Shown: piece after piece, positions 1 to 64,000 of the stretch
Position numbering within the stretch: the stretch's first letter is position 1
Layout: each line of letters starts with the position of its first letter
Assembly (NCBI GenBank): GCA_028281285.1
Contig: JANQKF010000020.1
Location: forward strand, 186,001-250,000
Length of the DNA: 64,000 nt
Source of the DNA: Cyclobacteriaceae bacterium
GTDB taxonomy: Bacteria; Bacteroidota; Bacteroidia; Cytophagales; Cyclobacteriaceae
Direction: 5' to 3'
Notes under the pieces: generated by a model
What the model was told of the DNA's origin: nothing
The model's input: the letters and a program-made list of their open reading frames with translations, nothing else
Database searches by the model: none
Program-made: the position numbers and the translations under genes

Positions 1-630
1 ATCCAGGTCATTGATACCGACAATGTTACCTACTGCGAAGTTCAGGCCGGGAGCTTGGTTATCGATTCCGTCTATGAGTTGAACAAATCGAGTGTTACCA
101 TTGGCGCCAAACCCACGGGTGTTGATAGATTTGAATGTTAAACTCTGCGTACTGAAATCAACGCCTTTCAGATTAGCCAATCCATCATAGAATGAGGCCG
201 CAGCCGTATTTTGAATATCGAGAATGTCCAGCTTTTCAATAGAAACCGGAGATTTTAATATACTCTCTTCCAATCTTGAGGCAGAAACCACGATTTCCTG
301 ACCGAATAAAATCTGCTCTTCCATTCGGATTTCAAGCCCAGAAACATTAGCCTGAGTGATTTCCTGTTCGACCGGTTTGTAGCCCACATAGGAAAAAATC
401 AGTGTTACCGGGGGAGATTGGTTGATTGTAAAACTGAATTCACCATCAACATTGGTAATCGTGCCCACGACCTTGTCCTTGACCCTAATATTTACTCCGG
501 GAAGGGTTTCACCGGTGGCAGCATCCACCACTTTCCCTGAGACTGTTACCTGGGCTTGCGCCATCAAAGTAACTGTCGCTAAGGTGAATAGCGAAAATGC
601 CAGACTCCTAAATACTCTCTTCAAATTCAT
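1..630 (-). CDS. TonB-dependent outer-membrane receptor, N-terminal 210 residues (cut by window edge)
   Basis: Reading the minus strand from the ATG at 628-630 gives an open frame running off the window. A signal peptide (about residues 1-26, ending LMAQAQ) is followed by a carboxypeptidase-regulatory-like beta-sandwich (about 29-103, with GKVVDAATGETLPGVNI) and then a TonB plug domain (from about 113; NTRGFGANGNTRF at 171-182 and LIDGID at 185-190). This order is typical of Bacteroidota outer-membrane receptors that import large or scarce ligands using TonB energy. The barrel lies outside the window, so the substrate cannot be judged; the plug resembles the general receptor type more than an obvious SusC. 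The next gene is on the same strand, with a 192-bp gap upstream. Confidence 0.88.
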   Translation of the reverse strand, partial: MNLKRVFRSLAFSLFTLATVTLMAQAQVTVSGKVVDAATGETLPGVNIRVKDKVVGTITNVDGEFSFTINQSPPVTLIFSYVGYKPVEQEITQANVSGLEIRMEEQILFGQEIVVSASRLEESILKSPVSIEKLDILDIQNTAAASFYDGLANLKGVDFSTQSLTFKSINTRGFGANGNTRFVQLIDGIDNQAPGLNFAVGNIVGINDLD

Positions 631-822
631 AGTCTGTTATTGAGTTACTAAATAAAATTTTGTTTGGCTTCGACCTTGAAAAGGCCAATGTTCAATAAGC
701 ATAATATCAAAAATACAATGTTTTTGCACTTTTAGAAGCCATTTTCGGAAAATTGTTCGTCATGCATACTATTTTTCCGAAACTCTATTTAATGTACGTT
801 GAGGGAGGGGACGCGCTGATGG

Positions 823-1170
823 TTAACCTTGCTGATTCTTTTTGTTTTCTTCCTCAAGATGCTTCACAAACTTATCGCACAATCGATTCATTGCCGATGA
901 CATGAATTCATCTCCGGTAGAATTCAAAACACTTTGAGCGAGTCCACCAATGCAATCTACATAAAATCTTTTCATTTCATCAACTGGCATGTCCTTGGTC
1001 CACAGATCGATGCGCAGTGTGCTTTGGTTGAGGTTATCCCAGATATTAAGACTTATCGATTTTGTTTGTTCTTCACCTTGATGCTCCTTGTCTGAAGCAT
1101 CCCAATAGATTTTTTCGGGTATATTTTCGTTGTCCAGAACGACCTTAAGCTTAATTTCAGACTCTCTCAT
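823..1170 (-). CDS. gldC: Gliding motility protein GldC
   Basis: A 115-residue soluble protein without signal peptide. The opening pattern (basic-SEIKLKVVLDNENIPEKI then W-A-S-D), the central SISLNIWD and DLWTKDMPVDEM, and the length match GldC, a small cytoplasmic protein of the Bacteroidota gliding machinery. In Flavobacterium gldC sits beside gldB; no gldB is visible here. The C-terminus is charged and probably helical. The ATG at 1168-1170 is the only good start. Identification rests on recognising the family from sequence. Confidence 0.85.
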   Translation of the reverse strand: MRESEIKLKVVLDNENIPEKIYWDASDKEHQGEEQTKSISLNIWDNLNQSTLRIDLWTKDMPVDEMKRFYVDCIGGLAQSVLNSTGDEFMSSAMNRLCDKFVKHLEEENKKNQQG

Positions 1171-1316
1171 TGGTTAAAATTTTGGCAAATATAGGAACAT
1201 ATAGATAAGAAGATTAGTCCCGGAATTGTTTCTTGAATTTTCATTCGAGATGGCAAAACGGATGAAGGAGTATCGTTTTTCATAAATGTGGTTTATTATT
1301 AAGGAAGTTGAACACT

Positions 1317-2447
1317 ATGGATTGGGTAGCCATCATTTTGGTTTTTGGGACAATCAATACGCTGATCATCGGGTTGTTGCTTTTAAGCATTCGTAACGCT
1401 AAAATGATCGCAACCCGATTGTTTGGAATAATTGTGATCCTGTTTTCGATAATGATCGGTCAGGAGCTCGCAGATTACCTACAATGGAATCATAAGTACC
1501 CTGTGATTATTGGTCTAACTGACGGTTTTATTTTGATCGCGGCACCTTTATTCTATTTCTACGCGCTATTGATTACAGATAAGAAGTGGAAGTTTAGCCG
1601 AATTGATTTGCTCCATGCGATTCCGTTCCTATTATTTACGTTATACCTATTACCATTTTATCTAAAATCCGGTCCGGAGAAGATACTGAACTCCAACTAT
1701 AACGGACACTACATATTGAGCTTGTTAAAGTTTGCAAGTGCCTTTTGCTATTTCGCACTGAGCCTCACTACGGTCTTAAAATTTAGCCGAAGTGATCAGG
1801 TCAGGAGGTTACCTGCGAACAATTCCAGAAATGTATTTTGGTATAAATGGTTTCTCATATCCCTGATTGTAATGGCCATTTTAGTCGGAATACTTGAAAT
1901 CCTCTTTGCCAGGGGAGTAGACTTGATATTTGATCCGGATACTTTTGCGGTGTTGTTATTATCATGCCTCTTTTACGTCAATTCGATCGCCTTGATTCGC
2001 AATCCGTTTATCCTCTGGGGAGTCGCCCAATTTCAAGAATTGATTGTTGAGCCACCCAAATCATTTCCTGAAAAGTATAAAACTTCCCCATTGAGCGAGG
2101 AAGACCTTCAGTCCAATTTGAGTCGATTCATGAAATTGATGGAGGACGATCGGCTGTTTCTAGATCCTGAATTGACACCCATTGATATGGAAAGGAAAAC
2201 AGGAATCAAAGCCTATTACATCTCACAAACATTGAACACTGCTTTTGATAAGAATTTCAATGAATTCGTGAATGCCTATCGTGTTAGAGAGGCCCAACGG
2301 CTTTTATCTGATCCCAAAGAATCATACAAGACCGTATTGGCGTTGGGGTTGGAATCTGGCTTTAATAGTAAATCCTCTTTTAATAGAGTGTTCAAGAACC
2401 ACACAGGACTTACCCCATCACAATACCAGAAAAAGTACCTCAAGTAG
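1317..2447 (+). CDS. AraC-family regulator with N-terminal multi-TM domain
   Basis: The ATG at 1317 is preferred over the in-frame TTG at 1308 because AAGGAAG at 1301-1307 then lies 9 nt upstream as a ribosome-binding site; this gives 376 residues. Roughly residues 1-235 contain seven or so hydrophobic helices. A soluble linker leads to a C-terminal AraC DNA-binding domain (about 270-376) with two helix-turn-helix units: the first around TPIDMERKTGIKAYYISQTL, the second around LESGFNSKSSFNRVFKNHTG, ending SQYQKKY. This is the membrane-anchored AraC type common in Bacteroidota; a ligand or membrane signal is presumed. A second member of the same type lies at 20574-21581. The hydrolase at 2523 follows on the same strand and is a plausible target. 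Confidence 0.85.
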   Translation: MDWVAIILVFGTINTLIIGLLLLSIRNAKMIATRLFGIIVILFSIMIGQELADYLQWNHKYPVIIGLTDGFILIAAPLFYFYALLITDKKWKFSRIDLLHAIPFLLFTLYLLPFYLKSGPEKILNSNYNGHYILSLLKFASAFCYFALSLTTVLKFSRSDQVRRLPANNSRNVFWYKWFLISLIVMAILVGILEILFARGVDLIFDPDTFAVLLLSCLFYVNSIALIRNPFILWGVAQFQELIVEPPKSFPEKYKTSPLSEEDLQSNLSRFMKLMEDDRLFLDPELTPIDMERKTGIKAYYISQTLNTAFDKNFNEFVNAYRVREAQRLLSDPKESYKTVLALGLESGFNSKSSFNRVFKNHTGLTPSQYQKKYLK

Positions 2448-2522
2448 TAGTCTCATTTCTTTAAATGAAGCGATTGGTACAGGCTTACCACTTTATTTGC
2501 AGCCAAGTCAAAAATTCAAATT

Positions 2523-3419
2523 ATGTTTTCACATTTTAAACGCTTCAGTTTGGTTAAACTGAACATCTTGTTTTTCTCCATTCTCGGATTATTCGCATTT
2601 GTATTGGGCTCATGCAATTCCGATGATACACCTGACAACCCTTCCGGTCCTGGTGATTTCGTTACACAGGCAGGTGCATCTCAAATTTCAGGTACACTTT
2701 TTCTCCCGGAAGGTGATGGCCCATTTCCGGTAATTATAATCGTCCCGGGATCAGGTGTTGAACCCAAAGAGGATTCTTATGGATTCAATGACATATTCTT
2801 GCCTAACGGTTTTGCTATATATCATTATGATAAACGAGGCATAGGCACAAGTACTGGTTCATATCCTGCTGAAACATTGGAAACTCCACAGACCTTCCTG
2901 AATGCACGTGCCGATGATGTTCTGGGGATTGTGGACCTATTAGTGCAGCACGAAGATATACGCAATGATGCTATCGGACTGATGGGGGCCAGCCAGGGCG
3001 GTTGGGTAAATGTTTTGGTTTATGATCGTACCAATGATGTAGACTTTGCCATAATGGTGAACGGTGGAGCAGCACCGACCCGCATTGAGCACCTCTATGA
3101 CAATCTACTCACCGATAATCCTGATATGACCATCGATGAGGCAATGGAGCAAGTAAATGCTTATAGTGGCCCTCTCGGCTATAACCCACTTCCGTCAATT
3201 GAATCAATGCCATTCCCAGTTGTGTGGGTATATGGCTGGCAGGACAGAAGCCATCCGGTTCGATATGATGTGCCTGCTTTGGAGGCTATGAATAAGTCAA
3301 ATTTCACTATCAGCATATTCCAAAACTCAGATCATGAAATGGTGGATATTACAACCGGTCAATTCGATCCCAATCTTTTCCCAAGTCTGCTCCAATGGCT
3401 GGATGAAAATGCAAGGTGA
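2523..3419 (+). CDS. Secreted lipoprotein alpha/beta-hydrolase (serine esterase/peptidase type)
   Basis: 298 residues. The N-terminus is a lipoprotein signal peptide with lipobox LGSC (Cys31), so the protein is probably membrane-anchored and exported. The mature part is an alpha/beta-hydrolase: VPGSG oxyanion-side motif near 75-79, HYDKRGIGTSTG near 101-112, nucleophile elbow GASQGG with Ser157, acid D241 (YGWQDRSHP) and His271 (SDHEM). A complete catalytic triad is therefore visible. The closest general type is the serine aminopeptidase/acyl-hydrolase group; the substrate is not predictable. The stop codon abuts the stop of the convergent DUF2911 gene. Confidence 0.85.
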   Translation: MFSHFKRFSLVKLNILFFSILGLFAFVLGSCNSDDTPDNPSGPGDFVTQAGASQISGTLFLPEGDGPFPVIIIVPGSGVEPKEDSYGFNDIFLPNGFAIYHYDKRGIGTSTGSYPAETLETPQTFLNARADDVLGIVDLLVQHEDIRNDAIGLMGASQGGWVNVLVYDRTNDVDFAIMVNGGAAPTRIEHLYDNLLTDNPDMTIDEAMEQVNAYSGPLGYNPLPSIESMPFPVVWVYGWQDRSHPVRYDVPALEAMNKSNFTISIFQNSDHEMVDITTGQFDPNLFPSLLQWLDENAR

Positions 3420-3941
3420 TTATTTCACTTGCTCGATTCTTAGTGGAACGATAGTTTCTCCCCAATGGAAGTGCAAGGTGGCTTCTTTGCCTTCCACTAA
3501 GGGGAAGTAATAGGCGAGGGTTTCCATGTGGGATCCCTGGATGGAATTAACTTTAACTCTGAGTGCATCTTGGCCCTTAGGGTACTCGGTATGCCAGGCA
3601 TCTGATTTATTGCTGAAGATAAATGTCCATTCGGTCCTTCCGGGGATGGCCCAAAGGTTATATTTTCCGGCATCCAATAGCTGACCCTCCACTTTAATAT
3701 CCTTGTCTATTTCGAAAACTGTGGCATCGTTTGCTCCGGGTTGCCATACTTCGTCAAACTTCACTAAATCACCAAATAGCTCGCGGCCTCGGGCTACAGG
3801 TCTGAAATAAGTGATTGTGATTTCAGTTTGTGCTACCAACTGTGAGATGGTGCCTTTCTGACTTTTTTTAATTCGTTGGCCAAAAATAGAAGTTGATCCG
3901 ACTAATACGATTAGGAGCAGAGAATAAAAAAATCGTTTCAT
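3420..3941 (-). CDS. DUF2911 family secreted protein
   Basis: 173 residues with a signal peptide (about 1-21, ending SIFGQ). The body carries the DUF2911 pattern: ITYFRPVARGRELFG (about 43-57), VWQPGANDATVFE, a LDAGKYNLWAIPG strand pair and WTFIFSN, followed by a beta-rich C-terminus. The function of DUF2911 proteins is unknown; they are common, probably periplasmic, beta-sandwich proteins of Bacteroidota. The gene converges with the hydrolase with no gap and lies 42 bp upstream of nothing else on its own strand except scoB, which starts further downstream. Confidence 0.85.
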   Translation of the reverse strand: MKRFFYSLLLIVLVGSTSIFGQRIKKSQKGTISQLVAQTEITITYFRPVARGRELFGDLVKFDEVWQPGANDATVFEIDKDIKVEGQLLDAGKYNLWAIPGRTEWTFIFSNKSDAWHTEYPKGQDALRVKVNSIQGSHMETLAYYFPLVEGKEATLHFHWGETIVPLRIEQVK

Positions 3942-3983
3942 GGTTTACCCTTTAGTTGAAAGGAATAACGTATGCGGCATCAA

Positions 3984-4646
3984 TTAGTTGATTGCCATTT
4001 CAGGTATATCACCTTCAATGATGAGTTTGCCCTCAGTCGCATTTTGTATTTCTTCCACTGATATACCCGGAGCTCTTTCCAGTAGTTTGAATCCACCTTC
4101 TGGAAGAATATCTAACACGGCCATATCCGTAACCACTTTTTTCACACATTTCAACCCAGTAATGGGCAGTGTACATTCTTTCAGTAGTTTAGACGCTCCT
4201 GAGCGACTGCAATGCTGCATTGCTACAATAATATTATCGGCTGAGGCCACTAAATCCATGGCACCTCCCATGCCCTTTACCATTTTGTCGGGAATCTTCC
4301 AGTTGGCGATATCTCCGTTTTCTGACACCTCCATAGCGCCAAGAATCGTGAGATCTACATGACCTCCTCGGATCATCTCAAAGCTTTGAGCGGAGCTGAA
4401 AAGGGAAGAGCCATTCATTGTAGTCACTGTTTGCTTGCCTGCATTAATGAGATCAGCATCAATATCTTCTTCATCGGGAAAGGGGCCAATTCCCAACAAC
4501 CCATTCTCAGATTGTAGCACAACATTAATGTCATCGGCAATGAAGTTAGAGACCAGGGTAGGGATACCAATACCAAGATTGATGTAGGTACCATCCTGAA
4601 CTTCCTGAGCGATTCTTTTAGCTATACCTATTTTATCTAAAGCCAT
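3984..4646 (-). CDS. scoB: 3-oxoacid CoA-transferase subunit B
   Basis: 220 residues, the usual length of the beta subunit of succinyl-CoA:3-ketoacid CoA-transferase. The catalytic glutamate is E47 in SENGLLGIGP; the N-terminal nucleotide-binding-like loop INLGIGIPTLVS (22-33) and the GGHVDLTILGAMEV and GMGGAMDLV segments are intact. With subunit A it moves CoA between succinate and acetoacetate in ketone-body or short-chain fatty-acid use. Unusually, it is separated from scoA by a four-helix-bundle gene whose reading frame overlaps its start by 10 bp. Substrate choice (SCOT or AtoDA) cannot be decided from sequence alone. Confidence 0.88.
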   Translation of the reverse strand: MALDKIGIAKRIAQEVQDGTYINLGIGIPTLVSNFIADDINVVLQSENGLLGIGPFPDEEDIDADLINAGKQTVTTMNGSSLFSSAQSFEMIRGGHVDLTILGAMEVSENGDIANWKIPDKMVKGMGGAMDLVASADNIIVAMQHCSRSGASKLLKECTLPITGLKCVKKVVTDMAVLDILPEGGFKLLERAPGISVEEIQNATEGKLIIEGDIPEMAIN

Positions 4647-5029
4647 ATCAATTTGAGGATTTGATAATATGTTAATTTGACAATTTTACTTGCTGCTCCA
4701 ATTATTTTCGAAATAACCTTGATTATAACTTCAAGATCTTCTATCAGTTGTGCATCAAAAGGATATGAAGGCGATCTTTCACAAATTTTCAACCAATACA
4801 ACGATTCATCTGCCTCTTTGGCAGCTATTTTAAATTTATGGATAAAATCCTTCTTACTTTCAGAATTCTGAGCCTCCCAAGTATTAGCTCCGATGCTTGT
4901 TCCAGTTTTTAGCAATTGATTGGCAACCACCTTTTTTTGTTTGCTCTCAAGCAATTCGGTGAACTTGATAATCTTAATTGAAAATTCAAATGTTAGCTCA
5001 ACTATCAGATTTGGCTTGTCATTCCGCAT
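4637..5029 (-). CDS. Four-helix-bundle protein of the 23S rRNA intervening-sequence (S23/IVP) family
   Basis: 130 residues from the ATG at 5027-5029; a TTG at 5035 would add two residues. The pattern matches the S23/IVP four-helix-bundle family: GTSIGANTWEAQNSESKKDF about 45-65, then KIAAKEADESLYWLKI. Molecular function is unknown; relatives occur inside 23S rRNA intervening sequences and as stand-alone genes. The last 13 residues, from KLTYYQ to the final KLIWL, are encoded by a flanking inverted-repeat arm (4650-4680) and overlap the scoB start. The gene thus looks inserted between scoA and scoB, with its natural end replaced by flanking sequence. Confidence 0.8.
   Translation of the reverse strand: MRNDKPNLIVELTFEFSIKIIKFTELLESKQKKVVANQLLKTGTSIGANTWEAQNSESKKDFIHKFKIAAKEADESLYWLKICERSPSYPFDAQLIEDLEVIIKVISKIIGAASKIVKLTYYQILKLIWL
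4650..4680. repeat. Left arm of imperfect inverted repeat bracketing the four-helix-bundle gene
   Basis: Contains AATTTGAGGATT (4650-4661) and TTAATTTGA (4672-4680). The reverse complements occur at 5043-5054 (10 of 12 identical) and 5032-5040 (9 of 9). Together the arms bracket the S23-type gene like the ends of an inserted intervening-sequence element. Confidence 0.6.
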
Positions 5030-5031
5030 TT

Positions 5032-5054
5032 TCAAATTAACTAATCTCCAAATT
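5032..5054. repeat. Right arm of imperfect inverted repeat bracketing the four-helix-bundle gene
   Basis: TCAAATTAA (5032-5040) and AATCTCCAAATT (5043-5054) are the inverted counterparts of the left arm at 4650-4680. The arm touches the stop codon of scoA, so an insertion here would have left the scoA product essentially intact. Confidence 0.6.
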
Positions 5055-5751
5055 AGGATATCCTTGTGGTTCGTTGTTCAATGCGTTTTTCGTAATTATC
5101 ACCCTGGAAGATACGCTGTACGTAAATCCCGGGTGTATGAATAGTGTTAGGGTCAAGTTCTCCCGGTTCAACCAGCTCTTCGACCTCAGCAATCGTTACT
5201 TTTCCGGCTGCAGCCATCATTGGATTGAAGTTTCTGGCGGTTCCTTTGAAAATCAGGTTTCCGGAAGTGTCACCCTTCCAAGCCTTCACTATAGCAAAGT
5301 CAGCCTTAAGCCAGCTTTCCATCAGATACATTTTACCATCAAATTCTCTAACTTCTTTTCCTTCGGCTACCTCAGTACCGTAACCGGCAGGAGTGAAGAA
5401 TGCCGGGATTCCCGCCCCGCCTGCTCTTATTCGTTCAGCAAGAGTCCCTTGGGGTATCAAATCTACCTCCAGCTCGCCTGATAGCAGTTGTCTTTCGAAT
5501 TCTGCATTCTCGCCTACGTAGGAGGAGATCATTTTTTTGACCTGCCTGGTCTGGAGCATCAATCCAATTCCAAAGTCATCGACACCAGCATTGTTGGAGA
5601 TGCAGGTTAGTTCTTTGACCCCTTTTCTTAGCAGTGCCGAAATGGAGTTCTCGGGAATCCCGCAAAGGCCAAAACCACCTAACATCAATACCGATCCGTC
5701 AGGAATATCCTTGACTGCCTCATCGGCACTTGAAACCACCTTGTTAATCAT
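5053..5751 (-). CDS. scoA: 3-oxoacid CoA-transferase subunit A
   Basis: 232 residues, normal for the alpha subunit. The glycine-rich CoA-binding loop GGFGLCGIP (25-33) and the family segments [28 protein letters not shown] and [18 protein letters not shown] are all present. It pairs with scoB to form the CoA-transferase. Its ATG overlaps the TGA of ribF (ATGA at 5748-5751), indicating translational coupling to the ftsX-ribF operon. The C-terminal residues and stop lie in the inverted-repeat arm of the inserted four-helix-bundle element, so its last few residues may differ from relatives. Confidence 0.88.
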
Positions 5752-6680
5752 TGGCTATTATTTAAAACTTTTCTGACCTGCACTTCATCTTTCTGAAGCT
5801 GTTCCTTGAGTTGATCAAGGTTATCAAATTTAATCTCTTTTCTAATGAGGTCGATAAATTCAACGCTTATTTCCTGTCCATAGATGTCTTCGTTGAAATC
5901 GAAAATATGTGCTTCAATAGTCTTGGTAGTTCCCCCGACCGTTGGTCGATTGCCAATGTTTAGCATCCCGTTCCGTTTCTCATATTTGTTACAAACTTTC
6001 ACGGCATAGATTCCATCTGCCGGCACTAGTTTGTAGGGCTCCTTGATGCTAATATTGGCTGTGGGATATCCCAATGTTCTGCCTAGCTGGTTGCCCTTCA
6101 TTACCAGTCCACCCAGAGAATAGGGGCGACCGAGGTATTGATTAGCCGTAACCACATCACCTTCATCCAACGCCTTTCTGATCTTAGTTGAGCTTACCCC
6201 AATCTCATCAATGTCTTGTCTTGGGATCTCTTCCACTTCATATCCGAATTGTTCCGAGAATCTCACTAAATCGTCAAAGCCTCCTTCACGGTTTTTACCG
6301 AATTGATGATCATATCCAATAATCAATCGTTTGGTTTGTACTCGTTCATGCAAGATGATTCGGATATAGTCATTTCCTGATAACTCTGAGAATTCTCTCG
6401 TGAATGGAATTTTGACCAAATGATCTACCCCATAGTCTTCCAGAAGAGTCGCCTTTTCAGGGAACGTGGATAAAAGCCTCAGGCCATTTGCATTGTTCAG
6501 AACCAATCGGGGATGAGGCCAGTAGGTGATAAGAACAGTCTCACCATTAATTTCATCAGCGGCTTGGCGAAGTCGCTCCAATATCTTTTGATGGCCAATA
6601 TGAACCCCGTCAAATGTTCCTGTGGTTACTACTGCATTGTTTAAACCCTTAACCGTTTCCGTTCCGAGGTGAATTTTCAT
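5748..6680 (-). CDS. ribF: Bifunctional riboflavin kinase / FAD synthetase RibF
   Basis: 310 residues, full length. The N-terminal FMN adenylyltransferase half shows [12 protein letters not shown] (19-30, with the H27-x-G-H30 nucleotidyltransferase motif) and SSTKIR (163-168). The C-terminal riboflavin-kinase half begins RPYSLGG (185-191) and contains [11 protein letters not shown] (200-210). The enzyme phosphorylates riboflavin to FMN and adenylylates it to FAD in the cytoplasm. Both ends overlap neighbouring genes by ATGA (truB upstream, scoA downstream), so it is translated as part of the operon. Confidence 0.95.
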
Positions 6681-7387
6681 TGACCTTCCTTAATAAATGT
6701 GATGAAGTCATTCAGTTCGTAGGCATCTTTTAACAAGAACTGACCACTTCTGGTTCTGTTTAGCGTTTTTAGATAACCACCTACTTTTAATTCCCTACCA
6801 AAGTCATTGGCAATGCTTCGAATATAGGTGCCCTTAGAACATACGATTCGAAAATGAACTTCGGGCAAAGCTACCTTGGTAATGTCAAATTCTGAAATAA
6901 CTACTCGTCTTGTTTTAAGTTTAATGTCTTCACCTTTTCTCGCGGATTCATAAGCGCGTTTGCCATCAACACGAATAGCGGAAAAAACAGGAGGGGTCTG
7001 ATCAAGTTCCCCCACAAAGTTTTGCGCAAGCTGAACAATCTGAGATGCACTTATGTGATTGATGTCCGCCATATCTGAAAGTTCGGTCTCAAGATCATAA
7101 GAGGGAGTTGTCTGACCAAGAGAGATTATTCCTGTATATTCTTTTTCTTCAGCGAGTAATGATTCGATTGTCTTAGTGTGTTTGCCGGTGCAAACTATGA
7201 GCAGGCCAGTAGCCAGCGGGTCCAGTGTTCCGGCATGACCAACTTTTTTGATTTTTAGTGCATATCTGATCTTATTCACCACATCGAAGGAGGTCCATTC
7301 TTTGGGTTTATTGATAAGAATAGTCTGACCAGCTAAAAAATTCTCTTGAATAGAAAGTGATGGATCAAGGTTAAGGGACTTGCTCAT
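6677..7387 (-). CDS. truB: tRNA pseudouridine(55) synthase TruB
   Basis: 236 residues. The catalytic motif GHAGTLDPLATG with nucleophile Asp56 is present, as are DVVNKIRYALKIKKVGH upstream of it and a YIRSIANDFG-type motif near the C-terminal third (GTYIRSIANDFG). It makes pseudouridine 55 in the T-loop of tRNAs. It is slightly short because it lacks a C-terminal PUA-like extension, which is usual in Bacteroidota. Its stop overlaps the ribF start, and its start directly follows the uppP stop. Confidence 0.95.
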   Translation of the reverse strand: MSKSLNLDPSLSIQENFLAGQTILINKPKEWTSFDVVNKIRYALKIKKVGHAGTLDPLATGLLIVCTGKHTKTIESLLAEEKEYTGIISLGQTTPSYDLETELSDMADINHISASQIVQLAQNFVGELDQTPPVFSAIRVDGKRAYESARKGEDIKLKTRRVVISEFDITKVALPEVHFRIVCSKGTYIRSIANDFGRELKVGGYLKTLNRTRSGQFLLKDAYELNDFITFIKEGQ

Positions 7388-8179
7388 CTAAAACAGCGTA
7401 TATCCAATGGCGGAAATTCCTACCACAAAACAATAGTAGGCAAAGTACTTTAGCTGGCTTCTTTTTACAAGAGAGATCATCCATTTGCATGCGATCAAAC
7501 CTGAAATAAATGCCGCGATAAATCCAACAATAAGCAGAGTAGCGCTCGTTTCACTGGAGCCTAAATCTCCGCTCAAAATATCTTTTGCCATTTTTCCGAG
7601 AATCAATGGAACCACCATTAAGAAAGAAAAACGGGCCGCCCTTTCACGGTCTATTCCTAACAAAACAGAGGTAGAAATAGTGGCACCTGACCTTGAAATT
7701 CCGGGTAAGATTGCGATTGCCTGAGAAATGCCGATAACAAAGCTGTTGGTATAACTGACTGTCTTTTGGGTGTTCTTGGCCTTATCAGCTAGAAATAAAA
7801 GTAAACCGGTAACCAACAACATAAACCCGACAAGCATGATTTGCCCTCCGAAAAGAGACTCGATTTCATCATTGAATAGCACACCGACTGCACCTGCCGG
7901 GATCATTGAGATAATGATTTTGACCGAGAACCTGAATTGCTCATTGTTTTTGAATTGCAGAAGCCCTTTGATGATTTCAATAATATCTTTTCGGAAAATT
8001 ACGATCGTGCTTAGGGCTGTGGCAGCATGTAACACTACGGTCATCATCAAACTTTCTTGGGGAAGACTGTTATCACCTAAAATGGCTTTACCCAATTCCA
8101 AATGTCCACTACTGCTAACAGGCAGGAACTCAGTTAATCCTTGAATAATCCCAAGGATTATCGCTTCAAAAGTGCTCAT
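7388..8179 (-). CDS. uppP: Undecaprenyl-diphosphatase UppP (BacA)
   Basis: 263-residue integral membrane phosphatase that recycles the lipid carrier undecaprenyl pyrophosphate for peptidoglycan and polysaccharide synthesis. Both catalytic motifs are present: QGLTEFLPVSSSGHLEL (13-29, with E17 and SSSGH) and PGISRSGATIS (159-169, with R163). Several hydrophobic helices follow. Its start overlaps the stop of the DUF3098 gene by 4 bp. Overproduction of this family is known to cause bacitracin resistance, but nothing here indicates a resistance role. Confidence 0.95.
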   Translation of the reverse strand: MSTFEAIILGIIQGLTEFLPVSSSGHLELGKAILGDNSLPQESLMMTVVLHAATALSTIVIFRKDIIEIIKGLLQFKNNEQFRFSVKIIISMIPAGAVGVLFNDEIESLFGGQIMLVGFMLLVTGLLLFLADKAKNTQKTVSYTNSFVIGISQAIAILPGISRSGATISTSVLLGIDRERAARFSFLMVVPLILGKMAKDILSGDLGSSETSATLLIVGFIAAFISGLIACKWMISLVKRSQLKYFAYYCFVVGISAIGYTLF

Positions 8180-8394
8180 TGATCAGCCTTGGACTTCTTG
8201 AAAATGGCGTAAAACTCGATGATGAAGCCCGTAACCAAAATGATGGGTCCGAGGGTCAGTCCAAGGAACCCTTGCCCATGTTGTGTAGAGTCAAGAGACA
8301 TTACGATATACCCGATTAACAGGACTCCAAGTCCTATAAGCATCCATCTGTAGTTGTCTTTGCCGAAAGCAAAATTTTTCTTCTTTTCTGACAT
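8176..8394 (-). CDS. DUF3098 small membrane protein
   Basis: 72 residues with a basic N-terminus (MSEKKKNFAFGKDNYRWM) and two hydrophobic helices (about 18-32 and 44-62), ending in a short charged tail. It matches the DUF3098 family, which sits between ftsX and uppP in many Bacteroidota genomes. Function unknown; the conserved position suggests an envelope or division role. It lies 2 bp after ftsX and overlaps uppP. Confidence 0.85.
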   Translation of the reverse strand: MSEKKKNFAFGKDNYRWMLIGLGVLLIGYIVMSLDSTQHGQGFLGLTLGPIILVTGFIIEFYAIFKKSKADQ

Positions 8395-8396
8395 GA

Positions 8397-9311
8397 TTAA
8401 TAGAGTTCGTCCAATGACATCTTTAAGTATTTATTCATAGCTCGTTGTGTGCTAATCAGTGCGATAAAGCCGCCCAAAATTACCAGAATACCATAAAGTG
8501 CCAAGACATAGGTTTCATTTTGGAGTTCCTTTAGCCCTTCAATTCGTTGATTTGCCATCATGCTCAATCCATAAATCACACCGCACGACAAAACTCCCGC
8601 TATCGCACCATGGAGGAAGGCTCGCTTCAAAAATGGTTGTTTGATAAAACCGCGAGTCGCACCAACCAATTGCATACTTCGAATTAGAAATCGTTGAGAA
8701 AACAGCGCAAGTTTGATAGTATTATTGATCAGCATTACCACCACAATTAAAATGATCACTGCAAACCCCAATAAGAACAAGCTGATGTTCGTGAGGTTTC
8801 TATTGATGGAATCTACCAGGCTTTCCACATAGGTGACTTCGAACACGCCACCAATTTCAGAAATTGAGGCCTTGATGTTGTCTAAAGTGGCAGCCTGTTG
8901 ATACAAGGGATCAATATTAACTACCAAGGCATCTCGAAGTGGATTATCACCGAGAAATTCGGTAAAATCTTCCCCCGTATCTTCCATAAACTGTTTGGCA
9001 GCCTCTTCTTTGGAGATAAAACTAATCTGAGGTCGATTGTCCTTGACCAATGTGAAATCACGTGATTCAAGATCAGTTAGGATCCTGCTTCGTTGATTGG
9101 TCGTAACGTTCTTATTCAGGTAGACCTGAACTTCAACATTCTCCTGAATATTAGTAGTCAGTTGTTTGGTTTGGATAAGGAGTAGCCCGAATATCCCGAT
9201 CACGAATAATGCCAGCGTGATACTGAAAACAACACTGCCATATTGATAGGAGCCGAGTTTCTTTTTGCGTTTGTATTTCTTCTCTTCGCGTGCCAAAGTC
9301 TTACGGGTCAA
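8397..9311 (-). CDS. ftsX: Cell-division ABC permease FtsX
   Basis: 304 residues with a lysine-rich cytoplasmic N-terminus (KYKRKKKLGSYQYGSVVFS), TM1 about 28-48, a periplasmic loop about 50-185, then three TM helices and the cytoplasmic motif SMQLVGATRGFIKQPFLKRAF between TM2 and TM3. With the ATPase FtsE, encoded elsewhere as is usual in Bacteroidota, it regulates peptidoglycan hydrolases at the septum. The start is a TTG at 9309-9311; no ATG exists in the right place, and the first residues (MTRKTLAREEKK) are charged as expected. It heads the operon to scoB. It is a single-unit FtsX, unlike the duplicated permeases further along. Confidence 0.9.
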   Translation of the reverse strand: MTRKTLAREEKKYKRKKKLGSYQYGSVVFSITLALFVIGIFGLLLIQTKQLTTNIQENVEVQVYLNKNVTTNQRSRILTDLESRDFTLVKDNRPQISFISKEEAAKQFMEDTGEDFTEFLGDNPLRDALVVNIDPLYQQAATLDNIKASISEIGGVFEVTYVESLVDSINRNLTNISLFLLGFAVIILIVVVMLINNTIKLALFSQRFLIRSMQLVGATRGFIKQPFLKRAFLHGAIAGVLSCGVIYGLSMMANQRIEGLKELQNETYVLALYGILVILGGFIALISTQRAMNKYLKMSLDELY

Positions 9312-9387
9312 AAATAGTAATTAAAGATGAGTAAGGAATAGAATTTAACAAGTCTTAAGAATTCTTTTAAGACCATAATTCAATACG

Positions 9388-10029
9388 TTATTGTCCTATT
9401 TTTATTACTTCCGATTGAGTAACGGCAAATACATCATCCGTTTTCTTGATCTTGATTTTGGCTGTTCCTGTAAATTCTCCAAATGCCGGAAGGAGCCCCT
9501 GATTTGTTCCAAAATAAAACACCGGAACCCGAACACTCTGCCGGGCCTTTCCAAATAAGCGTACGGCCGGGTGAATATGACCCGCTAAATTGTAGTCACC
9601 TTCATTAGACTCTAAGGGGTGATGGGTGAAATGAAAAGGAGAGATGTCCAGGAAATCCACGACCAGGAGGTTCGAAATATGATAATCGGACTCATTGAGA
9701 ACATCATGATTTCCTCTAACCAGTACAAATTTTAATGGTGATTTTGACTTCACCCATCTCCTGAATATCTCCCAACCCTGATTGTGATCACTATGAAATA
9801 AATCACCCAAAAATAATACCTGTGTTGGATTGTACCGATTGATCAATTTGTCCAATGCCAGAATGTCCTTTGAATGAATGAGATCTGAAACAGGAATTCC
9901 TGATTTTCTGAAGTGCCCGGCTTTACCAAGATGTACATCTGCGATGATTAGAAATCCTTTCTCTTTCCAGTAAATTGCTCTCTCAGGACAGAGGACAAAA
10001 GTTTGATCCAGAATTTTATGTTCAACCAT
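9388..10029 (-). CDS. pdeM: Calcineurin-like metallophosphoesterase, PdeM type
   Basis: 213 residues from the ATG at 10027-10029; TTG codons at 10032-10038 would extend it by three. All metallophosphoesterase ligands are visible: D31-x-H33 (ADVHLGKAGHF), D76 (LGDLFHSDH), GNHD (106-109), H135 (FTHHP) and GHIH (150-153). Sequence and length match PdeM, the nuclease-type partner of the ligase-associated DNA-repair module (ligase, exonuclease, Lhr-type helicase). Those partners are not in this window. It could be a stand-alone phosphoesterase of the same family. Confidence 0.8.
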   Translation of the reverse strand: MVEHKILDQTFVLCPERAIYWKEKGFLIIADVHLGKAGHFRKSGIPVSDLIHSKDILALDKLINRYNPTQVLFLGDLFHSDHNQGWEIFRRWVKSKSPLKFVLVRGNHDVLNESDYHISNLLVVDFLDISPFHFTHHPLESNEGDYNLAGHIHPAVRLFGKARQSVRVPVFYFGTNQGLLPAFGEFTGTAKIKIKKTDDVFAVTQSEVIKIGQ

Positions 10030-10097
10030 CAACAACAAATCGGGTAAAAGCGTGTTGAAGGTAAATAAACTTTCACATCTATTAATACATTTTGTCT

Positions 10098-10517
10098 ATG
10101 CGTTTTCTTGCTCTTTCATTTCTGTTTTTGGTACCCTCATTTGAGACTGATCCGGATGATGTAATAGGTATTTGGCTGACCGATGATGGCAAGGCCAAAA
10201 TTGAGATATATGAGGAGTCTGGCCGATATTCAGGCAAGATCATTTGGATTCGAGATTCTGTAGATGATGCTGGCAGGCCGAGACTGGATAAAGAGAATCC
10301 AAAGAAAGCCTTGCAGGGCAGACCAATCGTAGGCATTGATTTGGTCAAAGGGTTCAAGTTTAGACGAGGTCGCTGGGAAGGTGGTGAGATTTATGACCCC
10401 GAGAATGGAAAAACCTATTCGTGTAAGATGACCTTGATTGGAAACAAGCTAGAGGTTCGGGGATACATTGGGTTTTCCATGTTTGGACGAACTGTAGTGT
10501 GGACAAGAACTGAGTAA
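10098..10517 (+). CDS. DUF2147 family secreted protein
   Basis: 139 residues from the ATG at 10098; a TTG at 10092 would add two. A short signal peptide (MRFLALSFLFLVPSF) precedes the DUF2147 core: DVIGIWLTDDGKAKIEIYEE, GKIIWIRDS, then GGEIYDPENGKTYSCKM and LEVRGYIGFSMFGRT near the C-terminus. These are small periplasmic beta-barrel-like proteins of unknown function. The gene converges with the acyl-CoA dehydrogenase gene; a hairpin lies between them. Confidence 0.87.
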   Translation: MRFLALSFLFLVPSFETDPDDVIGIWLTDDGKAKIEIYEESGRYSGKIIWIRDSVDDAGRPRLDKENPKKALQGRPIVGIDLVKGFKFRRGRWEGGEIYDPENGKTYSCKMTLIGNKLEVRGYIGFSMFGRTVVWTRTE

Positions 10518-10519
10518 AG

Positions 10520-10548
10520 AAGCGAAGCCAGACCAACTAACTTCGCTT
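10520..10548. terminator. Hairpin between convergent genes, possible bidirectional terminator
   Basis: AAGCGAAG (10520-10527) and CTTCGCTT (10541-10548) form an 8-bp perfect stem with a 13-nt loop directly after the DUF2147 stop and before the convergent acyl-CoA dehydrogenase stop. There is no clear T-tract on either side, so termination is only plausible. Confidence 0.4.
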
Positions 10549-10563
10549 GCACTCAATCATGGA

Positions 10564-11682
10564 TTATTTTAATAAATGTTCTCCTGAGAACTTGATTTGC
10601 TCTTTTTCAGAAAGCGGATGAAATCTGGCTCCCTGCACATCCCTGAAAAGTCGTTCCATTTCCTGGTTTCTGAAGTAACTCTGCCCCCCATAAAGATCAA
10701 AGGCCTTATTCACAGTTTTGATTACGTGATTTGCTACGATGGTCTTGCGAATTAATATTTCGTTGCCGTTGTCGTCATTAGCATCAAAATCCAAATCATT
10801 GGTGATTCTGATCATATCCTTCCAGGCCACTTGGGCTGTGGTAAACAAGTTTTTCATCTCACCCAATTCACTGGCTAAATGCGCGGGTACCAGGTTGGAT
10901 TCTCGAAACTTATCAATCACAAGTTTGGTGGCGCGTTCGGCTATCCCAACGTAGGCGGACATAATGTAGGGCATCGCTACTGTCAGGACAACATTCCAAA
11001 CAGGGTGAAATTCCCCGAGTGGCCTGCTTAATGCAATCGCGTCTTCGGGAACAAAAACATTATCGAACTTGATGGTATGTGACCCGGTGCCACGCATACC
11101 CATTGTGTCCCAATTACTTAAATGAGAAACCCCCTGGGCATCCATTGACACCGGGAAATGTATTACTCTTTGACCCAATTGGGGATCATTGTATTGGACG
11201 CTGGTTACTGCGATATCCCCAATTTCTGACTGGCTGGCAAAATGCTTTAGGCCTGATACCAGGTAGCCTTCCTCTACTTTGGTGGCAGTTCCATTTGATT
11301 CCAGCCAGTCCTTTGCCCCTGTACTGATCAAAACGGGCTGGTGTTGAGCTACTTTCATAAGCATGGCATCTCCGCCCTGTCCTTTTTTGTATTTCCAAAT
11401 ATTTGCGGCCAACAAGTGGTTATGCATAGAAAAAGCCAGCGCAGTAGATCCACAGCTTTTACCAATCCTTTTGATAATCTCACACATTTCTGAATGAGTA
11501 ATGCCATGCCCTCCAAGTTCTGTTGGTATGGTCAGAGCGAAATAGCCATTCTCCTTCAACTCCTTATAGTTCTTTTTGACAAACATTCCGACCTTATCGT
11601 GTCTGTCGGCACGCTCACCAAATCTCTGTGCGAGTTCATCAGTTTTTTGTTGCCAGTCTACTTGTTCCATAATTGAATTCAT
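10564..11682 (-). CDS. Acyl-CoA dehydrogenase-family flavoprotein
   Basis: 372 residues with the three-domain acyl-CoA dehydrogenase fold: an N-terminal helical part (NGYFALTIPTELGGHGITHSE about 51-71), a middle beta domain (HFASQSEIGDIAVTS; WDTMGMRGTGSHTIKFDNVFVP about 190-212) and a C-terminal helical domain ending FDLYGGQSYFRNQEMERLFRD. FAD-binding elements are clear, so it should oxidise an acyl-CoA or related substrate in the cytoplasm. A catalytic Glu at the usual C-terminal site is not obvious, so a DszC/monooxygenase-like relative is possible. The ATG at 11680-11682 is used; an internal Met five codons later would also fit. Confidence 0.82.
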   Translation of the reverse strand: MNSIMEQVDWQQKTDELAQRFGERADRHDKVGMFVKKNYKELKENGYFALTIPTELGGHGITHSEMCEIIKRIGKSCGSTALAFSMHNHLLAANIWKYKKGQGGDAMLMKVAQHQPVLISTGAKDWLESNGTATKVEEGYLVSGLKHFASQSEIGDIAVTSVQYNDPQLGQRVIHFPVSMDAQGVSHLSNWDTMGMRGTGSHTIKFDNVFVPEDAIALSRPLGEFHPVWNVVLTVAMPYIMSAYVGIAERATKLVIDKFRESNLVPAHLASELGEMKNLFTTAQVAWKDMIRITNDLDFDANDDNGNEILIRKTIVANHVIKTVNKAFDLYGGQSYFRNQEMERLFRDVQGARFHPLSEKEQIKFSGEHLLK

Positions 11683-11875
11683 GTCTTCGAGTTTTGTTTG
11701 CTACAAATGTGGTTCGCTTCTGATAATTGGGATTGGTTGAGAAGATCAATTAGTTGACTCTAAGGTTCAATCTGACCTGAACCTGTTTGAACAAAAATGA
11801 ATGTAAAAAAATGGGTCACTTTTCACTGGCTGGCGTATGTTACTTTTGTCTAAATTCAAGCAGATTTTAAGAATC

Positions 11876-12469
11876 ATGAAAAAACTCACTTTACTTCTAT
11901 TGATGATCGCTACTTTTTCGATTAATGCTCAAAACCCATCGGACTACTACTATGAAATCCCGGATTATCCCAACGAGTATACTGCAGGAACGGTTGCAGC
12001 TCGTGTGGTTGATGGCCTGGGTTTTCGATACTATTGGGCCACTGCGGGACTGACTAAAGAGAATATGAGTTTCAAATCCAATAAGGATGGTAGAACAATT
12101 GAAGAGACCATGGATCACATTCTGGGCTTGACAAGAATCGTAATGAATGCCACTAAGAAAGTGCCTACCAAATTCGGTATCGAGTATCCGGAACAAACTT
12201 TCGAGCAAAAGCGTGAGCAAACTTTAGAATATATCAAAGCGGCACGTGAAATTCTCATTCAAGCATCAGATGAAGAATTTGCCGAATTCAAAATGATATT
12301 TCACTCTGCCGATGGTAGTACAAGTGAATACCCTTTCTGGAACGAACTTAATGGTCCTTTAGCAGATGCTCTGTGGCATACCGGACAAGTAGTTTTAATG
12401 CGTAGAGGAGCGGGTAATCCCTTTAGCTCCAAAGTGAGCGTGTTAGCTGGAAAGGTTCGGGACAATTAG
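11876..12469 (+). CDS. Secreted DinB-like four-helix-bundle protein
   Basis: 197 residues from the ATG at 11876, which gives a textbook signal peptide (MKKLTLLLLMIATFSINAQ); an upstream ATG at 11837 would put 13 extra residues before it. The mature part looks like the DinB/YfiT metal-binding four-helix bundle: FRYYWATAGLT, IEETMDHILGLTRIV with a His near residue 86, and ADALWHTGQVVLMRRGAGNPF near the C-terminus with a second His. Exported DinB-like proteins are common in Bacteroidota and of unknown function. It converges with permease P0, with a 9-bp gap. Confidence 0.72.
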   Translation: MKKLTLLLLMIATFSINAQNPSDYYYEIPDYPNEYTAGTVAARVVDGLGFRYYWATAGLTKENMSFKSNKDGRTIEETMDHILGLTRIVMNATKKVPTKFGIEYPEQTFEQKREQTLEYIKAAREILIQASDEEFAEFKMIFHSADGSTSEYPFWNELNGPLADALWHTGQVVLMRRGAGNPFSSKVSVLAGKVRDN

Positions 12470-12478
12470 CCACGAACG

Positions 12479-15001
12479 CTATTCATCTTTAAGCGCATCT
12501 ACTGGATTAAGGCGTGCCGTTTTTATCGATTGAAATCCAATGGTACACCATGCAATGGCCAAAGCAGCTATTCCTGCCAAGGCAAAAACCCAAACACTTA
12601 TTGGTGTTTTATAAGCGAAACCGGATAACCAGGAATTCACGAAATAATAGGCAACAGGGGAAGCTATCACCATCGAAATCAAAATCAGTTTGGTAAATTC
12701 CGAAGAGAATAGAATGACCAAGTGTGAGACCTTTGCTCCCAGAACCTTCCTAATTCCTAGTTCCTTTGTACGTTGTTCAGCGGAGAAGGCGGCTAGTCCG
12801 AAAAGGCCTAAACAAGCAATAATCAGTGCCATTATGGTAAAAATATTCAGGACTTTACCCATGCGCTGCTCATTTCTGAAACTGTTTTCAAAACTCTGAT
12901 CCATAAAACTATACTCAAAAGGAAATGAGGGATCCATATCACTTAAGGTCGATTCTATATTAGAAATGAAAGACCTAAAAGACTCGTTTGAATTCAGCAT
13001 TTGAGCGTTCAGTCTCAAGGATAGATATGAAGGGCTGGTTCCACTATCCGGAAGGAAGGGGTTTTCAATATGATAGACTACCAATGGCAGAACTTCTCGC
13101 TTGAGATTATTGAAATGAAAATCTTCCATGACTCCGATGATCTCATATTTTCGATCTCCCCTGAAAATGAACTTGCCAATAGGTGAATCGTTCTCGTAGC
13201 TTGACGGTATACCATAGCCCAGGGCCTTGACTGCAGACGCATTTAAAATTACAGCGGTGGTTTTGTCTGAAGTTCTGCTTTGATTGAAATTTCTTCCGGC
13301 AAGCCATTTTGGTGACAACAAATCAAGATAAGCCTGGTCGGTTTTCATTCTCGATACAAAAAGGTCTTCTGATCCTAAATCAGCCTGAATAATATCTCCT
13401 CTTTGAATGTTTGGGGGAACCTCATGAGATTGTCCAAGAATCTTGACTTGAGGACTATTAGCCAGGGTATTCTTCAGAGCATCCACCTCGGAGTCCAAAT
13501 GCTCAATGTTGTGGAGTTGCAAAACATGCTCTTTATCGTAACCAACATCGAAGCTGGAAGTATAACTCAATTGCTTGTGGACAAAGAATGTACTCACAAT
13601 GAGTGCTAAAGACGCAGAGAATTGAAAAACAACCAATGCATTTCTTATTCCCTTTCCTTTCTTACCTGAATTCAGTTGTCCCTTCAAAACTTCGACTGGT
13701 CTGAAAGAAGATAGGTAATAGGCAGGGTAGGTACCAGCTATGTAGCCCAGGATAAAGACGAAACCAAGAACAATCACCACAAAGACAGGATTCGACAGTT
13801 GATCATAAAGACTCAATTCCTTCTGAGCAATATCATTGAACACGTTCAGAAACAATTCTGCTGCAACGATCGCAATGATGGTGCTGATGAAGGCGTAAAG
13901 CAACGACTCAAAAATGAATTGTCGGATCAACCATTTGCGCAGAGAACCTAACACTTTTCTTACCCCTACCTCCTTTGCCCTGTTCGATGAACGAGCTGTG
14001 GAAAGATTCATAAAATTGATACAGGAAAGTATAAGTATAATGCACCCAACGGCCGAGAAGATCCTGATGTGATTTCTTGAACCGGATGCTCCAAGCAAGT
14101 TATTTTTATCGGCATCCAGATAAATTGCCTCTATAGGTTGTAAGTGAAGTTGCCAGGCTTTACCGCTTTCGGTTAGTTCTTTAAATGATTGACCAAATAC
14201 ACGATTCAGCGTGCTTGCGGCCCATTTTGGGGGGATGCTCTGAATTTTATCTGTCAAATTTTTTAAGTCTATTCCTTCCTTAACCAGGGCATAGCTCACA
14301 AAGCCGGTCCATACCCATGTAGATTCACTTTCTTTGATAACCGGATAACTATTCATCGAAGTGAGTATGTTAAACTGAATGTGAGAGTTTTGAGGAGGCG
14401 CTTTAACAACTGCCGTGACCGTGAATGGCTGCCAGGTTTCCTTCTTTGGGCCATTACCTTCCAGAATTGTGCCCTTCATATGTAGAGTTTTACCCAAAGC
14501 ACTTTCCTGTCCAAAGTATTTAAGCGCTACGGATTCCGCGATCACAATCTCGTACGGTTCATCTAGTGCTCCTGAAGCGGTACCTGCTAATACATCAAAT
14601 GAGAAGATGTCTAGAAAATCTTCTTCAACCACTAGGTGCCGGTCCTCCAAGAAAGAAGTGACTCCTTTGGACTCGCTTCTATAAGAGACACCAAAAGGAG
14701 CAGTTGGTAAGACTCGGGTGACCTTCTCAAATTCTGGAATATCCATACGCAATGCGATCGCTACATTAGGGCCAGTAGTTGACATTTGATCATTCCAATC
14801 GCCCCAAATAAATGATTGGTTCACTCGGTAGAGTCTGTCTTTATTTTGATGAAAATTATCGGATGATAGTTCATCCTGGACATATAATCCAATCAAGAGG
14901 CACGTTGTGATACCTATGGATAAGCCCAGTATGTTGAGCAGCGTAAACTGTTTATGTCTGATGGCACTTCGCCACGCTGTTCTGAACATATTTTTTAGCA
15001 T
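12479..15001 (-). CDS. Duplicated FtsX/MacB-type permease P0, outside the array
   Basis: 840 residues, the longest of the 16 duplicated permeases here. TM1 lies about 21-43, followed by a first MacB-like periplasmic domain, TM2-TM4 with coupling motif AKEVGVRKVLGSLRKWL, TM5 (IRNALVVFQFSASLALIVS), a second periplasmic domain (IIGVMEDFHFNNLKREVLP) and TM6-TM8 with coupling motif TKELGIRKVLGAKVSHLV. It ends NPVDALKDE. It has the same domain order as P1-P15 but lies 11 kb away on the opposite strand. No ATPase gene is adjacent. A TGGCAC-N5-TTGTA element lies about 35-50 bp upstream of the ATG, suggesting sigma-54 control shared with the array. Confidence 0.9.
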   Translation of the reverse strand: MLKNMFRTAWRSAIRHKQFTLLNILGLSIGITTCLLIGLYVQDELSSDNFHQNKDRLYRVNQSFIWGDWNDQMSTTGPNVAIALRMDIPEFEKVTRVLPTAPFGVSYRSESKGVTSFLEDRHLVVEEDFLDIFSFDVLAGTASGALDEPYEIVIAESVALKYFGQESALGKTLHMKGTILEGNGPKKETWQPFTVTAVVKAPPQNSHIQFNILTSMNSYPVIKESESTWVWTGFVSYALVKEGIDLKNLTDKIQSIPPKWAASTLNRVFGQSFKELTESGKAWQLHLQPIEAIYLDADKNNLLGASGSRNHIRIFSAVGCIILILSCINFMNLSTARSSNRAKEVGVRKVLGSLRKWLIRQFIFESLLYAFISTIIAIVAAELFLNVFNDIAQKELSLYDQLSNPVFVVIVLGFVFILGYIAGTYPAYYLSSFRPVEVLKGQLNSGKKGKGIRNALVVFQFSASLALIVSTFFVHKQLSYTSSFDVGYDKEHVLQLHNIEHLDSEVDALKNTLANSPQVKILGQSHEVPPNIQRGDIIQADLGSEDLFVSRMKTDQAYLDLLSPKWLAGRNFNQSRTSDKTTAVILNASAVKALGYGIPSSYENDSPIGKFIFRGDRKYEIIGVMEDFHFNNLKREVLPLVVYHIENPFLPDSGTSPSYLSLRLNAQMLNSNESFRSFISNIESTLSDMDPSFPFEYSFMDQSFENSFRNEQRMGKVLNIFTIMALIIACLGLFGLAAFSAEQRTKELGIRKVLGAKVSHLVILFSSEFTKLILISMVIASPVAYYFVNSWLSGFAYKTPISVWVFALAGIAALAIAWCTIGFQSIKTARLNPVDALKDE

Positions 15002-15034
15002 TGCTTCGAATTTATGGAATTATGCTCAGCTCAT

Positions 15035-15050
15035 TACAAGGAGAGTGCCA
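15035..15050 (-). promoter_or_regulatory. Candidate sigma-54 promoter of permease P0
   Basis: On the minus strand the sequence reads TTTGGCAC-TCTCC-TTGTA, i.e. a perfect -24 TGGCAC, correct spacing and a -12 TTG with T instead of C at the final conserved position. The predicted start site would leave a leader of about 20-25 nt before the ATG at 15001, similar to P1. Confidence 0.5.
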
Positions 15051-15111
15051 AACCAAAAATCCTACTTAAAGCTTAAAAACGTACTTTTCTGTTTAGAATT
15101 TGGCCTGCCGA

Positions 15112-15127
15112 TGTTCTGCTAAGAACA
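15112..15127. promoter_or_regulatory. Perfect dyad upstream of P0, possible activator site
   Basis: TGTTCT-GCTA-AGAACA is a perfect 6-bp inverted repeat centred about 70 bp upstream of the -24 element of P0. The half-sites (TGTTCT/AGAACA) resemble the TGTATT/AAAACA half-sites upstream of the array, but the inner spacing is 3 bp longer, so equivalence is uncertain. Confidence 0.35.
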
Positions 15128-15146
15128 GTACCGATCGCTTGCGGAC

Positions 15147-15176
15147 ACTTGAAGTTTCAAGCTGCAAGCCCCAAGC
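15147..15176. repeat. Small intergenic repeat, copy 1
   Basis: Contains CTTGAAGTTTCAAG (a near-perfect dyad, 15148-15161) followed by CTGCAAGC. AAGTTTCAAG-C-y-G-y-AAG recurs at 24340-24357 (15 of 18 positions). Both copies lie in spacers and encode nothing visible. Confidence 0.4.
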
Positions 15177-15206
15177 AATTAGTTACCAGCTTCAAAACGT
15201 TGAAAA

Positions 15207-15875
15207 CTATATTCCGAATACCACCCCAAGCCGATAGCCAAAGTAATGTGTTAGGGATTCATGCTTGCCATCTTCAAGAGAGAATACCCCATCCCCTTCA
15301 GGGTGCATGCGGTAAGTAGCTCTGCTACCAGAGTGCCCATTGATACCCATATTGATCCAAAGATCACCTCTTTGGCGGTCTTTGCTAAACAAGGCACCCG
15401 GATTGACCATTAGGCCCAGGCCGGCTCCTAAATTGAAGGCTGTGCCATGAAAGTCGAATTCACCATCAAAGCCTGTATTTTCCAGAACTGCATCAGTAGT
15501 ACTAAAAAAAGTAGTGACACCCATTCTTGCCTCAGAATACAGCTTGAATGCCGATTTCTCAACGATATCATAACGCACAAACCCATGAAGCGTGAAGAAG
15601 CAATCTTCTTCCTCAATCCTGATCTGGTTGCCACGGTGCATGATGTTGTAAGAATCATTACTATACATCGCTACCCCTAATTCTCCACCCCATGAGAATC
15701 GAGAGTCATCATAATTCTTTAGATAGTTGAACGAGATACCAAAAGGAACTTTGTCAACATTTTGATTAAATGTGGCCTTTGGCGCGTATGCTTTTAGGTT
15801 AATACCCCAACCGGTCTGGGCATGGATTGTCGTCCCAAGAAGCAGAATGAACGTAGTAAGTAGAGCTTTTTTCAT
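15207..15875 (-). CDS. Outer-membrane beta-barrel protein
   Basis: 222 residues with a signal peptide (about 1-19, ending IHAQ). The mature chain has alternating hydrophobic beta-strands: WGINLKAYAPK, FSWGGELGVAMY, FFTLHGFVRYDIVE, FNLGAGLGLMVNPG, and a C-terminal strand HYFGYRLGVVFGI ending in an aromatic-rich segment that suits barrel insertion. No specific function is recognised. It is preceded by a 306-bp spacer shared divergently with the peptidase gene. Confidence 0.7.
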   Translation of the reverse strand: MKKALLTTFILLLGTTIHAQTGWGINLKAYAPKATFNQNVDKVPFGISFNYLKNYDDSRFSWGGELGVAMYSNDSYNIMHRGNQIRIEEEDCFFTLHGFVRYDIVEKSAFKLYSEARMGVTTFFSTTDAVLENTGFDGEFDFHGTAFNLGAGLGLMVNPGALFSKDRQRGDLWINMGINGHSGSRATYRMHPEGDGVFSLEDGKHESLTHYFGYRLGVVFGI

Positions 15876-16181
15876 GATTGAAGTTTTAAAAAGTGATACT
15901 TATAGGTCAGAAGAAACAACAATGATGCCGATTTGGCAGTGGAGGTCGAATATTGTTCCTATTTGATCTCTTGGTATGTCTTCTCTAAGTTCATCAATTT
16001 AAGTTTGAGTTGATCATTGTGAAGAGTGCTGAAATGACCTGAGCTCTTCATTTTCTCATAGGTATTGTCATTGGGCCAAATGCCGCCCTTGAATGGCGTT
16101 TAATCATACCATCAGTCTAATTCCACTACTTTGTTAGCATCGAATTTGCTAGTATTGGAAACTGAACTGAAAATTTGAATA
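15876..16181. other. Divergent intergenic region between barrel and peptidase genes
   Basis: 306 bp with no open frame of coding character, no clear hairpin and no repeat that I recognise. It must hold the promoters of both divergent genes. I could not fix a convincing Bacteroidota -33/-7 pair. Confidence 0.4.
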
Positions 16182-18275
16182 ATGAAACTAAGGTCAATCC
16201 TTGCGACCCTATCTGCGGTCGCCATAATCATCTCAACTAATTCACTAATGGCCCAGGACAAACTAAAGTCGATGCCGGGCTATGATCAATACCGAGCTGT
16301 TGCCCCTCAAATTCGAGGCTCGATAAAATCCGGACAGATTTTTGCCAGTTGGGCGGAAGACGGGAAATCATTTACCTACACCCGAGATGGTCGTCAGTGG
16401 AAGTATGATGTTAAATCAAAAAAATCAACCGATATCGGAGAAGCCGAGCGACCACAAAGAAGAAGGTTCAACCGCCCACCTAGGGGAAGGCAATATCCTT
16501 CGGCAGATTCTCCTGATGGTACAATGAAGGCATTCACTAAGGATCGGAACATGTATATCGGTGACCCTGATGGTAGTAATGCAAGGGCCATAACTACCGA
16601 TGGCAACGAAGACAACCAAGTTAAATATGGTATCGCTACGTGGGTATATGGAGAGGAACTGGGCCAGATCACTGCCATGTGGTGGTCTCCGGATAGTAAG
16701 AAGATTGCCTTCTACAGATTTGAAGAAAAGCATATTGACAGATACTACGTTCTGTTAAATCAGGTAGATATCTATGATTCACTGGAAATCATGTCTTACC
16801 CGAAGGTGGGGGCTCCGAATCTTCCCGTTGATTTGATGGTGTATGATTTGGAAACCAAAAAAATGATTAAGCTGGACACCCGCGATGGTAAGGAATTCGC
16901 TGATGGTGCGGTAGGGACATATCTCTATGGAATGCAGTGGAGCCCTGATGGGTCGGAGTTTCTCTTCCATAGTACCAACCGCAAGCAGGACATTATGGAG
17001 TGGAAGGCTGCAGATCCGAATACCGGAAAGACCAGAGTCATTGTACGAGAAGAGTGGTTGCCGAGCTTTACAAGAAATACTCCGGAACTAAGGTTTCTGG
17101 AAGACGGTCAACGATTTATCTGGGCATCGGAAAGAACAGGTTTTAACAATTATTATCTCTACAGCCTCAAGGATGGTTTGATCACTCCATTAACTCAGCA
17201 TGAATTTGAAGTGGTGCGATCCGTAAAAGTTGATGAGAAGGCAGGTCATTTCTACTATATGGCTCGAAGTGGGGAGAACCATATGAAGATGCAATTGCAT
17301 CGGGTGAAACTTGATGGAACTAAAGACACCAGACTCACCGATCCGGCATATAACCATAGCGTAAGCCTTTCACCCGATGGTAAGTACTTTGTTGATGTAG
17401 CCCAAACGCACGACATCCCTCCATTTACCAACCTTGTGGATCGTAAAGGCAAAGTAGTGGCAGAAATTGCCAAGAGCGATGTGTCTAAATGGGAGCAGCT
17501 GGGGCTGAAGAAAGTTGAGGCGTTTACGTTTACGGCTGCGGATGGAAAAACAGAACTGCACGGCTTGTTGCACTTCCCATCGAATTTCGACCCGAATAAA
17601 AAATATCCATTGTTGTTGGCTAACTATGGTGGACCAGCTACCAATGAATTCAGAGAAACTTTTACGTTCCCCAACCCACTGACTGAGTATGGCTTTCTTG
17701 TAGCGGATATTGATGGTAGAAATGTGAGAGGGCGGGGTAAGCGTTTGCTAGATGAGATTTATGGCAAAATGAGTGTGGTTGAGCAGGACGATTTTGCTGA
17801 AGGGATTAAATCGCTTTATAACAGGCCATACTTTGATAAGGATCGGGTAGGAGTTTATGGAACTTCCTATGGTGGTACCACAGCTGCGGCAAGTATTTTC
17901 AGGCATCCGGATGTTTATCATGCTGCTGTGGTGAATTCTGCTGTTACGGATTGGAGAAATTATGACAATATCTACACAGAGCGGTATATGAACACTATTG
18001 AAAACAATCCTGAGGGATATGAAGGCGCCAATTTGATGAAGTACGCCAAAGACTTTAAAGGGGAGATGATGGTCTACTTTGGAACGGCTGACAATAACGT
18101 GCATCCTTCTAACTCACTGCAGTTGATTCAAGCGTTGCAGAAAGCGGGCAAGAGTATCGAAATACAAATCGGACCAGATCGTGGTCATACAGCAATGAAT
18201 ACTGATCGAATGATGGAATTCTTTATTGATCGTCTGGTGATCAAAAAAGGAATACCAATTACGATGAACAGATAA
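16182..18275 (+). CDS. S9-family dipeptidyl peptidase IV
   Basis: 697 residues. Signal peptide about 1-24 (SLMAQ). The N-terminal eight-bladed propeller contains the Glu-Glu pair E158-E159 in WVYGEELG, which anchors substrate amino termini in DPP IV. The C-terminal alpha/beta-hydrolase domain (about 470-697) carries Ser562 (GTSYGG), Asp637 (TADNNVH) and His669 (RGHTAMN). The enzyme should remove Xaa-Pro/Xaa-Ala dipeptides from oligopeptides in the periplasm or outside. It is single-gene, with an intrinsic terminator directly downstream. Confidence 0.93.
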   Translation: MKLRSILATLSAVAIIISTNSLMAQDKLKSMPGYDQYRAVAPQIRGSIKSGQIFASWAEDGKSFTYTRDGRQWKYDVKSKKSTDIGEAERPQRRRFNRPPRGRQYPSADSPDGTMKAFTKDRNMYIGDPDGSNARAITTDGNEDNQVKYGIATWVYGEELGQITAMWWSPDSKKIAFYRFEEKHIDRYYVLLNQVDIYDSLEIMSYPKVGAPNLPVDLMVYDLETKKMIKLDTRDGKEFADGAVGTYLYGMQWSPDGSEFLFHSTNRKQDIMEWKAADPNTGKTRVIVREEWLPSFTRNTPELRFLEDGQRFIWASERTGFNNYYLYSLKDGLITPLTQHEFEVVRSVKVDEKAGHFYYMARSGENHMKMQLHRVKLDGTKDTRLTDPAYNHSVSLSPDGKYFVDVAQTHDIPPFTNLVDRKGKVVAEIAKSDVSKWEQLGLKKVEAFTFTAADGKTELHGLLHFPSNFDPNKKYPLLLANYGGPATNEFRETFTFPNPLTEYGFLVADIDGRNVRGRGKRLLDEIYGKMSVVEQDDFAEGIKSLYNRPYFDKDRVGVYGTSYGGTTAAASIFRHPDVYHAAVVNSAVTDWRNYDNIYTERYMNTIENNPEGYEGANLMKYAKDFKGEMMVYFGTADNNVHPSNSLQLIQALQKAGKSIEIQIGPDRGHTAMNTDRMMEFFIDRLVIKKGIPITMNR

Positions 18276-18286
18276 TAAAGAGAATG

Positions 18287-18317
18287 AAATCCGACTCGAT
18301 AGAGTCGGATTTGTTTT
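18287..18317 (+). terminator. Intrinsic terminator after the dipeptidyl peptidase gene
   Basis: AAATCCGACTC (18287-18297), loop GATA, GAGTCGGATTT (18302-18312), followed by GTTTTT. An 11-bp perfect stem and a T-tract, 11 nt after the peptidase stop. The convergent lipoprotein gene ends at 18319 and may also use the stem. Confidence 0.85.
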
Positions 18318-18318
18318 T

Positions 18319-19146
18319 CTATCTCAATCGTGTAAGTCGCATAATACCACCTGTATGCACTCCATCGCAGTCTTCTCCGCTGAAGTTAATAACTAAGGTC
18401 AGTTCGTCCTCCAGCTGTCCTTGTCCCGTATAATAACCAGGACAGCCATTCATATAGGTGATTAAATTCTGGTTGTATTCAAAGCCGGATATCTGACCAA
18501 TGTCATTCACTTGGAAGGAGATATCTCCATCTGTCGCAGCACCACAGCAAGCAGTGAAATTACCAGTGTAATAGAAGTCACCGGAGTACTGACCACCAGC
18601 ACCATCAATTGATGCGGTGATTGCAAAATTTGAATAGAAATTATCATCCCAAGTTCCGACATAATCCCCTTTCAGTTCTCCCTGATCGGAGAGCGTAAAT
18701 GGAGCAGAAGGATTTGAGAACTGATTGTCTTCAGTCGAATAAGCCATTAATTGATAGCTTACCCCGTTGGTTATGGCGCTACCACTTGCGGTGGTTTGGA
18801 TGTTACCCAGTGTGCCTTTGACCTCGACCCCGTTCCTGGCCATGGAAGTATAGATCGATGGACCAAATTCATTTATTTGTTCAGTCGTGAGGCTGTTCGC
18901 ACTGCCATTTTCAATGATGAATACCCTTATAGAGGTAGTAGAAACGTTTGCTACCCGCATAGTGATATAGATATCACCTCCGGATAACTCGTTGCCTACA
19001 TCAAAAATCTTCAGAAACGAGAAGTTATCCGAAAAACTGATTCCTCCCGAACTATCACTATCGTCACCACATGAGGCGAGTAACAGGATGAAAATAGTGA
19101 CGAGGACACCTATAATTAGTTTGGCTGTTTTTCTTATAAAATTCAT
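18319..19146 (-). CDS. Lipoprotein of unknown function
   Basis: 275 residues. A lipoprotein signal peptide with lipobox LLASC (Cys about 26) is followed by an Asp/Ser-rich linker (GDDSDSSGG) typical of surface lipoproteins in Bacteroidota. The remainder is Ser/Thr/Gly/Asn-rich and probably beta-structured, with a Cys pair in NFTACCGAATDG and another in YMNGCPGYY. No family is recognised. Its promoter shares a 23-bp palindrome and the ACTATAAAACTA box with the next upstream gene, suggesting co-regulation. Confidence 0.72.
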   Translation of the reverse strand: MNFIRKTAKLIIGVLVTIFILLLASCGDDSDSSGGISFSDNFSFLKIFDVGNELSGGDIYITMRVANVSTTSIRVFIIENGSANSLTTEQINEFGPSIYTSMARNGVEVKGTLGNIQTTASGSAITNGVSYQLMAYSTEDNQFSNPSAPFTLSDQGELKGDYVGTWDDNFYSNFAITASIDGAGGQYSGDFYYTGNFTACCGAATDGDISFQVNDIGQISGFEYNQNLITYMNGCPGYYTGQGQLEDELTLVINFSGEDCDGVHTGGIMRLTRLR

Positions 19147-19152
19147 TGGTCT

Positions 19153-19164
19153 TAGTTTTATAGT
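19153..19164 (-). promoter_or_regulatory. Shared promoter box of the lipoprotein gene
   Basis: Minus-strand ACTATAAAACTA, 7 bp upstream of the ATG at 19146, is identical to the box at 20495-20506 before the next gene. It lies about 45 bp from the centre of the upstream palindrome in both cases. Confidence 0.45.
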
Positions 19165-19195
19165 AAGACCAAATGAAAAATGTTGTATTTCAAAA

Positions 19196-19220
19196 GTCGA
19201 CCTGATTCAGGAATCAGGTC
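19196..19220. promoter_or_regulatory. Palindrome copy 1, operator or terminator
   Basis: GACCTGATTC-AG-GAATCAGGTC (19199-19220) is a perfect 10-bp inverted repeat. The 23 bp from 19196 match 20539-20561 at 22 positions. It lies about 53 bp upstream of the lipoprotein ATG and 59 bp after the stop of the upstream gene. A short T-run follows on the minus strand, so a terminator function is also possible. Confidence 0.55.
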
Positions 19221-19278
19221 AGATTAGGGCCAGACAACTGGATTATCTGGCTTATTTCTGTATAAAAGCAATACCCTC

Positions 19279-20487
19279 TTAGTTAATGGTTCTTACCCTA
19301 ACCGCATTTGGAGTTGAAAGATTTCCAGACCGCGCTTGGATGAAATCACCAATAAAACTACCTGTGGAGCTATACATTCGTACAGAGCTTGTGCCTCCAT
19401 TGCCAATCAAAAAGTTACCATTCGGCAAGAAGTCTATCCCCTCGGGGTTGGACAGACCTGTTGCTACATTTCCTATTAGTCCTCCGCTTGTGTTGAAGCG
19501 TCTGATGGCACCTCCCGACCAATCGTTGACCCATAGATCACCATTTTCACTGAACCAGATATCTGTGGGGCCTTGCAGTCCAGCAGCAATAAAATTACCC
19601 ATATCGTTTCCATCCGGATCAAATTTTCTCACAAAGCCCGCAGCTCCATTATTGAACGAAGAGACATAAAGATTGCCATCCGTATCCCAGTCCAGGCCAA
19701 TGCTTTGATTCACTCCATCAGTTGAGAAGTCGGCTACTTTGGTACCATCAAGTTCATATCGAAGAACTCTACCGTTACCTCTCCATTGTAGCACATAGAG
19801 AAGATTATCCGGGCCTATTTTCATTCTTGTCGGGCCACTTATTCCTGAAGCGAAAAAGTCGATAAACTCTCCTGTGTTCACATTGTGACGATTGATTCGA
19901 CCAGAGTTTAAATTGGAAATCAGAACCACCCCTTGCTCTTCCAGAAAAATGATATCCTGAGGCCAGGACAATTGTTCATTGGTGAAGACTCTGGGGTTTT
20001 GTCCATTTTCATTGAATCGAAGAATTTGATAGGGAGGTCCGGAATTGATTCCTGCATCGCTGACATAGATTTCAGTACGGGGTTGTGAACTGTCCCAAAC
20101 TTCTATATCAAAGGTCGCTGATATGCCTTGAGTCGTGGCAGTAATAGTTGACATTCCCACCGATTGGCCTGTCACAACACCATTTTGATCTACGGTAACA
20201 TTCGTATTATTTGCTGACCATTCCAGGGTAGAGTTGATATTAATTGCCTGATTCGATTGATCAAATCCATTGACCGTTAGGGTTGTGGTCTGGTTTAAAT
20301 CAATTAAATCTCCGTTTGAAGAGGCTATTTCGATTCTCGTTAATGAGGTATCTCCTGATGGATCATCCGAGCCACAACTCATTAGGAGAGGAGCCAAGCC
20401 TATTGTTAAAATGAAAAAGTAGGGTACTAATTCCTGGAATGTTTTTTCCAGTCCATAGCAGGTTGTCTTTAAAAAATTTTGAGCCAT
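19279..20487 (-). CDS. Lipoprotein with Big_2-type Ig domain and NHL/SMP-30-like propeller
   Basis: 402 residues. A long N-region then a lipobox LLMSC (Cys about 38). Residues about 47-130 form a bacterial Ig-like (Big_2) domain: TRIEIASSNGDLIDL then GVVTGQSVGMSTITATT. From about 135 onward there are repeated beta-propeller units of NHL/SMP-30 type: ILRFNENGQNP, RINRHNVNTGEFIDFF, VLRYELDGTKVADFS, FVRKFDPDGNDMGNF, IRRFNTSGGLIGNV, VRMYSSTGSFIGDF. It is probably a surface-exposed binding protein; no catalytic residues are evident. It is downstream of a membrane AraC regulator on the same strand. Confidence 0.8.
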   Translation of the reverse strand: MAQNFLKTTCYGLEKTFQELVPYFFILTIGLAPLLMSCGSDDPSGDTSLTRIEIASSNGDLIDLNQTTTLTVNGFDQSNQAININSTLEWSANNTNVTVDQNGVVTGQSVGMSTITATTQGISATFDIEVWDSSQPRTEIYVSDAGINSGPPYQILRFNENGQNPRVFTNEQLSWPQDIIFLEEQGVVLISNLNSGRINRHNVNTGEFIDFFASGISGPTRMKIGPDNLLYVLQWRGNGRVLRYELDGTKVADFSTDGVNQSIGLDWDTDGNLYVSSFNNGAAGFVRKFDPDGNDMGNFIAAGLQGPTDIWFSENGDLWVNDWSGGAIRRFNTSGGLIGNVATGLSNPEGIDFLPNGNFLIGNGGTSSVRMYSSTGSFIGDFIQARSGNLSTPNAVRVRTIN

Positions 20488-20494
20488 GATTATC

Positions 20495-20506
20495 TAGTTT
20501 TATAGT
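20495..20506 (-). promoter_or_regulatory. Shared promoter box of the propeller lipoprotein gene
   Basis: Minus-strand ACTATAAAACTA, 8 bp upstream of the ATG at 20487 and identical to the box at 19153-19164. Confidence 0.45.
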
Positions 20507-20538
20507 TTATGGCTAAAGAAGTATTGGGCAACTTGTGA

Positions 20539-20561
20539 GTCGACCTGATTCAAGAATCAGG
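20539..20561. promoter_or_regulatory. Palindrome copy 2, operator or terminator
   Basis: CCTGATTC-AA-GAATCAGG (20544-20561) within GTCGACCTGATTCAAGAATC... matches copy 1 at 22 of 23 positions. It lies about 57 bp upstream of the propeller lipoprotein ATG and 13 bp after the AraC stop codon. No T-tract follows on the minus strand, which favours an operator here. Confidence 0.55.
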
Positions 20562-20573
20562 ACTGATTTTATA

Positions 20574-21581
20574 TCAACTCACAGGGATAGCTGCTTTTTT
20601 GAATTGTAGTGGGGATTGACCGGTATGCTTTTTAAATGCAGCGTTAAACGCTGATTTGGAGTTGAAACCACATTCCATAAGGATTTCCAAAACGGTGTGT
20701 TTTTGATATGAATCGCTGATCAGAAGCTTTTTCGCTTCTTCAATCCTATGAGAATTGACGTATTCAGAAAAGCCTTGCCCAAATCCCTGGTTAATAACAT
20801 GAGAGAGTTTTTTGGAATGGATATTAAGACTCTCTGACATAGACTGAAGTGTAAAATTTGGATCCAGAAAAGGTCTGTCGGTCTTCATCATATCGGAAAT
20901 GTCAGATATAATTTTGTCTAGTTCATTTGATTCAACCTTATACCCTGGTTTTTTGCTGCCTATAAGAATAAAGTAGCCGGTGCTGTAGAAGAAGAAAATC
21001 TCGGTGAATACTAGTGTATAATCGATAAGAGCGATATAGCCAGTAGTTAAGGCCATCACATGACTACCGGTCCAACCAAGTAAATAGGCTCCCAGAGAGA
21101 GTATCAAAAGCTTATTTGGCCGAGAATTAAAATAGGCACGTGCGCGATATAGATACCAAATGCATGGGACAAGACTGATGAAGTTAATGTAGAGATATAT
21201 GCTATAAGTGAATCCCAGCCCTTCCCACGTCTGATTAGTAACCAGGTAGTTGTATAAGAAGATCCAAAACCCCCAAAAAAGGACCCCTAGAGCGCCTGGA
21301 ATTATGAAGTGATTTTTCCATTTGCTGATGGGTTCTAATGCCATAAAAAGCATTGGCCCTAAGAATAGATGGAGAAATAAGTCTCCCCTAAATATCCTTA
21401 ACACTGGGTCAGATGTAGGACTCCAGAAGGTAAAGTACCAATAGATGAGGATACCGCTAAAGGTGAAAATGTATGAGCTGATCCATCGATTTCTTTTTGA
21501 CCTGTCTTTCAGAAAGATGAAGAAGGCAAGTACAATGCCCTGGCCACTTATCAATAGGATCAAATTATTAACAAAGTCCAT
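20574..21581 (-). CDS. AraC-family regulator with N-terminal multi-TM domain
   Basis: 335 residues. About residues 1-215 are seven or so hydrophobic helices; the C-terminal 100 residues are an AraC DNA-binding domain (FTLQSMSESLNIHSKKLSHV as first helix-turn-helix region, MECGFNSKSAFNAAFKKHTG as second, ending SPLQFKKA). It is the same architecture as the regulator at 1317-2447. It lies immediately upstream of the propeller lipoprotein, whose promoter holds one of two copies of a palindrome, so it is a natural candidate regulator of both lipoproteins (inference). Confidence 0.85.
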   Translation of the reverse strand: MDFVNNLILLISGQGIVLAFFIFLKDRSKRNRWISSYIFTFSGILIYWYFTFWSPTSDPVLRIFRGDLFLHLFLGPMLFMALEPISKWKNHFIIPGALGVLFWGFWIFLYNYLVTNQTWEGLGFTYSIYLYINFISLVPCIWYLYRARAYFNSRPNKLLILSLGAYLLGWTGSHVMALTTGYIALIDYTLVFTEIFFFYSTGYFILIGSKKPGYKVESNELDKIISDISDMMKTDRPFLDPNFTLQSMSESLNIHSKKLSHVINQGFGQGFSEYVNSHRIEEAKKLLISDSYQKHTVLEILMECGFNSKSAFNAAFKKHTGQSPLQFKKAAIPVS

Positions 21582-21660
21582 CTGAGGAGGGAATTAGTAA
21601 GATTGACTTAGTAATGACAATTTCAAATGGTCTCTCACTTATTTATGTGGTATTAATCTA

Positions 21661-22908
21661 CTACTCTTTCTGCCTGGCGAGTATTCTTCGGACAAAAGGT
21701 CCAATGGTAAGGCCCTGAGCAATGATAGAGAATACAACTATGATGTAAGTAACAGTAATAAATAATTCTCTCTCCATTTCCGGTTTCAAGGAAAGGGCCA
21801 GCGCAATGGAAATACCGCCTCTTATACCACCCCAGGTCATGATCAAATCAGTCTTTGGAAGGAAGTCGAGTTTCTTTTTAAAGAGTTCTATTGGGCCTTT
21901 TAGTGCTATCCAACGAGCCAGTAGAACAAGTGGAATCGATATCAACCCAAAAGTCACATATTCGGCATTGATCTGAACGATTAACAGCTCAAACCCAATA
22001 AGGACAAAAAGTATGGCATTCAACAGAACATCAATCAGTTCCCAGAATTTGTCAACATAATTCTGGGTGGTTTCCGACCAGGCAATCTGTGGTGATTTGT
22101 TACCGATGTAAATACCTGCAACAACTACTGCCAGAGGGCCTGAAAACTTTACATATTGGGCAACAGTATAGATTCCCATAACCAGCGCCAATGTAATCAT
22201 TACCTCCGTTTCGTAGTGGTCTATTGCCTTCATGACCTGGAAACCAATCCATCCCATAACCAGTCCAAGCCCTATACCACCGAATACTTCCTCAAAAAAT
22301 AAAAATCCTACATATTCGGCTTCAACAGAGGCAATTCCCTGTTCAGCTACGGCAAGGATCACTAAGAAAACAACCACACCTACACCATCATTGAATAAAG
22401 ATTCACCAACAATCTTAACTTCAAGTTTTTTGGGAGTTTTGGCGGCCTTGAGAATGCCAAGCACTGCAATTGGGTCGGTTGGGGAGATAAGTGCACCAAA
22501 CAGAAGGCAGTAAATGAAGGCAATATCATGACCCATAGCATGAGCAAGCCAAAACATGAGGCCTGCAATGATAAAAGTGGAAATTACTACACCAAGGGTT
22601 GCGAACATCATTATCGGTGCTCGTTGCTTGTTCAACTCATCGAGTTTAGTGTGCAAAGCCCCTGCGAACAGTAAGAAACTCAGCATAACCTCTAGCAAAA
22701 CCGTCTCGAAGTCAATCGAATCAATAATCAGTTTGGCCTCATCAAGGACCCAATGTTCGAAGTACCCTAGAATAATGATCACCAATGTGAAGCACATGGC
22801 TATAATCATCAAGCCTATAGTAAAGGGCAGCTTGAGGAACTTAGTATTGATGAATGCAAAAATCGCGGAGAGAACCGTGAGGATCGTGATTATAGTAAAA
22901 ATGTCCAT
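21661..22908 (-). CDS. Na+/H+ antiporter, CPA1/NhaP family
   Basis: 415 residues with about twelve TM helices. The family signatures are present: GALISPTDPIAVLGILK about 139-155, GESLFNDGVGVVVF about 167-180 with the Asn-Asp pair of the ion-binding site, and MTWGGIRGGISIALALSL near 359-376. It exchanges Na+ (or K+) for H+ across the inner membrane for pH and salt homeostasis, which fits a marine organism. It lacks a long cytoplasmic C-terminal domain. Monocistronic by position, between the AraC and histidine kinase genes. Confidence 0.9.
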   Translation of the reverse strand: MDIFTIITILTVLSAIFAFINTKFLKLPFTIGLMIIAMCFTLVIIILGYFEHWVLDEAKLIIDSIDFETVLLEVMLSFLLFAGALHTKLDELNKQRAPIMMFATLGVVISTFIIAGLMFWLAHAMGHDIAFIYCLLFGALISPTDPIAVLGILKAAKTPKKLEVKIVGESLFNDGVGVVVFLVILAVAEQGIASVEAEYVGFLFFEEVFGGIGLGLVMGWIGFQVMKAIDHYETEVMITLALVMGIYTVAQYVKFSGPLAVVVAGIYIGNKSPQIAWSETTQNYVDKFWELIDVLLNAILFVLIGFELLIVQINAEYVTFGLISIPLVLLARWIALKGPIELFKKKLDFLPKTDLIMTWGGIRGGISIALALSLKPEMERELFITVTYIIVVFSIIAQGLTIGPFVRRILARQKE

Positions 22909-22965
22909 CGGCCGAAGTCCAGATCGTTTAAATAAGCTCTGAAAATATGGATTGTTGACTGATAT

Positions 22966-24321
22966 TTAAAGTCTAAATATCAAAAAGAAGCTCGTTCCTA
23001 AACCTTCATCCGATCTAACGGTCAAATCTCCACGGTGCTTTTTCATGATTTGCTTTGACAGGCTAAGCCCAATTCCTGAACCCTGTTCCTTTGTTGAAAA
23101 GAAGGGGATGAAAATCTGATCTAACTTATCAGGAGCGATGCCACAACCATTGTCTTTGATTTCAATAATCTTACCTGAGTCATTGTAATAAGTGATCAAT
23201 TGAACCGAAGGATTCTCTACTCCTTCTACTGCATGTCGCGCATTAGTCATTAAGTTGATCAAAACTTGCGCTACCAATTTTTCATCCACGGAAACATCAA
23301 AAGAGTTCTTGTGTACTACTTGCAAATCAATACCCTCGTTTTCGAATTCAGATTTCATTAATTGGGCCATATCATTGGTAAGTGCCTTTACTGACATTTT
23401 TTCGAGCTCGAGCTGCTTAATCTTCGTCAAACGCCTGTAATCGTCCACAAAATGAAGGAGCCCTTCACTTCTTTTCTGGATTGTATTCAATGAGAAACGG
23501 ACATCTTCAATGTCTTCTTCAGTCAATTCACTCAGCGTTTTTGTCTTTTTATTCTCATTCTGAAGAAGCATCAACATGGTTTCGGTCAACGAAGTGATTG
23601 GGGTAACCGAATTCATAATTTCATGGGTCAGAATCCGGATCAGCTTGTGCCAGGCTTCAATCTCTTTTTGCTCAATTTCACTTTTGATATCCTGGAAAGT
23701 GATGATACTATAGCGATAGTTAAGAATTTTGATTTTTGTTAGATGCGCTGACACCTGAAGCACATTTCCTTTGATGTTCAATTCCAGGAGCCTCCTTTCG
23801 TTGTCCTCCATATCGTTGATCTCTTCGGAGAAATGGGGAAGAACCTTTTGGAACTGTTTCCAATAATTGGGCTGGGCAACCTTCAGTACATCCTGGGCAG
23901 ATTGATTGAAGAATTCAATCTCGTAATCTTCCTTTATAGCGATTATACCAACATTGATATGATCGACAATTACCTTAAGAAACTTGAATTGAGCTTCTTT
24001 TTCCACTGATACCTTCTTAAAAGCATCAATGATTTCAACGAACGCATTTTGTAGTTCTTCAAAGGATTTACCTTTCTTCTTCCCCTTGAAGGAAATGCTA
24101 AAATCCGAGTAGCGGATCGCTAAAAGCAACTTGGCTAACTCTCGATTGGTATAGGTGATAAACCGGATTAGCTCTGAAACCTGTATGATAATGATGGCCA
24201 ATAGAATGATCTGATTGAAGAAGAGCTCGGTCTTGGCAAATATGAAGGCCAAAGCGGTGAGTGTTAGCATCAGGAGGATGATGCGAATAATGACCAATAA
24301 AGCGAACCGTTTTGATACCAT
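22966..24321 (-). CDS. NtrB-like sensor histidine kinase with very short extracytoplasmic loop
   Basis: 451 residues. Two adjacent TM helices (about 5-28 and 36-55) are joined by only about 6-8 residues (KTELFFNQ), so there is almost no periplasmic sensor. A coiled linker (60-105) leads to a PAS-like domain (about 110-215), HisKA with phosphorylated His233 (ILTHEIMNSVTPI), and HATPase_c with N-box INLMTNARHA (355-364), DNGCGI (390-395) and GSGIGLS (414-420). It is encoded 85 bp downstream of the sigma-54 regulator at 24407, its presumed partner. The short loop resembles intramembrane-sensing kinases such as BceS that receive signals through an FtsX-type permease; applying this here is inference. 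Confidence 0.9.
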   Translation of the reverse strand: MVSKRFALLVIIRIILLMLTLTALAFIFAKTELFFNQIILLAIIIIQVSELIRFITYTNRELAKLLLAIRYSDFSISFKGKKKGKSFEELQNAFVEIIDAFKKVSVEKEAQFKFLKVIVDHINVGIIAIKEDYEIEFFNQSAQDVLKVAQPNYWKQFQKVLPHFSEEINDMEDNERRLLELNIKGNVLQVSAHLTKIKILNYRYSIITFQDIKSEIEQKEIEAWHKLIRILTHEIMNSVTPITSLTETMLMLLQNENKKTKTLSELTEEDIEDVRFSLNTIQKRSEGLLHFVDDYRRLTKIKQLELEKMSVKALTNDMAQLMKSEFENEGIDLQVVHKNSFDVSVDEKLVAQVLINLMTNARHAVEGVENPSVQLITYYNDSGKIIEIKDNGCGIAPDKLDQIFIPFFSTKEQGSGIGLSLSKQIMKKHRGDLTVRSDEGLGTSFFLIFRL

Positions 24322-24339
24322 TGTTTAGTCCTAAGTTTC

Positions 24340-24357
24340 AAGTTTCAAGCCGTAAGT
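24340..24357. repeat. Small intergenic repeat, copy 2
   Basis: AAGTTTCAAGCCGTAAGT between the kinase and regulator genes matches 15152-15169 at 15 of 18 positions; AAGTTTC is also tandemly doubled just upstream (from 24333). Confidence 0.35.
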
Positions 24358-24406
24358 GTTTTGATTGTGACAGCTCTTGAGGCTTTCTATTAGCTTCTTG
24401 AAGTTT

Positions 24407-25780
24407 CTACAATCCATATTTCTGTAATCTTCTATACAAAGCCAATCGATCAATCCCTAACTCTTTAGCGGCTCTTGTCACATTGCCATTGTGTTTGTCG
24501 AGTGCTTTCAGAATTAGCCGTTTTTCCATTTCCGATAGATTAAGGATATCTTCCTCATCGGTCGTATTTCCTCTTGATGTGCTCAAAAGAAAATCTTCCG
24601 GGGTCAATTTGTTTCCTTCACAAAGAATTATAGCCCTCTCAATGGCATGCTGCAATTCGCGGATATTACCCGGCCAATCGTATCGTTTGAGTTTGGACAG
24701 AGTGTTCTGGTCAATACGCATCTTATCCTTCTTGTATTTTTTGCCATACAATTCCATGAAATGTTTCACCAAGAGATCGATATCATCTTTTCTCTCGCTT
24801 AGTGAAGGCATTCGAATCTCTACCGTATTGATTCTGTAGAGCAAATCCTGACGAAAAGAGCCTTCCTTGACCATATCATAGAGTGGCATGTTTGTGGCAC
24901 ATACCAGACGAATGTCAATCGGAGTTTCCTTTCCTGAACCGACTCTGCTAACTTTTCGTTGCTGGAGCACCGTCAATAGCTTGGCCTGAAGGGGTAGGGA
25001 TAAATTTCCAATTTCATCCAAAAAAAGTGTCCCTCCGGAGGCAAGCTCAAAACGCCCTGGCTTGTCCTCTTTAGCATCAGTAAAGGCCCCTTTCACATGT
25101 CCGAAGAGCTCACTTTCGAATAGTGTTTCGCTGATCGAGCCCAGATCGACATTGATGAACACCTCATTGTTTCGTTCGGATTGTCGATGCAAGGCACGTG
25201 CGGCAAGCTCTTTTCCAGTGCCATTCTCTCCAAGAATCAAGACATTAGCGTCAGTAGGGCCAACTTTTTCAATTAGACCGAAGACCTTCTGAATCGGAAG
25301 GGACTCTCCTATAAAATCGCCAAACTTCTGATCGATTTGATCAACCAAGGTCTTCTGAGTGTTTTTGAGTCGATCGACTTCCAGCTTGCTTTGCCTAAGC
25401 TGTAGAGCAGACTGAATAGTACCAAACAATTTTTCATTCTTCCAGGGCTTGGAAATGAAGTCTGTTGCACCAGCTTTTACCGCTTTCACGGCAAGGTCTA
25501 ACTCTCCATATGCGGTAATTAGAATGACAATTGTATTGGGATCAATATTGAGAATCTGGTTTAACCATTTTAGGCCGTCTTTGCCATCATTTTCGCCTTT
25601 CTTGAAATTCATATCAAGCAAAACAACATCGAAGTTCTCCCTATCAAAATGTTGAGGGATGAGTTCAGGATTATTTTCAATCTGAACCAATGTAAACTGT
25701 TGCTTAAGATACATCCGTGCCGTATTGAGCACATCAATGTCATCATCAACAACCAGGATTTTTGCTTCGGTTTTTGCCAT
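24407..25780 (-). CDS. Sigma-54-dependent NtrC-family response regulator
   Basis: 457 residues. Receiver domain 1-125 with acidic pocket D12-D14, phospho-acceptor Asp56 (VVLLDMNF) and Lys111 (FISKPW). AAA+ domain about 155-385 with Walker A GENGTGKE (184-191), the sigma-54 contact loop as GAFTDA (231-236, a variant of GAFTGA), Walker B LFLDEIGN (252-259) and R-finger region FRQDLLYRINTV. A Fis-type helix-turn-helix follows at about 428-453 (GNVTRAAKELGIDRLALYRR). It should bind paired enhancer sites and activate sigma-54 promoters. Such paired sites lie directly in front of its own start and of the divergent permease array, making the array its likely target. Confidence 0.94.
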   Translation of the reverse strand: MAKTEAKILVVDDDIDVLNTARMYLKQQFTLVQIENNPELIPQHFDRENFDVVLLDMNFKKGENDGKDGLKWLNQILNIDPNTIVILITAYGELDLAVKAVKAGATDFISKPWKNEKLFGTIQSALQLRQSKLEVDRLKNTQKTLVDQIDQKFGDFIGESLPIQKVFGLIEKVGPTDANVLILGENGTGKELAARALHRQSERNNEVFINVDLGSISETLFESELFGHVKGAFTDAKEDKPGRFELASGGTLFLDEIGNLSLPLQAKLLTVLQQRKVSRVGSGKETPIDIRLVCATNMPLYDMVKEGSFRQDLLYRINTVEIRMPSLSERKDDIDLLVKHFMELYGKKYKKDKMRIDQNTLSKLKRYDWPGNIRELQHAIERAIILCEGNKLTPEDFLLSTSRGNTTDEEDILNLSEMEKRLILKALDKHNGNVTRAAKELGIDRLALYRRLQKYGL

Positions 25781-25788
25781 TTCAAGAG

Positions 25789-25827
25789 TGTATCAAAAAC
25801 AAACAGTTAAATGTATTGAAAACAAAC
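25789..25827. promoter_or_regulatory. Paired enhancer-like sites of array promoter 1
   Basis: Two direct copies, TGTATCAAAAACAAAC (25789-25804) and TGTATTGAAAACAAAC (25812-25827), start 23 bp apart. Each holds a TGT-N7-ACA dyad of the kind bound by Fis-type activators. The second copy starts exactly 80 bp before the TGGCAC element at 25892. An equivalent pair with the same spacings precedes permease P8. Confidence 0.7.
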
Positions 25828-25891
25828 TATAATTTACAATCAGTTTCAAAGAAAATATCATAACTAGTTGAATTATAGATAATTATAAACT

Positions 25892-25907
25892 TGGCACTTC
25901 TTTTGGC
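25892..25907 (+). promoter_or_regulatory. Candidate sigma-54 promoter 1, permeases P1-P7
   Basis: TGGCAC-TTCTT-TTGGC. The -24 element matches the sigma-54 consensus fully (TTGGCAC); the -12 element is TTGG(C) rather than TTGC. The same TTGGCTA -12 region and spacing recur before P8. The predicted leader before the ATG at 25937 is about 20 nt. Confidence 0.6.
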
Positions 25908-25936
25908 TATGTAGATGAAAAAAACGCATTTCAGCC

Positions 25937-28363
25937 ATGCTCAAAAATTACTTCAAAACAGCGATTCGCAATCTGACCCGGAATAGGGCGTTTGCCATCA
26001 TCAACATTTTAGGACTCGTTCTTGGGATTTCAGGAACGGTTGTCATTTATAGAATCATCACTTTCGAACGTAGTTTCGACACCTACCACCACGCTGCAGA
26101 AAACATCTATCGGATCAATCTTATTCAGGATGATGAAAGAGGCCTTTTTAGGGGTGTATCGGTCATGCATCCTTTAGGACCCGCTGTGAGAACCGATTTT
26201 CCGGATTGGACTGTTTCCAGGATTCACTGGTATGGTCCTGGTATATTCATGGTCGAAAATGAGCAAGGGATTCAAAAGAAGTTTAGAGAAACTCAAGGTA
26301 TGGCATTCGTTGAACAAGGATTCTTCGAAATTTTTGACTTCGAGATTATTGCTGGAAATCCGGATGACATCCTCAAAGAACCCAACACCTTTGCCTTGTC
26401 GGCCAGTGCTGCCGACAAACTGTTTGAATTAAATGGAACCGGATATCAATCCGTACTAGGTCGGACTGTACAATTCGAAAACAAACTACAGCTTCAGGTT
26501 AAAGCTGTCTATCAGGATTCTCCAAAGAACAGTGACATCCAACTGGATTATTTAATGTTCTATGAAGGGGCGAAAATTTATCCGTATGCCTCTAATCTTA
26601 CCAGTTGGGGAACACGAAACGGGGCGGCACGTCTTTGGGTCAGATTGCCTCAAGGACAAACCGAAGAACAAGCAGAGGCACAATTACGCGAAGCGTCCAA
26701 GAAATACTTGGCGAATATAGGAGCAGGGGGAGACAACGTGTATTTCGGTTTGGAGCCGTTAGCGGATATTCACCTGGATGAAGAAACCGGCCCAGGAGGA
26801 TTTATCAATAAGCGATTAATTCGTGCCATGCAGTTTTTGGCACTATTGCTAATAGTTACTGCCGCAATCAATTTTATAAATCTGGCTACAGCACAATCTG
26901 TAAAAAGAGCTAAGGAAATTGGAATCAGAAAAGTATTGGGTAGTCGAAAAGGACATCTTATTGGTCAATTTTTTGGTGAAGTCTTCCTGATTGTATTTGT
27001 AGCAGTGGTATTGTCTTTAGGACTGAGTGAAGCTGCATTGATGCAGCTGGAACCACTACTTGGATATAGCCTGGGTCTTAATCTCCTTTCGAATCCAGGG
27101 ATGATCTTATTCCTTGTAATACTGCTTTTTGTGGTAACCATTCTTTCGGCATTCTATCCTTCTTTGGTACTAGCCAACTACAACCCGGTGGTTGCCATAA
27201 AGAGTGGGAGCATGTCGTCCAAAACCGGAACAAGCATGTTCGTCAGACGGGCGTTGGTGATCTTTCAGTTCTGTATTTCACAGTTTTTGATTATTGGTAC
27301 CCTGGTTCTTCTTTCACAAATGAGCTTTATGAGAAACCAGCCTCTCGGTTTCGAAACCGAGGCCATCGTGACATTTTCAATTCCTGAGCGAACAGATGAA
27401 AAGATGGATTTGCTCAAAAGCCGTTTACAGGGTATTGCCGGGGTAGGTGACATTAGTTTCTACATTGCCTCTCCAGGAGGTGCCAGAACAAACAATATTG
27501 ATGATATCAAAGATCCACGCGGAGGTGAGGATGACTCATTCAACGCGAATAGAAAAAATGTAGATCATAACTATGCCAGGCTATTCGATCTCGAGTTGGT
27601 GGCTGGAGAATTCTATCGCGACAACGCTACAAATGAACAATGTGTAATCAGTCGGAAATTTGCCGAAAAACTTGGCTATACAGAACCGACATCAGCTGTG
27701 GGTGAGCGGTTTGAAACGAGATGGGGTAGATCGTATATCATCAATGGCGTGGTAGAAGATTTTCATAATAATTCCTTGAGATCGGAAATTCAGCCGGTCT
27801 ACATGATGATCGGACCAAGCCAATACTTTGAGGCCGGTGTCAAACTGAATCTGGATGGAAACTATCAGGCTACTTTGAATAAAATCGAAGAAGTATGGAG
27901 TGAGATATTCACTGCTGATGTGTTCACTCATCAATTCCTGGATGAACGAATTGTTCAGCAATACGATAACGAGAAACGAGTTTCTGAATTGGCTCAGGTT
28001 TTGGCAGGAATTGCCATCTTCATTGGCTGTCTTGGACTCTATGGTCTGATCTCCTTTATGGCCAATCAGAAGGTTAAAGAGATTGGGATACGTAAGGTGC
28101 TAGGCGCTTCTATTACGAATATTGTTGGAATTTTTTCACGAGAAATTATGGTATTACTCGTAGTTGCCTTTGTGATTGCTGCTCCTCTTGGATACTATCT
28201 CGCGAGTAATTGGTTGGATAGTTATGCCTACAGAATCACCATTGGAGTCTCGATATTCGTGGCGGCCATTTTAGCTACGATCATTATCGCAGGAGCCACT
28301 GTTGGACTGCGAGCTTTCAGAGCGGCAAGCGCTAATCCTGTTCAATCATTAAGAGACGAATAA
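25937..28363 (+). CDS. Duplicated FtsX/MacB-type permease, array copy P1
   Basis: 808 residues. TM1 19-42; first MacB-like periplasmic domain about 44-290; TM2 297-318, coupling motif KEIGIRKVLG 326-335, TM3 346-366, TM4 388-412; TM5 437-459; second periplasmic domain about 465-670 (INGVVEDFHNNSL 602-614); TM6 686-708, coupling motif KEIGIRKVLG 714-723, TM7 736-760, TM8 770-790; cytoplasmic end NPVQSLRDE. This is two MacB/LolC-like permease units in one chain. Members of this family shape mechanotransmission-type ABC exporters that need a separate ATPase. It is the first gene behind the sigma-54-like promoter and is closest in type to P3. The transported substrate cannot be told. Confidence 0.93.
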   Translation: MLKNYFKTAIRNLTRNRAFAIINILGLVLGISGTVVIYRIITFERSFDTYHHAAENIYRINLIQDDERGLFRGVSVMHPLGPAVRTDFPDWTVSRIHWYGPGIFMVENEQGIQKKFRETQGMAFVEQGFFEIFDFEIIAGNPDDILKEPNTFALSASAADKLFELNGTGYQSVLGRTVQFENKLQLQVKAVYQDSPKNSDIQLDYLMFYEGAKIYPYASNLTSWGTRNGAARLWVRLPQGQTEEQAEAQLREASKKYLANIGAGGDNVYFGLEPLADIHLDEETGPGGFINKRLIRAMQFLALLLIVTAAINFINLATAQSVKRAKEIGIRKVLGSRKGHLIGQFFGEVFLIVFVAVVLSLGLSEAALMQLEPLLGYSLGLNLLSNPGMILFLVILLFVVTILSAFYPSLVLANYNPVVAIKSGSMSSKTGTSMFVRRALVIFQFCISQFLIIGTLVLLSQMSFMRNQPLGFETEAIVTFSIPERTDEKMDLLKSRLQGIAGVGDISFYIASPGGARTNNIDDIKDPRGGEDDSFNANRKNVDHNYARLFDLELVAGEFYRDNATNEQCVISRKFAEKLGYTEPTSAVGERFETRWGRSYIINGVVEDFHNNSLRSEIQPVYMMIGPSQYFEAGVKLNLDGNYQATLNKIEEVWSEIFTADVFTHQFLDERIVQQYDNEKRVSELAQVLAGIAIFIGCLGLYGLISFMANQKVKEIGIRKVLGASITNIVGIFSREIMVLLVVAFVIAAPLGYYLASNWLDSYAYRITIGVSIFVAAILATIIIAGATVGLRAFRAASANPVQSLRDE

Positions 28364-28375
28364 AACAACACGGTC

Positions 28376-30778
28376 ATGGTTAAAAACTACTTCATCACAG
28401 CATTAAGAAATCTTGCGCGAAACAAGGTCAATACAGCAATCAATGCATTCGGACTGACATTGGGAATCACCTGCTCACTGGTGATTTTCCTTGTAGTTCG
28501 TTACGAATTAAGCTTTAATATGCATAATGCCGATCCGGACCGCATATTCAGAGTGGTGACTGAGCACACTGATTCGGAAGGGTTTACCTCTCAGGCATCA
28601 ATGCAGTTTCCTTTTGTCACCGCTTTCAAAAGTGATTTTCCCGATGTAGCGGCAACGTTTATTCACAATAATGTATCTCCTCCCACTCTCTACATTGAAC
28701 GAAATGGTGAAGAGCTTCGCTTTCAGGAAAGAACCAATCGTTTTGCTTTTGTGCATCCGGATTACCCAAAGATTTTCACACATGAATGGCTGCATGGTAA
28801 TCCTGAAACCGCTTTGACAGAGATCAACTCTATGGTTTTGACGAAAAGCATGGCAGAAAAGCTTTTTGGAAAAACAGACGTGATGGGTGAGATTGTAGGA
28901 TTCAGCAAGATTACAGATATGCTAATTACGGGGGTGGTTGAGGACTATCCAAAAGCCACCGATTTTCCCATAGATATTTTTGTAAGCATAGAGTCCAATG
29001 GACAGTATTCCCGTGATGTATCTTCAGGAAACTGGGGCTCGATCTATGGTGCGGTCAACGCCTTCATCAAGTTGCCCGAAGGCATGACTAAAGAGTCTAT
29101 GGAGGCGAGGTTGGAAGGCTTTGATGTAAAGCATAACCGCAATCTTGATGAAGGAGAAGAATTGGCTCGTGTACTTCAGCCACTTTCAGATTTACACTAT
29201 AATGGAGATTTAGGCAATTACGGCCGTAGAACTATTAGCAAATCCACGCTGTGGGCGATTGGTATTATTGGAATCCTTTTGCTTGTGGCAGCCTGTATAA
29301 ATTTCATCAATCTTAACACTGCACTGGCAGTACGAAGGTCAAAGGAGGTAGGAATTCGCAAAGTACTGGGAAGCGGTAGAAAGAGTTTAGTGATTCAATT
29401 CATGGGTGAAACATTTCTGGTCACTTTTCTAGCCCTGTTGATCTCATTCGGAGGCGTGGAACTAGCCTTAATCAACCTTAAAGCCCATCTGGGATATGAC
29501 TTGGAATTTAATTTATTCCTCGACTCTCAAGCTTCACTTTTCCTTCTCATTACATTTCTTTTTGCGGTGGTGTTCTCAGGGATGTATCCCTCATTTGTGT
29601 TGGCCTCTTATAAGCCGATTGCGGCAATCAGGAACAAGATCACGGCCGAAAAGCAGGGGACTTTCTCTCTGAGAAAAGTGCTCGTGACAACTCAGTTGAT
29701 GATTTCTCAGGCACTAATTATATGCACAGTAATCGTGCTTCAACAGATGGATTATTTCTATAATGCTCCGCTTGGATTGGACAAGGAGTCAGTAATTGAA
29801 TTGGCGTCTCCCGGAGGGCAAGTTGAAAACCAGAGGCTTTTCAAGTCCGGGGCACTCCAAATACCGGGTATTGAAAGTGTGACCAGAACCAATAGCGGTG
29901 CTATTTCAGGGAATGTCTGGTTTGGAAGTTATGAACTCCAACTCAATGGTGAAACGATTGAAAACAGCAGCGAAATCAAGTTTATTGATAAGGATTTTCT
30001 TACTACCTATGGCGTTAAATTGATTGCGGGTCAAAACGTGCTAGAGCGAGATAGCCTGAAAAACTTTCTGGTAAACGAAGAGCTTCTCAAAGAAATTGGC
30101 ATTACAGATTATACTGAAGTATTGGGTAAACCATTCTCCTTCTGGGGTAACACTGGTCAAATTGGAGGAGTAGTGGCAGATTACAATACTAAGTCTCTGC
30201 ACGACTCGATGGAACCTTTGGTCATGGTCTTTGGAGAGGGGTATGGAAGTATGGCCTTGAGGTTCGAAACTCAAGACATTAAAGGCCTATTGTCCTCCTT
30301 GGAAGAGATCTACACCGACATATTCCCGGAACGTGATTTCAATCCGAGATTCCTTGATGAAACAATTGCAAACTTCTATGAGGAAGAGCAAAAGGCGTCC
30401 ACCTTATTTCAAATTGCTGCTGGAATTGCCATCCTGATTGGTTGTATCGGAATGATCGGGCTTATCTCTTATATCGCTACTCAAAAGGTGAAAGAGGTGG
30501 GAATTCGAAAGGTACTCGGTGCGAGTGTTTCCAATATACTGACCCTGTTTTCAAGACAGTTTTTGGTGTTTACGATTCTTGGATTCGTGATTGCCGCTCC
30601 AGTGGCCTTTTATTTAATGAATAGCTGGTTGCAAGGTTTTGAGTATCGAATTAATGTCGGTGCCGATGTCTTTGGCCTCGGCTTGCTAATCACCACTCTA
30701 ATAGTTGTCATATCTGTAGGGTTCAGGGCCTATCGTTCTGCTACCGCCAACCCCGCACAATCACTCAGATCAGAATAA
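28376..30778 (+). CDS. Duplicated FtsX/MacB-type permease, array copy P2
   Basis: 800 residues, same eight-TM, two-periplasmic-domain plan. TM1 about 18-41 carries FGLTLGITCSLVIFLVVR, a variant shared with P7 and P8. First coupling motif KEVGIRKVLGSGRKSL (323-338) follows ACINFINLNTA; the second is KEVGIRKVLGASVSNIL. The second periplasmic domain lacks the usual VVKDFH wording and reads GGVVADYNTKSL. C-terminus NPAQSLRSE. It starts 12 bp after P1, in a spacer with GGTCATG overlapping the start. Probably the same heteromeric system or a parallel exporter; substrate unknown. Confidence 0.93.
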   Translation: MVKNYFITALRNLARNKVNTAINAFGLTLGITCSLVIFLVVRYELSFNMHNADPDRIFRVVTEHTDSEGFTSQASMQFPFVTAFKSDFPDVAATFIHNNVSPPTLYIERNGEELRFQERTNRFAFVHPDYPKIFTHEWLHGNPETALTEINSMVLTKSMAEKLFGKTDVMGEIVGFSKITDMLITGVVEDYPKATDFPIDIFVSIESNGQYSRDVSSGNWGSIYGAVNAFIKLPEGMTKESMEARLEGFDVKHNRNLDEGEELARVLQPLSDLHYNGDLGNYGRRTISKSTLWAIGIIGILLLVAACINFINLNTALAVRRSKEVGIRKVLGSGRKSLVIQFMGETFLVTFLALLISFGGVELALINLKAHLGYDLEFNLFLDSQASLFLLITFLFAVVFSGMYPSFVLASYKPIAAIRNKITAEKQGTFSLRKVLVTTQLMISQALIICTVIVLQQMDYFYNAPLGLDKESVIELASPGGQVENQRLFKSGALQIPGIESVTRTNSGAISGNVWFGSYELQLNGETIENSSEIKFIDKDFLTTYGVKLIAGQNVLERDSLKNFLVNEELLKEIGITDYTEVLGKPFSFWGNTGQIGGVVADYNTKSLHDSMEPLVMVFGEGYGSMALRFETQDIKGLLSSLEEIYTDIFPERDFNPRFLDETIANFYEEEQKASTLFQIAAGIAILIGCIGMIGLISYIATQKVKEVGIRKVLGASVSNILTLFSRQFLVFTILGFVIAAPVAFYLMNSWLQGFEYRINVGADVFGLGLLITTLIVVISVGFRAYRSATANPAQSLRSE

Positions 30779-30784
30779 AAAACT

Positions 30785-33211
30785 ATGCTTAAGAATTATA
30801 TCATTACCGCAATACGAAACCTAAAGAGGAACAAAACCTACACATTCATTAATGTGTTTGGACTTGCCTTGGGTATCAGTGCAGCGCTTGTGCTATTCAA
30901 GATTGTAATCTTTGAAAAGAGCTTTGATAAACATCATTCGAACTTCGAGGATATATACAGGTTCAACAAGGAGGAAATAGCCTCGAACGTGACCGAAGTC
31001 GGCCCCGGAATTCCACACCCTTTTTCAGAGGCCTTCGAGACAGATTTTCCTGACTATGGAATTTTGACAAAGACTTTTTATGCCGGAGATGGTCAGTTGA
31101 GTGTAAAAGGGGCTTCAGGTCAATATCAACATTTTGAAATGGAGAGGGGTGTTGCCTTTACCGACAATAACTTCTTTACAGTATTTGATTTTGAGTTCCT
31201 TGTGGGTGATGTAAAACTAGCATTATCAGGACCGAAGACCACCGTGATCACTGAGTCCCTAGCACTGCGTTTGTTTGGTAAGGATAAGACTGAGTTGGAT
31301 CAGGTTATTGGTCGCGAGATAATGATGGACAATGAGTTGTCTGTCAATGTAGTTGCTGTGATCGCAGACTTGCCTCAAAACACCATGTTTCCATTCCAAA
31401 TCATGATAGACTATGAGTCCTTGGATGGATTCTACGATTTCTTCTTCCCAAATCAATGGGGGGCTTCAAGCTCGCAAGGCAATGTTTTCCTTTTAAAGGC
31501 GGACGGTGTGACTAAGGAGCAAATTGATGCTCAAATGGACGCTTTTGAGAAAAAGCATATGGGAGATGATGCTACTACCAATAACTTTTTTCTACAGCCA
31601 TTAAAGGACGTACATTTTCAACCCGAGGTCGCGGTTTATGGCGATCGATTTATCGACCCTCAGGAAATGATGATTCCTTCATTGGTCGCAATCTTCCTGG
31701 TTCTAACCGCTTGTGTCAATTTTGTGAATTTGGCTACGGCTCAAGCAGTTAAACGTTCAAAAGAAGTTGGGATACGAAAGGTTCTGGGTGGTGAAAAGCG
31801 ACAACTCATACTTCAATTTATGGGTGAGACTTTCTTCCTTACATTGATCGCAGTAATCATATCATTAGGAGTTGCCGAACTGGCAATGAACAATTTTCAA
31901 GAGCTTATAGGATATGAGTTATCACTTAATTTGTTGAATGATCCTCAATTGCCGTTAATCCTTGGATTGACCACGATTGGGGTGACTCTATTGGCAGGTA
32001 TTTATCCCTCTTTGATTTTGTCATCTTTAAAGCCCGTCACGGCCCTGAAAAGCAAAGGACAAGCAGCAATGTCGGGTAAGGTCAATCTACGAAGAGGCCT
32101 GGTGATATTCCAGTTTGCAATATCTCAATTTCTGGTGATTTGCACCTTGGTTGTCATCTCGCAGATGAACTATTTTGAAAACAAAGATCTTGGGTTCAAG
32201 CGATCTTCTATTGTCAACTTTGCATTGCCGGATCGTGACTTTGATAAATTGAACCTGATCGCAAACGAGCTAAGACGAAACGCTCGTGTTTCGGCAGTCA
32301 GTTACGGCTTTAGTACACCAAGTTCCGATTCGAATATTGGTTCAACTTTCAATTACGCCCCATTAGAAAGTGAAAATGGCTTTGATGCTTCATTCAAGGT
32401 AATTGATGAGAATTATCTTGACTTGTACGAAATCCAGTTGCTGGCAGGCAGAAACCTGAAAGCTTCGGATACCACATTCACCAATGTAATGGTATCGGAA
32501 AAAGTACTGCAAATCATGCATATAGATAACCCGGAAGATGCCATAGGTTTGAAAATCCAGACTGGAATCAACGGACCGAAAACCATTGTTGGGGTGTTCA
32601 ATGATTTTCACGCGACTTCATTAAGAGAAGAGATACCTCCTTTATTGATGCTGAACTATCCGGGGTTCTATTATCAGGGAGGAGTGAAATTCGAAGGAGA
32701 TGAAAACCAAACGAAAGATATTATAGCCAACATAGAGGCCCTCTGGGTAGAGCACTACCCGGATTATATATTCGATTATGCGATCTACTCTGAAACACTT
32801 TTGGAATTCTATTCTGATGAAGCAAATATGCTGGATCGTTACCAGGTCTTTTCAGGGATTGCAATCCTGATTGGATGTCTGGGTTTGTATGGCCTTATCT
32901 CATTTATGGCCAACCAGAGAACCAAGGAAATTGGAGTCAGGAAAGTCCTTGGTGCAAGCGTTGGGCAAGTGCTTGGAATCTTCTCGAAGGAATTGACCCT
33001 TTTGATCCTGATCGCATTTTTAGTTGCAGCTCCAGTGGCCTATTACTTCATGAATAGTTGGCTACAGGATTTTGAATACAGCATTTCCATTGGTGTTTGG
33101 GTCTTTGCGGTTGCCGTGGCCTTCACACTTGTCATCGGAGGAGCCACCACAGGCTTCAGGTCCCTCAAAGCGGCCAGAGCTAACCCTGTAGATTCATTAA
33201 GGGCAGAATAA
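30785..33211 (+). CDS. Duplicated FtsX/MacB-type permease, array copy P3
   Basis: 808 residues. First coupling motif KEVGIRKVLGGEKRQLILQF after ACVNFVNLATA; second KEIGVRKVLGASVGQVLGIF after CLGLYGLISFMANQ, a stretch nearly identical in P1. Periplasmic motif VGVFNDFHATSLREEIPP in the second domain. C-terminus NPVDSLRAE. The spacer to P2 is only 6 bp. Its closeness to P1 suggests these two come from one duplication, although overall divergence is substantial. Confidence 0.93.
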   Translation: MLKNYIITAIRNLKRNKTYTFINVFGLALGISAALVLFKIVIFEKSFDKHHSNFEDIYRFNKEEIASNVTEVGPGIPHPFSEAFETDFPDYGILTKTFYAGDGQLSVKGASGQYQHFEMERGVAFTDNNFFTVFDFEFLVGDVKLALSGPKTTVITESLALRLFGKDKTELDQVIGREIMMDNELSVNVVAVIADLPQNTMFPFQIMIDYESLDGFYDFFFPNQWGASSSQGNVFLLKADGVTKEQIDAQMDAFEKKHMGDDATTNNFFLQPLKDVHFQPEVAVYGDRFIDPQEMMIPSLVAIFLVLTACVNFVNLATAQAVKRSKEVGIRKVLGGEKRQLILQFMGETFFLTLIAVIISLGVAELAMNNFQELIGYELSLNLLNDPQLPLILGLTTIGVTLLAGIYPSLILSSLKPVTALKSKGQAAMSGKVNLRRGLVIFQFAISQFLVICTLVVISQMNYFENKDLGFKRSSIVNFALPDRDFDKLNLIANELRRNARVSAVSYGFSTPSSDSNIGSTFNYAPLESENGFDASFKVIDENYLDLYEIQLLAGRNLKASDTTFTNVMVSEKVLQIMHIDNPEDAIGLKIQTGINGPKTIVGVFNDFHATSLREEIPPLLMLNYPGFYYQGGVKFEGDENQTKDIIANIEALWVEHYPDYIFDYAIYSETLLEFYSDEANMLDRYQVFSGIAILIGCLGLYGLISFMANQRTKEIGVRKVLGASVGQVLGIFSKELTLLILIAFLVAAPVAYYFMNSWLQDFEYSISIGVWVFAVAVAFTLVIGGATTGFRSLKAARANPVDSLRAE

Positions 33212-33222
33212 AATTTAGAATT

Positions 33223-35610
33223 ATGCTTAAGAACCACTTCAAATCCATTTTCAGGAGTCTCAAAAGAAATAAAGGCTATTCTGCCATTAACATTTCAGGC
33301 TTGGCCATAGGCTTTGCAGCTGCGATGTTGATTGCCATCTATGTGAATCAGGAATTCACCTATGATAGACACTATCAAGATAATGAGAGGATTTATCGAT
33401 TGAGCGGACGGTCCTTTGCATTTTCGTCCATTGCGCACCTCAATTATCTACAGAATAATATGGCTGGAGTGGAGGCTTGGGTGAACGTTATGCCTAATCC
33501 AAGCACGACCATAAAGTATGACAATCGCAATTTCATTCAAGAGGACACTTATTATACCACCAGTGAATACTTGAAAGTCTTTAAGCATGATTTCGTACTT
33601 GGTAACCCTGAGACGGCCCTTGACGATATCAATGCATTGATACTAACTGAATCTCTGGCTAAGAAGATTTTCGGAAGCAGAAACCCTTTGGATGAATTGG
33701 TCTCATTTTCCAGCCAGATGTCCGAAGATACCTACAAGGTGACTGGTGTGATAAAAGATCATCCTACTAATACCAGTCTCAAGTTCAGTGCACTTGCACG
33801 AACTCCTCAGTCCACTTTAGATAATATCGCAGACAGTTTTTCATTTACCACTGGGTTTTCCTATTTCAAAATGGAAAGCCCGGTTCAATTGGAAAGTTTT
33901 CAGGATCAAACGGATCGGTTGTATGCAAAACGCATGCATGATCTTTTTGGTGAGGGTGCTGACTTTGAAACGTTTTTAAACGAGAGGCGCGGGGGACAAC
34001 CGCTGGTAATGAAATTAACGGATATCCACCTCGAGTCGGATGTACAGTTCGAAGCTTCACCACCGGGAAACAAGCAATACCTTTACATATTCTTATCGAT
34101 TGCACTGTTCATAATTATTCTTGCCGGGATCAATTATGTGAATCTTGCAACTGCCCAGGCATCGAAAAAGGCAAAGGAAGTAGGGATTCGCAAAGTATTA
34201 GGTTCATTCCGTAGTAGCCTGATGACACGGTTTCTTGCTGAATCCGTGTTTCTCTCCTTTGCCAGCGTATTGCTTGGTCTGGGATTGGCTGAAGGTGCGC
34301 TGAAACTTATGTCACTTACCGGGTTTAGCAATTTTGATGTCAATGTTTATGATTATCCGATGTTGATTGTTATAACACTTGTGGTTGGGCTTATTTCAGG
34401 ACTGATCGCAGGGATCTATCCTGCACTCTACCTCACTTCTTTCAAGCCTTCCACGGTGCTTAAGGGTGATTATCGATTAAGTGGTGGGAGCAAACTGTTT
34501 CGAAACGGACTGGTCGTATTCCAGTTTGTAGTATCACTCTCACTGGCAGTGTTCTCAGTATTTGTATATGAGCAACTCAACTACGGCTTGAACAAGGAAT
34601 TGGGTTTTGATAAAGAAGGTGTGATCGTTATTGATGATTCGAAATCACAATTAGGTGACGATGGGGAAAATTTTGAGCCATTTGTCAACGAACTCAGAAA
34701 GATATCTTCGGTGAGCAATGTTTCATCGAGCCACTTTAGCATGATAGGAACTCTTCCTCTTTCGGGTATGGCTGAAATCGGAGGGGAGGAGACCTATCAT
34801 CGCTTTCAGTACAAATATGTTGATGCGGCCTTTACGTCCACAATGGGCTTCGAGATTGTAGACGGACGGGATTTTGACGAAAACCTCGATGGAGACCGAG
34901 AAGCAATCGTGATCAATGAAACCTTTGCCAAGACACTTGGCCCGGATTTATTCGAAAAGCGCTTTAATGCCAATTTCAACGGACGGAATGTAAGAATTGT
35001 TGGAGTAGTTAAGGATTTCCATTATGATGACTTGAATATGGCCATTGGCCCTACGGTCTTCTTTAAAAGAGCCTATGGCACGCAGCTTAATGTCAGAATT
35101 TCAGGGAATGATTTACTGAATACAATCAGTCAAATCGAAAGTGCTTATGCCCAATTCACAGATGAACCACTGGACTACTATTTCTTTGATCAGAAGTTCA
35201 ATCAATTGTTTGAATCAGAAAAAAGGATCAGCCAGATCATTGCGATATTCACAGGGCTTAGCCTGTTCGTGGCATTGCTCGGGTTGATAGGTCTTATTAG
35301 TTACAAACTTGATCAAAGAATAAAGGAAATCGGCATCAGAAAGGTGTTGGGAGCGAGCATTGCTCAGATTTTGAGTTTGTTCTCCAAAGAGATGGTTCGT
35401 CTTGTGCTACTGGCTTTGGTTATCACCGTTCCCCTTGGCTTTTATGCCACCAGTCGATGGCTGGAAGGCTTTGCTTATCATATTGAAATAGGTGTTCTGC
35501 CATTTGTACTGATCGCAGCTTTTGGGGTCGGTATTACATTACTCATAGTTAGCCTCAGAACGGTAAAAACCGCTTCTATGAATCCGGTCAATGCTCTTAG
35601 AGATCAATAA
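33223..35610 (+). CDS. Duplicated FtsX/MacB-type permease, array copy P4
   Basis: 795 residues. TM1 region ISGLAIGFAAAMLIAIYVNQ is distinct from P1-P3. First coupling motif KEVGIRKVLGSFRSSLMTRF; TM4 ends LIAGIYPALYLTSFKP; TM5 FRNGLVVFQFVVSLSLAVFS; second periplasmic motif VGVVKDFHYDDLNMAIGP; second coupling motif KEIGIRKVLGASIAQILSLF. C-terminus NPVNALRDQ, with Gln instead of the usual terminal Glu. It starts 11 bp after P3. All membrane and coupling elements are intact, so it should be functional. Confidence 0.93.
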   Translation: MLKNHFKSIFRSLKRNKGYSAINISGLAIGFAAAMLIAIYVNQEFTYDRHYQDNERIYRLSGRSFAFSSIAHLNYLQNNMAGVEAWVNVMPNPSTTIKYDNRNFIQEDTYYTTSEYLKVFKHDFVLGNPETALDDINALILTESLAKKIFGSRNPLDELVSFSSQMSEDTYKVTGVIKDHPTNTSLKFSALARTPQSTLDNIADSFSFTTGFSYFKMESPVQLESFQDQTDRLYAKRMHDLFGEGADFETFLNERRGGQPLVMKLTDIHLESDVQFEASPPGNKQYLYIFLSIALFIIILAGINYVNLATAQASKKAKEVGIRKVLGSFRSSLMTRFLAESVFLSFASVLLGLGLAEGALKLMSLTGFSNFDVNVYDYPMLIVITLVVGLISGLIAGIYPALYLTSFKPSTVLKGDYRLSGGSKLFRNGLVVFQFVVSLSLAVFSVFVYEQLNYGLNKELGFDKEGVIVIDDSKSQLGDDGENFEPFVNELRKISSVSNVSSSHFSMIGTLPLSGMAEIGGEETYHRFQYKYVDAAFTSTMGFEIVDGRDFDENLDGDREAIVINETFAKTLGPDLFEKRFNANFNGRNVRIVGVVKDFHYDDLNMAIGPTVFFKRAYGTQLNVRISGNDLLNTISQIESAYAQFTDEPLDYYFFDQKFNQLFESEKRISQIIAIFTGLSLFVALLGLIGLISYKLDQRIKEIGIRKVLGASIAQILSLFSKEMVRLVLLALVITVPLGFYATSRWLEGFAYHIEIGVLPFVLIAAFGVGITLLIVSLRTVKTASMNPVNALRDQ

Positions 35611-35621
35611 ATTAAAAGGTC

Positions 35622-38021
35622 ATGTTAAAAAATTACTTCAAAGTTGCTTATAGAAATCTTGTCCGTGACAAGTTCTTTTCCTTGTTGAACATACTTGGTT
35701 TGACAGCTGGCGTTGCTGCATTCTTGCTTATTTCTCTCTATGTAAGACATGAGCTGAGTTATGATAACTTTCATAGAAATGGGGATAGGATATATACCCA
35801 TATAACACAGTATATGACAGCTGAGGGCCCCATTAATGGTGGAACATTCAGCGTATTGGGTGGCTTGGAGTTCGAGAAAAAAATACCGGAAATCGAACAT
35901 ATTGCTCAGCTGGCCCCCGTAGGAGCCAACTTGATCGGCTTGACGGACCGGTCCTTCTATGAGGAGAATATCTATTATTCTGACAAGGATGTTTTTGAGG
36001 TTTTTGATTTCCCGATAATCAAAGGGGCACTGGATTTAGAATCACCATATAAGGCAGTGGTAACGGAGTCTATTGCCAAAAAGTATTTTGGGGATGAGGA
36101 TCCTATTGGACAGCTGATCACGCTTGATAAATCAGAGACTTATGAGATTACTGCGGTAGCAAAAGACCTTCCCAACAATTCCTATATCCAATTCAATTTA
36201 CTACTGTCAAATTATGTTCTTCTCAACAAGGTGATTCCTGGTTCTGAATTGGTCAGCAATCAATGGGGGAAATACGCACACACCTTTTACTTGCTCAAGG
36301 AAGGAGTAAGCGAACAAGTGGTCTTGGATAAGATGATGGCTGTTGCTGAAGAAAGTTTTCATTCACGACTTCACCGCAGTGAGGAGGGTAAGCTTTGGTT
36401 TAAGGCTCGAATGATGCCCTTCCAGGATATTCATTTGGAATCAGGTTTCAAGAGAGGAATGAGTGCTACAAGTGACATGAAATACATCTATCTCTTCTCT
36501 GCTATAGCTGCATTGATTTTAATAATCGCCTGTGTCAACTATATCAATTTGTCCACGGCCAAATCGATTCGCAGAGCAAAAGAAACTGGTCTGCGGAAAG
36601 TAGTTGGGGCAAGTAGAGCACAACTGGTCAAGCTTTATATTACTGAGTCATTTGTTTTGACTACTATTTCAGTATTTCTGGCATTCGCAATTGCCGAAAG
36701 AGCTTTGCCATACTATGGTCGCCTGGTAGAACGAGAGCTGAGTTTGATCTATGGAGGTGCGGAGTTCATATTTACAATTATCATTATCAATATTGTTGTC
36801 AGTTTCATAGCAGGAGCTTATCCTGCTTTTAAGCTTAGCAGTTACGAGCCCGTAGAGGCAATTCGGGGATCCAAGAGCCCGAAAGGGAAGAAGTCATTGA
36901 GGCGGAGTTTGGTGCTGTTCCAATTTCTGGTAGCTCAACTTCTGATAATTGCTACCATCGTTATTCAAAGTCAACTTCAATATCTACAGAATAAGGATCT
37001 CGGTTATAATCGAGAACAGGCACTTTATATAAATGCTCATGGAGAGCTAAAAGAAGAAATAAATGTGTTCAAAGATAAAATCAGAGCCCTTCCGAATGTA
37101 CAGTCCCTGGCTGCTTCAGATGGGGTTTTCACATGGTCAATGATCTCATTCTTTGATTTAAGTAGTGTGGAGGGAAATGAAGACATAGAGGAGGACCAAA
37201 TGGTGGTAGCGGATGTGTTTGTAGGAGAACCAGAATTTGTAGATGTTTTGGAAATCGAAATCGTTGAAGGAAGGCGATTCGATCCTGATAATACCAGTGA
37301 TCTGAAGGAAGGGATTTTGATAAATGAAACTGCAGTGAAAAGGTTTGGGTGGAGTGATAACCCCATTGGTAGAAAAATTGACAGCTGGGGAGGCAAATAT
37401 GTCATTGGTGTGATGAAAGATTTTCACAACGAGTCGCTTCGTGCCGAGATTAAACCTGCTTTTATCTTAGTTAACCAAAATGCACACCAGTTTGTCAACC
37501 TGCGTTTGACAGGTACGGATATTCCTGAAACGATTGATCAGATTGAAGAGGCTTGGAACGAAATGGTTGAGGGAAGGCCATTAGAATATACTTTTTATGA
37601 TGACAAGTTTGATCAACACTATAAAGGAGAGATGCGACTTGGTGAAATTTTTACAGCTTTCGCCTCCCTGGCCATTGGAATTTCTCTTCTAGGTCTCGTA
37701 GGACTAACAGCATTTACAGCTGAACAAAGATTGAAAGAAATAGGAATAAGAAAGGTTTTGGGAGCAACTATAGGGCAGGTTATGAGCCTGTTGTCAAAGG
37801 AATTCATCGTATTGAGCCTCATCGCTTTTGTAATGGCAATACCTATTACATTCTATTCGATGAATCAATGGCTCTCAGCATTTAAATATCGGATTGATAT
37901 TGGTCTCATGGTGTACATGATTGCCATTTTGGCCTCCATTGGAGTCGCCTGGTTGGTGGTTAGCCTTCAGGCGATCAAAGTGGCAAGAAGTAATCCTGTC
38001 AATGTGTTAAGAACCGAATAA
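35622..38021 (+). CDS. Duplicated FtsX/MacB-type permease, array copy P5
   Basis: 799 residues. First coupling motif is altered to KETGLRKVVGASRAQLVKLY (Thr and Leu at positions that are Ile/Val elsewhere); the second is standard, KEIGIRKVLGATIGQVMSLL. TM2 reads IIACVNYINLSTAKSIRRA. Second periplasmic domain carries VIGVMKDFHNESLRAEI. C-terminus NPVNVLRTE. It starts 11 bp after P4, with AAAAGGTCATG across the start. The first half-unit may contact its ATPase differently. Confidence 0.93.
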   Translation: MLKNYFKVAYRNLVRDKFFSLLNILGLTAGVAAFLLISLYVRHELSYDNFHRNGDRIYTHITQYMTAEGPINGGTFSVLGGLEFEKKIPEIEHIAQLAPVGANLIGLTDRSFYEENIYYSDKDVFEVFDFPIIKGALDLESPYKAVVTESIAKKYFGDEDPIGQLITLDKSETYEITAVAKDLPNNSYIQFNLLLSNYVLLNKVIPGSELVSNQWGKYAHTFYLLKEGVSEQVVLDKMMAVAEESFHSRLHRSEEGKLWFKARMMPFQDIHLESGFKRGMSATSDMKYIYLFSAIAALILIIACVNYINLSTAKSIRRAKETGLRKVVGASRAQLVKLYITESFVLTTISVFLAFAIAERALPYYGRLVERELSLIYGGAEFIFTIIIINIVVSFIAGAYPAFKLSSYEPVEAIRGSKSPKGKKSLRRSLVLFQFLVAQLLIIATIVIQSQLQYLQNKDLGYNREQALYINAHGELKEEINVFKDKIRALPNVQSLAASDGVFTWSMISFFDLSSVEGNEDIEEDQMVVADVFVGEPEFVDVLEIEIVEGRRFDPDNTSDLKEGILINETAVKRFGWSDNPIGRKIDSWGGKYVIGVMKDFHNESLRAEIKPAFILVNQNAHQFVNLRLTGTDIPETIDQIEEAWNEMVEGRPLEYTFYDDKFDQHYKGEMRLGEIFTAFASLAIGISLLGLVGLTAFTAEQRLKEIGIRKVLGATIGQVMSLLSKEFIVLSLIAFVMAIPITFYSMNQWLSAFKYRIDIGLMVYMIAILASIGVAWLVVSLQAIKVARSNPVNVLRTE

Positions 38022-38032
38022 ACAACAAGGTC

Positions 38033-40396
38033 ATGTTCAAAAACTATTTTTCAACAACATTTCGCTCATTAAAAAAGAGCCCGATTTTCACGGCAATTAA
38101 TGTCTTGGGGCTGTCTGTTGGTATTGCAGCATTTATACTTGTTGCAGTATTTGTCAGAGATGAAGTCACTTATGATCGCTTTCATTCTGAACACGATCGC
38201 ATCTATCGGGGGATGACATTTTACAAACAAGGGTTTGTCACAGGAATTCCAGATAAACTGATTGACCTGGTTAAGGAAGCCATACCTGAATATGAATCAG
38301 TGGTCCGGATCAATTTTGGTGGTCGATCGGTGATGGAATATAACGGTGAGAAAGTCTTTGAGGAAGAGTTCTATCGGGCCGATCAGAGCATATTTGATGT
38401 GTTCGATTTTTCATTGAAGTATGGTGATGAATCTAATGCGCTAGTTGCCCAGAATAGTGTGGTGCTTTCTACCTACATGGCAAATAAGTATTTCGGGAGG
38501 GAAAATGTAGTAGGTGAATCTTTCCAAACACTGAATAGTGAAAAGCCGATGTTGGTAACCGGGGTGTTGAATGAAATCCCGAATAACTCGAGGTTTCAAT
38601 TCAATGCAATTATGCCAATTGAAAAAAAGGAATTGAACGAAAAGAGGCCCTGGAGTGATTCCGGAGGTCTTATGTATTTGTTGCTTAAAGAGCCCATTGA
38701 TGAAGAGCAGTTTTCAGCGAAACTTATGGACCTGGCCAGGGAGAATGGCTATGGACAGTCTGAGAATACCGAATTCACAATTGAGAATTTCGGTGATCTG
38801 TACTTAAACAGTGATTGGTCATTCACAGCTTCTGGTGTTAGTGGAAATAAGAAGTTCATAGTTATTTTCTCCATAGTAGGAGTGGCGTTGCTGCTACTGG
38901 CGTGTATTAACTATGTCAATTCATCCACTGCCAAATCATTAACAAGACTCAAGGAAGTGGGGGTAAGGAAAGTGGTAGGTGCGGCCCCGATTCAAATCAG
39001 AACTCAATTCTACTTAGAAACGGCCATCTTCGTGACACTGGCAGTTGTAGTAGGTGCAGGATTAGCCGAGTATTTTCTGCCTACCTTGAATGAACTGGCC
39101 GGTAAAAAATTGAACCTGGATTATTTTTCAGATTGGTTCATACTCTCCTTCTTAATTGTTCTCATTCCTTCGTTGACATTGCTAAGTGGGTTTTATCCGG
39201 CATTGTTTATAAGTCGATTCAAGATGTTGAAGGTCTTGAAAGGCGAAGTGATAGGCGGAAAGGGGACCTTTCGGAAGGTGCTAGTGGTCTTTCAATTTGT
39301 GACCACATTAGTCCTTCTGTTCGGGACACAAATTATTACCAAGCAGATTGATTTCTTTATGAGTGCCGATATAGGCATGAATCCTGAAGGTGTGATTTCG
39401 GCTTATACCCCGAGAGCATCTTATCTACCAGACTTGAAGACATATATCCGTACCAAATCGACACTGGAAAAAATACCGGGTGTTGAAGGCGTGACTTCTT
39501 CTCCTTTCCCAAGTGTTAGCAGCTCTGCAATGCCCATTGAATGGAAGGTGGAAAATGAAGACCAAAAGCAGAATGTCTATTATATCCGGGTAGATGTGAA
39601 TGCACTGAGCTTGTTGGGTGTGGAAATAACCAGAGGGAGGGATTTCAATCCGGAGAGTCTTGAAGATAAAAACAAGTCTGTGATAATCAGTGAATCTCTG
39701 GTGGCCGATTTAGGGTTTGAAGATCCTGTTGGTCAAATGATTAGGGTGAAAGGCGACAACTATGAGCTGGTACCGAAAACCATCATTGGTGTGTTCAAAG
39801 ACCCGGCATTCAACCTGAAAGGAAACCCTCCCAAGCGAGTAGTCGTGCCTAGTGAAGCTCTGTTTCGCATCAATATTAGAATGGATGGTTCAAATGATCC
39901 GGAGACACTTGTGCGGATAAAGGAGGCCTGGGCGGAGCTAGAGCCAAATACTCCTTTCCAGTATTCATTTATGGAGGATCAGATTGCTGCCAACTATGAT
40001 AAAGAGCGCAAGTTCGGAAAGATCATTAAGTACTTTTCCGCGATGGCCATATTCATAGCCGCGTTGGGCTTGTTTGGATTAAGCATTTTCACGATTGCTC
40101 AAAAATACAAGGAAATTGGGATTCGGAAGACGTTGGGTGCTTCTGTTCAAGGGCTTGTGTTTAAACTCCTGAAGGGCTATACCAGTCTCATACTTTTAGC
40201 ATCACTTGTGGCGGTTCCAGCGGCATATTTCCTTATGGATATATGGCTTTCCGACTTTGTTAATCGGGTGAATATCGGAGTGTTTAATTTCATACTAGGG
40301 ATAGGTTTTGCGCTGATGATTGTAAGTTTAACTGTTGGTTATCAATCAATTAAGGCTGCCTTAATGAATCCGGTTAATATTCTTAGAGACGAATAA
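38033..40396 (+). CDS. Duplicated FtsX/MacB-type permease, array copy P6
   Basis: 787 residues, one of the shortest copies. First coupling motif KEVGVRKVVGAAPIQIRTQF after ACINYVNSSTA; second KEIGIRKTLGASVQGLVFKL, where Thr replaces Val, followed by LLKGY as in P13. The second periplasmic domain has IIGVFKDPAFNLKGNPPK in place of the usual VKDFH segment. C-terminus NPVNILRDE. It starts 11 bp after P5 with AAGGTCATG over the start. P6 and P13 form a divergent pair within the array. Confidence 0.93.
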   Translation: MFKNYFSTTFRSLKKSPIFTAINVLGLSVGIAAFILVAVFVRDEVTYDRFHSEHDRIYRGMTFYKQGFVTGIPDKLIDLVKEAIPEYESVVRINFGGRSVMEYNGEKVFEEEFYRADQSIFDVFDFSLKYGDESNALVAQNSVVLSTYMANKYFGRENVVGESFQTLNSEKPMLVTGVLNEIPNNSRFQFNAIMPIEKKELNEKRPWSDSGGLMYLLLKEPIDEEQFSAKLMDLARENGYGQSENTEFTIENFGDLYLNSDWSFTASGVSGNKKFIVIFSIVGVALLLLACINYVNSSTAKSLTRLKEVGVRKVVGAAPIQIRTQFYLETAIFVTLAVVVGAGLAEYFLPTLNELAGKKLNLDYFSDWFILSFLIVLIPSLTLLSGFYPALFISRFKMLKVLKGEVIGGKGTFRKVLVVFQFVTTLVLLFGTQIITKQIDFFMSADIGMNPEGVISAYTPRASYLPDLKTYIRTKSTLEKIPGVEGVTSSPFPSVSSSAMPIEWKVENEDQKQNVYYIRVDVNALSLLGVEITRGRDFNPESLEDKNKSVIISESLVADLGFEDPVGQMIRVKGDNYELVPKTIIGVFKDPAFNLKGNPPKRVVVPSEALFRINIRMDGSNDPETLVRIKEAWAELEPNTPFQYSFMEDQIAANYDKERKFGKIIKYFSAMAIFIAALGLFGLSIFTIAQKYKEIGIRKTLGASVQGLVFKLLKGYTSLILLASLVAVPAAYFLMDIWLSDFVNRVNIGVFNFILGIGFALMIVSLTVGYQSIKAALMNPVNILRDE

Positions 40397-40411
40397 TTAA
40401 AACTCAAAACC

Positions 40412-42805
40412 ATGGTCAAGAAAAACTTCAAATCACTGCTTAGAAGATTCAAACAAAGAAAGATTTTCACCCTGATCAATCTGGGAGGTCTTACCCTGGG
40501 CATCACCTGTAGTTTGGTGATGTTTCTGATTGTGACGCACGAATTCAGCTATGATAATTTTCATACTAATGCTGATAGACTTTATCGAATTACCACTGAA
40601 AGGACCTTTAATGACGTGACCCGACAGGGGGTAGGTGTACCTCGTCCACTTCCGGTAGCAGTGAAAGAAGATATTGTTGGAATCGAAGAAGTGACTTTCT
40701 TCTCTCATCAGCGTTTCGGTCAATTTAAGATGACCAACGCATCGGGTGAAGAGAATGAATTTATTGAAAACACCGGCATGGTTTACGTCCAGCCTAACTT
40801 TTTTAATCTATTCGATTGGGAATGGTTGGAAGGTGATAGTGAGAACGCTTTGATTCAGCCCAATACGGTGGTTCTGGACACCGAAAATGCTGAAAAATTC
40901 TTTCCGGGAGAATCACCTATAGGAAAGACTATTCGCTTCAATGATCAGATCGATTTAATGGTGACAGGTCTGGTGAAGGAAAGGCCTGTGAATACTGATT
41001 TTCCATTTGAGATATTTATTTCGATGGCGACTATGGAAGCGAATAATGATATGACGAATTGGGGAAGTACTTATAGTGACGATCGTTGCTATGTACTCCT
41101 TAATCAAGGGGTCACTCCGGAGTCTGTGGATGCCCAATTCCATGATATGTTGGTGAAGCATGTTGGAGAGAATGTCAGGAGTAAGTTGAGTCTTCAGGCC
41201 ATGGGAGAAATTCATTTCGATGAGGTTCCGGGTAGAGGTAATCTCAATTATCGGAGCATAGGTAAGAATCTTCTTTACGTTCTGATTGCGGTCTGTATTT
41301 TCATGGTGATAACAGCCTGTTTCAATTTTATCAATATGTCGACAGCTATGGCCATTAGAAGGGCCAAGGAAGTAGGTGTCAGGAAGGTGTTGGGAAGTAC
41401 CAGAAAGCAGCTTATCACTAGCTTTTTAATTGAAACAGGCACGATTACACTCCTATCTATACTGATTTCGTTGGCCGTGACCGAACGACTATTACCTACC
41501 ACCGTAAAGCAATTAACCGAGCTTGACCTCACCTTAAATCTATTGGGTGATACTCAATTGATAATGTATTTGGTAGGGCTTTTGGTATTTGTAACGCTGG
41601 TGGCCGGACTTTATCCCGCTTGGATGATTTCTGCGTTTCGACCGGCTCAGGTTTTGAGAGGTACGGTTTTGGGGGCAAAGGGGCGAAAAATGGGGCTTCG
41701 AAGAACATTGGTTACTTTTCAATTTGCACTGTCACAGGTTTTCATTTTTGGAACTCTGGTGGCCATTTGGCAAATGAGTTATATTCGAAATGTCGATCTG
41801 GGATATGATCGAGACTGGATTGTTTATGTGAACTTGCCGGATAATTCTGAGGAGCGACTCAACATTTGGAAGGCGGACCTGGAGTCGAACACTTCAGTAA
41901 ACAATTACTCTCTGGCCGCAACTCCTCCTTTTTCGGGCTCAACTTCAAGTACCGATGCTAATTTCACAAATGAAAGTGGTGAACACCGACTCACGGTCTT
42001 CCTAAAACAGGCCGATAGCCGTTATCTGGATACGTATGGATTGACACTTTTGGCAGGCGAGGGGCTATTGGAGTCAAAAGAGGCTAATCGTTTCTTGGTC
42101 AATGAGACCTTTGTTAAAAAGATGGGGACCACATCTCAGGAGGCTTTGGGTCAGGTTGTCAAAATCAATGGAATATCAGCTCCGATATCCGGTGTGGTGA
42201 AGGATTTCCATATGAGCACCCTGAAACATGAAATTGGCTCAATTGCCCTTTTCAATGATCAACAAAGGTACAGATCCCTTGGAGTAAGTTTCAGACCTGG
42301 TACAACCGATGAGGTACTTGATCAACTTGAGACCACCTGGACCAAGGCTTACCCTAATCACGACTTTCGATATACCTTCTTCGATGAGTCCATCGAGCGC
42401 TATTATTTCAGAGAGAAGAAGTTTTCAAAGATGTTGACCACATTTGCCGGCATTGCCATCTTCATCTGTTGCCTCGGGCTGTATGGATTAGTCTCTTATA
42501 TGGCCAACCAAAGAACCAAAGAGGTTGGTATCCGAAAAGTACTTGGAGCTTCGGTGAGTAGCATTGTAAAGTCATTCTCAATGGAGTTTGTAAAATTAGT
42601 GGGCATCGCATTTCTGGTAGCCGCTCCATTGGCTTACTATGGAATGCAAGGTTGGCTGAGCAACTTTGTTTATCACATCGAAATCGGACCGATGATATTC
42701 ACAGTAGGTGTGGTAGCCTCTTTGGTGATCACAATGCTAACTACCGGTTACCGCTCTTACAGAGCTGCCCGGGCAAACCCGGTAGAGTCGCTCAGAGATG
42801 AATAA
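40412..42805 (+). CDS. Duplicated FtsX/MacB-type permease, array copy P7
   Basis: 797 residues. TM1 GGLTLGITCSLVMFLIV; TM2 TACFNFINMSTAMAIRRA; first coupling motif KEVGVRKVLGSTRKQLITSF; second periplasmic motif SGVVKDFHMSTLKHEIG; TM6 FAGIAIFICCLGLYGLVSYM with a Cys pair; second coupling motif KEVGIRKVLGASVSSIVKSF. C-terminus NPVESLRDE. It is last in the first transcription unit; an intrinsic terminator follows at 42845. It is clearly the nearest relative of P8, its neighbour across the terminator and second promoter. Confidence 0.93.
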   Translation: MVKKNFKSLLRRFKQRKIFTLINLGGLTLGITCSLVMFLIVTHEFSYDNFHTNADRLYRITTERTFNDVTRQGVGVPRPLPVAVKEDIVGIEEVTFFSHQRFGQFKMTNASGEENEFIENTGMVYVQPNFFNLFDWEWLEGDSENALIQPNTVVLDTENAEKFFPGESPIGKTIRFNDQIDLMVTGLVKERPVNTDFPFEIFISMATMEANNDMTNWGSTYSDDRCYVLLNQGVTPESVDAQFHDMLVKHVGENVRSKLSLQAMGEIHFDEVPGRGNLNYRSIGKNLLYVLIAVCIFMVITACFNFINMSTAMAIRRAKEVGVRKVLGSTRKQLITSFLIETGTITLLSILISLAVTERLLPTTVKQLTELDLTLNLLGDTQLIMYLVGLLVFVTLVAGLYPAWMISAFRPAQVLRGTVLGAKGRKMGLRRTLVTFQFALSQVFIFGTLVAIWQMSYIRNVDLGYDRDWIVYVNLPDNSEERLNIWKADLESNTSVNNYSLAATPPFSGSTSSTDANFTNESGEHRLTVFLKQADSRYLDTYGLTLLAGEGLLESKEANRFLVNETFVKKMGTTSQEALGQVVKINGISAPISGVVKDFHMSTLKHEIGSIALFNDQQRYRSLGVSFRPGTTDEVLDQLETTWTKAYPNHDFRYTFFDESIERYYFREKKFSKMLTTFAGIAIFICCLGLYGLVSYMANQRTKEVGIRKVLGASVSSIVKSFSMEFVKLVGIAFLVAAPLAYYGMQGWLSNFVYHIEIGPMIFTVGVVASLVITMLTTGYRSYRAARANPVESLRDE

Positions 42806-42809
42806 AAAC

Positions 42810-42848
42810 TGTATTAAAAACAAACACTTTAGTGTTGTAAAAACAAAC
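42810..42848. promoter_or_regulatory. Paired enhancer-like sites of array promoter 2
   Basis: TGTATTAAAAACAAAC (42810-42825) and TGTTGTAAAAACAAAC (42833-42848), starting 23 bp apart, with the second starting 80 bp before TGGCAT at 42913. Spacing and sequence match the pair before P1. The second copy overlaps the left arm of the terminator. Confidence 0.7.
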
Positions 42849-42876
42849 GATTTCTGACCTTCGGAAATCGTTTTTT
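42845..42876 (+). terminator. Intrinsic terminator between P7 and P8
   Basis: AAACGATTTC (42845-42854) pairs with GAAATCGTTT (42864-42873); inner T-G, G-C and A-T pairs extend the stem, leaving a CCT loop. A run of T follows. It lies 40 nt after the P7 stop and splits the array into two units. Confidence 0.85.
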
Positions 42877-42883
42877 ATTTGTA

Positions 42884-42906
42884 ACTAACTGATAAATAGT
42901 TAGTTG
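42884..42906. promoter_or_regulatory. AACTAACT/AGTTAGTT dyad before promoter 2
   Basis: AACTAACT-GATAAAT-AGTTAGTT, perfect 8-bp arms with a 7-bp spacer, between the enhancer pair and the -24 element. At the matching position of promoter 1 (from 25861) TAACTAGTTGA occurs, also a dyad. Aligned at the -24 element, the preceding 31 bp of the two promoters agree at about two thirds of positions. Role unknown. Confidence 0.45.
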
Positions 42907-42912
42907 AAAAAC

Positions 42913-42928
42913 TGGCATTGAAATTGGC
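42913..42928 (+). promoter_or_regulatory. Candidate sigma-54 promoter 2, permeases P8-P15
   Basis: TGGCAT-TGAAA-TTGGC, the same spacing and TTGGCTA -12 region as promoter 1, with T for C at the end of the -24 element. The predicted leader to the ATG at 42980 is about 40 nt and contains the hairpin at 42932-42946. Confidence 0.55.
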
Positions 42929-42931
42929 TAA

Positions 42932-42946
42932 GAGTGCGTAGCACTC
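42932..42946. promoter_or_regulatory. Small dyad at predicted start site of promoter 2
   Basis: GAGTGC-GTA-GCACTC, 6-bp perfect arms, lies just where transcription from promoter 2 would start. It has no counterpart at promoter 1. It may be an operator or a 5' hairpin. Confidence 0.35.
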
Positions 42947-42979
42947 GTCAATCAGAGTGGGGAAAATAAACGAGAACCA

Positions 42980-45373
42980 ATGCTAAGAAACTATCTAGTC
43001 ATTCTTCTAAGAAATATTCGAAGGAACAGGGCCTTCACATTTATCAATATTGGAGGCCTTACTCTTGGGATTACTTGCAGTCTAATCATGTTCCTCATAG
43101 TCAAGGAAGAGATGAGCTTTAATCGCTATCACTCAAACCTTGAGTCCATTTACAGAATCGGGCATATCGATATTGTAGATGGTAATGAATATCCTCAGGG
43201 TGGTGCGCCATTGCCGATGGACGAAGCCATAGAGAATGAGATTGTGGGCATAGCTCAATCGACACTTGTGAGACATCAGGGGTACGGGTTGGTAGCAGTG
43301 GGGCAACCTTCTGGAGAAACAAAGTACTATGAGGAGAATCCTGAAATCGTCTGGGTAGAACCGAACTTCTTTGAAGTATTCGATTGGGAGTTATTGGAAG
43401 GCTCAATTGGAGATGATTTCGATCAGCCGAATGTAGCCGTTTTGAACAGGACCCTGGCGGAAAAGTATTTCCCTGGGGAATCAGCAATAGGGAGGGTGGT
43501 TAAGGTTGATAAAAGTCGAGATTTCAAAATCATTGCTGTGGTGGAAGATGCTCCTGATAATTCCGATTTCCCTTTCGGATTGTTCATGTCTATGGCTACG
43601 AGAAGGGCCGATCCAAGTGGTTTCGGCAGCTGGGGTAGTATCAGTAGTGGTGATGTCATTTTCATTCAGTTGGAGAATAACGTAGATCAAAAAACAGTCG
43701 AGGAACAATTTGTGCCCTTTACAAAAAAGTATTGGCCAAAAGAAGAGGATGGATTTAGAAGATGGACATTAACACCAATGGCAGAGTATCATTTTGACAC
43801 ACGGTACAGCACATTCGGAGGAAGTGCATCCAAGCAGATGCTGGTGACCTATATCATCATTGGAGCTTTTTTGATCGTTACTGCCTGTTTCAATTTTATC
43901 AATATGTCCACTGCTATGGCTGTCAAACGCTCCAAAGAGGTAGGCATGCGCAAAGTGCTGGGCAGTAGCCGTAAACAATTGGTCACGCGGTTTTTGGGAG
44001 AAACCTTCTTTATAACATTAGTCTCTGTTCTGCTGTCTATGGGACTTACAGAAAGGCTGTTGCCCATGGTGATCAATGATTTTGTAGAGTTGTCGATTCA
44101 ATTCAAGCCTTTAAGTGATCTTGCCTTGCTGGGCTATCTTGGTGGTTTACTCCTGATCGTCACTCTGCTTGCCGGATTTTACCCTGCCATGGTTTTATCA
44201 GGCGCTAAACCGATTAATGCATTGAAGGGAAGAATGAATAAAGGAGGGGGCATTAACCTTCGAAGAACTCTGGTTGTAATTCAATTCTTCTTATGCCAGC
44301 TATTGATTTTCGGAACCATCGTTGCGGTTCAACAAATGAGCTTCTTCAGATCAGTGGATATGGGCTATGAGAAAGACTGGATTCTTACCCTGTCGATTCC
44401 TGATGGAGATATTGAAAAACAAAAACTTTGGGAGACCGACATTCAACAGCTTCCGGGTGTACAAGCCTATTCGTTTAACTCGAAACCACCATTCTCTGGC
44501 TCGGTCAATGGAACCAATGCATTTTACCATGTATCCGATAGTTCTCGAATTGAAATAATTGTTCAATATAAGCAAGCTGACGATGGTTATCTAGACACGT
44601 ATGGATTGAAGTTGCTTGCTGGGGAATGGCTTCCAGATCGTGATACCACGACTGCTTATGTGGTCAATGAATCTTTTGTGAAAAAAATGGGAATTGATGA
44701 GCCCCAAGAGGCGCTTGGCAAAATTGTCAACATGTGGGGCGACAAATACCCCATTATCGGAGTCATCAAGGATTTTCACTCCGTGACTTTAGAATCGAAA
44801 ATCGAACCGATGATCATGATCAACAGAAGGTCCGGTTATCAGACGATCGGATTGAAGATAAATGCGAGCAGAGCGGATCAGATTATCTCCAGTTTAGAAC
44901 AAAGCTGGTACAAAGCGCATCCTGAATATGATTTCGATTACATTTTTCTCGATGAGAACATTGAGAATTATTATGAAAATGAAAAGAAGATGTCGCAAAT
45001 GCTTACTGCCTTTGCCGGCATAGCCATTTTTATTGGATGTCTTGGCCTATATGGATTGGTTGCTTTTATCGCCAACCAAAAGGCCAAAGAAATAGGGATC
45101 AGAAAAGTACTTGGAGCCTCTGTTGCCAGTATAGTAGGGAGGTTCAATAAAGAGTTTGCTATTCTGGTTTTCATCGCCTTCATTTTTGCAGGTACCGGTG
45201 GATACTTTGGAATGAACCAGTGGCTTCAGGAGTACGAATACCGAATCACAATCGGTCCGATGATCTTCATAGCCAGTATTGTTGTTTCGTTGCTAATTGC
45301 CTTTGGAACTACAGGCTATCGATCACACAAGGCGGCTACTGCCAACCCGGTCAACTCACTTAGAGACGAATAA
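42980..45373 (+). CDS. Duplicated FtsX/MacB-type permease, array copy P8
   Basis: 797 residues, same length as P7 and closest to it: GGLTLGITCSLIMFLIV in TM1, TACFNFINMSTAMAVKRS in TM2, first coupling motif KEVGMRKVLGSSRKQLVTRF, TERLLPMVINDF after TM3. Second periplasmic motif IGVIKDFHSVTLESKIEP; TM6 FAGIAIFIGCLGLYGLVAFI; second coupling motif KEIGIRKVLGASVASIVGRF. C-terminus NPVNSLRDE. It is the first gene of the second transcription unit. P7/P8 look like a duplication that carried, or acquired, a copy of the array promoter. Confidence 0.93.
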   Translation: MLRNYLVILLRNIRRNRAFTFINIGGLTLGITCSLIMFLIVKEEMSFNRYHSNLESIYRIGHIDIVDGNEYPQGGAPLPMDEAIENEIVGIAQSTLVRHQGYGLVAVGQPSGETKYYEENPEIVWVEPNFFEVFDWELLEGSIGDDFDQPNVAVLNRTLAEKYFPGESAIGRVVKVDKSRDFKIIAVVEDAPDNSDFPFGLFMSMATRRADPSGFGSWGSISSGDVIFIQLENNVDQKTVEEQFVPFTKKYWPKEEDGFRRWTLTPMAEYHFDTRYSTFGGSASKQMLVTYIIIGAFLIVTACFNFINMSTAMAVKRSKEVGMRKVLGSSRKQLVTRFLGETFFITLVSVLLSMGLTERLLPMVINDFVELSIQFKPLSDLALLGYLGGLLLIVTLLAGFYPAMVLSGAKPINALKGRMNKGGGINLRRTLVVIQFFLCQLLIFGTIVAVQQMSFFRSVDMGYEKDWILTLSIPDGDIEKQKLWETDIQQLPGVQAYSFNSKPPFSGSVNGTNAFYHVSDSSRIEIIVQYKQADDGYLDTYGLKLLAGEWLPDRDTTTAYVVNESFVKKMGIDEPQEALGKIVNMWGDKYPIIGVIKDFHSVTLESKIEPMIMINRRSGYQTIGLKINASRADQIISSLEQSWYKAHPEYDFDYIFLDENIENYYENEKKMSQMLTAFAGIAIFIGCLGLYGLVAFIANQKAKEIGIRKVLGASVASIVGRFNKEFAILVFIAFIFAGTGGYFGMNQWLQEYEYRITIGPMIFIASIVVSLLIAFGTTGYRSHKAATANPVNSLRDE

Positions 45374-45384
45374 AACTTAAGGTC

Positions 45385-47799
45385 ATGCTCAAAAAAACAT
45401 TGGTATTTGCATTAAAAAGCTTTCGAAAAACTCCCTTTTTGAATGCTATCAACATATTGAGCCTGACGCTTGGCTTATCCGTTTTCTTTCTCATTTCCTT
45501 ATTCCTTTACCAGGAAAAGACATATGAGCGTGACTTTTCAAAGAGGGACAACATCCATTTAATCGCCACTCAATTCTATAACATGGGTGATTTGGCCTGG
45601 ACCACGACTAACCTACAGCAAGTGCTTAACGAAGTTCCGGCAATTGAAGAATTCACTCAATTTGATGTCAGAGGAAGCAACAAAATAAGAACTGAAAATG
45701 CTGAATTCGAAGGGCAAAGGGTTTTGCTGGTTGATTCGTTGTTCTTTAAGGTTTTTGATTTTGACTTGATTGCAGGAAGTCCTTCAAAGTCATTGAACGC
45801 TTCCGGAAAAGTGGTAATCAACGAATCCACTGCCATGACGATGTTTGGCACTTTAGATGTCATTGGAAAGATAATATATCGTGGTAACGATGATAAACCT
45901 CTTGTGATTGACGGGATTAGTCGAGCACCTCATTTTAAGACCCAGCTTAATTTCGATCTTGTCGTTGCCAAAGAATACACTAAAGGTATTGATGACAGGC
46001 TTTGGGGAAGTATTGGTTCACACACCTATGCCGTAATCAATCCGAATTCTACAAAAGAGGCTGTTGATGAGCAATTGCAGCTACTTGTTGAAAAGTATAT
46101 CTACCCCGTTGTATCCAAAGATATCCCGGATATAGGACCGTTTGAGGAGTGGAAGAATGAGTCAAGCTATTTGGGACTAACTGCAGAGCCTCTATTAAGC
46201 CTTAGAAGCGGGTCAGAAATAAAGAATTTAATAACACCACAACTTAATGTTTCCCAATTCAATACACTAGCCATTGTCGGAATAGCAGCATTGCTAATAT
46301 CCATCTTAAATTTTGTCAATATCTCCACTTCAAAGGCTTCAGTAAGAACCCGAGAAGTTGCTGTAAAGCGTATTCTTGGATCTTCCAGAAACCAATTGGT
46401 TTTACAGTTCATAGTCGAGTCATTTATTCAAGTTGCACTGGCTTCTTTGTTAGCCCTCGGGATTGTTGAGACATTGGTCAACCTAAGTCCCGGTTTCATG
46501 TCTGGTATGGTGGAATACTCGGTTATTCATTCGTCTGAGTGGATGATTGGTTTGGTCGTTTTTGTCATAGGACTCACCTTATTCTCAGGAATTTACCCTG
46601 CTGTCTATTTGTCAAGTGGGAGAATACTTGGCTTACTGAAGGGAACATCTGAAAAGAGCTTTAGCATCCTGAATGGTGCAATGTTCAGGAAAATTGCCAC
46701 TGTGGTCCAGTTCATGCTTTCCATCGCCCTCATTGCTGGAGTGATCACCATGTTCCAGCAGTTGAATCACTTGAGAGATCGGGATCTTGGCTATGAATCA
46801 GGGAATGTATTTGTAATCGACAATACCTTCAGGCTGAAGGAGTCGAATGAGACTTTCAGGGAGGAGTTGATAAGGCAACCTTTTGTTCAGATAGCCACTT
46901 ATGCCGATCACTTTCCAAACCAACAGGATATTGTGGTTTTGGATTATATGATCAAGGATGAGAATGAAGTTGAACATCCATTCATCAGGTATAGGACCGA
47001 CCCTGATTTTTTTGATGCCATGCAAATGGAATTTGTTCAAGGCGGACCATTCAAGAAGTTCAAAAGACCTGAAGGTGATGTTGATCCATCCACATTCAGG
47101 TATGAGGTTGTCATCAATGAAACGGCTGCTCGGGCCTTGGGCCTGGAAGAGCCAATCGGTAAGGTGATCAATGATAACCTACGTATTGTTGGAGTGGTTA
47201 ACGACTTTGTTTTCAGTGAATTAAGAGATGGTATTTCTCCAGTCATTATTAGCCAACGAGACCGAAGACCTTACTACAAGTTGGCGGTGAGAATGGCACC
47301 GGGTAACTTCGATATTCAGAAGATTCAGGAAGTATGGGACCAATTTAATCAGGAAAAAATGGCCTGGTATGAGTTAAGTTCAAACTATAACTCCCTGGTA
47401 GCAGAAGAGAATAAAACATTTAATGCGGTACTTACTTTCTCCATTCTAACCATTATCATCTCCTGTCTTGGTTTGTTCGGATTGGCCGTGTTCACGATTG
47501 ATCAACGAATCAAAGAGTTCGGAATTCGAAAGGTGCTAGGAGCCAGCATACTTGATGTAATGAAGCTATTCAGCTGGGATTTCATCAAGCTGATCCTCAT
47601 TGCGTTTGTCATTGCTTCTCCAATTGCGATTTATGGATTGAATGGTTGGCTCAACGAGTTTGCAGATAGAGTAGCATTAAGTCCGGTGGTTTTTATTCTC
47701 ACAGCGGTCATCACCGTTTTTGTCGTGCTGGTTACTATTGGCGTTCAATCATTCAAGGCGGGTCAACTTAACCCTGTAGATACCTTAAGAGACGAATAA
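45385..47799 (+). CDS. Duplicated FtsX/MacB-type permease, array copy P9
   Basis: 804 residues. The first coupling motif is the most altered of the array, REVAVKRILGSSRNQLVLQF, and TM2 reads ILNFVNISTSKASVRT. The second coupling motif KEFGIRKVLGASILDVMKLF, with Phe for Ile/Val, is shared with P12 and P14. Second periplasmic motif VGVVNDFVFSELRDGISP, where Val replaces His. C-terminus NPVDTLRDE. It starts 11 bp after P8 with AAGGTCATG over the start. The first half may have lost normal ATPase coupling. Confidence 0.92.
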   Translation: MLKKTLVFALKSFRKTPFLNAINILSLTLGLSVFFLISLFLYQEKTYERDFSKRDNIHLIATQFYNMGDLAWTTTNLQQVLNEVPAIEEFTQFDVRGSNKIRTENAEFEGQRVLLVDSLFFKVFDFDLIAGSPSKSLNASGKVVINESTAMTMFGTLDVIGKIIYRGNDDKPLVIDGISRAPHFKTQLNFDLVVAKEYTKGIDDRLWGSIGSHTYAVINPNSTKEAVDEQLQLLVEKYIYPVVSKDIPDIGPFEEWKNESSYLGLTAEPLLSLRSGSEIKNLITPQLNVSQFNTLAIVGIAALLISILNFVNISTSKASVRTREVAVKRILGSSRNQLVLQFIVESFIQVALASLLALGIVETLVNLSPGFMSGMVEYSVIHSSEWMIGLVVFVIGLTLFSGIYPAVYLSSGRILGLLKGTSEKSFSILNGAMFRKIATVVQFMLSIALIAGVITMFQQLNHLRDRDLGYESGNVFVIDNTFRLKESNETFREELIRQPFVQIATYADHFPNQQDIVVLDYMIKDENEVEHPFIRYRTDPDFFDAMQMEFVQGGPFKKFKRPEGDVDPSTFRYEVVINETAARALGLEEPIGKVINDNLRIVGVVNDFVFSELRDGISPVIISQRDRRPYYKLAVRMAPGNFDIQKIQEVWDQFNQEKMAWYELSSNYNSLVAEENKTFNAVLTFSILTIIISCLGLFGLAVFTIDQRIKEFGIRKVLGASILDVMKLFSWDFIKLILIAFVIASPIAIYGLNGWLNEFADRVALSPVVFILTAVITVFVVLVTIGVQSFKAGQLNPVDTLRDE

Positions 47800-47800
47800 A

Positions 47801-50197
47801 ATGTTTAGAAGCTGCTTGAAAACTACCGTTCGTAAACTGATCAAGGACAAAAAATATACTTTGATCAACTTAGTAGGCCTTTCCTCAGGGCTAATGCTTT
47901 TTCTGGTAATTGTCCTTTTCGTTCAGCGAGAATTAGACACAGATAAACATCATGAGGATTGGAATTCCATATTTAGGGTGAATTCAGCCTATTCAGATCA
48001 AGATGGAGGGACGGATATCTACGCCTCTTCGTTTCAACCTTTATCGGCAGCCTTGAAATCGGATATTCCAGAAGTAGAAGCTTCGGTTTACTTCTTTTCT
48101 CCAGCGGCCCAATTGTCTTTCAGGTCGGGAGATGAGTTACTATCAATCCCTAATGACAAGATGCTCTATACAAATAATGACTTCTTTGATGTCTTTTCGG
48201 TGGAGTGGAGCAATCGAGGGAATCGACTTAACGACCCCAATACTGCGGTAATTTCAGAAGAGTTGGCGATTCGATTCTTCGGGAATGAAGAACCGATAGG
48301 AAAGACGCTGATCTATGAAGACAGGACCCAGACCATCAGTCTCTCTGTATCCGGAGTGTTCAAAAAGCCTGAAACGCAGAGTCATTTTGACTACCAGATG
48401 CTTATCAATCAGGATTCGAAGATCAATTTCTGGAAAGGTTACATTGAGAATAACTGGAACATGCTCTTTGTCTATACCTATTTCAAAACCACTACTGGAG
48501 TTGAAGCAAGTCAACTGAACGAAAAGTTAGCAGAGATTAAGAGTAAATATCAGGCCAATAATGATCGTTTCACTTATCAGGTTCAGGCCCTGGACGACTT
48601 GTACTGGCATCCTGTTCTATTTGAACCTGGGCAAAACGGCAACCTGGCCTATGTCTATGTTTTTGGGTCGCTTGCAGGTATTGTATTGATGCTTGCAGCG
48701 GTCAACTTCATCAACCTTATGACAGCTCGGTCTATTCGGAGGTCGAAGGAAATAGGAATCCGTAAGGTAGTAGGAGCGAGTAGGAGTACCATAATTTTTC
48801 AACATTTGCTTGAGGCAATAGTACTCGCTAGCATTTCCATGATTGTGGCCGGAACTACTGTCGAGCGCATTTTACCCACAATCAATAACAATTTTGGGTT
48901 GAGCCTTTCATTCAATTTATTCAGTAACCCTTTATTACTAGGGACCATAATTTTTTCTCCGTTGATACTGGGTTTTTTGTCTGGTATATATCCTGCGGTC
49001 GCGATGGCTTCATATAAAGCCTCAGGCATTTTGGGAAACAAGAAGGTGGCCACTTTTTCTCATCGTAACCTGAGAAAGGGACTCCTTGTATTCCAGTTTC
49101 TGATTTCAGTGATCGTTATTTCCGGTGTTTTGATTATTCAACGGCAAATGGCATATGTCAAAAATTCTGGCCTTGGTTTTGGAGATGATCCCATTATAGT
49201 GTTATCGCGGATCAACAATAATTCTAACTTTCTCATTCGACAAGCATTAGAAGGAGAACCTAATATTCAGGGTATTGCCTCTTTGTCTAGTATTCCAGGG
49301 TATCGAGATCCCAGGGCAAGAAATGTCAAGGAAAATGGTGATGTCGGAGATGGTATTTTTTGCAATGGCATATGGGCCTCAGAAGACTATGCTGATATTA
49401 TCGATCTCGAATTCATTCAAGGACGCAATTTTGAAATTACAGATGAGGAAAACACGGTCTTACTAAATCAAAAGGCCGCCACAGATTTGGGTTGGCCAGA
49501 AGAAGAAGCCATTGGGAAGAATATTGTTATGACCGGGAGAAACGGTTTTGACCCGACCACCTACCGAGTGATAGGCGTGGTGGAAGACTATCATTATAAA
49601 TCCATGTACGAAGAGATCGAACCGCTCTTTATAAAAAATAACAGCAAATCGAGAAATGGGGGAGATGCGTCAATTGTGAAGATATCCAAGAAAGGTTTTG
49701 ACCAGACCATGTCCAAAATCCAGACCGTTTGGGAAGAGATAGAAAAGTCTGACGCCTTTGATTATTACTTCCTTGATGATGCTATGAACAAGGTCTATCA
49801 AAAGGAGCTGAAACTTTCCAATACCGTGAATTATGTGGCATTTATCTCTATTCTGGTCTGTTTTCTAGGTTTATATGGCTTGGTTTCATTGACTTTGGAG
49901 TCCAGAAAAAAGGAAATTGGAATAAGAAAGGTGTTAGGAGCTTCGGAGAGCTTAATTGCGTTGTTGCTTTCGTCATCATATAGCAAAGTCATCGCGACCA
50001 GCATTATCATTGGTTTGCCGATTTCCTATTATTTCCTGAATAAATGGCTATCCGGTTTTACTTATCGAATTGATTATTCATTCGTTATTTATTTTCTGAT
50101 TGGATTGGGGCTCCTGGCGATAAGTTTGGTATTGGTGAGCGCACAATCAATTTATGCTTCAAGAAAAAATCCTGTTCAATCACTTAGAGAAGAATGA
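47801..50197 (+). CDS. Duplicated FtsX/MacB-type permease, array copy P10
   Basis: 798 residues. TM1 VGLSSGLMLFLVIVLFVQRE; first coupling motif KEIGIRKVVGASRSTIIFQH; second KEIGIRKVLGASESLIALLL preceded by SLTLESRK. Second periplasmic motif IGVVEDYHYKSMYEEIEP, with Tyr for Phe. C-terminus NPVQSLREE. It starts 1 bp after the P9 stop, and its own stop overlaps the P11 start (ATGA), so translation is likely coupled. It is not especially close to any other copy. Confidence 0.92.
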   Translation: MFRSCLKTTVRKLIKDKKYTLINLVGLSSGLMLFLVIVLFVQRELDTDKHHEDWNSIFRVNSAYSDQDGGTDIYASSFQPLSAALKSDIPEVEASVYFFSPAAQLSFRSGDELLSIPNDKMLYTNNDFFDVFSVEWSNRGNRLNDPNTAVISEELAIRFFGNEEPIGKTLIYEDRTQTISLSVSGVFKKPETQSHFDYQMLINQDSKINFWKGYIENNWNMLFVYTYFKTTTGVEASQLNEKLAEIKSKYQANNDRFTYQVQALDDLYWHPVLFEPGQNGNLAYVYVFGSLAGIVLMLAAVNFINLMTARSIRRSKEIGIRKVVGASRSTIIFQHLLEAIVLASISMIVAGTTVERILPTINNNFGLSLSFNLFSNPLLLGTIIFSPLILGFLSGIYPAVAMASYKASGILGNKKVATFSHRNLRKGLLVFQFLISVIVISGVLIIQRQMAYVKNSGLGFGDDPIIVLSRINNNSNFLIRQALEGEPNIQGIASLSSIPGYRDPRARNVKENGDVGDGIFCNGIWASEDYADIIDLEFIQGRNFEITDEENTVLLNQKAATDLGWPEEEAIGKNIVMTGRNGFDPTTYRVIGVVEDYHYKSMYEEIEPLFIKNNSKSRNGGDASIVKISKKGFDQTMSKIQTVWEEIEKSDAFDYYFLDDAMNKVYQKELKLSNTVNYVAFISILVCFLGLYGLVSLTLESRKKEIGIRKVLGASESLIALLLSSSYSKVIATSIIIGLPISYYFLNKWLSGFTYRIDYSFVIYFLIGLGLLAISLVLVSAQSIYASRKNPVQSLREE

Positions 50198-52638
50198 TTC
50201 TAAAAAACAACCTGAAAATCGCCCTAAGGACTATTGTCAAACAACGGATGTATGCTGTGCTCAATGTTTTGGGACTTAGCGTAGGAATGGCTTCGTGTTT
50301 GTTAATTGCATTCCATGTCAACGACCAGACTAGCTATGATAAGTTCTACAAGGACTATGAAAATGTTTACAGAATAACTACCTATTGGAAGCAGGAAGAG
50401 GGGATTGAACATTACGCTGCCGCACCACCTGCGTTAGGGCCAATGCTTGTTGAACAATCCCCGGATGTGTTATCAATGGTGAGGATCAATTCAGGCAGTG
50501 ATCTCACTATGCGGTCAGAAGACAACTTTGACCGGCCATTCCGAGAAACCAACGCATGGACTGTTGATTCGACTTTCTTCGATGTTTTAAACTTTGGGTT
50601 CCTGGAAGGAGATTATGAACGATTGTTTACCAAAGACCATACTCTTGTAATGCCGGTTTCAACGGCCGTTCGATATTTCGGGCAAGAAGCGGTGGACAAC
50701 CATGATGTAGTAGGAAGAATCCTCGGAGGAGGGGGAGATGGAGGCACCAAATGGGAAGTGGTTGGCCTTATTGAAGATCAACCTCAAAACTCTCATTTTC
50801 AATTTGATATGCTTTTGTCCAGGGAGAATCCTGAGGCATTGAATATACCAAACTGGGGGTGGAATATTTTCCATACCTATATTAAGATAAGGGACAATTC
50901 ATCTCAAACCATTGCAAGAATCGACCAGGTTCTGGAAAGCATTGTGGCCGAGCATGGAATGGCTCGATCCAATGTCAGTTTGGAATATCTGAGAGATCAG
51001 GGGCTTGATTGGAAGTATATCCTCCAACCAATTGCCGATATTCATCTGAACCCTTCTCTTTTGAGAGAAATGCGGCCAAAGGGGAATCGACTCTATGTCA
51101 ATGCGCTTATCGTTGTTGCCATTTTCATCATGGTATTGGCGGTTGTCAATTTTGTCAACCTGTCTACGGCTAAATCTACGATAAGGGCCAAGGAAATTGG
51201 TGTGAAAAAGGTATTAGGGTCTGGACGTAGGAATCTGATTTATCAATTTCTAACCGAGTCTTTGGTATTCGCGTATCTATCCATGGTCATGGCACTAGGA
51301 CTAGTTGAGGGAATGGTGCAATTGCTCAGGGTCAGTTTTCAATGGGAAGTGGAAACCTCATTACTCCTTGAACCAATTAATTGGCTGATTATCGTTGTCT
51401 CCACAGGTTTTATTGGCTTTCTGGCTGGTATATATCCAGCGTTATATCTGACCGGTTTTAAGCCGGTAGCAGTATTGAAGGGCGATCTCAAGTTATCTTC
51501 TGCGAAGTCTCCAATGAGAAACCTTCTCGTTGGGTTTCAATTTGTCGTATCCATTGGGTTGATCATTTCAGCATTAGTAATTAAAGAACAGGTAGAATAC
51601 ACCAAATCCAAGGATCTTGGCTTTGAGAAAGAGAATGTATTAGTGATCCAGAATGATCGAGAGATTGACGATAGGAGAGAGGAGTTCAAAACGGCTCTGC
51701 GCAAAAACCCGGATATCGCTGGAGTTTCTTTTGCTACAGGTTTACCGGGCCAACTCAATTATGCTCGAAGAGATTTTAGCGTGGATGGCGGTGTGAAGAG
51801 AATGGGTATTAATTGGTTCAAGGCAGATAATGACTATCTGAATACACTGAATCTCAGAGTGGCGCAGGGACGAGCCTTTGAGAAAGCGATGGCAACTGAT
51901 TCCAGCGGGTTGCTCTTAAATCAGCAGGCGGTTAAAGAATTGGGACTTACGGAACCTATCGGTCAGTTTCTGACGATTAATCAAGGTGATCCAGATGAAG
52001 AACGCGTTCAGATAATTGGCGTTCTTGAAGACTTCAATACTGAGTCATTCGACAAGGCCATCAAACCACTGGCCATTACCTTTCTCAATGATTACCGGTT
52101 TAAGGATTATATCGCCATCAAGATAAAATCTCAGGACTTATCCGAAACTCTTGAGTTCATTGAAACCGCATGGGATGAGTTTGAACCAAACGTCCCACTG
52201 GTTTATAGTTTTCTTGATAAGGATTTCGAAAAGCTATTTAAATCCGAACTACAACTAAGTCGCATTTTCAGTGCATTTACAATGTTGGCAATTTTCATTG
52301 CTTGTTTGGGCCTGTTTGGACTTGCTTCATTTATCAATGAACAGAGAACCAAGGAAATTGGGATACGCAAAGTACTTGGCGCATCTTTGTCGTCCATTCT
52401 TCTTCTGCTCTACCGCAGCTATTTCCGATTGATACTATTGTCATTTGTGATTGCTTCCGCTTTGGCTGTCTACTTCATGCGTGATTGGCTTGAAGGATTT
52501 GCCTATCGGGTTGATTTGAGTGCCGTTCCGTTCGTCATGGCGCTACTTGGGACGTTCACACTTGCAGTGTTAACTGTATCGCATCAATCGATAAAGGCTG
52601 CACACAAAAACCCTGTTGAAACTTTAAAGACCGAGTAA
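50194..52638 (+). CDS. Duplicated FtsX/MacB-type permease, array copy P11
   Basis: 814 residues, the longest in the array. The start ATG overlaps the P10 stop by 4 bp. The first periplasmic domain contains a glycine-rich insertion, GRILGGGGDGGTKWEVVG, not seen in the other copies. First coupling motif KEIGVKKVLGSGRRNLIYQF (Lys for Arg); second KEIGIRKVLGASLSSILLLL. Second periplasmic motif IGVLEDFNTESFDKAIKP, with Asn for His. C-terminus NPVETLKTE. P12 begins immediately after its stop. Confidence 0.92.
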   Translation: MILKNNLKIALRTIVKQRMYAVLNVLGLSVGMASCLLIAFHVNDQTSYDKFYKDYENVYRITTYWKQEEGIEHYAAAPPALGPMLVEQSPDVLSMVRINSGSDLTMRSEDNFDRPFRETNAWTVDSTFFDVLNFGFLEGDYERLFTKDHTLVMPVSTAVRYFGQEAVDNHDVVGRILGGGGDGGTKWEVVGLIEDQPQNSHFQFDMLLSRENPEALNIPNWGWNIFHTYIKIRDNSSQTIARIDQVLESIVAEHGMARSNVSLEYLRDQGLDWKYILQPIADIHLNPSLLREMRPKGNRLYVNALIVVAIFIMVLAVVNFVNLSTAKSTIRAKEIGVKKVLGSGRRNLIYQFLTESLVFAYLSMVMALGLVEGMVQLLRVSFQWEVETSLLLEPINWLIIVVSTGFIGFLAGIYPALYLTGFKPVAVLKGDLKLSSAKSPMRNLLVGFQFVVSIGLIISALVIKEQVEYTKSKDLGFEKENVLVIQNDREIDDRREEFKTALRKNPDIAGVSFATGLPGQLNYARRDFSVDGGVKRMGINWFKADNDYLNTLNLRVAQGRAFEKAMATDSSGLLLNQQAVKELGLTEPIGQFLTINQGDPDEERVQIIGVLEDFNTESFDKAIKPLAITFLNDYRFKDYIAIKIKSQDLSETLEFIETAWDEFEPNVPLVYSFLDKDFEKLFKSELQLSRIFSAFTMLAIFIACLGLFGLASFINEQRTKEIGIRKVLGASLSSILLLLYRSYFRLILLSFVIASALAVYFMRDWLEGFAYRVDLSAVPFVMALLGTFTLAVLTVSHQSIKAAHKNPVETLKTE

Positions 52639-55017
52639 GTGATCCGGCATTTTATCAAAATTACTCTAAGAAACATCCAGAAGAACGGTATGTTGTCTAT
52701 ACTCAATATTACAGGACTGAGTATAGGTATCGCGTCATTTTTGGTGATCACATTGTATATATTTCAGGAGACTTCCTATGAAAAGGGTTTTGAGGACTGG
52801 AATAGGATATATAGGGTAGAAACTCATTTTCTGTCCACGAATAAAATCGGGAAGACCGTCTCGAACGTCCAATTCTTTCTCAGCGAGATTCCCGGAGTAG
52901 AGTCGCACGCCACGATTTATTTAAGGGAAGGAGTGAATATCAATGCAGGTGAATCTTCAATCAAGACCGAAAAATTGATCTGGTCCACCGATAAGTTCTT
53001 CAATCTATTCGATTACGATGTGATTCATGGTAATCCGGATTCTCCTCTCGAAGGCCCTGGGAAAGCAGTGATTACAAGGTCGATGGCCAAAAGACTTTTC
53101 GGACGAACAGATGTGTTGGGAGAGAGGATTGAATCACCGTGGGAAAATAGCTTTCTGGTAAGTGCAGTCATTGAAGACCCCGTAATACAATCTCATCTTG
53201 ACTTTGATATATTATTATATGACCCTGATAAAAGGGATTTCTCAGACATAGGTTGGTATGATACAAACTGGTATACGTTTGTCAAGCTGTCCAAAAATTC
53301 AGAACAAATTGATTTGGATGAAGGGTTAAACAGAATTGTTGAAAGACATGTATTTCCCATCATGTTTAAGGCCGTGAAAGGGATGTCATTTCAAGAATGG
53401 ATGGAGCAATCGAATCGCATTTCTTTCCATAGCAGGCCGATTTCGGATATCCATCTGGAATCTGAACTTGAAGACGATTTCAATTCAAGGGGTGATAAGG
53501 CAACATTGATGACTTTGGGAATAATCGCAGTGTTCATACTGACAATTGCCAGTATCAATTTCATGAATCTGACTACAGCCCGATCTTCATACAGAACCAG
53601 AGAAATTGGTGTTAGAAAAGTATTGGGCTCACCCAAAAGGGGCCTGATTTTTCAATTCATGGCCGAGTCCTTATTAATCACCTTGATTTCAGCCATTGTT
53701 GCAGCCGCAATGACCGAAGTGTTAATTGTTCAGATCAATCAGAATTTCGGAAATGTGATTGGTATTTCACTTTTAAAGTATCCCGAATTGTTGGTCAATG
53801 TAGGCCTTGGGGTAATAGCTATCGGATTGGTGTCAGGCATTTACCCGGCATTCTACTTATCGGGTGCCAAGGTGGTACCCTTGCTTAAAGGAATGAAGGT
53901 GTCACGGGTCTTTAACATGAGTTTGGCCAAGCGATTAAGAAATACATTGGTGGTTTTACAATTCACCCTGTCTACCGGATTGATCATTGCGACATTTTTT
54001 ATGTACAATCAATTGGTCTACCTGAAAAACAAGGATCTGGGATTTGATAAAGAACAGGTGCTGGTAATCAACAACCCCAGCGTGTTGAAAAATGATAAAG
54101 AGGCATTCAAGAATGAAATTCTAAATATTCCTGGGGTGGAGGCTGCTTCCTTCACACATCGAGTACCCGGGAGAAATTCTGAGGATACCCATTCACTGAT
54201 GCTTGATGATGACAGAACTATCGTTATGTCAAAATTCAATGCCGACTTGGACCTGTTATCAACACTTGGTCTTGAAATTTCTGAAGGAAATTGGTTTTCG
54301 GAAGAATTGGTAAAGACCGATTCTAATGTGGTCATCAACGAGGCGGCACTTCACGACCTCGGGATTGAAGATTCAGTCGGAAAATTGATAGGTGATTACT
54401 ACCGTATTGTTGGGGTTGTAAAAGACTTCAATTTTGGCTCTCCCAAAGAGGAAATAGGACCGGTAATGTTTGGCTACAATGATGACAAGGGAAGACGTCT
54501 TGTGGTCAGGATAGATTTGAACAGCCTTCCAGTTGACCAAATCAAAGAAAAATGGACTCATTTCACGCAAGAACCACTTTCATATCGTTGGATCGAGCAA
54601 GACTTTGAAGAGCTCCTGATTGAAGAGGAAAATGTGGCTAACATAGTAACACTTTTCACCATTTTGGCGGTCATCATATCCTGCATTGGATTGTTTGGTT
54701 TAGTGGCATTCGCTGCAGACGAGCGATTACAAGAATTTAGTATTAGAAAAGTGTTAGGCGCTTCCGCAATAGATATCATAAAGGTGTTCAGTTATGACTT
54801 TATGAAGCTCGTGGGTTTGGCCTTCATTATTTCAATTCCATTGACCGTAATAGGGGTGAAAGCATGGCTGCAGGAATTTGCCTATAGAGTAGATATGAAA
54901 ATGGGATTGTTTGTTGTCGGTGGCATATTGGCGATCGTTATTGCATTTCTCACTATTCTTTTTCAGTCAATCAAAACCGCCAGTAAGAACCCTGTTGAAA
55001 CCCTAAAATCCGAATAA
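52639..55017 (+). CDS. Duplicated FtsX/MacB-type permease, array copy P12
   Basis: 792 residues. The start is a GTG directly abutting the TAA of P11; it is the only start that restores the family N-terminus (MIRHFIKITLRNIQKNGML). First coupling motif REIGVRKVLGSPKRGLIFQF; second QEFSIRKVLGASAIDIIKVF. Second periplasmic motif VGVVKDFNFGSPKEEIGP. C-terminus NPVETLKSE. It is very close to P14: both have FQETSYEKGF after TM1, NKDLGFDKEQ after TM5 and LVKTDSNVVINEAAL, with identical length. P13, between them, is of a different type. Confidence 0.93.
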   Translation: MIRHFIKITLRNIQKNGMLSILNITGLSIGIASFLVITLYIFQETSYEKGFEDWNRIYRVETHFLSTNKIGKTVSNVQFFLSEIPGVESHATIYLREGVNINAGESSIKTEKLIWSTDKFFNLFDYDVIHGNPDSPLEGPGKAVITRSMAKRLFGRTDVLGERIESPWENSFLVSAVIEDPVIQSHLDFDILLYDPDKRDFSDIGWYDTNWYTFVKLSKNSEQIDLDEGLNRIVERHVFPIMFKAVKGMSFQEWMEQSNRISFHSRPISDIHLESELEDDFNSRGDKATLMTLGIIAVFILTIASINFMNLTTARSSYRTREIGVRKVLGSPKRGLIFQFMAESLLITLISAIVAAAMTEVLIVQINQNFGNVIGISLLKYPELLVNVGLGVIAIGLVSGIYPAFYLSGAKVVPLLKGMKVSRVFNMSLAKRLRNTLVVLQFTLSTGLIIATFFMYNQLVYLKNKDLGFDKEQVLVINNPSVLKNDKEAFKNEILNIPGVEAASFTHRVPGRNSEDTHSLMLDDDRTIVMSKFNADLDLLSTLGLEISEGNWFSEELVKTDSNVVINEAALHDLGIEDSVGKLIGDYYRIVGVVKDFNFGSPKEEIGPVMFGYNDDKGRRLVVRIDLNSLPVDQIKEKWTHFTQEPLSYRWIEQDFEELLIEEENVANIVTLFTILAVIISCIGLFGLVAFAADERLQEFSIRKVLGASAIDIIKVFSYDFMKLVGLAFIISIPLTVIGVKAWLQEFAYRVDMKMGLFVVGGILAIVIAFLTILFQSIKTASKNPVETLKSE

Positions 55018-55020
55018 GTT

Positions 55021-57342
55021 ATGTTCTTGAACTATCTAAAATTGACCATAAGGAATTCCAGAAGAAAATGGGGATATGCACTTCTCAATTTAATTGGATT
55101 GTCAACCGGGTGTGCATGCTTTATTCTGATTGGACTTTTCGTGAGAGAGGAGATTACATTTGACAGATTCCATTCACGGGGAAGCCACATTTTTCAAATG
55201 AAAATTGCGATTCCGAAGGCAGGAATGACTATTCCTCCCCCCAATGCCCTGGCCGTATCATTGGAGAGCCAATTTCCTCAGGTACAGGCTGCATCTCCAT
55301 TGGGCTTTTCCCAGCAGGTGGTCATTAAGCACAACAACAACCTGATTGTGGAGGATGCGTTTCTCAGAGTTAACCCCAGTTTCTTTAGTATTTTTGACTT
55401 TCCTCTTCAATATGGTGACTTAGACAAAGTGCTGGATGCACCGGGTAAACTGGTCATTTCATCAGAAATTGCTGAGAAATACTTTCCAGGAGTAAACCCC
55501 GTTGGAAACTCCTTCCGATTTGAAAAGGATTCAATAAACTATATGATTTCCGGAGTCTTGAAGTCGGTCCCTGCCAACTCCAGCATCAGACCCAACTTCC
55601 TGGCCAATTTTTCAAATAAAGATAAGGGCTCCTGGAAAGCCCGAAACTACATTTATGTGCTCTTCAAAAATTCAAAGCCAGATCAGGATCAGTTCAAGGC
55701 GAATGTCATAAGACTGTTGGAGGAAAATGGTCAGGTGGGGCACGAACCTTCAATGGAAGCCTTTGAAGATTTGTATTTGGCCGGAAAGACCATGGGAGTC
55801 AAGGGAGATAGGAAAACGGTCAATACAATGATGGCGGTGGCATTGTTGATTCTTTTGTTGGCCTGTGTGAATTACATCAACCTTTCAACGGCACGGATGT
55901 CTACCCGATTGAATGAAATTGGGGTAAGGCGCGTACTGGGAGCCGAGAAGAGAGAAATCAGATTGCAATTTCTGACTGAGACGCTGCTGTTGGTTGTGTT
56001 AGCCATATTACTTTCTGCCGGATTGGTTGAAGGTGGGTTGTTGTTGATGAACGATCTTATCTCCAGACCTATCGCTTTGGATTATTGGTCAGACCCTTTT
56101 ATCCTTCCATTTTTTATACTGCTAATTCCTTCGATTACGCTGTTTGCCGGTTTGTACCCTTCGATTATGTTATCCAATTTCAAACCTGCGCGTGTTCTGA
56201 AACATACTGAAAATCGATCAAATTCCCTTTTAAGGAAACTTCTCATTGGATTTCAATTTACCATCACTCTCACGCTTATCGTGGCCACCTTGGTTATGAA
56301 AGAGCAGGTAGCCTATTTTTTGTCTTTCGACAGCGGTATGGACAAAGAAGCAGTTCTTGTGCTCGATGATGCTGATTTCATCAATGATGATTATAAATCG
56401 TTTAAAAACGAACTCCTTGCAATTCCCGGAGTGATTGATGTGACTGGTGGACCGAGTACATCTGCCACTGGTTATGGCTCGGTGTATTCTGATCACTTTG
56501 AAGATGGGGTAATCAATATGCCTCGAATGGATGTAGATCATAACTACCTGGAGGTTTTAGGAATAGACTTTGTGCAGGGTAGAAATTTTATGCCCGAAAG
56601 TACTGCCGATTATTCGGGAGCAGTTATCATCAACGAGTCTGCTGCAAAGGCTTTCAATTTTGAAGAGCCGATTGGAGCCAAAATAAGTTTTTATGACTAT
56701 GAAAGAGGGCAGGACACCGAAAGGACCATTATTGGAGTAACCCGCGACTTTATCTATGATGCCAGGTATGAGATTCCGAATGTCATTGTGGTTCCATATG
56801 ATGAGCCTTTTCGAGTATCATTGAAGGTAAACACTACAGGTGTCTCTGAGGTGATCACACGAGTTGAAGAGAAATGGAAGACGTTTAGCACTACTGATCC
56901 ATTCGGTTATGAGTTTTTGGATGATAAAATTCAGGCACTCTACACCAAGGAAAAAAACTATAGTCAGTTGTTTAGTGCCTTTACTCTTTTGGCCATTTTG
57001 ATAGCGATTTTGGGCTTGATGGGTTTGAGTACATTCACCGCTCAACTCAGGTTGAAGGAAATTGGTATAAGAAAAGTATTGGGGGCTTCTATCAATTCCA
57101 TATTAAAATTACTCCTCAAAGGATATTTAGGACTAGTCTTATTGGCTCTGATTATTGCTACGCCAATGAGTTTCTTATTCTTGAAAAGCTGGTTGAATGA
57201 CTTTGCACATCAGATTGATATTTCCTGGACTCATTACCTATTCGGGCTTATGGCAATTGTTGTCATTTTAATCATTGCTGTTTTCAGTCAATCTATTAAG
57301 GCGGCTTTATGCAATCCTGCTCAAATTTTAAAAGATGAATAA
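55021..57342 (+). CDS. Duplicated FtsX/MacB-type permease, array copy P13
   Basis: 773 residues, the shortest full copy; the missing length falls in the first periplasmic domain. First coupling motif NEIGVRRVLGAEKREIRLQF; second KEIGIRKVLGASINSILKLL followed by LLKGY, shared with P6. The second periplasmic motif is IGVTRDFIYDARYEIPN, clearly different from the common VKDFH form. C-terminus NPAQILKDE. It starts 3 bp after P12. All TM helices are present, so it is not a remnant. Confidence 0.92.
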   Translation: MFLNYLKLTIRNSRRKWGYALLNLIGLSTGCACFILIGLFVREEITFDRFHSRGSHIFQMKIAIPKAGMTIPPPNALAVSLESQFPQVQAASPLGFSQQVVIKHNNNLIVEDAFLRVNPSFFSIFDFPLQYGDLDKVLDAPGKLVISSEIAEKYFPGVNPVGNSFRFEKDSINYMISGVLKSVPANSSIRPNFLANFSNKDKGSWKARNYIYVLFKNSKPDQDQFKANVIRLLEENGQVGHEPSMEAFEDLYLAGKTMGVKGDRKTVNTMMAVALLILLLACVNYINLSTARMSTRLNEIGVRRVLGAEKREIRLQFLTETLLLVVLAILLSAGLVEGGLLLMNDLISRPIALDYWSDPFILPFFILLIPSITLFAGLYPSIMLSNFKPARVLKHTENRSNSLLRKLLIGFQFTITLTLIVATLVMKEQVAYFLSFDSGMDKEAVLVLDDADFINDDYKSFKNELLAIPGVIDVTGGPSTSATGYGSVYSDHFEDGVINMPRMDVDHNYLEVLGIDFVQGRNFMPESTADYSGAVIINESAAKAFNFEEPIGAKISFYDYERGQDTERTIIGVTRDFIYDARYEIPNVIVVPYDEPFRVSLKVNTTGVSEVITRVEEKWKTFSTTDPFGYEFLDDKIQALYTKEKNYSQLFSAFTLLAILIAILGLMGLSTFTAQLRLKEIGIRKVLGASINSILKLLLKGYLGLVLLALIIATPMSFLFLKSWLNDFAHQIDISWTHYLFGLMAIVVILIIAVFSQSIKAALCNPAQILKDE

Positions 57343-57344
57343 TC

Positions 57345-59723
57345 ATGGTAAAACATTTTCTAAAAATCGCCATTCGAAATCTCCTTAAGAAGGGGATGCT
57401 ATCAGCCCTTAATATTGCCGGATTGAGTATTGGTATTGCCGCCTTTTTGGTAATTGTCTTGTACATTTTTCAAGAAACCTCCTATGAAAAGGGATTTAAG
57501 GATTACGATCGAATTTATCGGGTTGAAACTCACTTTCTTTCCATGGATAAAGTGGCCTGGACCCAGCCCAATTTGCAATTCAGGTTAAACGAGATCCCCG
57601 GTGTTGAGGCATATACTCGATTAGCTGTTGACTTTGGAATGGAGATCATGCTCGGTGATGAGTCAATCCGCACCAATAAAACTGTCTGGACGTATGAGAA
57701 TTTCTTCGATGTTTTCGACTATGAGATTATTGCGGGAGATCCATCTCGACCATTGACTGGTCCCGGAAAAGCGGTAATCACAAAATCTATCGCAAACAAG
57801 GTTTTCGGTCGGGTTGATGTGATAGGAGAAGAGCTGAAAATCAGAAAAAATGGGACCTTTTTGGTAAGTGCGGTCGTAGAAGACCCGGTAATTAAATCAC
57901 ATCTGGATTTTGACTTGCTACTCCGAAAACAGAATGATGAAAAGTACAAGGAGAATGGGTGGTACAATATAGGCGGGTATACATACATCAAAACCGCTCT
58001 TAATACAACTCAGGAATTGTTGGACGATGGCCTCTTAGGTATTGCCGAACGATCGATTTTTCCGAATGCCTTTAAACCGGAGGAAGGGATGAATTTTGAG
58101 GATTACCTTGCCCACCAAAACCACATATCCCATTATTCAAAGCCGATCACGGACGTCTATCTCAACTCAAAACTGAAATTTGAGATTGGTTCCGGAGGTG
58201 ATCGTCAGACACTCGTTACGCTGGCAATTATAGCCACCTTCATTTTGATTATCGCCTGTATCAATTTCATGAATTTGACGACTGCTCGTTCATCGGGAAG
58301 GACGAAAGAGATTGGAATTCGGAAGGTGTTGGGCTCAAGAAAGAAGAGCTTGATTTTTCAATTTCTGGCAGAGTCATTACTGATCACCGCCATTTCGGCT
58401 ATCATCGGAGCTGCTTTGTCCGAAGTGTTGGTTGTTAAAATCAATCAAAGCTTTGGGGACATTATAGGTATATCGCTGATCAAGTACCCTTCGTTGATGA
58501 TTAATGTCGGGCTTGGAGTCCTGATCATTGGTCTTCTTGCAGGACTTTATCCTGCATTCTATCTCTCCAGCGCTAAGGTGATTCCGTTATTAAAGGGAAT
58601 GAAACTGGCAAGAGTTCTTAATCTTAACCTTGCCAAAGGGCTTAGAAATGGACTTGTTATCGTTCAATTCACACTATCAACAGGTCTCATAATTTCAACC
58701 TTTTTTGTCTACAATCAATTGGTTTATCTGAAGAACAAGGACTTAGGGTTTGACAAGGAGCAATCATTAGTAATTACCAATGCGAACGACTTGCGAAAGA
58801 ATAAAGCGGCATTCAGGAACGAAATTCTTTCAATTCCGGGGGTAGAAAGTGCTTCTTTCACCCAACATGTTCCAGGCGACAACTTCAATGGTGTGCATTC
58901 CATTATGCTGGATGGGGACAGGAGCGTGGTTATGTCCACATTTAATACTGATTTGGACTTTATGTCGACTCTGGGACTTGAATTGGAGGATGGAGAATGG
59001 TTTTCTCAAGAGTTGGTCAAAACCGATTCAAATGTCGTCATCAATGAAGCCGCTCTTCAGGTGATTGGGCTGGAAGAACCTGTGGGTAAAATATTCGGTA
59101 ATTATTATCGAATAGTGGGGGTGATGAAAGACTTTAATTTTGGTTCCTTAAGAGAAAGTGTAGGCCCTGCAATGTTTGCATATGGTGCAGAGAAAGGCAA
59201 TCGTCTCGTAGTGCGAGTTGATCTTAATCGATTACCGGTTGAGGATATGACAGCAGTTTGGTCACGTTTTACTGAAGAGCCAATCTCCTATCACTGGTTA
59301 GAGCGGAATTTTGAAGAACTGTTAGTGCAGGAGGAACAAATGGCGAACGCTGTGACTTTATTTACAATTCTGGCGGTGATTATTTCATGTATTGGGCTAT
59401 TCGGTTTGGCCGCATTTACCGCTGATCAACGATTACAGGAATTTGGTATAAGGAAGGTTCTGGGTGCTTCAATCCTGGATATAATTAAAGTATTTAGTGT
59501 CGACTTTTTGAAGTTGGTTGGGCTCGCCTTTCTAATCTCAGTTCCGCTTACTTTTTTTGGAGTTGATGCATGGCTCCAAGGTTATGCAGATCGCATATCC
59601 ATCACAGCAGGCGCTTTCATATTAGCCGGTGTTCTGGCAATTGTCATTGCATTTGTGACCATTTTGTTCCAATCCATTAAGACAGGAAGACTCAATCCTG
59701 TAGACACTATAAAGAGCGAGTGA
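57345..59723 (+). CDS. Duplicated FtsX/MacB-type permease, array copy P14
   Basis: 792 residues, the near twin of P12. First coupling motif KEIGIRKVLGSRKKSLIFQF; second QEFGIRKVLGASILDIIKVF. It shares with P12 FQETSYEKGF (after TM1), SAVVEDPVIKSHLDFD in the first periplasmic domain, VYLKNKDLGFDKEQ, GVMKDFNFGSLRE and LFTILAVIISCIGLFGL in TM6. C-terminus NPVDTIKSE. It starts 2 bp after P13. P12 and P14 are the best candidates for a recent duplication in the array. Confidence 0.93.
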   Translation: MVKHFLKIAIRNLLKKGMLSALNIAGLSIGIAAFLVIVLYIFQETSYEKGFKDYDRIYRVETHFLSMDKVAWTQPNLQFRLNEIPGVEAYTRLAVDFGMEIMLGDESIRTNKTVWTYENFFDVFDYEIIAGDPSRPLTGPGKAVITKSIANKVFGRVDVIGEELKIRKNGTFLVSAVVEDPVIKSHLDFDLLLRKQNDEKYKENGWYNIGGYTYIKTALNTTQELLDDGLLGIAERSIFPNAFKPEEGMNFEDYLAHQNHISHYSKPITDVYLNSKLKFEIGSGGDRQTLVTLAIIATFILIIACINFMNLTTARSSGRTKEIGIRKVLGSRKKSLIFQFLAESLLITAISAIIGAALSEVLVVKINQSFGDIIGISLIKYPSLMINVGLGVLIIGLLAGLYPAFYLSSAKVIPLLKGMKLARVLNLNLAKGLRNGLVIVQFTLSTGLIISTFFVYNQLVYLKNKDLGFDKEQSLVITNANDLRKNKAAFRNEILSIPGVESASFTQHVPGDNFNGVHSIMLDGDRSVVMSTFNTDLDFMSTLGLELEDGEWFSQELVKTDSNVVINEAALQVIGLEEPVGKIFGNYYRIVGVMKDFNFGSLRESVGPAMFAYGAEKGNRLVVRVDLNRLPVEDMTAVWSRFTEEPISYHWLERNFEELLVQEEQMANAVTLFTILAVIISCIGLFGLAAFTADQRLQEFGIRKVLGASILDIIKVFSVDFLKLVGLAFLISVPLTFFGVDAWLQGYADRISITAGAFILAGVLAIVIAFVTILFQSIKTGRLNPVDTIKSE

Positions 59724-59734
59724 AGCCTGAAGTT

Positions 59735-62098
59735 ATGCTAATAAACAACCTCAAACTTATTGTCCGAAAGCTAAGAAAAGAAAAGCTCTATGCTGTAACG
59801 AACATTCTTGGCCTGACTATTGGTCTTATAAGCGTTTTGTTGATAGCGCTTTACGTGAGAGATGAATTGAGCTTTGATAAGTTCCATGCGAACAAAGAGG
59901 GCATTTACAGAGTCATCAGTTCCACCGAGAATCGCGGGATAAAGGGGAGGATACCAAGTGACTTTGTAGATTATTTCAAGGAAGATGTCCCTGAAATAGA
60001 AGATTATACCCGAATGTCCAAAGTTGCGGAAAGGACGTTGATCGATGCCAACGATAAGCAATTGAACGTTCCCGGTGTGCTTATGATTGATCCAAACTTC
60101 TTTGATTTCTTTTCTTTTGCGTTAGTAAACGCATCGAATCAAGGAGTTTTTTCCGAATCGGGACAGGCTGTCATTTCACAAAGCCTAAGTCAACGTATGT
60201 TTGGGAGTATCGATCCAATAGGACAAGAGATCCTGGTCGAAAAGGGTAATCGCTATATAATCTCGGCAGTAGCGGAAGATGCCCCAAAGAACAGCACAAT
60301 TCAATTTGACCTTTTGCTCTACAGACAAGGGTATTTCAAGAATGATTTTGAAAGAATGCATGGTTATAGGACGGCAATTACATATGTTTTTTCCAATACC
60401 AATATGCCCAGTCGGGTAGCTCAAAAAATTGCTGATACAAGTCACAAAACTCCCTATTCGAGAATCATCTCAAAAGATAAATTTTCTCTACTTCCGTTAA
60501 CCGACCAAAGGTTAAATGCCAGCTATAAGAGCTTCGATTTTGAAAAGAACGATATTCTATACGTTCGGCTATTTTCTGGAATTGGAATTGTCATCCTGCT
60601 TTTGGCTCTCATCAACTATGTTAACCTCGTTACTGCCCAATCAATTAGGCGAATGCGGGAAATGGGCATAAGAAAGATCATAGGAGCAGAGAAACGTCAA
60701 TTGATCTTCTATCAGGTATTGGAATCGTATTTGCTGACCGTTGTTGCTTTTCTCTTGGCTTTTGCCGTCTCGGAAAGGTTAATGTCTGCTTTCAATCTCA
60801 TATTGGATAAGGATATTTCCATAGAGTATTTCAGCCTGGAATTTTTTATCTGGACCGTAATAACAAGTCTTTTGATTGGTGTTATTGCCGGATTGTATCC
60901 AGCCTTTTATATATCTAAGGTCAGGCCGCTGGCACTTTTGAAAAAGGAAATATCATCTAATCGATCGGGTTCTTGGCTAAGGAAAGGATTGATCCTTTTT
61001 CAATTTATTGTTTCGGCACTATTAGTTTCGGTTTTGGCTATTATGAGCAATCAAATGAGTTTTCTGAAACAAAAGGAATTGGGTTATAATACAGATTTTG
61101 TATTGTCTGTGCCCCTTGACAGAGACTCAACGCACCTCTATGAGAAACTAAGGACGAGTTTTAGATCCATTGCCGGGGTACAAAATACCAGCCTTAGTGG
61201 TTTTAGGATAGGCGGTGGGTATGTTACAGGGGTATTAGACGGTTCAAATACTCAGGGTGAGGGAGCTAAAGCGGTTGCACAAGAAGTGGTTTATGCCGAT
61301 GCATCTTTAATGCCGACACTCGGATTGGAGTTTTATTGGAAATCGGAAACCTATGATCCAGGTAAGCTTGCCGATGATCAAATGCTAATTAACTATACTT
61401 TGGCCGAGAAGCTTGGCTGGCTGGCTGTTCCTGAAGGCAAGCGACTTTTTGGTTGGAACGATGTCGTTGGTAGGGAAGTAGTAGGTGTTTTATCCGACTT
61501 CCATCTAAAATCCTTAAAAACAGAGGTCGAACCTATAGTCATATTGCCATTGGGCGATTGGGGCACCGACAATCTCCTGATCAAAATGGAAGGTGGTGCA
61601 GGGCTAAACTCTTTCAAAGAAATGGCGTCACAGTTTGAAAGTTTATTCGACCGACCTTTTGAGTATCACTTTCTTGACGACCAAATCGCGGGTTTCTATA
61701 AAAAGGAGGAGGGTCAATTTATGTTATTCAAGATATTCTCTGGACTAGCGCTCTTCATTTCACTACTAGGGTTGGTTGCACTAACCGTGTATACCGTTGA
61801 ACAACGAAGAAAAGAAGTCAGTATTCGAAAGGTTTTAGGTGCCTCTATTCACAGGCTAATCTTGTTGCTGAACAAAGAATATGGGCTCTTGATTGTGATC
61901 GCATTTTCTATTGCTACTCCGATAGCCTGGTACTTAATGAAAGAATGGCTTTCAGTATTTGTCTATCGCATAGGTTTAAATCCAATTTACTTCGTTGTTG
62001 CTTTTCTGGGAGTATTGATACTTAGTTTCCTTACTGTCTTGCTACAGTCGTACCGTGCATGTAGTCAAAACCCAGCTGAAGTTCTAAGAAACGATTGA
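59735..62098 (+). CDS. Duplicated FtsX/MacB-type permease, array copy P15 (last)
   Basis: 787 residues from the ATG at 59735, which restores the family N-terminus (MLINNLKLIVRKL); an in-frame GTG at 59720 would overlap P14 and add five residues. First coupling motif REMGIRKIIGAEKRQLIFYQ, second KEVSIRKVLGASIHRLILLL, both divergent in one or two positions. Second periplasmic motif VGVLSDFHLKSLKTEVEP. C-terminus NPAEVLRND, with Asp for the terminal Glu. It ends only 11 bp before the convergent gene at 62110, and no terminator hairpin is visible in that gap. Confidence 0.92.
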   Translation: MLINNLKLIVRKLRKEKLYAVTNILGLTIGLISVLLIALYVRDELSFDKFHANKEGIYRVISSTENRGIKGRIPSDFVDYFKEDVPEIEDYTRMSKVAERTLIDANDKQLNVPGVLMIDPNFFDFFSFALVNASNQGVFSESGQAVISQSLSQRMFGSIDPIGQEILVEKGNRYIISAVAEDAPKNSTIQFDLLLYRQGYFKNDFERMHGYRTAITYVFSNTNMPSRVAQKIADTSHKTPYSRIISKDKFSLLPLTDQRLNASYKSFDFEKNDILYVRLFSGIGIVILLLALINYVNLVTAQSIRRMREMGIRKIIGAEKRQLIFYQVLESYLLTVVAFLLAFAVSERLMSAFNLILDKDISIEYFSLEFFIWTVITSLLIGVIAGLYPAFYISKVRPLALLKKEISSNRSGSWLRKGLILFQFIVSALLVSVLAIMSNQMSFLKQKELGYNTDFVLSVPLDRDSTHLYEKLRTSFRSIAGVQNTSLSGFRIGGGYVTGVLDGSNTQGEGAKAVAQEVVYADASLMPTLGLEFYWKSETYDPGKLADDQMLINYTLAEKLGWLAVPEGKRLFGWNDVVGREVVGVLSDFHLKSLKTEVEPIVILPLGDWGTDNLLIKMEGGAGLNSFKEMASQFESLFDRPFEYHFLDDQIAGFYKKEEGQFMLFKIFSGLALFISLLGLVALTVYTVEQRRKEVSIRKVLGASIHRLILLLNKEYGLLIVIAFSIATPIAWYLMKEWLSVFVYRIGLNPIYFVVAFLGVLILSFLTVLLQSYRACSQNPAEVLRND

Positions 62099-62109
62099 AA
62101 ACAGAAACC

Positions 62110-62592
62110 TCAAAAATCCATTCTAAATTCAAAGGGCTCGTTGTAGATCGAGGTATATTTCACAAGAAGCTCGATTCCAATCGACCCTCGTTCTCCTTCA
62201 CCTCTTGTCAATTCGAGCAATGGCTGTGTTTTTTCGGCTGAAAATGGGGCATCTTCGCTGAAGCTAAACGAAAAAACCCTAAGCTGTTTGATATTGGCTG
62301 CTTCTAGAACGTCTTCCCATTTTTGATACTCTTTGCCTTCATAGAAATACGAAATTGACTTTACTATGGCAGGACCGATTCCTTCATTGGTAAGATTCAA
62401 GGTCCACTTACTTGAACCTTCCCAAAGGTAGTAGGCATCCAAATAAGGTCTTACGGTAAGTCGATTATGTTCCCGCTCAATTTCAAGTTGTCGCTCGGAA
62501 ATCCTGCCTTGCCAAACCGACACGACTACGGCACATATGGCTATTACGACCACAGCATAATGTGATATTTTTTCAGTTCTTGATAAAGGCAT
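62110..62592 (-). CDS. Membrane-anchored hypothetical protein, tandem paralog A
   Basis: 160 residues. A short basic N-terminus (MPLSRTEKISHY) precedes one TM helix (about 12-30, VVVIAICAVVVSVWQGRI), a short coiled segment ending HNRLTVRPYLDAYY, and a soluble beta-rich domain (WTLNLTNEGIGPAIVKSI; YTSIYNEPFEFRMDF at the end). The same scaffold recurs in the next gene (62604-63065). The family is not recognised; the EHNRLTVRP-type element and NEGIGPAIV are distinctive. It converges with the end of the permease array. Confidence 0.72.
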   Translation of the reverse strand: MPLSRTEKISHYAVVVIAICAVVVSVWQGRISERQLEIEREHNRLTVRPYLDAYYLWEGSSKWTLNLTNEGIGPAIVKSISYFYEGKEYQKWEDVLEAANIKQLRVFSFSFSEDAPFSAEKTQPLLELTRGEGERGSIGIELLVKYTSIYNEPFEFRMDF

Positions 62593-62603
62593 GGCTTTTC
62601 AGT

Positions 62604-63065
62604 TTAGAATTCTACTTCTTTATCAAATTGCTCATTGTAAATAGATTCGTAAACGATTCTCAATTTGATTCTGTTTTCGCTTACATACCTTTCGAGCGTA
62701 AGGAGTATCTCCTCCTTGCCTGGCGGAAATACATCTCCTGACCCAAAGTTGGCGGCCCCTGTCATTAGGACGGAGTCAGCCAATTGATCGACAGCAGCGT
62801 TCCAATGACGAACTTCCTGACCGTCTACAGAAATTTGAAAGTCCTTAATGATTGCAGGTCCATAACCTCCATTGGTCACGGAAAGCTGGAATTCATGCTT
62901 GGTAGCTGTAGTAACGGTGCCTGTGCTAAAATTGAAATAAGGTCTGACTGTAAGTCTATTATGTCTTTGACTCAGCTGAACCTGCCATACAGAAACTACC
63001 ACTGCACAAATAGCGATAAAGACCACTGCAAAGTGGGACATCTTTTCCGTTTTTGACATTGCCAT
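62604..63065 (-). CDS. Membrane-anchored hypothetical protein, tandem paralog B
   Basis: 153 residues, organised like its downstream neighbour: MSKTEKMSHFAVVFIAIC then VVVSVWQVQLSQRHNRLTVRPYF as TM plus linker, a domain with NGGYGPAIIKDFQISVDG, and YESIYNEQFDKEVEF at the C-terminus. The two genes are 11 bp apart and clearly a tandem duplication. The C-terminal domain is predicted beta-rich and faces the periplasm or cytoplasm depending on topology, which cannot be settled here. No function is recognised. Confidence 0.72.
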   Translation of the reverse strand: MAMSKTEKMSHFAVVFIAICAVVVSVWQVQLSQRHNRLTVRPYFNFSTGTVTTATKHEFQLSVTNGGYGPAIIKDFQISVDGQEVRHWNAAVDQLADSVLMTGAANFGSGDVFPPGKEEILLTLERYVSENRIKLRIVYESIYNEQFDKEVEF

Positions 63066-63177
63066 ATCTCGTGATTTTAAGATTTATGGGCAGGCTGAAT
63101 GCTAAATATAGATGAAATTAGAGAAAAATCATCTTCAGAATGGCCAATACAGAATTACTCAATTAAAGGAACAGAGA

Positions 63178-63471
63178 TCAATTGTCTTTGTATTCTTCTG
63201 CTCCCGGACCTTTGCGGAACATCTTTTCGAAAGCCTTGCCAATTTCGTCCATAGCTGTTTTCAAGTGATGTTTGGCCTCTTCAATTTTTGGTTCGTTTTT
63301 AGCGCGAAAATCCTTCATCTTCTCTTCTACCTTATCGCGTTCTTTCTTCAATCGATCGATAGTCTCCTTCATTTCTTCTTTGACCTCACCTGAGGCATCC
63401 TCAGCCTTGTCAGCGAGTTCCTTGATTTTATCACCAAGTTCTTTGAATAGTTTATCCAGTTCTTCCTTCAT
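63178..63471 (-). CDS. Small all-helical charged protein
   Basis: 97 residues without signal peptide, composed of charged amphipathic heptads (KEELDKLFKELGDKIKELAD; KEEMKETIDRLKKERDKVEE), Lys/Glu-rich throughout, with a tail FRKGPGAEEYKDN. It looks like a coiled coil or apolipoprotein-like helical bundle. No family is assigned. It starts 1 bp before the stop of the preceding TPR-like gene region and is likely co-transcribed with it. Confidence 0.65.
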   Translation of the reverse strand: MKEELDKLFKELGDKIKELADKAEDASGEVKEEMKETIDRLKKERDKVEEKMKDFRAKNEPKIEEAKHHLKTAMDEIGKAFEKMFRKGPGAEEYKDN

Positions 63472-64000
63472 CTAATTACTAGCTCTTGTCCTTATGGTTG
63501 TACTTCGTTGAATCCAACAACCCACATTGAGTTTATCACCTTCCTTCTTATTCTGCTCAAACACCTGTGCAATGGTAGGAAATTGTTCTTTTGCTGCGGT
63601 CATTCCTTTTGTATTGCCAGCTTTTGCATACATATCATGAGCGAGGAGGAATACAGCTCTATCGTCAATTTGACTTTTTTGCTTCTTACAATCATCAAAG
63701 CTACCCATATAAAGATCTCCGATCAAATTGTAAGCTTCCGCAGACGATGACTTGAAATCATTCTCCATTGCGTTCATAGCTGCGTCTCGAGCGCCTGCTT
63801 TTAGTTGGTTCACGGCAAACATTTTAGCCATGGACATGTATATTTCAGCAGCTTCTTCACCACCTTCGCCCACTAAAAATAGAGCTTGTTTGAAGTAATT
63901 TTCGGCCTCAACTACGTTCTTTTTTGCGGCATAACCTCTGGCAATCAGCTTGGTAAGAGTAGGCGTTGGCTCATTGTCATTAACGACAATTGCGGCTTCA
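63472..64000 (-). CDS. TPR-like repeat protein, C-terminal part (cut by window edge)
   Basis: The minus-strand frame is open from the window edge to a stop at 63472-63474, giving about 175 residues. There are helix-pair units with TPR character: EAENYFKQALFLVGEGGEEAAEIY, then SAEAYNLIGDLYMGSFDDC, then AVFLLAHDMYAKAGNTKGMTAA. It ends in a short tail GCWIQRSTTIRTRASN, seen at the end of some Bacteroidota TPR proteins. The N-terminal part lies outside, so function cannot be assigned; a GTG at 63873 is internal, not the true start. Confidence 0.7.
   Translation of the reverse strand, partial: EAAIVVNDNEPTPTLTKLIARGYAAKKNVVEAENYFKQALFLVGEGGEEAAEIYMSMAKMFAVNQLKAGARDAAMNAMENDFKSSSAEAYNLIGDLYMGSFDDCKKQKSQIDDRAVFLLAHDMYAKAGNTKGMTAAKEQFPTIAQVFEQNKKEGDKLNVGCWIQRSTTIRTRASN

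Follow-up and report, generated by a model that had tools for sequence, protein, structure and literature searches.

Tandem pairs of sites are a feature of the enhancers of bacterial enhancer-binding proteins (bEBPs). Members of the NtrC family activate sigma-54 promoters from upstream activating sites (UAS) with IHF-assisted looping (PMC7057263). In the cited excerpts of a comparative genomic study of Desulfovibrio, the EBP genes are co-localized with their target operons, and sigma-54 promoters and sites are conserved (PMC4641369). The corresponding part of a study of Flavobacterium psychrophilum describes a sigma-54 regulon (SM4) with mapped transcription starts, which lists groESL and an ATP-dependent endopeptidase (PMC9723704). 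Control by sigma-54 has also been predicted for permeases of the COG0577/FtsX family in Bacteroidia, Opitutia, and gamma-Proteobacteria (PMC12316311). Among the titles and opening abstract lines of the open-access literature, neither a terminator inside a sigma-54 enhancer loop nor a permease array with tandem UAS was found; the open-access literature yielded nothing on sigma-54 in Roseivirga.

The window (the whole stretch of 64,000 nucleotides that was analysed) belongs to a relative of marine Roseivirga with a genome of 5.16 Mb. It carries an array of 15 genes for related membrane transporters (MacB_PCD/FtsX permeases) with two promoters, P1 and P8 (Table 1). An NtrC-type regulator encoded at 24407-25780 very probably activates the sigma-54 promoters of the two permease operons (seven plus eight genes) through tandem UAS. 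Pfam covered 14 of the 15 permeases and NCBIfam two; the gene at 57345-59723 was assigned solely via BLAST to other permeases of the array. The permeases resemble ADOP (TIGR03434) in their MacB_PCD and FtsX domains, their length of about 800 amino acids, and the fact that an ATPase domain was not found, but the two permeases tested scored 264.5 and 284.5 bits, below the cut-off of 622.3 bits. The array would be a candidate regulon for a large, little-understood permease family of Bacteroidota without an ATPase of its own, for which the regulator can be named, the sites are exactly located, and variants occur in nature.

Table 1. Positions of the regulatory elements and genes discussed in the text (numbering of the window)
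Feature	Position	Strand	Details
Sensor histidine kinase, proposed partner of the adjoining regulator	22966..24321	-	HATPase_c
Sigma-54 enhancer-binding response regulator, proposed binder of both site pairs	24407..25780	-	Pfam Response_reg, Sigma54_activat, HTH_8
P1 UAS1, TGTATCAAAAACAAACA	25789..25805	+	Pair in 16/19 genus genomes
P1 UAS2, TGTATTGAAAACAAAC	25812..25827	+	Pair in 16/19 genus genomes
P1 proximal dyad element	25861..25885	+	TAA-N4-CTG-N5-CAG-N4-TTA type
P1 -24/-12 element, TTGGCACTTCTTTTGGCTA	25891..25909	+	
Operon 1, seven MacB_PCD/FtsX permease genes	25937..42805	+	Intergenic gaps 6-15 bp
P8 UAS1, TGTATTAAAAACAAACA	42810..42826	+	Exact motif match; genome-wide pair search
P8 UAS2, TGTTGTAAAAACAAAC	42833..42848	+	Exact motif match; genome-wide pair search
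Predicted intrinsic terminator of operon 1 in the P8 enhancer-promoter loop	42845..42880	+	13-bp stem, loop of 3, T-rich tail; z -4.88
P8 proximal dyad element	42882..42906	+	
P8 -24/-12 element, CTGGCATTGAAATTGGCTA	42912..42930	+	
Operon 2, eight MacB_PCD/FtsX permease genes	42980..62098	+	Intergenic gaps -4 to 11 bp

The locus shares with the systems of PMC7057263 sites about 100 bp upstream, an EBP with receiver, AAA+, and HTH_8 domains, a -24 element, and an intervening element that may be of the bend type; it differs from what the excerpts describe in its -12 TTGG, in the GAFTDA motif of its EBP, in a geometry kept across genera despite changed letters, and in the terminator of the upstream operon, which lies in the P8 loop and overlaps UAS2. 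With the predictions of PMC12316311 it has in common the permease family and the predicted sigma-54 promoters, and one of the classes shares its phylum, but the excerpts give a COG enrichment only, to which the array, the EBP, the UAS geometry, and the internal promoter are added here. Like the SM4 regulon of F. psychrophilum, the genome has -24/-12 promoters of Bacteroidota upstream of genes for chaperones and proteases (here dnaK and lon); unlike the cited part of that regulon (PMC9723704), it combines a permease array with tandem UAS. The position of the EBP gene beside target operons with conserved promoters and sites parallels the Desulfovibrio regulons, which belong to another phylum and for which the excerpts mention no terminator in the loop (PMC4641369).

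Exact matches to the site motif TGTNNNNAAAACAAAC in the window comprise only the four UAS. An earlier note on this DNA had placed these 16-mers at 25789, 25812, 42810, and 42833, with TGGCAC at 25892 and TGGCAT at 42913; all positions are correct, and both the spacing of 23 bp within each pair and the 80 bp from UAS2 to TGG were measured at P1 and P8. Single loose matches are uninformative, because 15 occur in the window at up to two mismatches versus 11.4 expected. In a genome search, the 39-bp pair pattern with 23-bp spacing and up to three mismatches was found across the 5.16 Mb only at P1 and P8 and not at all in the reversed control. The TGT-N7-ACA dyad ascribed to each site is literally present in all four but probably does not represent the recognition dyad: the relatives L016, L017, L043, and L067 have dyads of 16-18 bp with TGT...ACA ends at about the same place, and in the genus genome G197 the first site forms a palindrome, TGTTTG-TTTT-CAAACA, at a distance of 22 bp from UAS2, which in turn lies 80 bp from TGG. 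The element recognized is probably TGT-N10/11-ACA. In a by-eye comparison, the repeats were also considered as opposite-strand housekeeping promoter elements of Bacteroidota, whose TAnnTTTG form is named in the cited part of PMC9723704; this does not agree with the spacing of 23 bp or with the occurrence of the repeats at P8, where a divergent gene is lacking. A scan for sigma-70-type promoters showed no excess.

The pair is present in 16 of the 19 genomes of the Roseivirga-type genus, with the variant of G197 in a 17th. Precisely these 17 genomes encode an orthologue of the EBP (at least 79% identity); the two that do not are incomplete assemblies (80% and 84%). The regulator is assigned to the sites because of its adjacency, the uniqueness of the pairs, and this co-occurrence. 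It is unlikely that a different protein, such as a global regulator, one independent of the EBP, or a repressor of the EBP gene, binds the tandem sites and that these stand before sigma-54-like promoters by coincidence. The location of P1 UAS1, 8 bp upstream of the EBP start codon, would suit a repressor of that gene, and genus g48 has three unrelated pair matches (L083, L084, and L092; maps L105-L107), which were left out of the members and near which no EBP or permease match was detected. However, the only two pairs in the genome both lie upstream of a permease operon, P8 has no divergent gene, the pair and the EBP orthologue occur together without exception in the genus (17 of 17 genomes with G197 included), and in genus g29 the pair is separated from the EBP start by about 270 bp but from TGG by 81 bp.

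Conservation of the geometry points in the same direction as the assignment to the EBP. The first pair lies between the EBP and the first permease in all 18 maps, and the second is situated directly upstream of the gene with the best BLAST match to permease 8 (M08) in 10 of 16 genomes. This gives 28 promoters with the pair in the genus and in g29 (18 first and 10 internal; G197 left out). A search for TGG confined to distances of 79-82 bp from UAS2 was successful in every one of them, at 80 bp in 25 and at 81 bp in three. Mean information amounts to 1.93 bits for UAS1, 1.74 for UAS2, 0.48 for the distal loop, 0.99 for the dyad, and 1.81 for -24/-12, and the values for UAS and TGG are inflated because the pair served to retrieve the rows and TGG to align them.

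A wider test covered the 20 EBP genes (of the best 80 of 134 relatives) that have a divergent permease-like ORF within 700 bp, a set that does not include L103 and L104. TGT occurs both 78-83 bp and 101-105 bp before TGG[CT][AT] at 15 of these 20 loci, versus 0.11 expected from base shuffles, and the geometry is kept at eight of the 12 loci outside the genus (again among the best 80 of 134), which supports the earlier view that it is under selection. Across the 15 loci, the distance from the EBP start to TGG varies between 108 and 257 bp. The strict geometry is absent from L008 (because its -24 reads TGGTC), L029 (which has CGT at UAS2), L047, L051, and L080. The 23 bp/80 bp arrangement is often kept among relatives even where the letters of the sites have changed; constant geometry with changing letters would constitute a natural series on how strict the phasing of bEBP enhancers must be. 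A second class of EBPs departs from this, most of its dyads being located around 81.5 and 61.5 bp. Locus L024 has two loose sites at 30-bp spacing, which were disregarded.

The activator of the Fis type that had been proposed to be encoded next door was recovered as a protein with a receiver, a Sigma54_activat AAA+ domain, and HTH_8; it has a GAFTDA motif, where the loop typical of bEBPs reads GAFTGA, and the recognition helix GIDRLALYRR. GAFTDA is among the loop variants listed as compatible with activity in the cited part of PMC4641369, and G[AS]FTDA is found in 80 of 81 aligned EBP rows (relatives taken from the best 80 of 134); the row of L070 stops short of the motif, and its C-terminus was read separately. 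The letters of the sites partly track the helix: among the EBP-permease loci of the best 80 of 134 relatives, AAACAAAC is located upstream in all nine with helix DRLALYR and in two of the 11 others (L070 and L080), which suggests a link between the two. As firm proof of that link the tracking was not accepted, being weakened by L070 (helix LARAALYRR with a CAAACA-armed site), L013 (helix DRLALYRR with neither an AAACAAAC site nor a permease neighbour), and L067, L076, and L079 (helix ITRTALYRR with TGT...GGACA rather than GATACA sites).

Both promoters in the window read TGGCAY-N5-TTG, with TGGCA at -24 and the GG-N10-G spacing kept. The -12 element, expected as TTGC, is TTGG at P1 and P8, so that the canonical GC is lacking; the same holds for 38 of the 44 motif-bearing related loci (of the best 80 of 134). 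The promoters are therefore claimed only to work like the sigma-54 type. At up to one mismatch, TTGGCAY-N5-TTGGCTA matches only P1 and P8 in the window, and at up to three mismatches 18 times versus 10.1 expected. Since 11 of the 17 matches to TTGGCAY-N5-TTGG in the genome fall inside ORFs, a match to this promoter motif carries little weight by itself. Some orthologous promoters deviate further: the first promoter of L202 has TTGGTC at -24, those of L101 and L193 have TTAG, and L103 and L104 lack TTG.

It is highly improbable that TTGGCAY-N5-TTGG forms part of housekeeping-sigma or ECF promoters instead. The TTGG at -12 would be in line with this, as would the finding that TTGGCAYN5TTGC is no commoner in the genome than in its reversed control (four versus four). 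However, the GG-N10-G spacing is preserved, TTGGCAY-N5-TTG variants with the same -24 stand upstream of dnaK (TTGA) and lon (TTGC; both names read from translations), and 44 of the 80 related EBP genes (best 80 of 134) have the motif no more than 420 bp upstream, with no match when these regions are read on the other strand. A single match to Sigma54_DBD (8.6e-58) indicates that rpoN is present in the genome.

Binding, looping, start sites, and dependence on sigma-54 (rpoN) are what we infer for the regulator from these sequences. The adjoining kinase, whose AtoS/ZraS-like matches fall under their cut-offs, would phosphorylate the regulator, dimers of which would occupy UAS1 and UAS2 and then build an AAA+ oligomer. 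Bending of the spacer of about 80 bp, aided by a conserved dyad beside -24, to which the one protein of the HU/IHF family found in the genome perhaps binds, would allow the oligomer to remodel sigma-54 RNA polymerase at TTGGCAY-N5-TTGG, so that P1 would serve permeases 1-7 and P8 permeases 8-15.

The P8 loop is predicted to contain an intrinsic terminator of operon 1, with a stable stem and a T-rich tail kept by compensation at seven of the 10 internal promoters. Terminator scores reach at least 15 at these seven, versus a best of 13 among the 18 first promoters; a strong terminator is missing from the other three. The covariation score over all 10 internal rows exceeds that of all 500 shuffles, for a structure taken from, and thus favouring, the window's own sequence. 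Only this folded, covarying terminator was used, in view of the numbers of matches in a generic scan (26 versus 15.3 expected at 25700-45400; 17 versus 16.2 expected at 44001-64000). Its location implies that P8 should be required for operon 2 and that every transcription of operon 1 would cross the P8 enhancer and then stop.

These considerations make it very unlikely that P8 is a silent relic, in which the 174-bp gap before permease 8 (the only one in the array above 15 bp) stems from a duplication of permeases 7 and 8 and P1 alone is active. Permeases 7 and 8 (M07/M08) are indeed the second most similar in the array (47%, after 64% for M12/M14), and six of the 16 pair-bearing genus genomes lack an internal pair at up to three mismatches. 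However, 10 genomes retain the internal pair with its -24 upstream of the M08 match, and downstream of so strong a terminator operon 2 would be poorly expressed without P8. The arrangement of enhancer, terminator, and promoter at P8 raises the question of whether an operon can be tuned by RNA polymerase that passes through its enhancer from the preceding operon. The 5' arm of the terminator has AAAC in common with UAS2 of P8. A tentative and rather doubtful extension is that the two operons are coupled, either because strong firing of P1 strips the activator from P8 or because EBP bound to UAS2 hinders or aids termination, so that the halves of the array would alternate rather than simply be co-expressed.

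Identity between P1 and P8 amounts to 32/39 positions for the UAS block, 29/64 for the loop, and 13/19 for -24/-12. The much lower conservation claimed for the DNA between the elements applies to the distal part of the loop (10/34) but less so to the roughly 25 bp beside -24 (17/25). Nor is the loop featureless, since at both promoters it holds the proximal dyad, and at P8 also the terminator. This TAA-CTG-CAG-TTA dyad upstream of -24 recurs at other sigma-54-like promoters; two of the 28 promoter rows were left out of its analysis as near-identical. An RNA-type structure was rejected and the element treated as sequence-specific, because its arms are no more complementary than those of shuffled sequences (1794 of 2000 shuffles reach the same level). 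The consensus of IHF sites is WATCAANNNNTTR, which in a scan of the promoters fits best 31 bp before TGG, with on average 0.75 of positions matched versus 0.41 over offsets; however, the element at that offset is dyad-symmetric. One gene of the HU/IHF family was found in the genome.

The fifteen-gene permease array carries two predicted promoters, P1 before gene 1 and P8 before gene 8, with the same tandem pair of proposed upstream activating sequences (UAS1 and UAS2). The positions and letters that the earlier note had assigned to the sites and promoter elements were all correct on re-reading of the sequence, as were the spacings it had claimed for both promoters, i.e., 23 bp within each pair and 80 bp from the start of UAS2 to the TGG of the -24 element. 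A genome-wide search for the pair, as suggested there, returned only P1 and P8 (39 bp, up to three mismatches, 5.16 Mb; reversed control, 0). The proposed site dyad TGT-N7-ACA, which depends on an internal ACA, is present but probably not the recognition dyad; relatives carry 16-18 bp dyads TGT...ACA at the site position, and the UAS1 of Roseivirga is the 17-mer TGTATCAAAAACAAACA (TGT-N11-ACA). The UAS1 of P1 lies 8 bp before the start codon of the regulator, an NtrC-type sigma-54 enhancer-binding protein (EBP), a position from which autoregulation is possible.

Among the best 80 of 134 relatives of the regulator, the closest named ones are Roseivirga (94% identity to one Roseivirga MAG, 79-86% to seven more loci, six of them named Roseivirga), and we infer that the source genome belongs near this genus. 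In the Roseivirga-type genus, the pair is present in 16 of 19 genomes (the source genome included), 10 of which carry two pairs; the genomes that lack it are G197 and two incomplete assemblies. Protein searches recovered an orthologue of the regulator (79-100% identity) in 17 of these 19 genomes, namely the 16 with the pair and G197; the best match in G201 reaches 60%, and none was found in G204 at 1e-100. In G197, UAS2 is still 80 bp from TTGGCAC, and UAS1 (TGTTTGTTTTCAAACA, a 16-bp dyad whose two 6-base arms match perfectly) starts 22 bp before UAS2. In the mapped loci, the first pair is flanked by the genes for the regulator and the first permease; the second sits immediately 5' of the gene that matches gene 8 best. 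With TGG sought only at 79-82 bp, 25 of the 28 pair-bearing promoters (18 first, 10 internal) have it 80 bp from UAS2 and the other three 81 bp. A separate TGGC listing over 160 bp gave the same distance at the pair-bearing promoters covered in this genus and a second one, g29, except at L008, where the -24 element reads TGGTC.

Two g29 genomes carry the pair at 81 bp from ATGGCAC, with regulators of 55-56% identity; in one locus (L103), the regulator starts ~270 bp away from the pair. Among the best 80 of 134 regulator relatives, 20 have a divergently oriented permease gene no more than 700 bp away, and 15 of these loci (7/8 in the genus, 8/12 elsewhere) show a TGT at 78-83 bp and a second TGT at 101-105 bp before TGG[CT][AT], compared with 0.11 expected from base shuffles. 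The site letters, matched by eye to the regulator helix, are AAACAAAC sites in the nine loci with DRLALYR and TGTATC/GATACA-type arms in the seven with TRTALYR or TRTSLYR. Exceptions are L070 (LARAALYRR), with a CAAACA arm, L013 (DRLALYRR), without a AAACAAAC site, and L067, L076, and L079 (ITRTALYRR), with GGACA arms. In the LTRSSLYRR class, the sites are mostly palindromes of the TGTCCG...CGGACA and CGTTCA...TGAACG types, with centres near 81.5 and 61.5 bp, so that the enhancer geometry, judged from these sequences, is class-specific and not universal.

Enhancers located 100-150 bp upstream, DNA looping, and help by IHF are established (PMC7057263), and one UAS may contain several sites (PMC4641369). 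For Bacteroidia and other classes, a survey of 2025 predicted that COG0577/FtsX permeases are under sigma-54 control and named this the first such evidence (PMC12316311). The present analysis adds the regulator and the sites for one specific permease array, an enhancer geometry that is kept while the site letters turn over, and a second promoter with a terminator within its loop. In the mechanism that we propose, the adjoining kinase probably phosphorylates the regulator, which would bind the tandem sites as dimers and build an AAA+ ring that touches sigma-54 polymerase over a bent spacer of ~80 bp; this contact would fire both operons (genes 1-7 and 8-15), with transcription starts predicted near 25918 and 42939.

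Window coordinates of the array, its regulatory genes, and the proximal dyads
Feature	Position	Remarks
Permease array	25937-62098	fifteen genes, ~800 aa each
NtrC-type response regulator gene	24407-25780	divergent from gene 1, upstream of it
Histidine kinase gene	22966-24321	divergent from gene 1, upstream of it
Proximal dyad, P1	25861-25885	adjoins TGGCA
Proximal dyad, P8	42882-42906	adjoins TGGCA

Pfam searches found MacB_PCD and FtsX domains in all 14 array genes tested and an ABC ATPase domain in none of them; the fifteenth gene matches the other permeases by BLAST. The intergenic gaps measure -4 to 15 bp, with the single exception of 174 bp before gene 8. Permeases 7 and 8, which flank P8 (40412-45373), share 47% identity and permeases 12 and 14 (52639-59723) 64%, whereas all remaining pairs fall below 40%, which suggests that these two pairs are more recent duplications. 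A sixteenth MacB_PCD/FtsX permease is encoded apart from the array, on the opposite strand (12479-15001, -), and FtsX_ECD and FtsX domains occur together in a protein at 8397-9311. In one related MAG (L005, 7348-9916; L195, 2713-5281), a frameshift or assembly error divides the first permease gene of the array between two overlapping ORFs. Three small ORFs 3' of the array (62110-63873; 160, 153, and 133 aa) gave no Pfam or NCBIfam match at 0.001. Elsewhere in the genome (contig C40, ~80446; L143), a stand-alone ABC ATPase gene, which we take from its translation to be of the LolD/MacB type, lies 51 bp past the start of TTGGCATGTTAATTGG and is a candidate ATPase partner of the array permeases.

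The stretch that separates UAS2 from the -24 element at P8 holds a 13-pair hairpin with a T-rich tail behind it (-14.2 kcal/mol, z -4.88); the 5' arm of the hairpin begins within the AAAC of UAS2. A comparable hairpin (score of at least 15) occupies the same place in 7 of the 10 internal promoters; the best of the 18 first promoters scores 13. On all 10 internal rows, 82.3% of cells pair, 8 of the 13 pairs vary in both partners, and the covariation score was not matched by any of 500 shuffles, although the structure was taken from the window itself and relatedness inflates such scores. Given this conserved, covarying hairpin, operon 1 most likely terminates within the control region of P8, with its transcripts crossing the P8 enhancer.

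P1 and P8 both read TGGCAY-N5-TTGGCTA. The motif occurs in 44 of the best 80 of 134 related loci, with G (38), C (3), A (2), or T (1) after TTG, and was absent from the opposite strand of the same regions upstream of the EBP genes (L003-L082). The three loci with C stem from MAGs of Phaeodactylibacter (L057), Saprospirales (L063), and Bacteroidia (L070); the G-versus-C difference possibly reflects a lineage shift in sigma-54 recognition. In the source genome, TTGGCAY-N5-TTGG occurs 17 times (0 in a reversed control, which includes CG and so probably gives too low a count), and TTGGCAY-N5-TTGC is found 4 times (control, 4). Six of these 17 matches fall between ORFs, 46-75 bp ahead of a start codon, and 11 lie inside ORFs (at least 100 aa, either strand). 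The same -24 form with another -12 base precedes genes that we take from their translations to be dnaK (TTGA) and lon (TTGC). There is one rpoN match in the genome. In 80 of 81 aligned rows (the regulator and its relatives), the loop that contacts sigma-54 is GAFTDA or GSFTDA, not GAFTGA; the row of L070 ends before the motif.

Averaged over the 28 promoters, the information content is 0.48 bits for the distal loop and 0.99 bits from -31 to -7 relative to the T of TGG. The latter segment forms a dyad, TAA-N4-CTG-N5-CAG-N4-TTA, whose centre falls 19 bp 5' of TGG. The IHF consensus, which the left part of the dyad resembles, scores best at this offset, but the symmetry of the element is unlike that of IHF sites; perhaps it is a lineage-specific bend or activator site. 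By eye, it is also seen in relatives L017, L029, and L043. Dyad plus TGGCA at two spacings has 12 genome matches (L237-L248; reversed control, 1). Ten are intergenic: P1 and P8, from whose type the motif was derived, and eight outside that set, before two permease-like genes, the genes of four small proteins predicted to be exported, a regulator gene, and a stretch without a called ORF. The exported proteins (L244, L246, L247, and L248; three measured, 116-122 aa) follow sigma-54-like promoters that carry dyads like TGTACGATTTCGTTACA and perhaps form the regulon of a second EBP.
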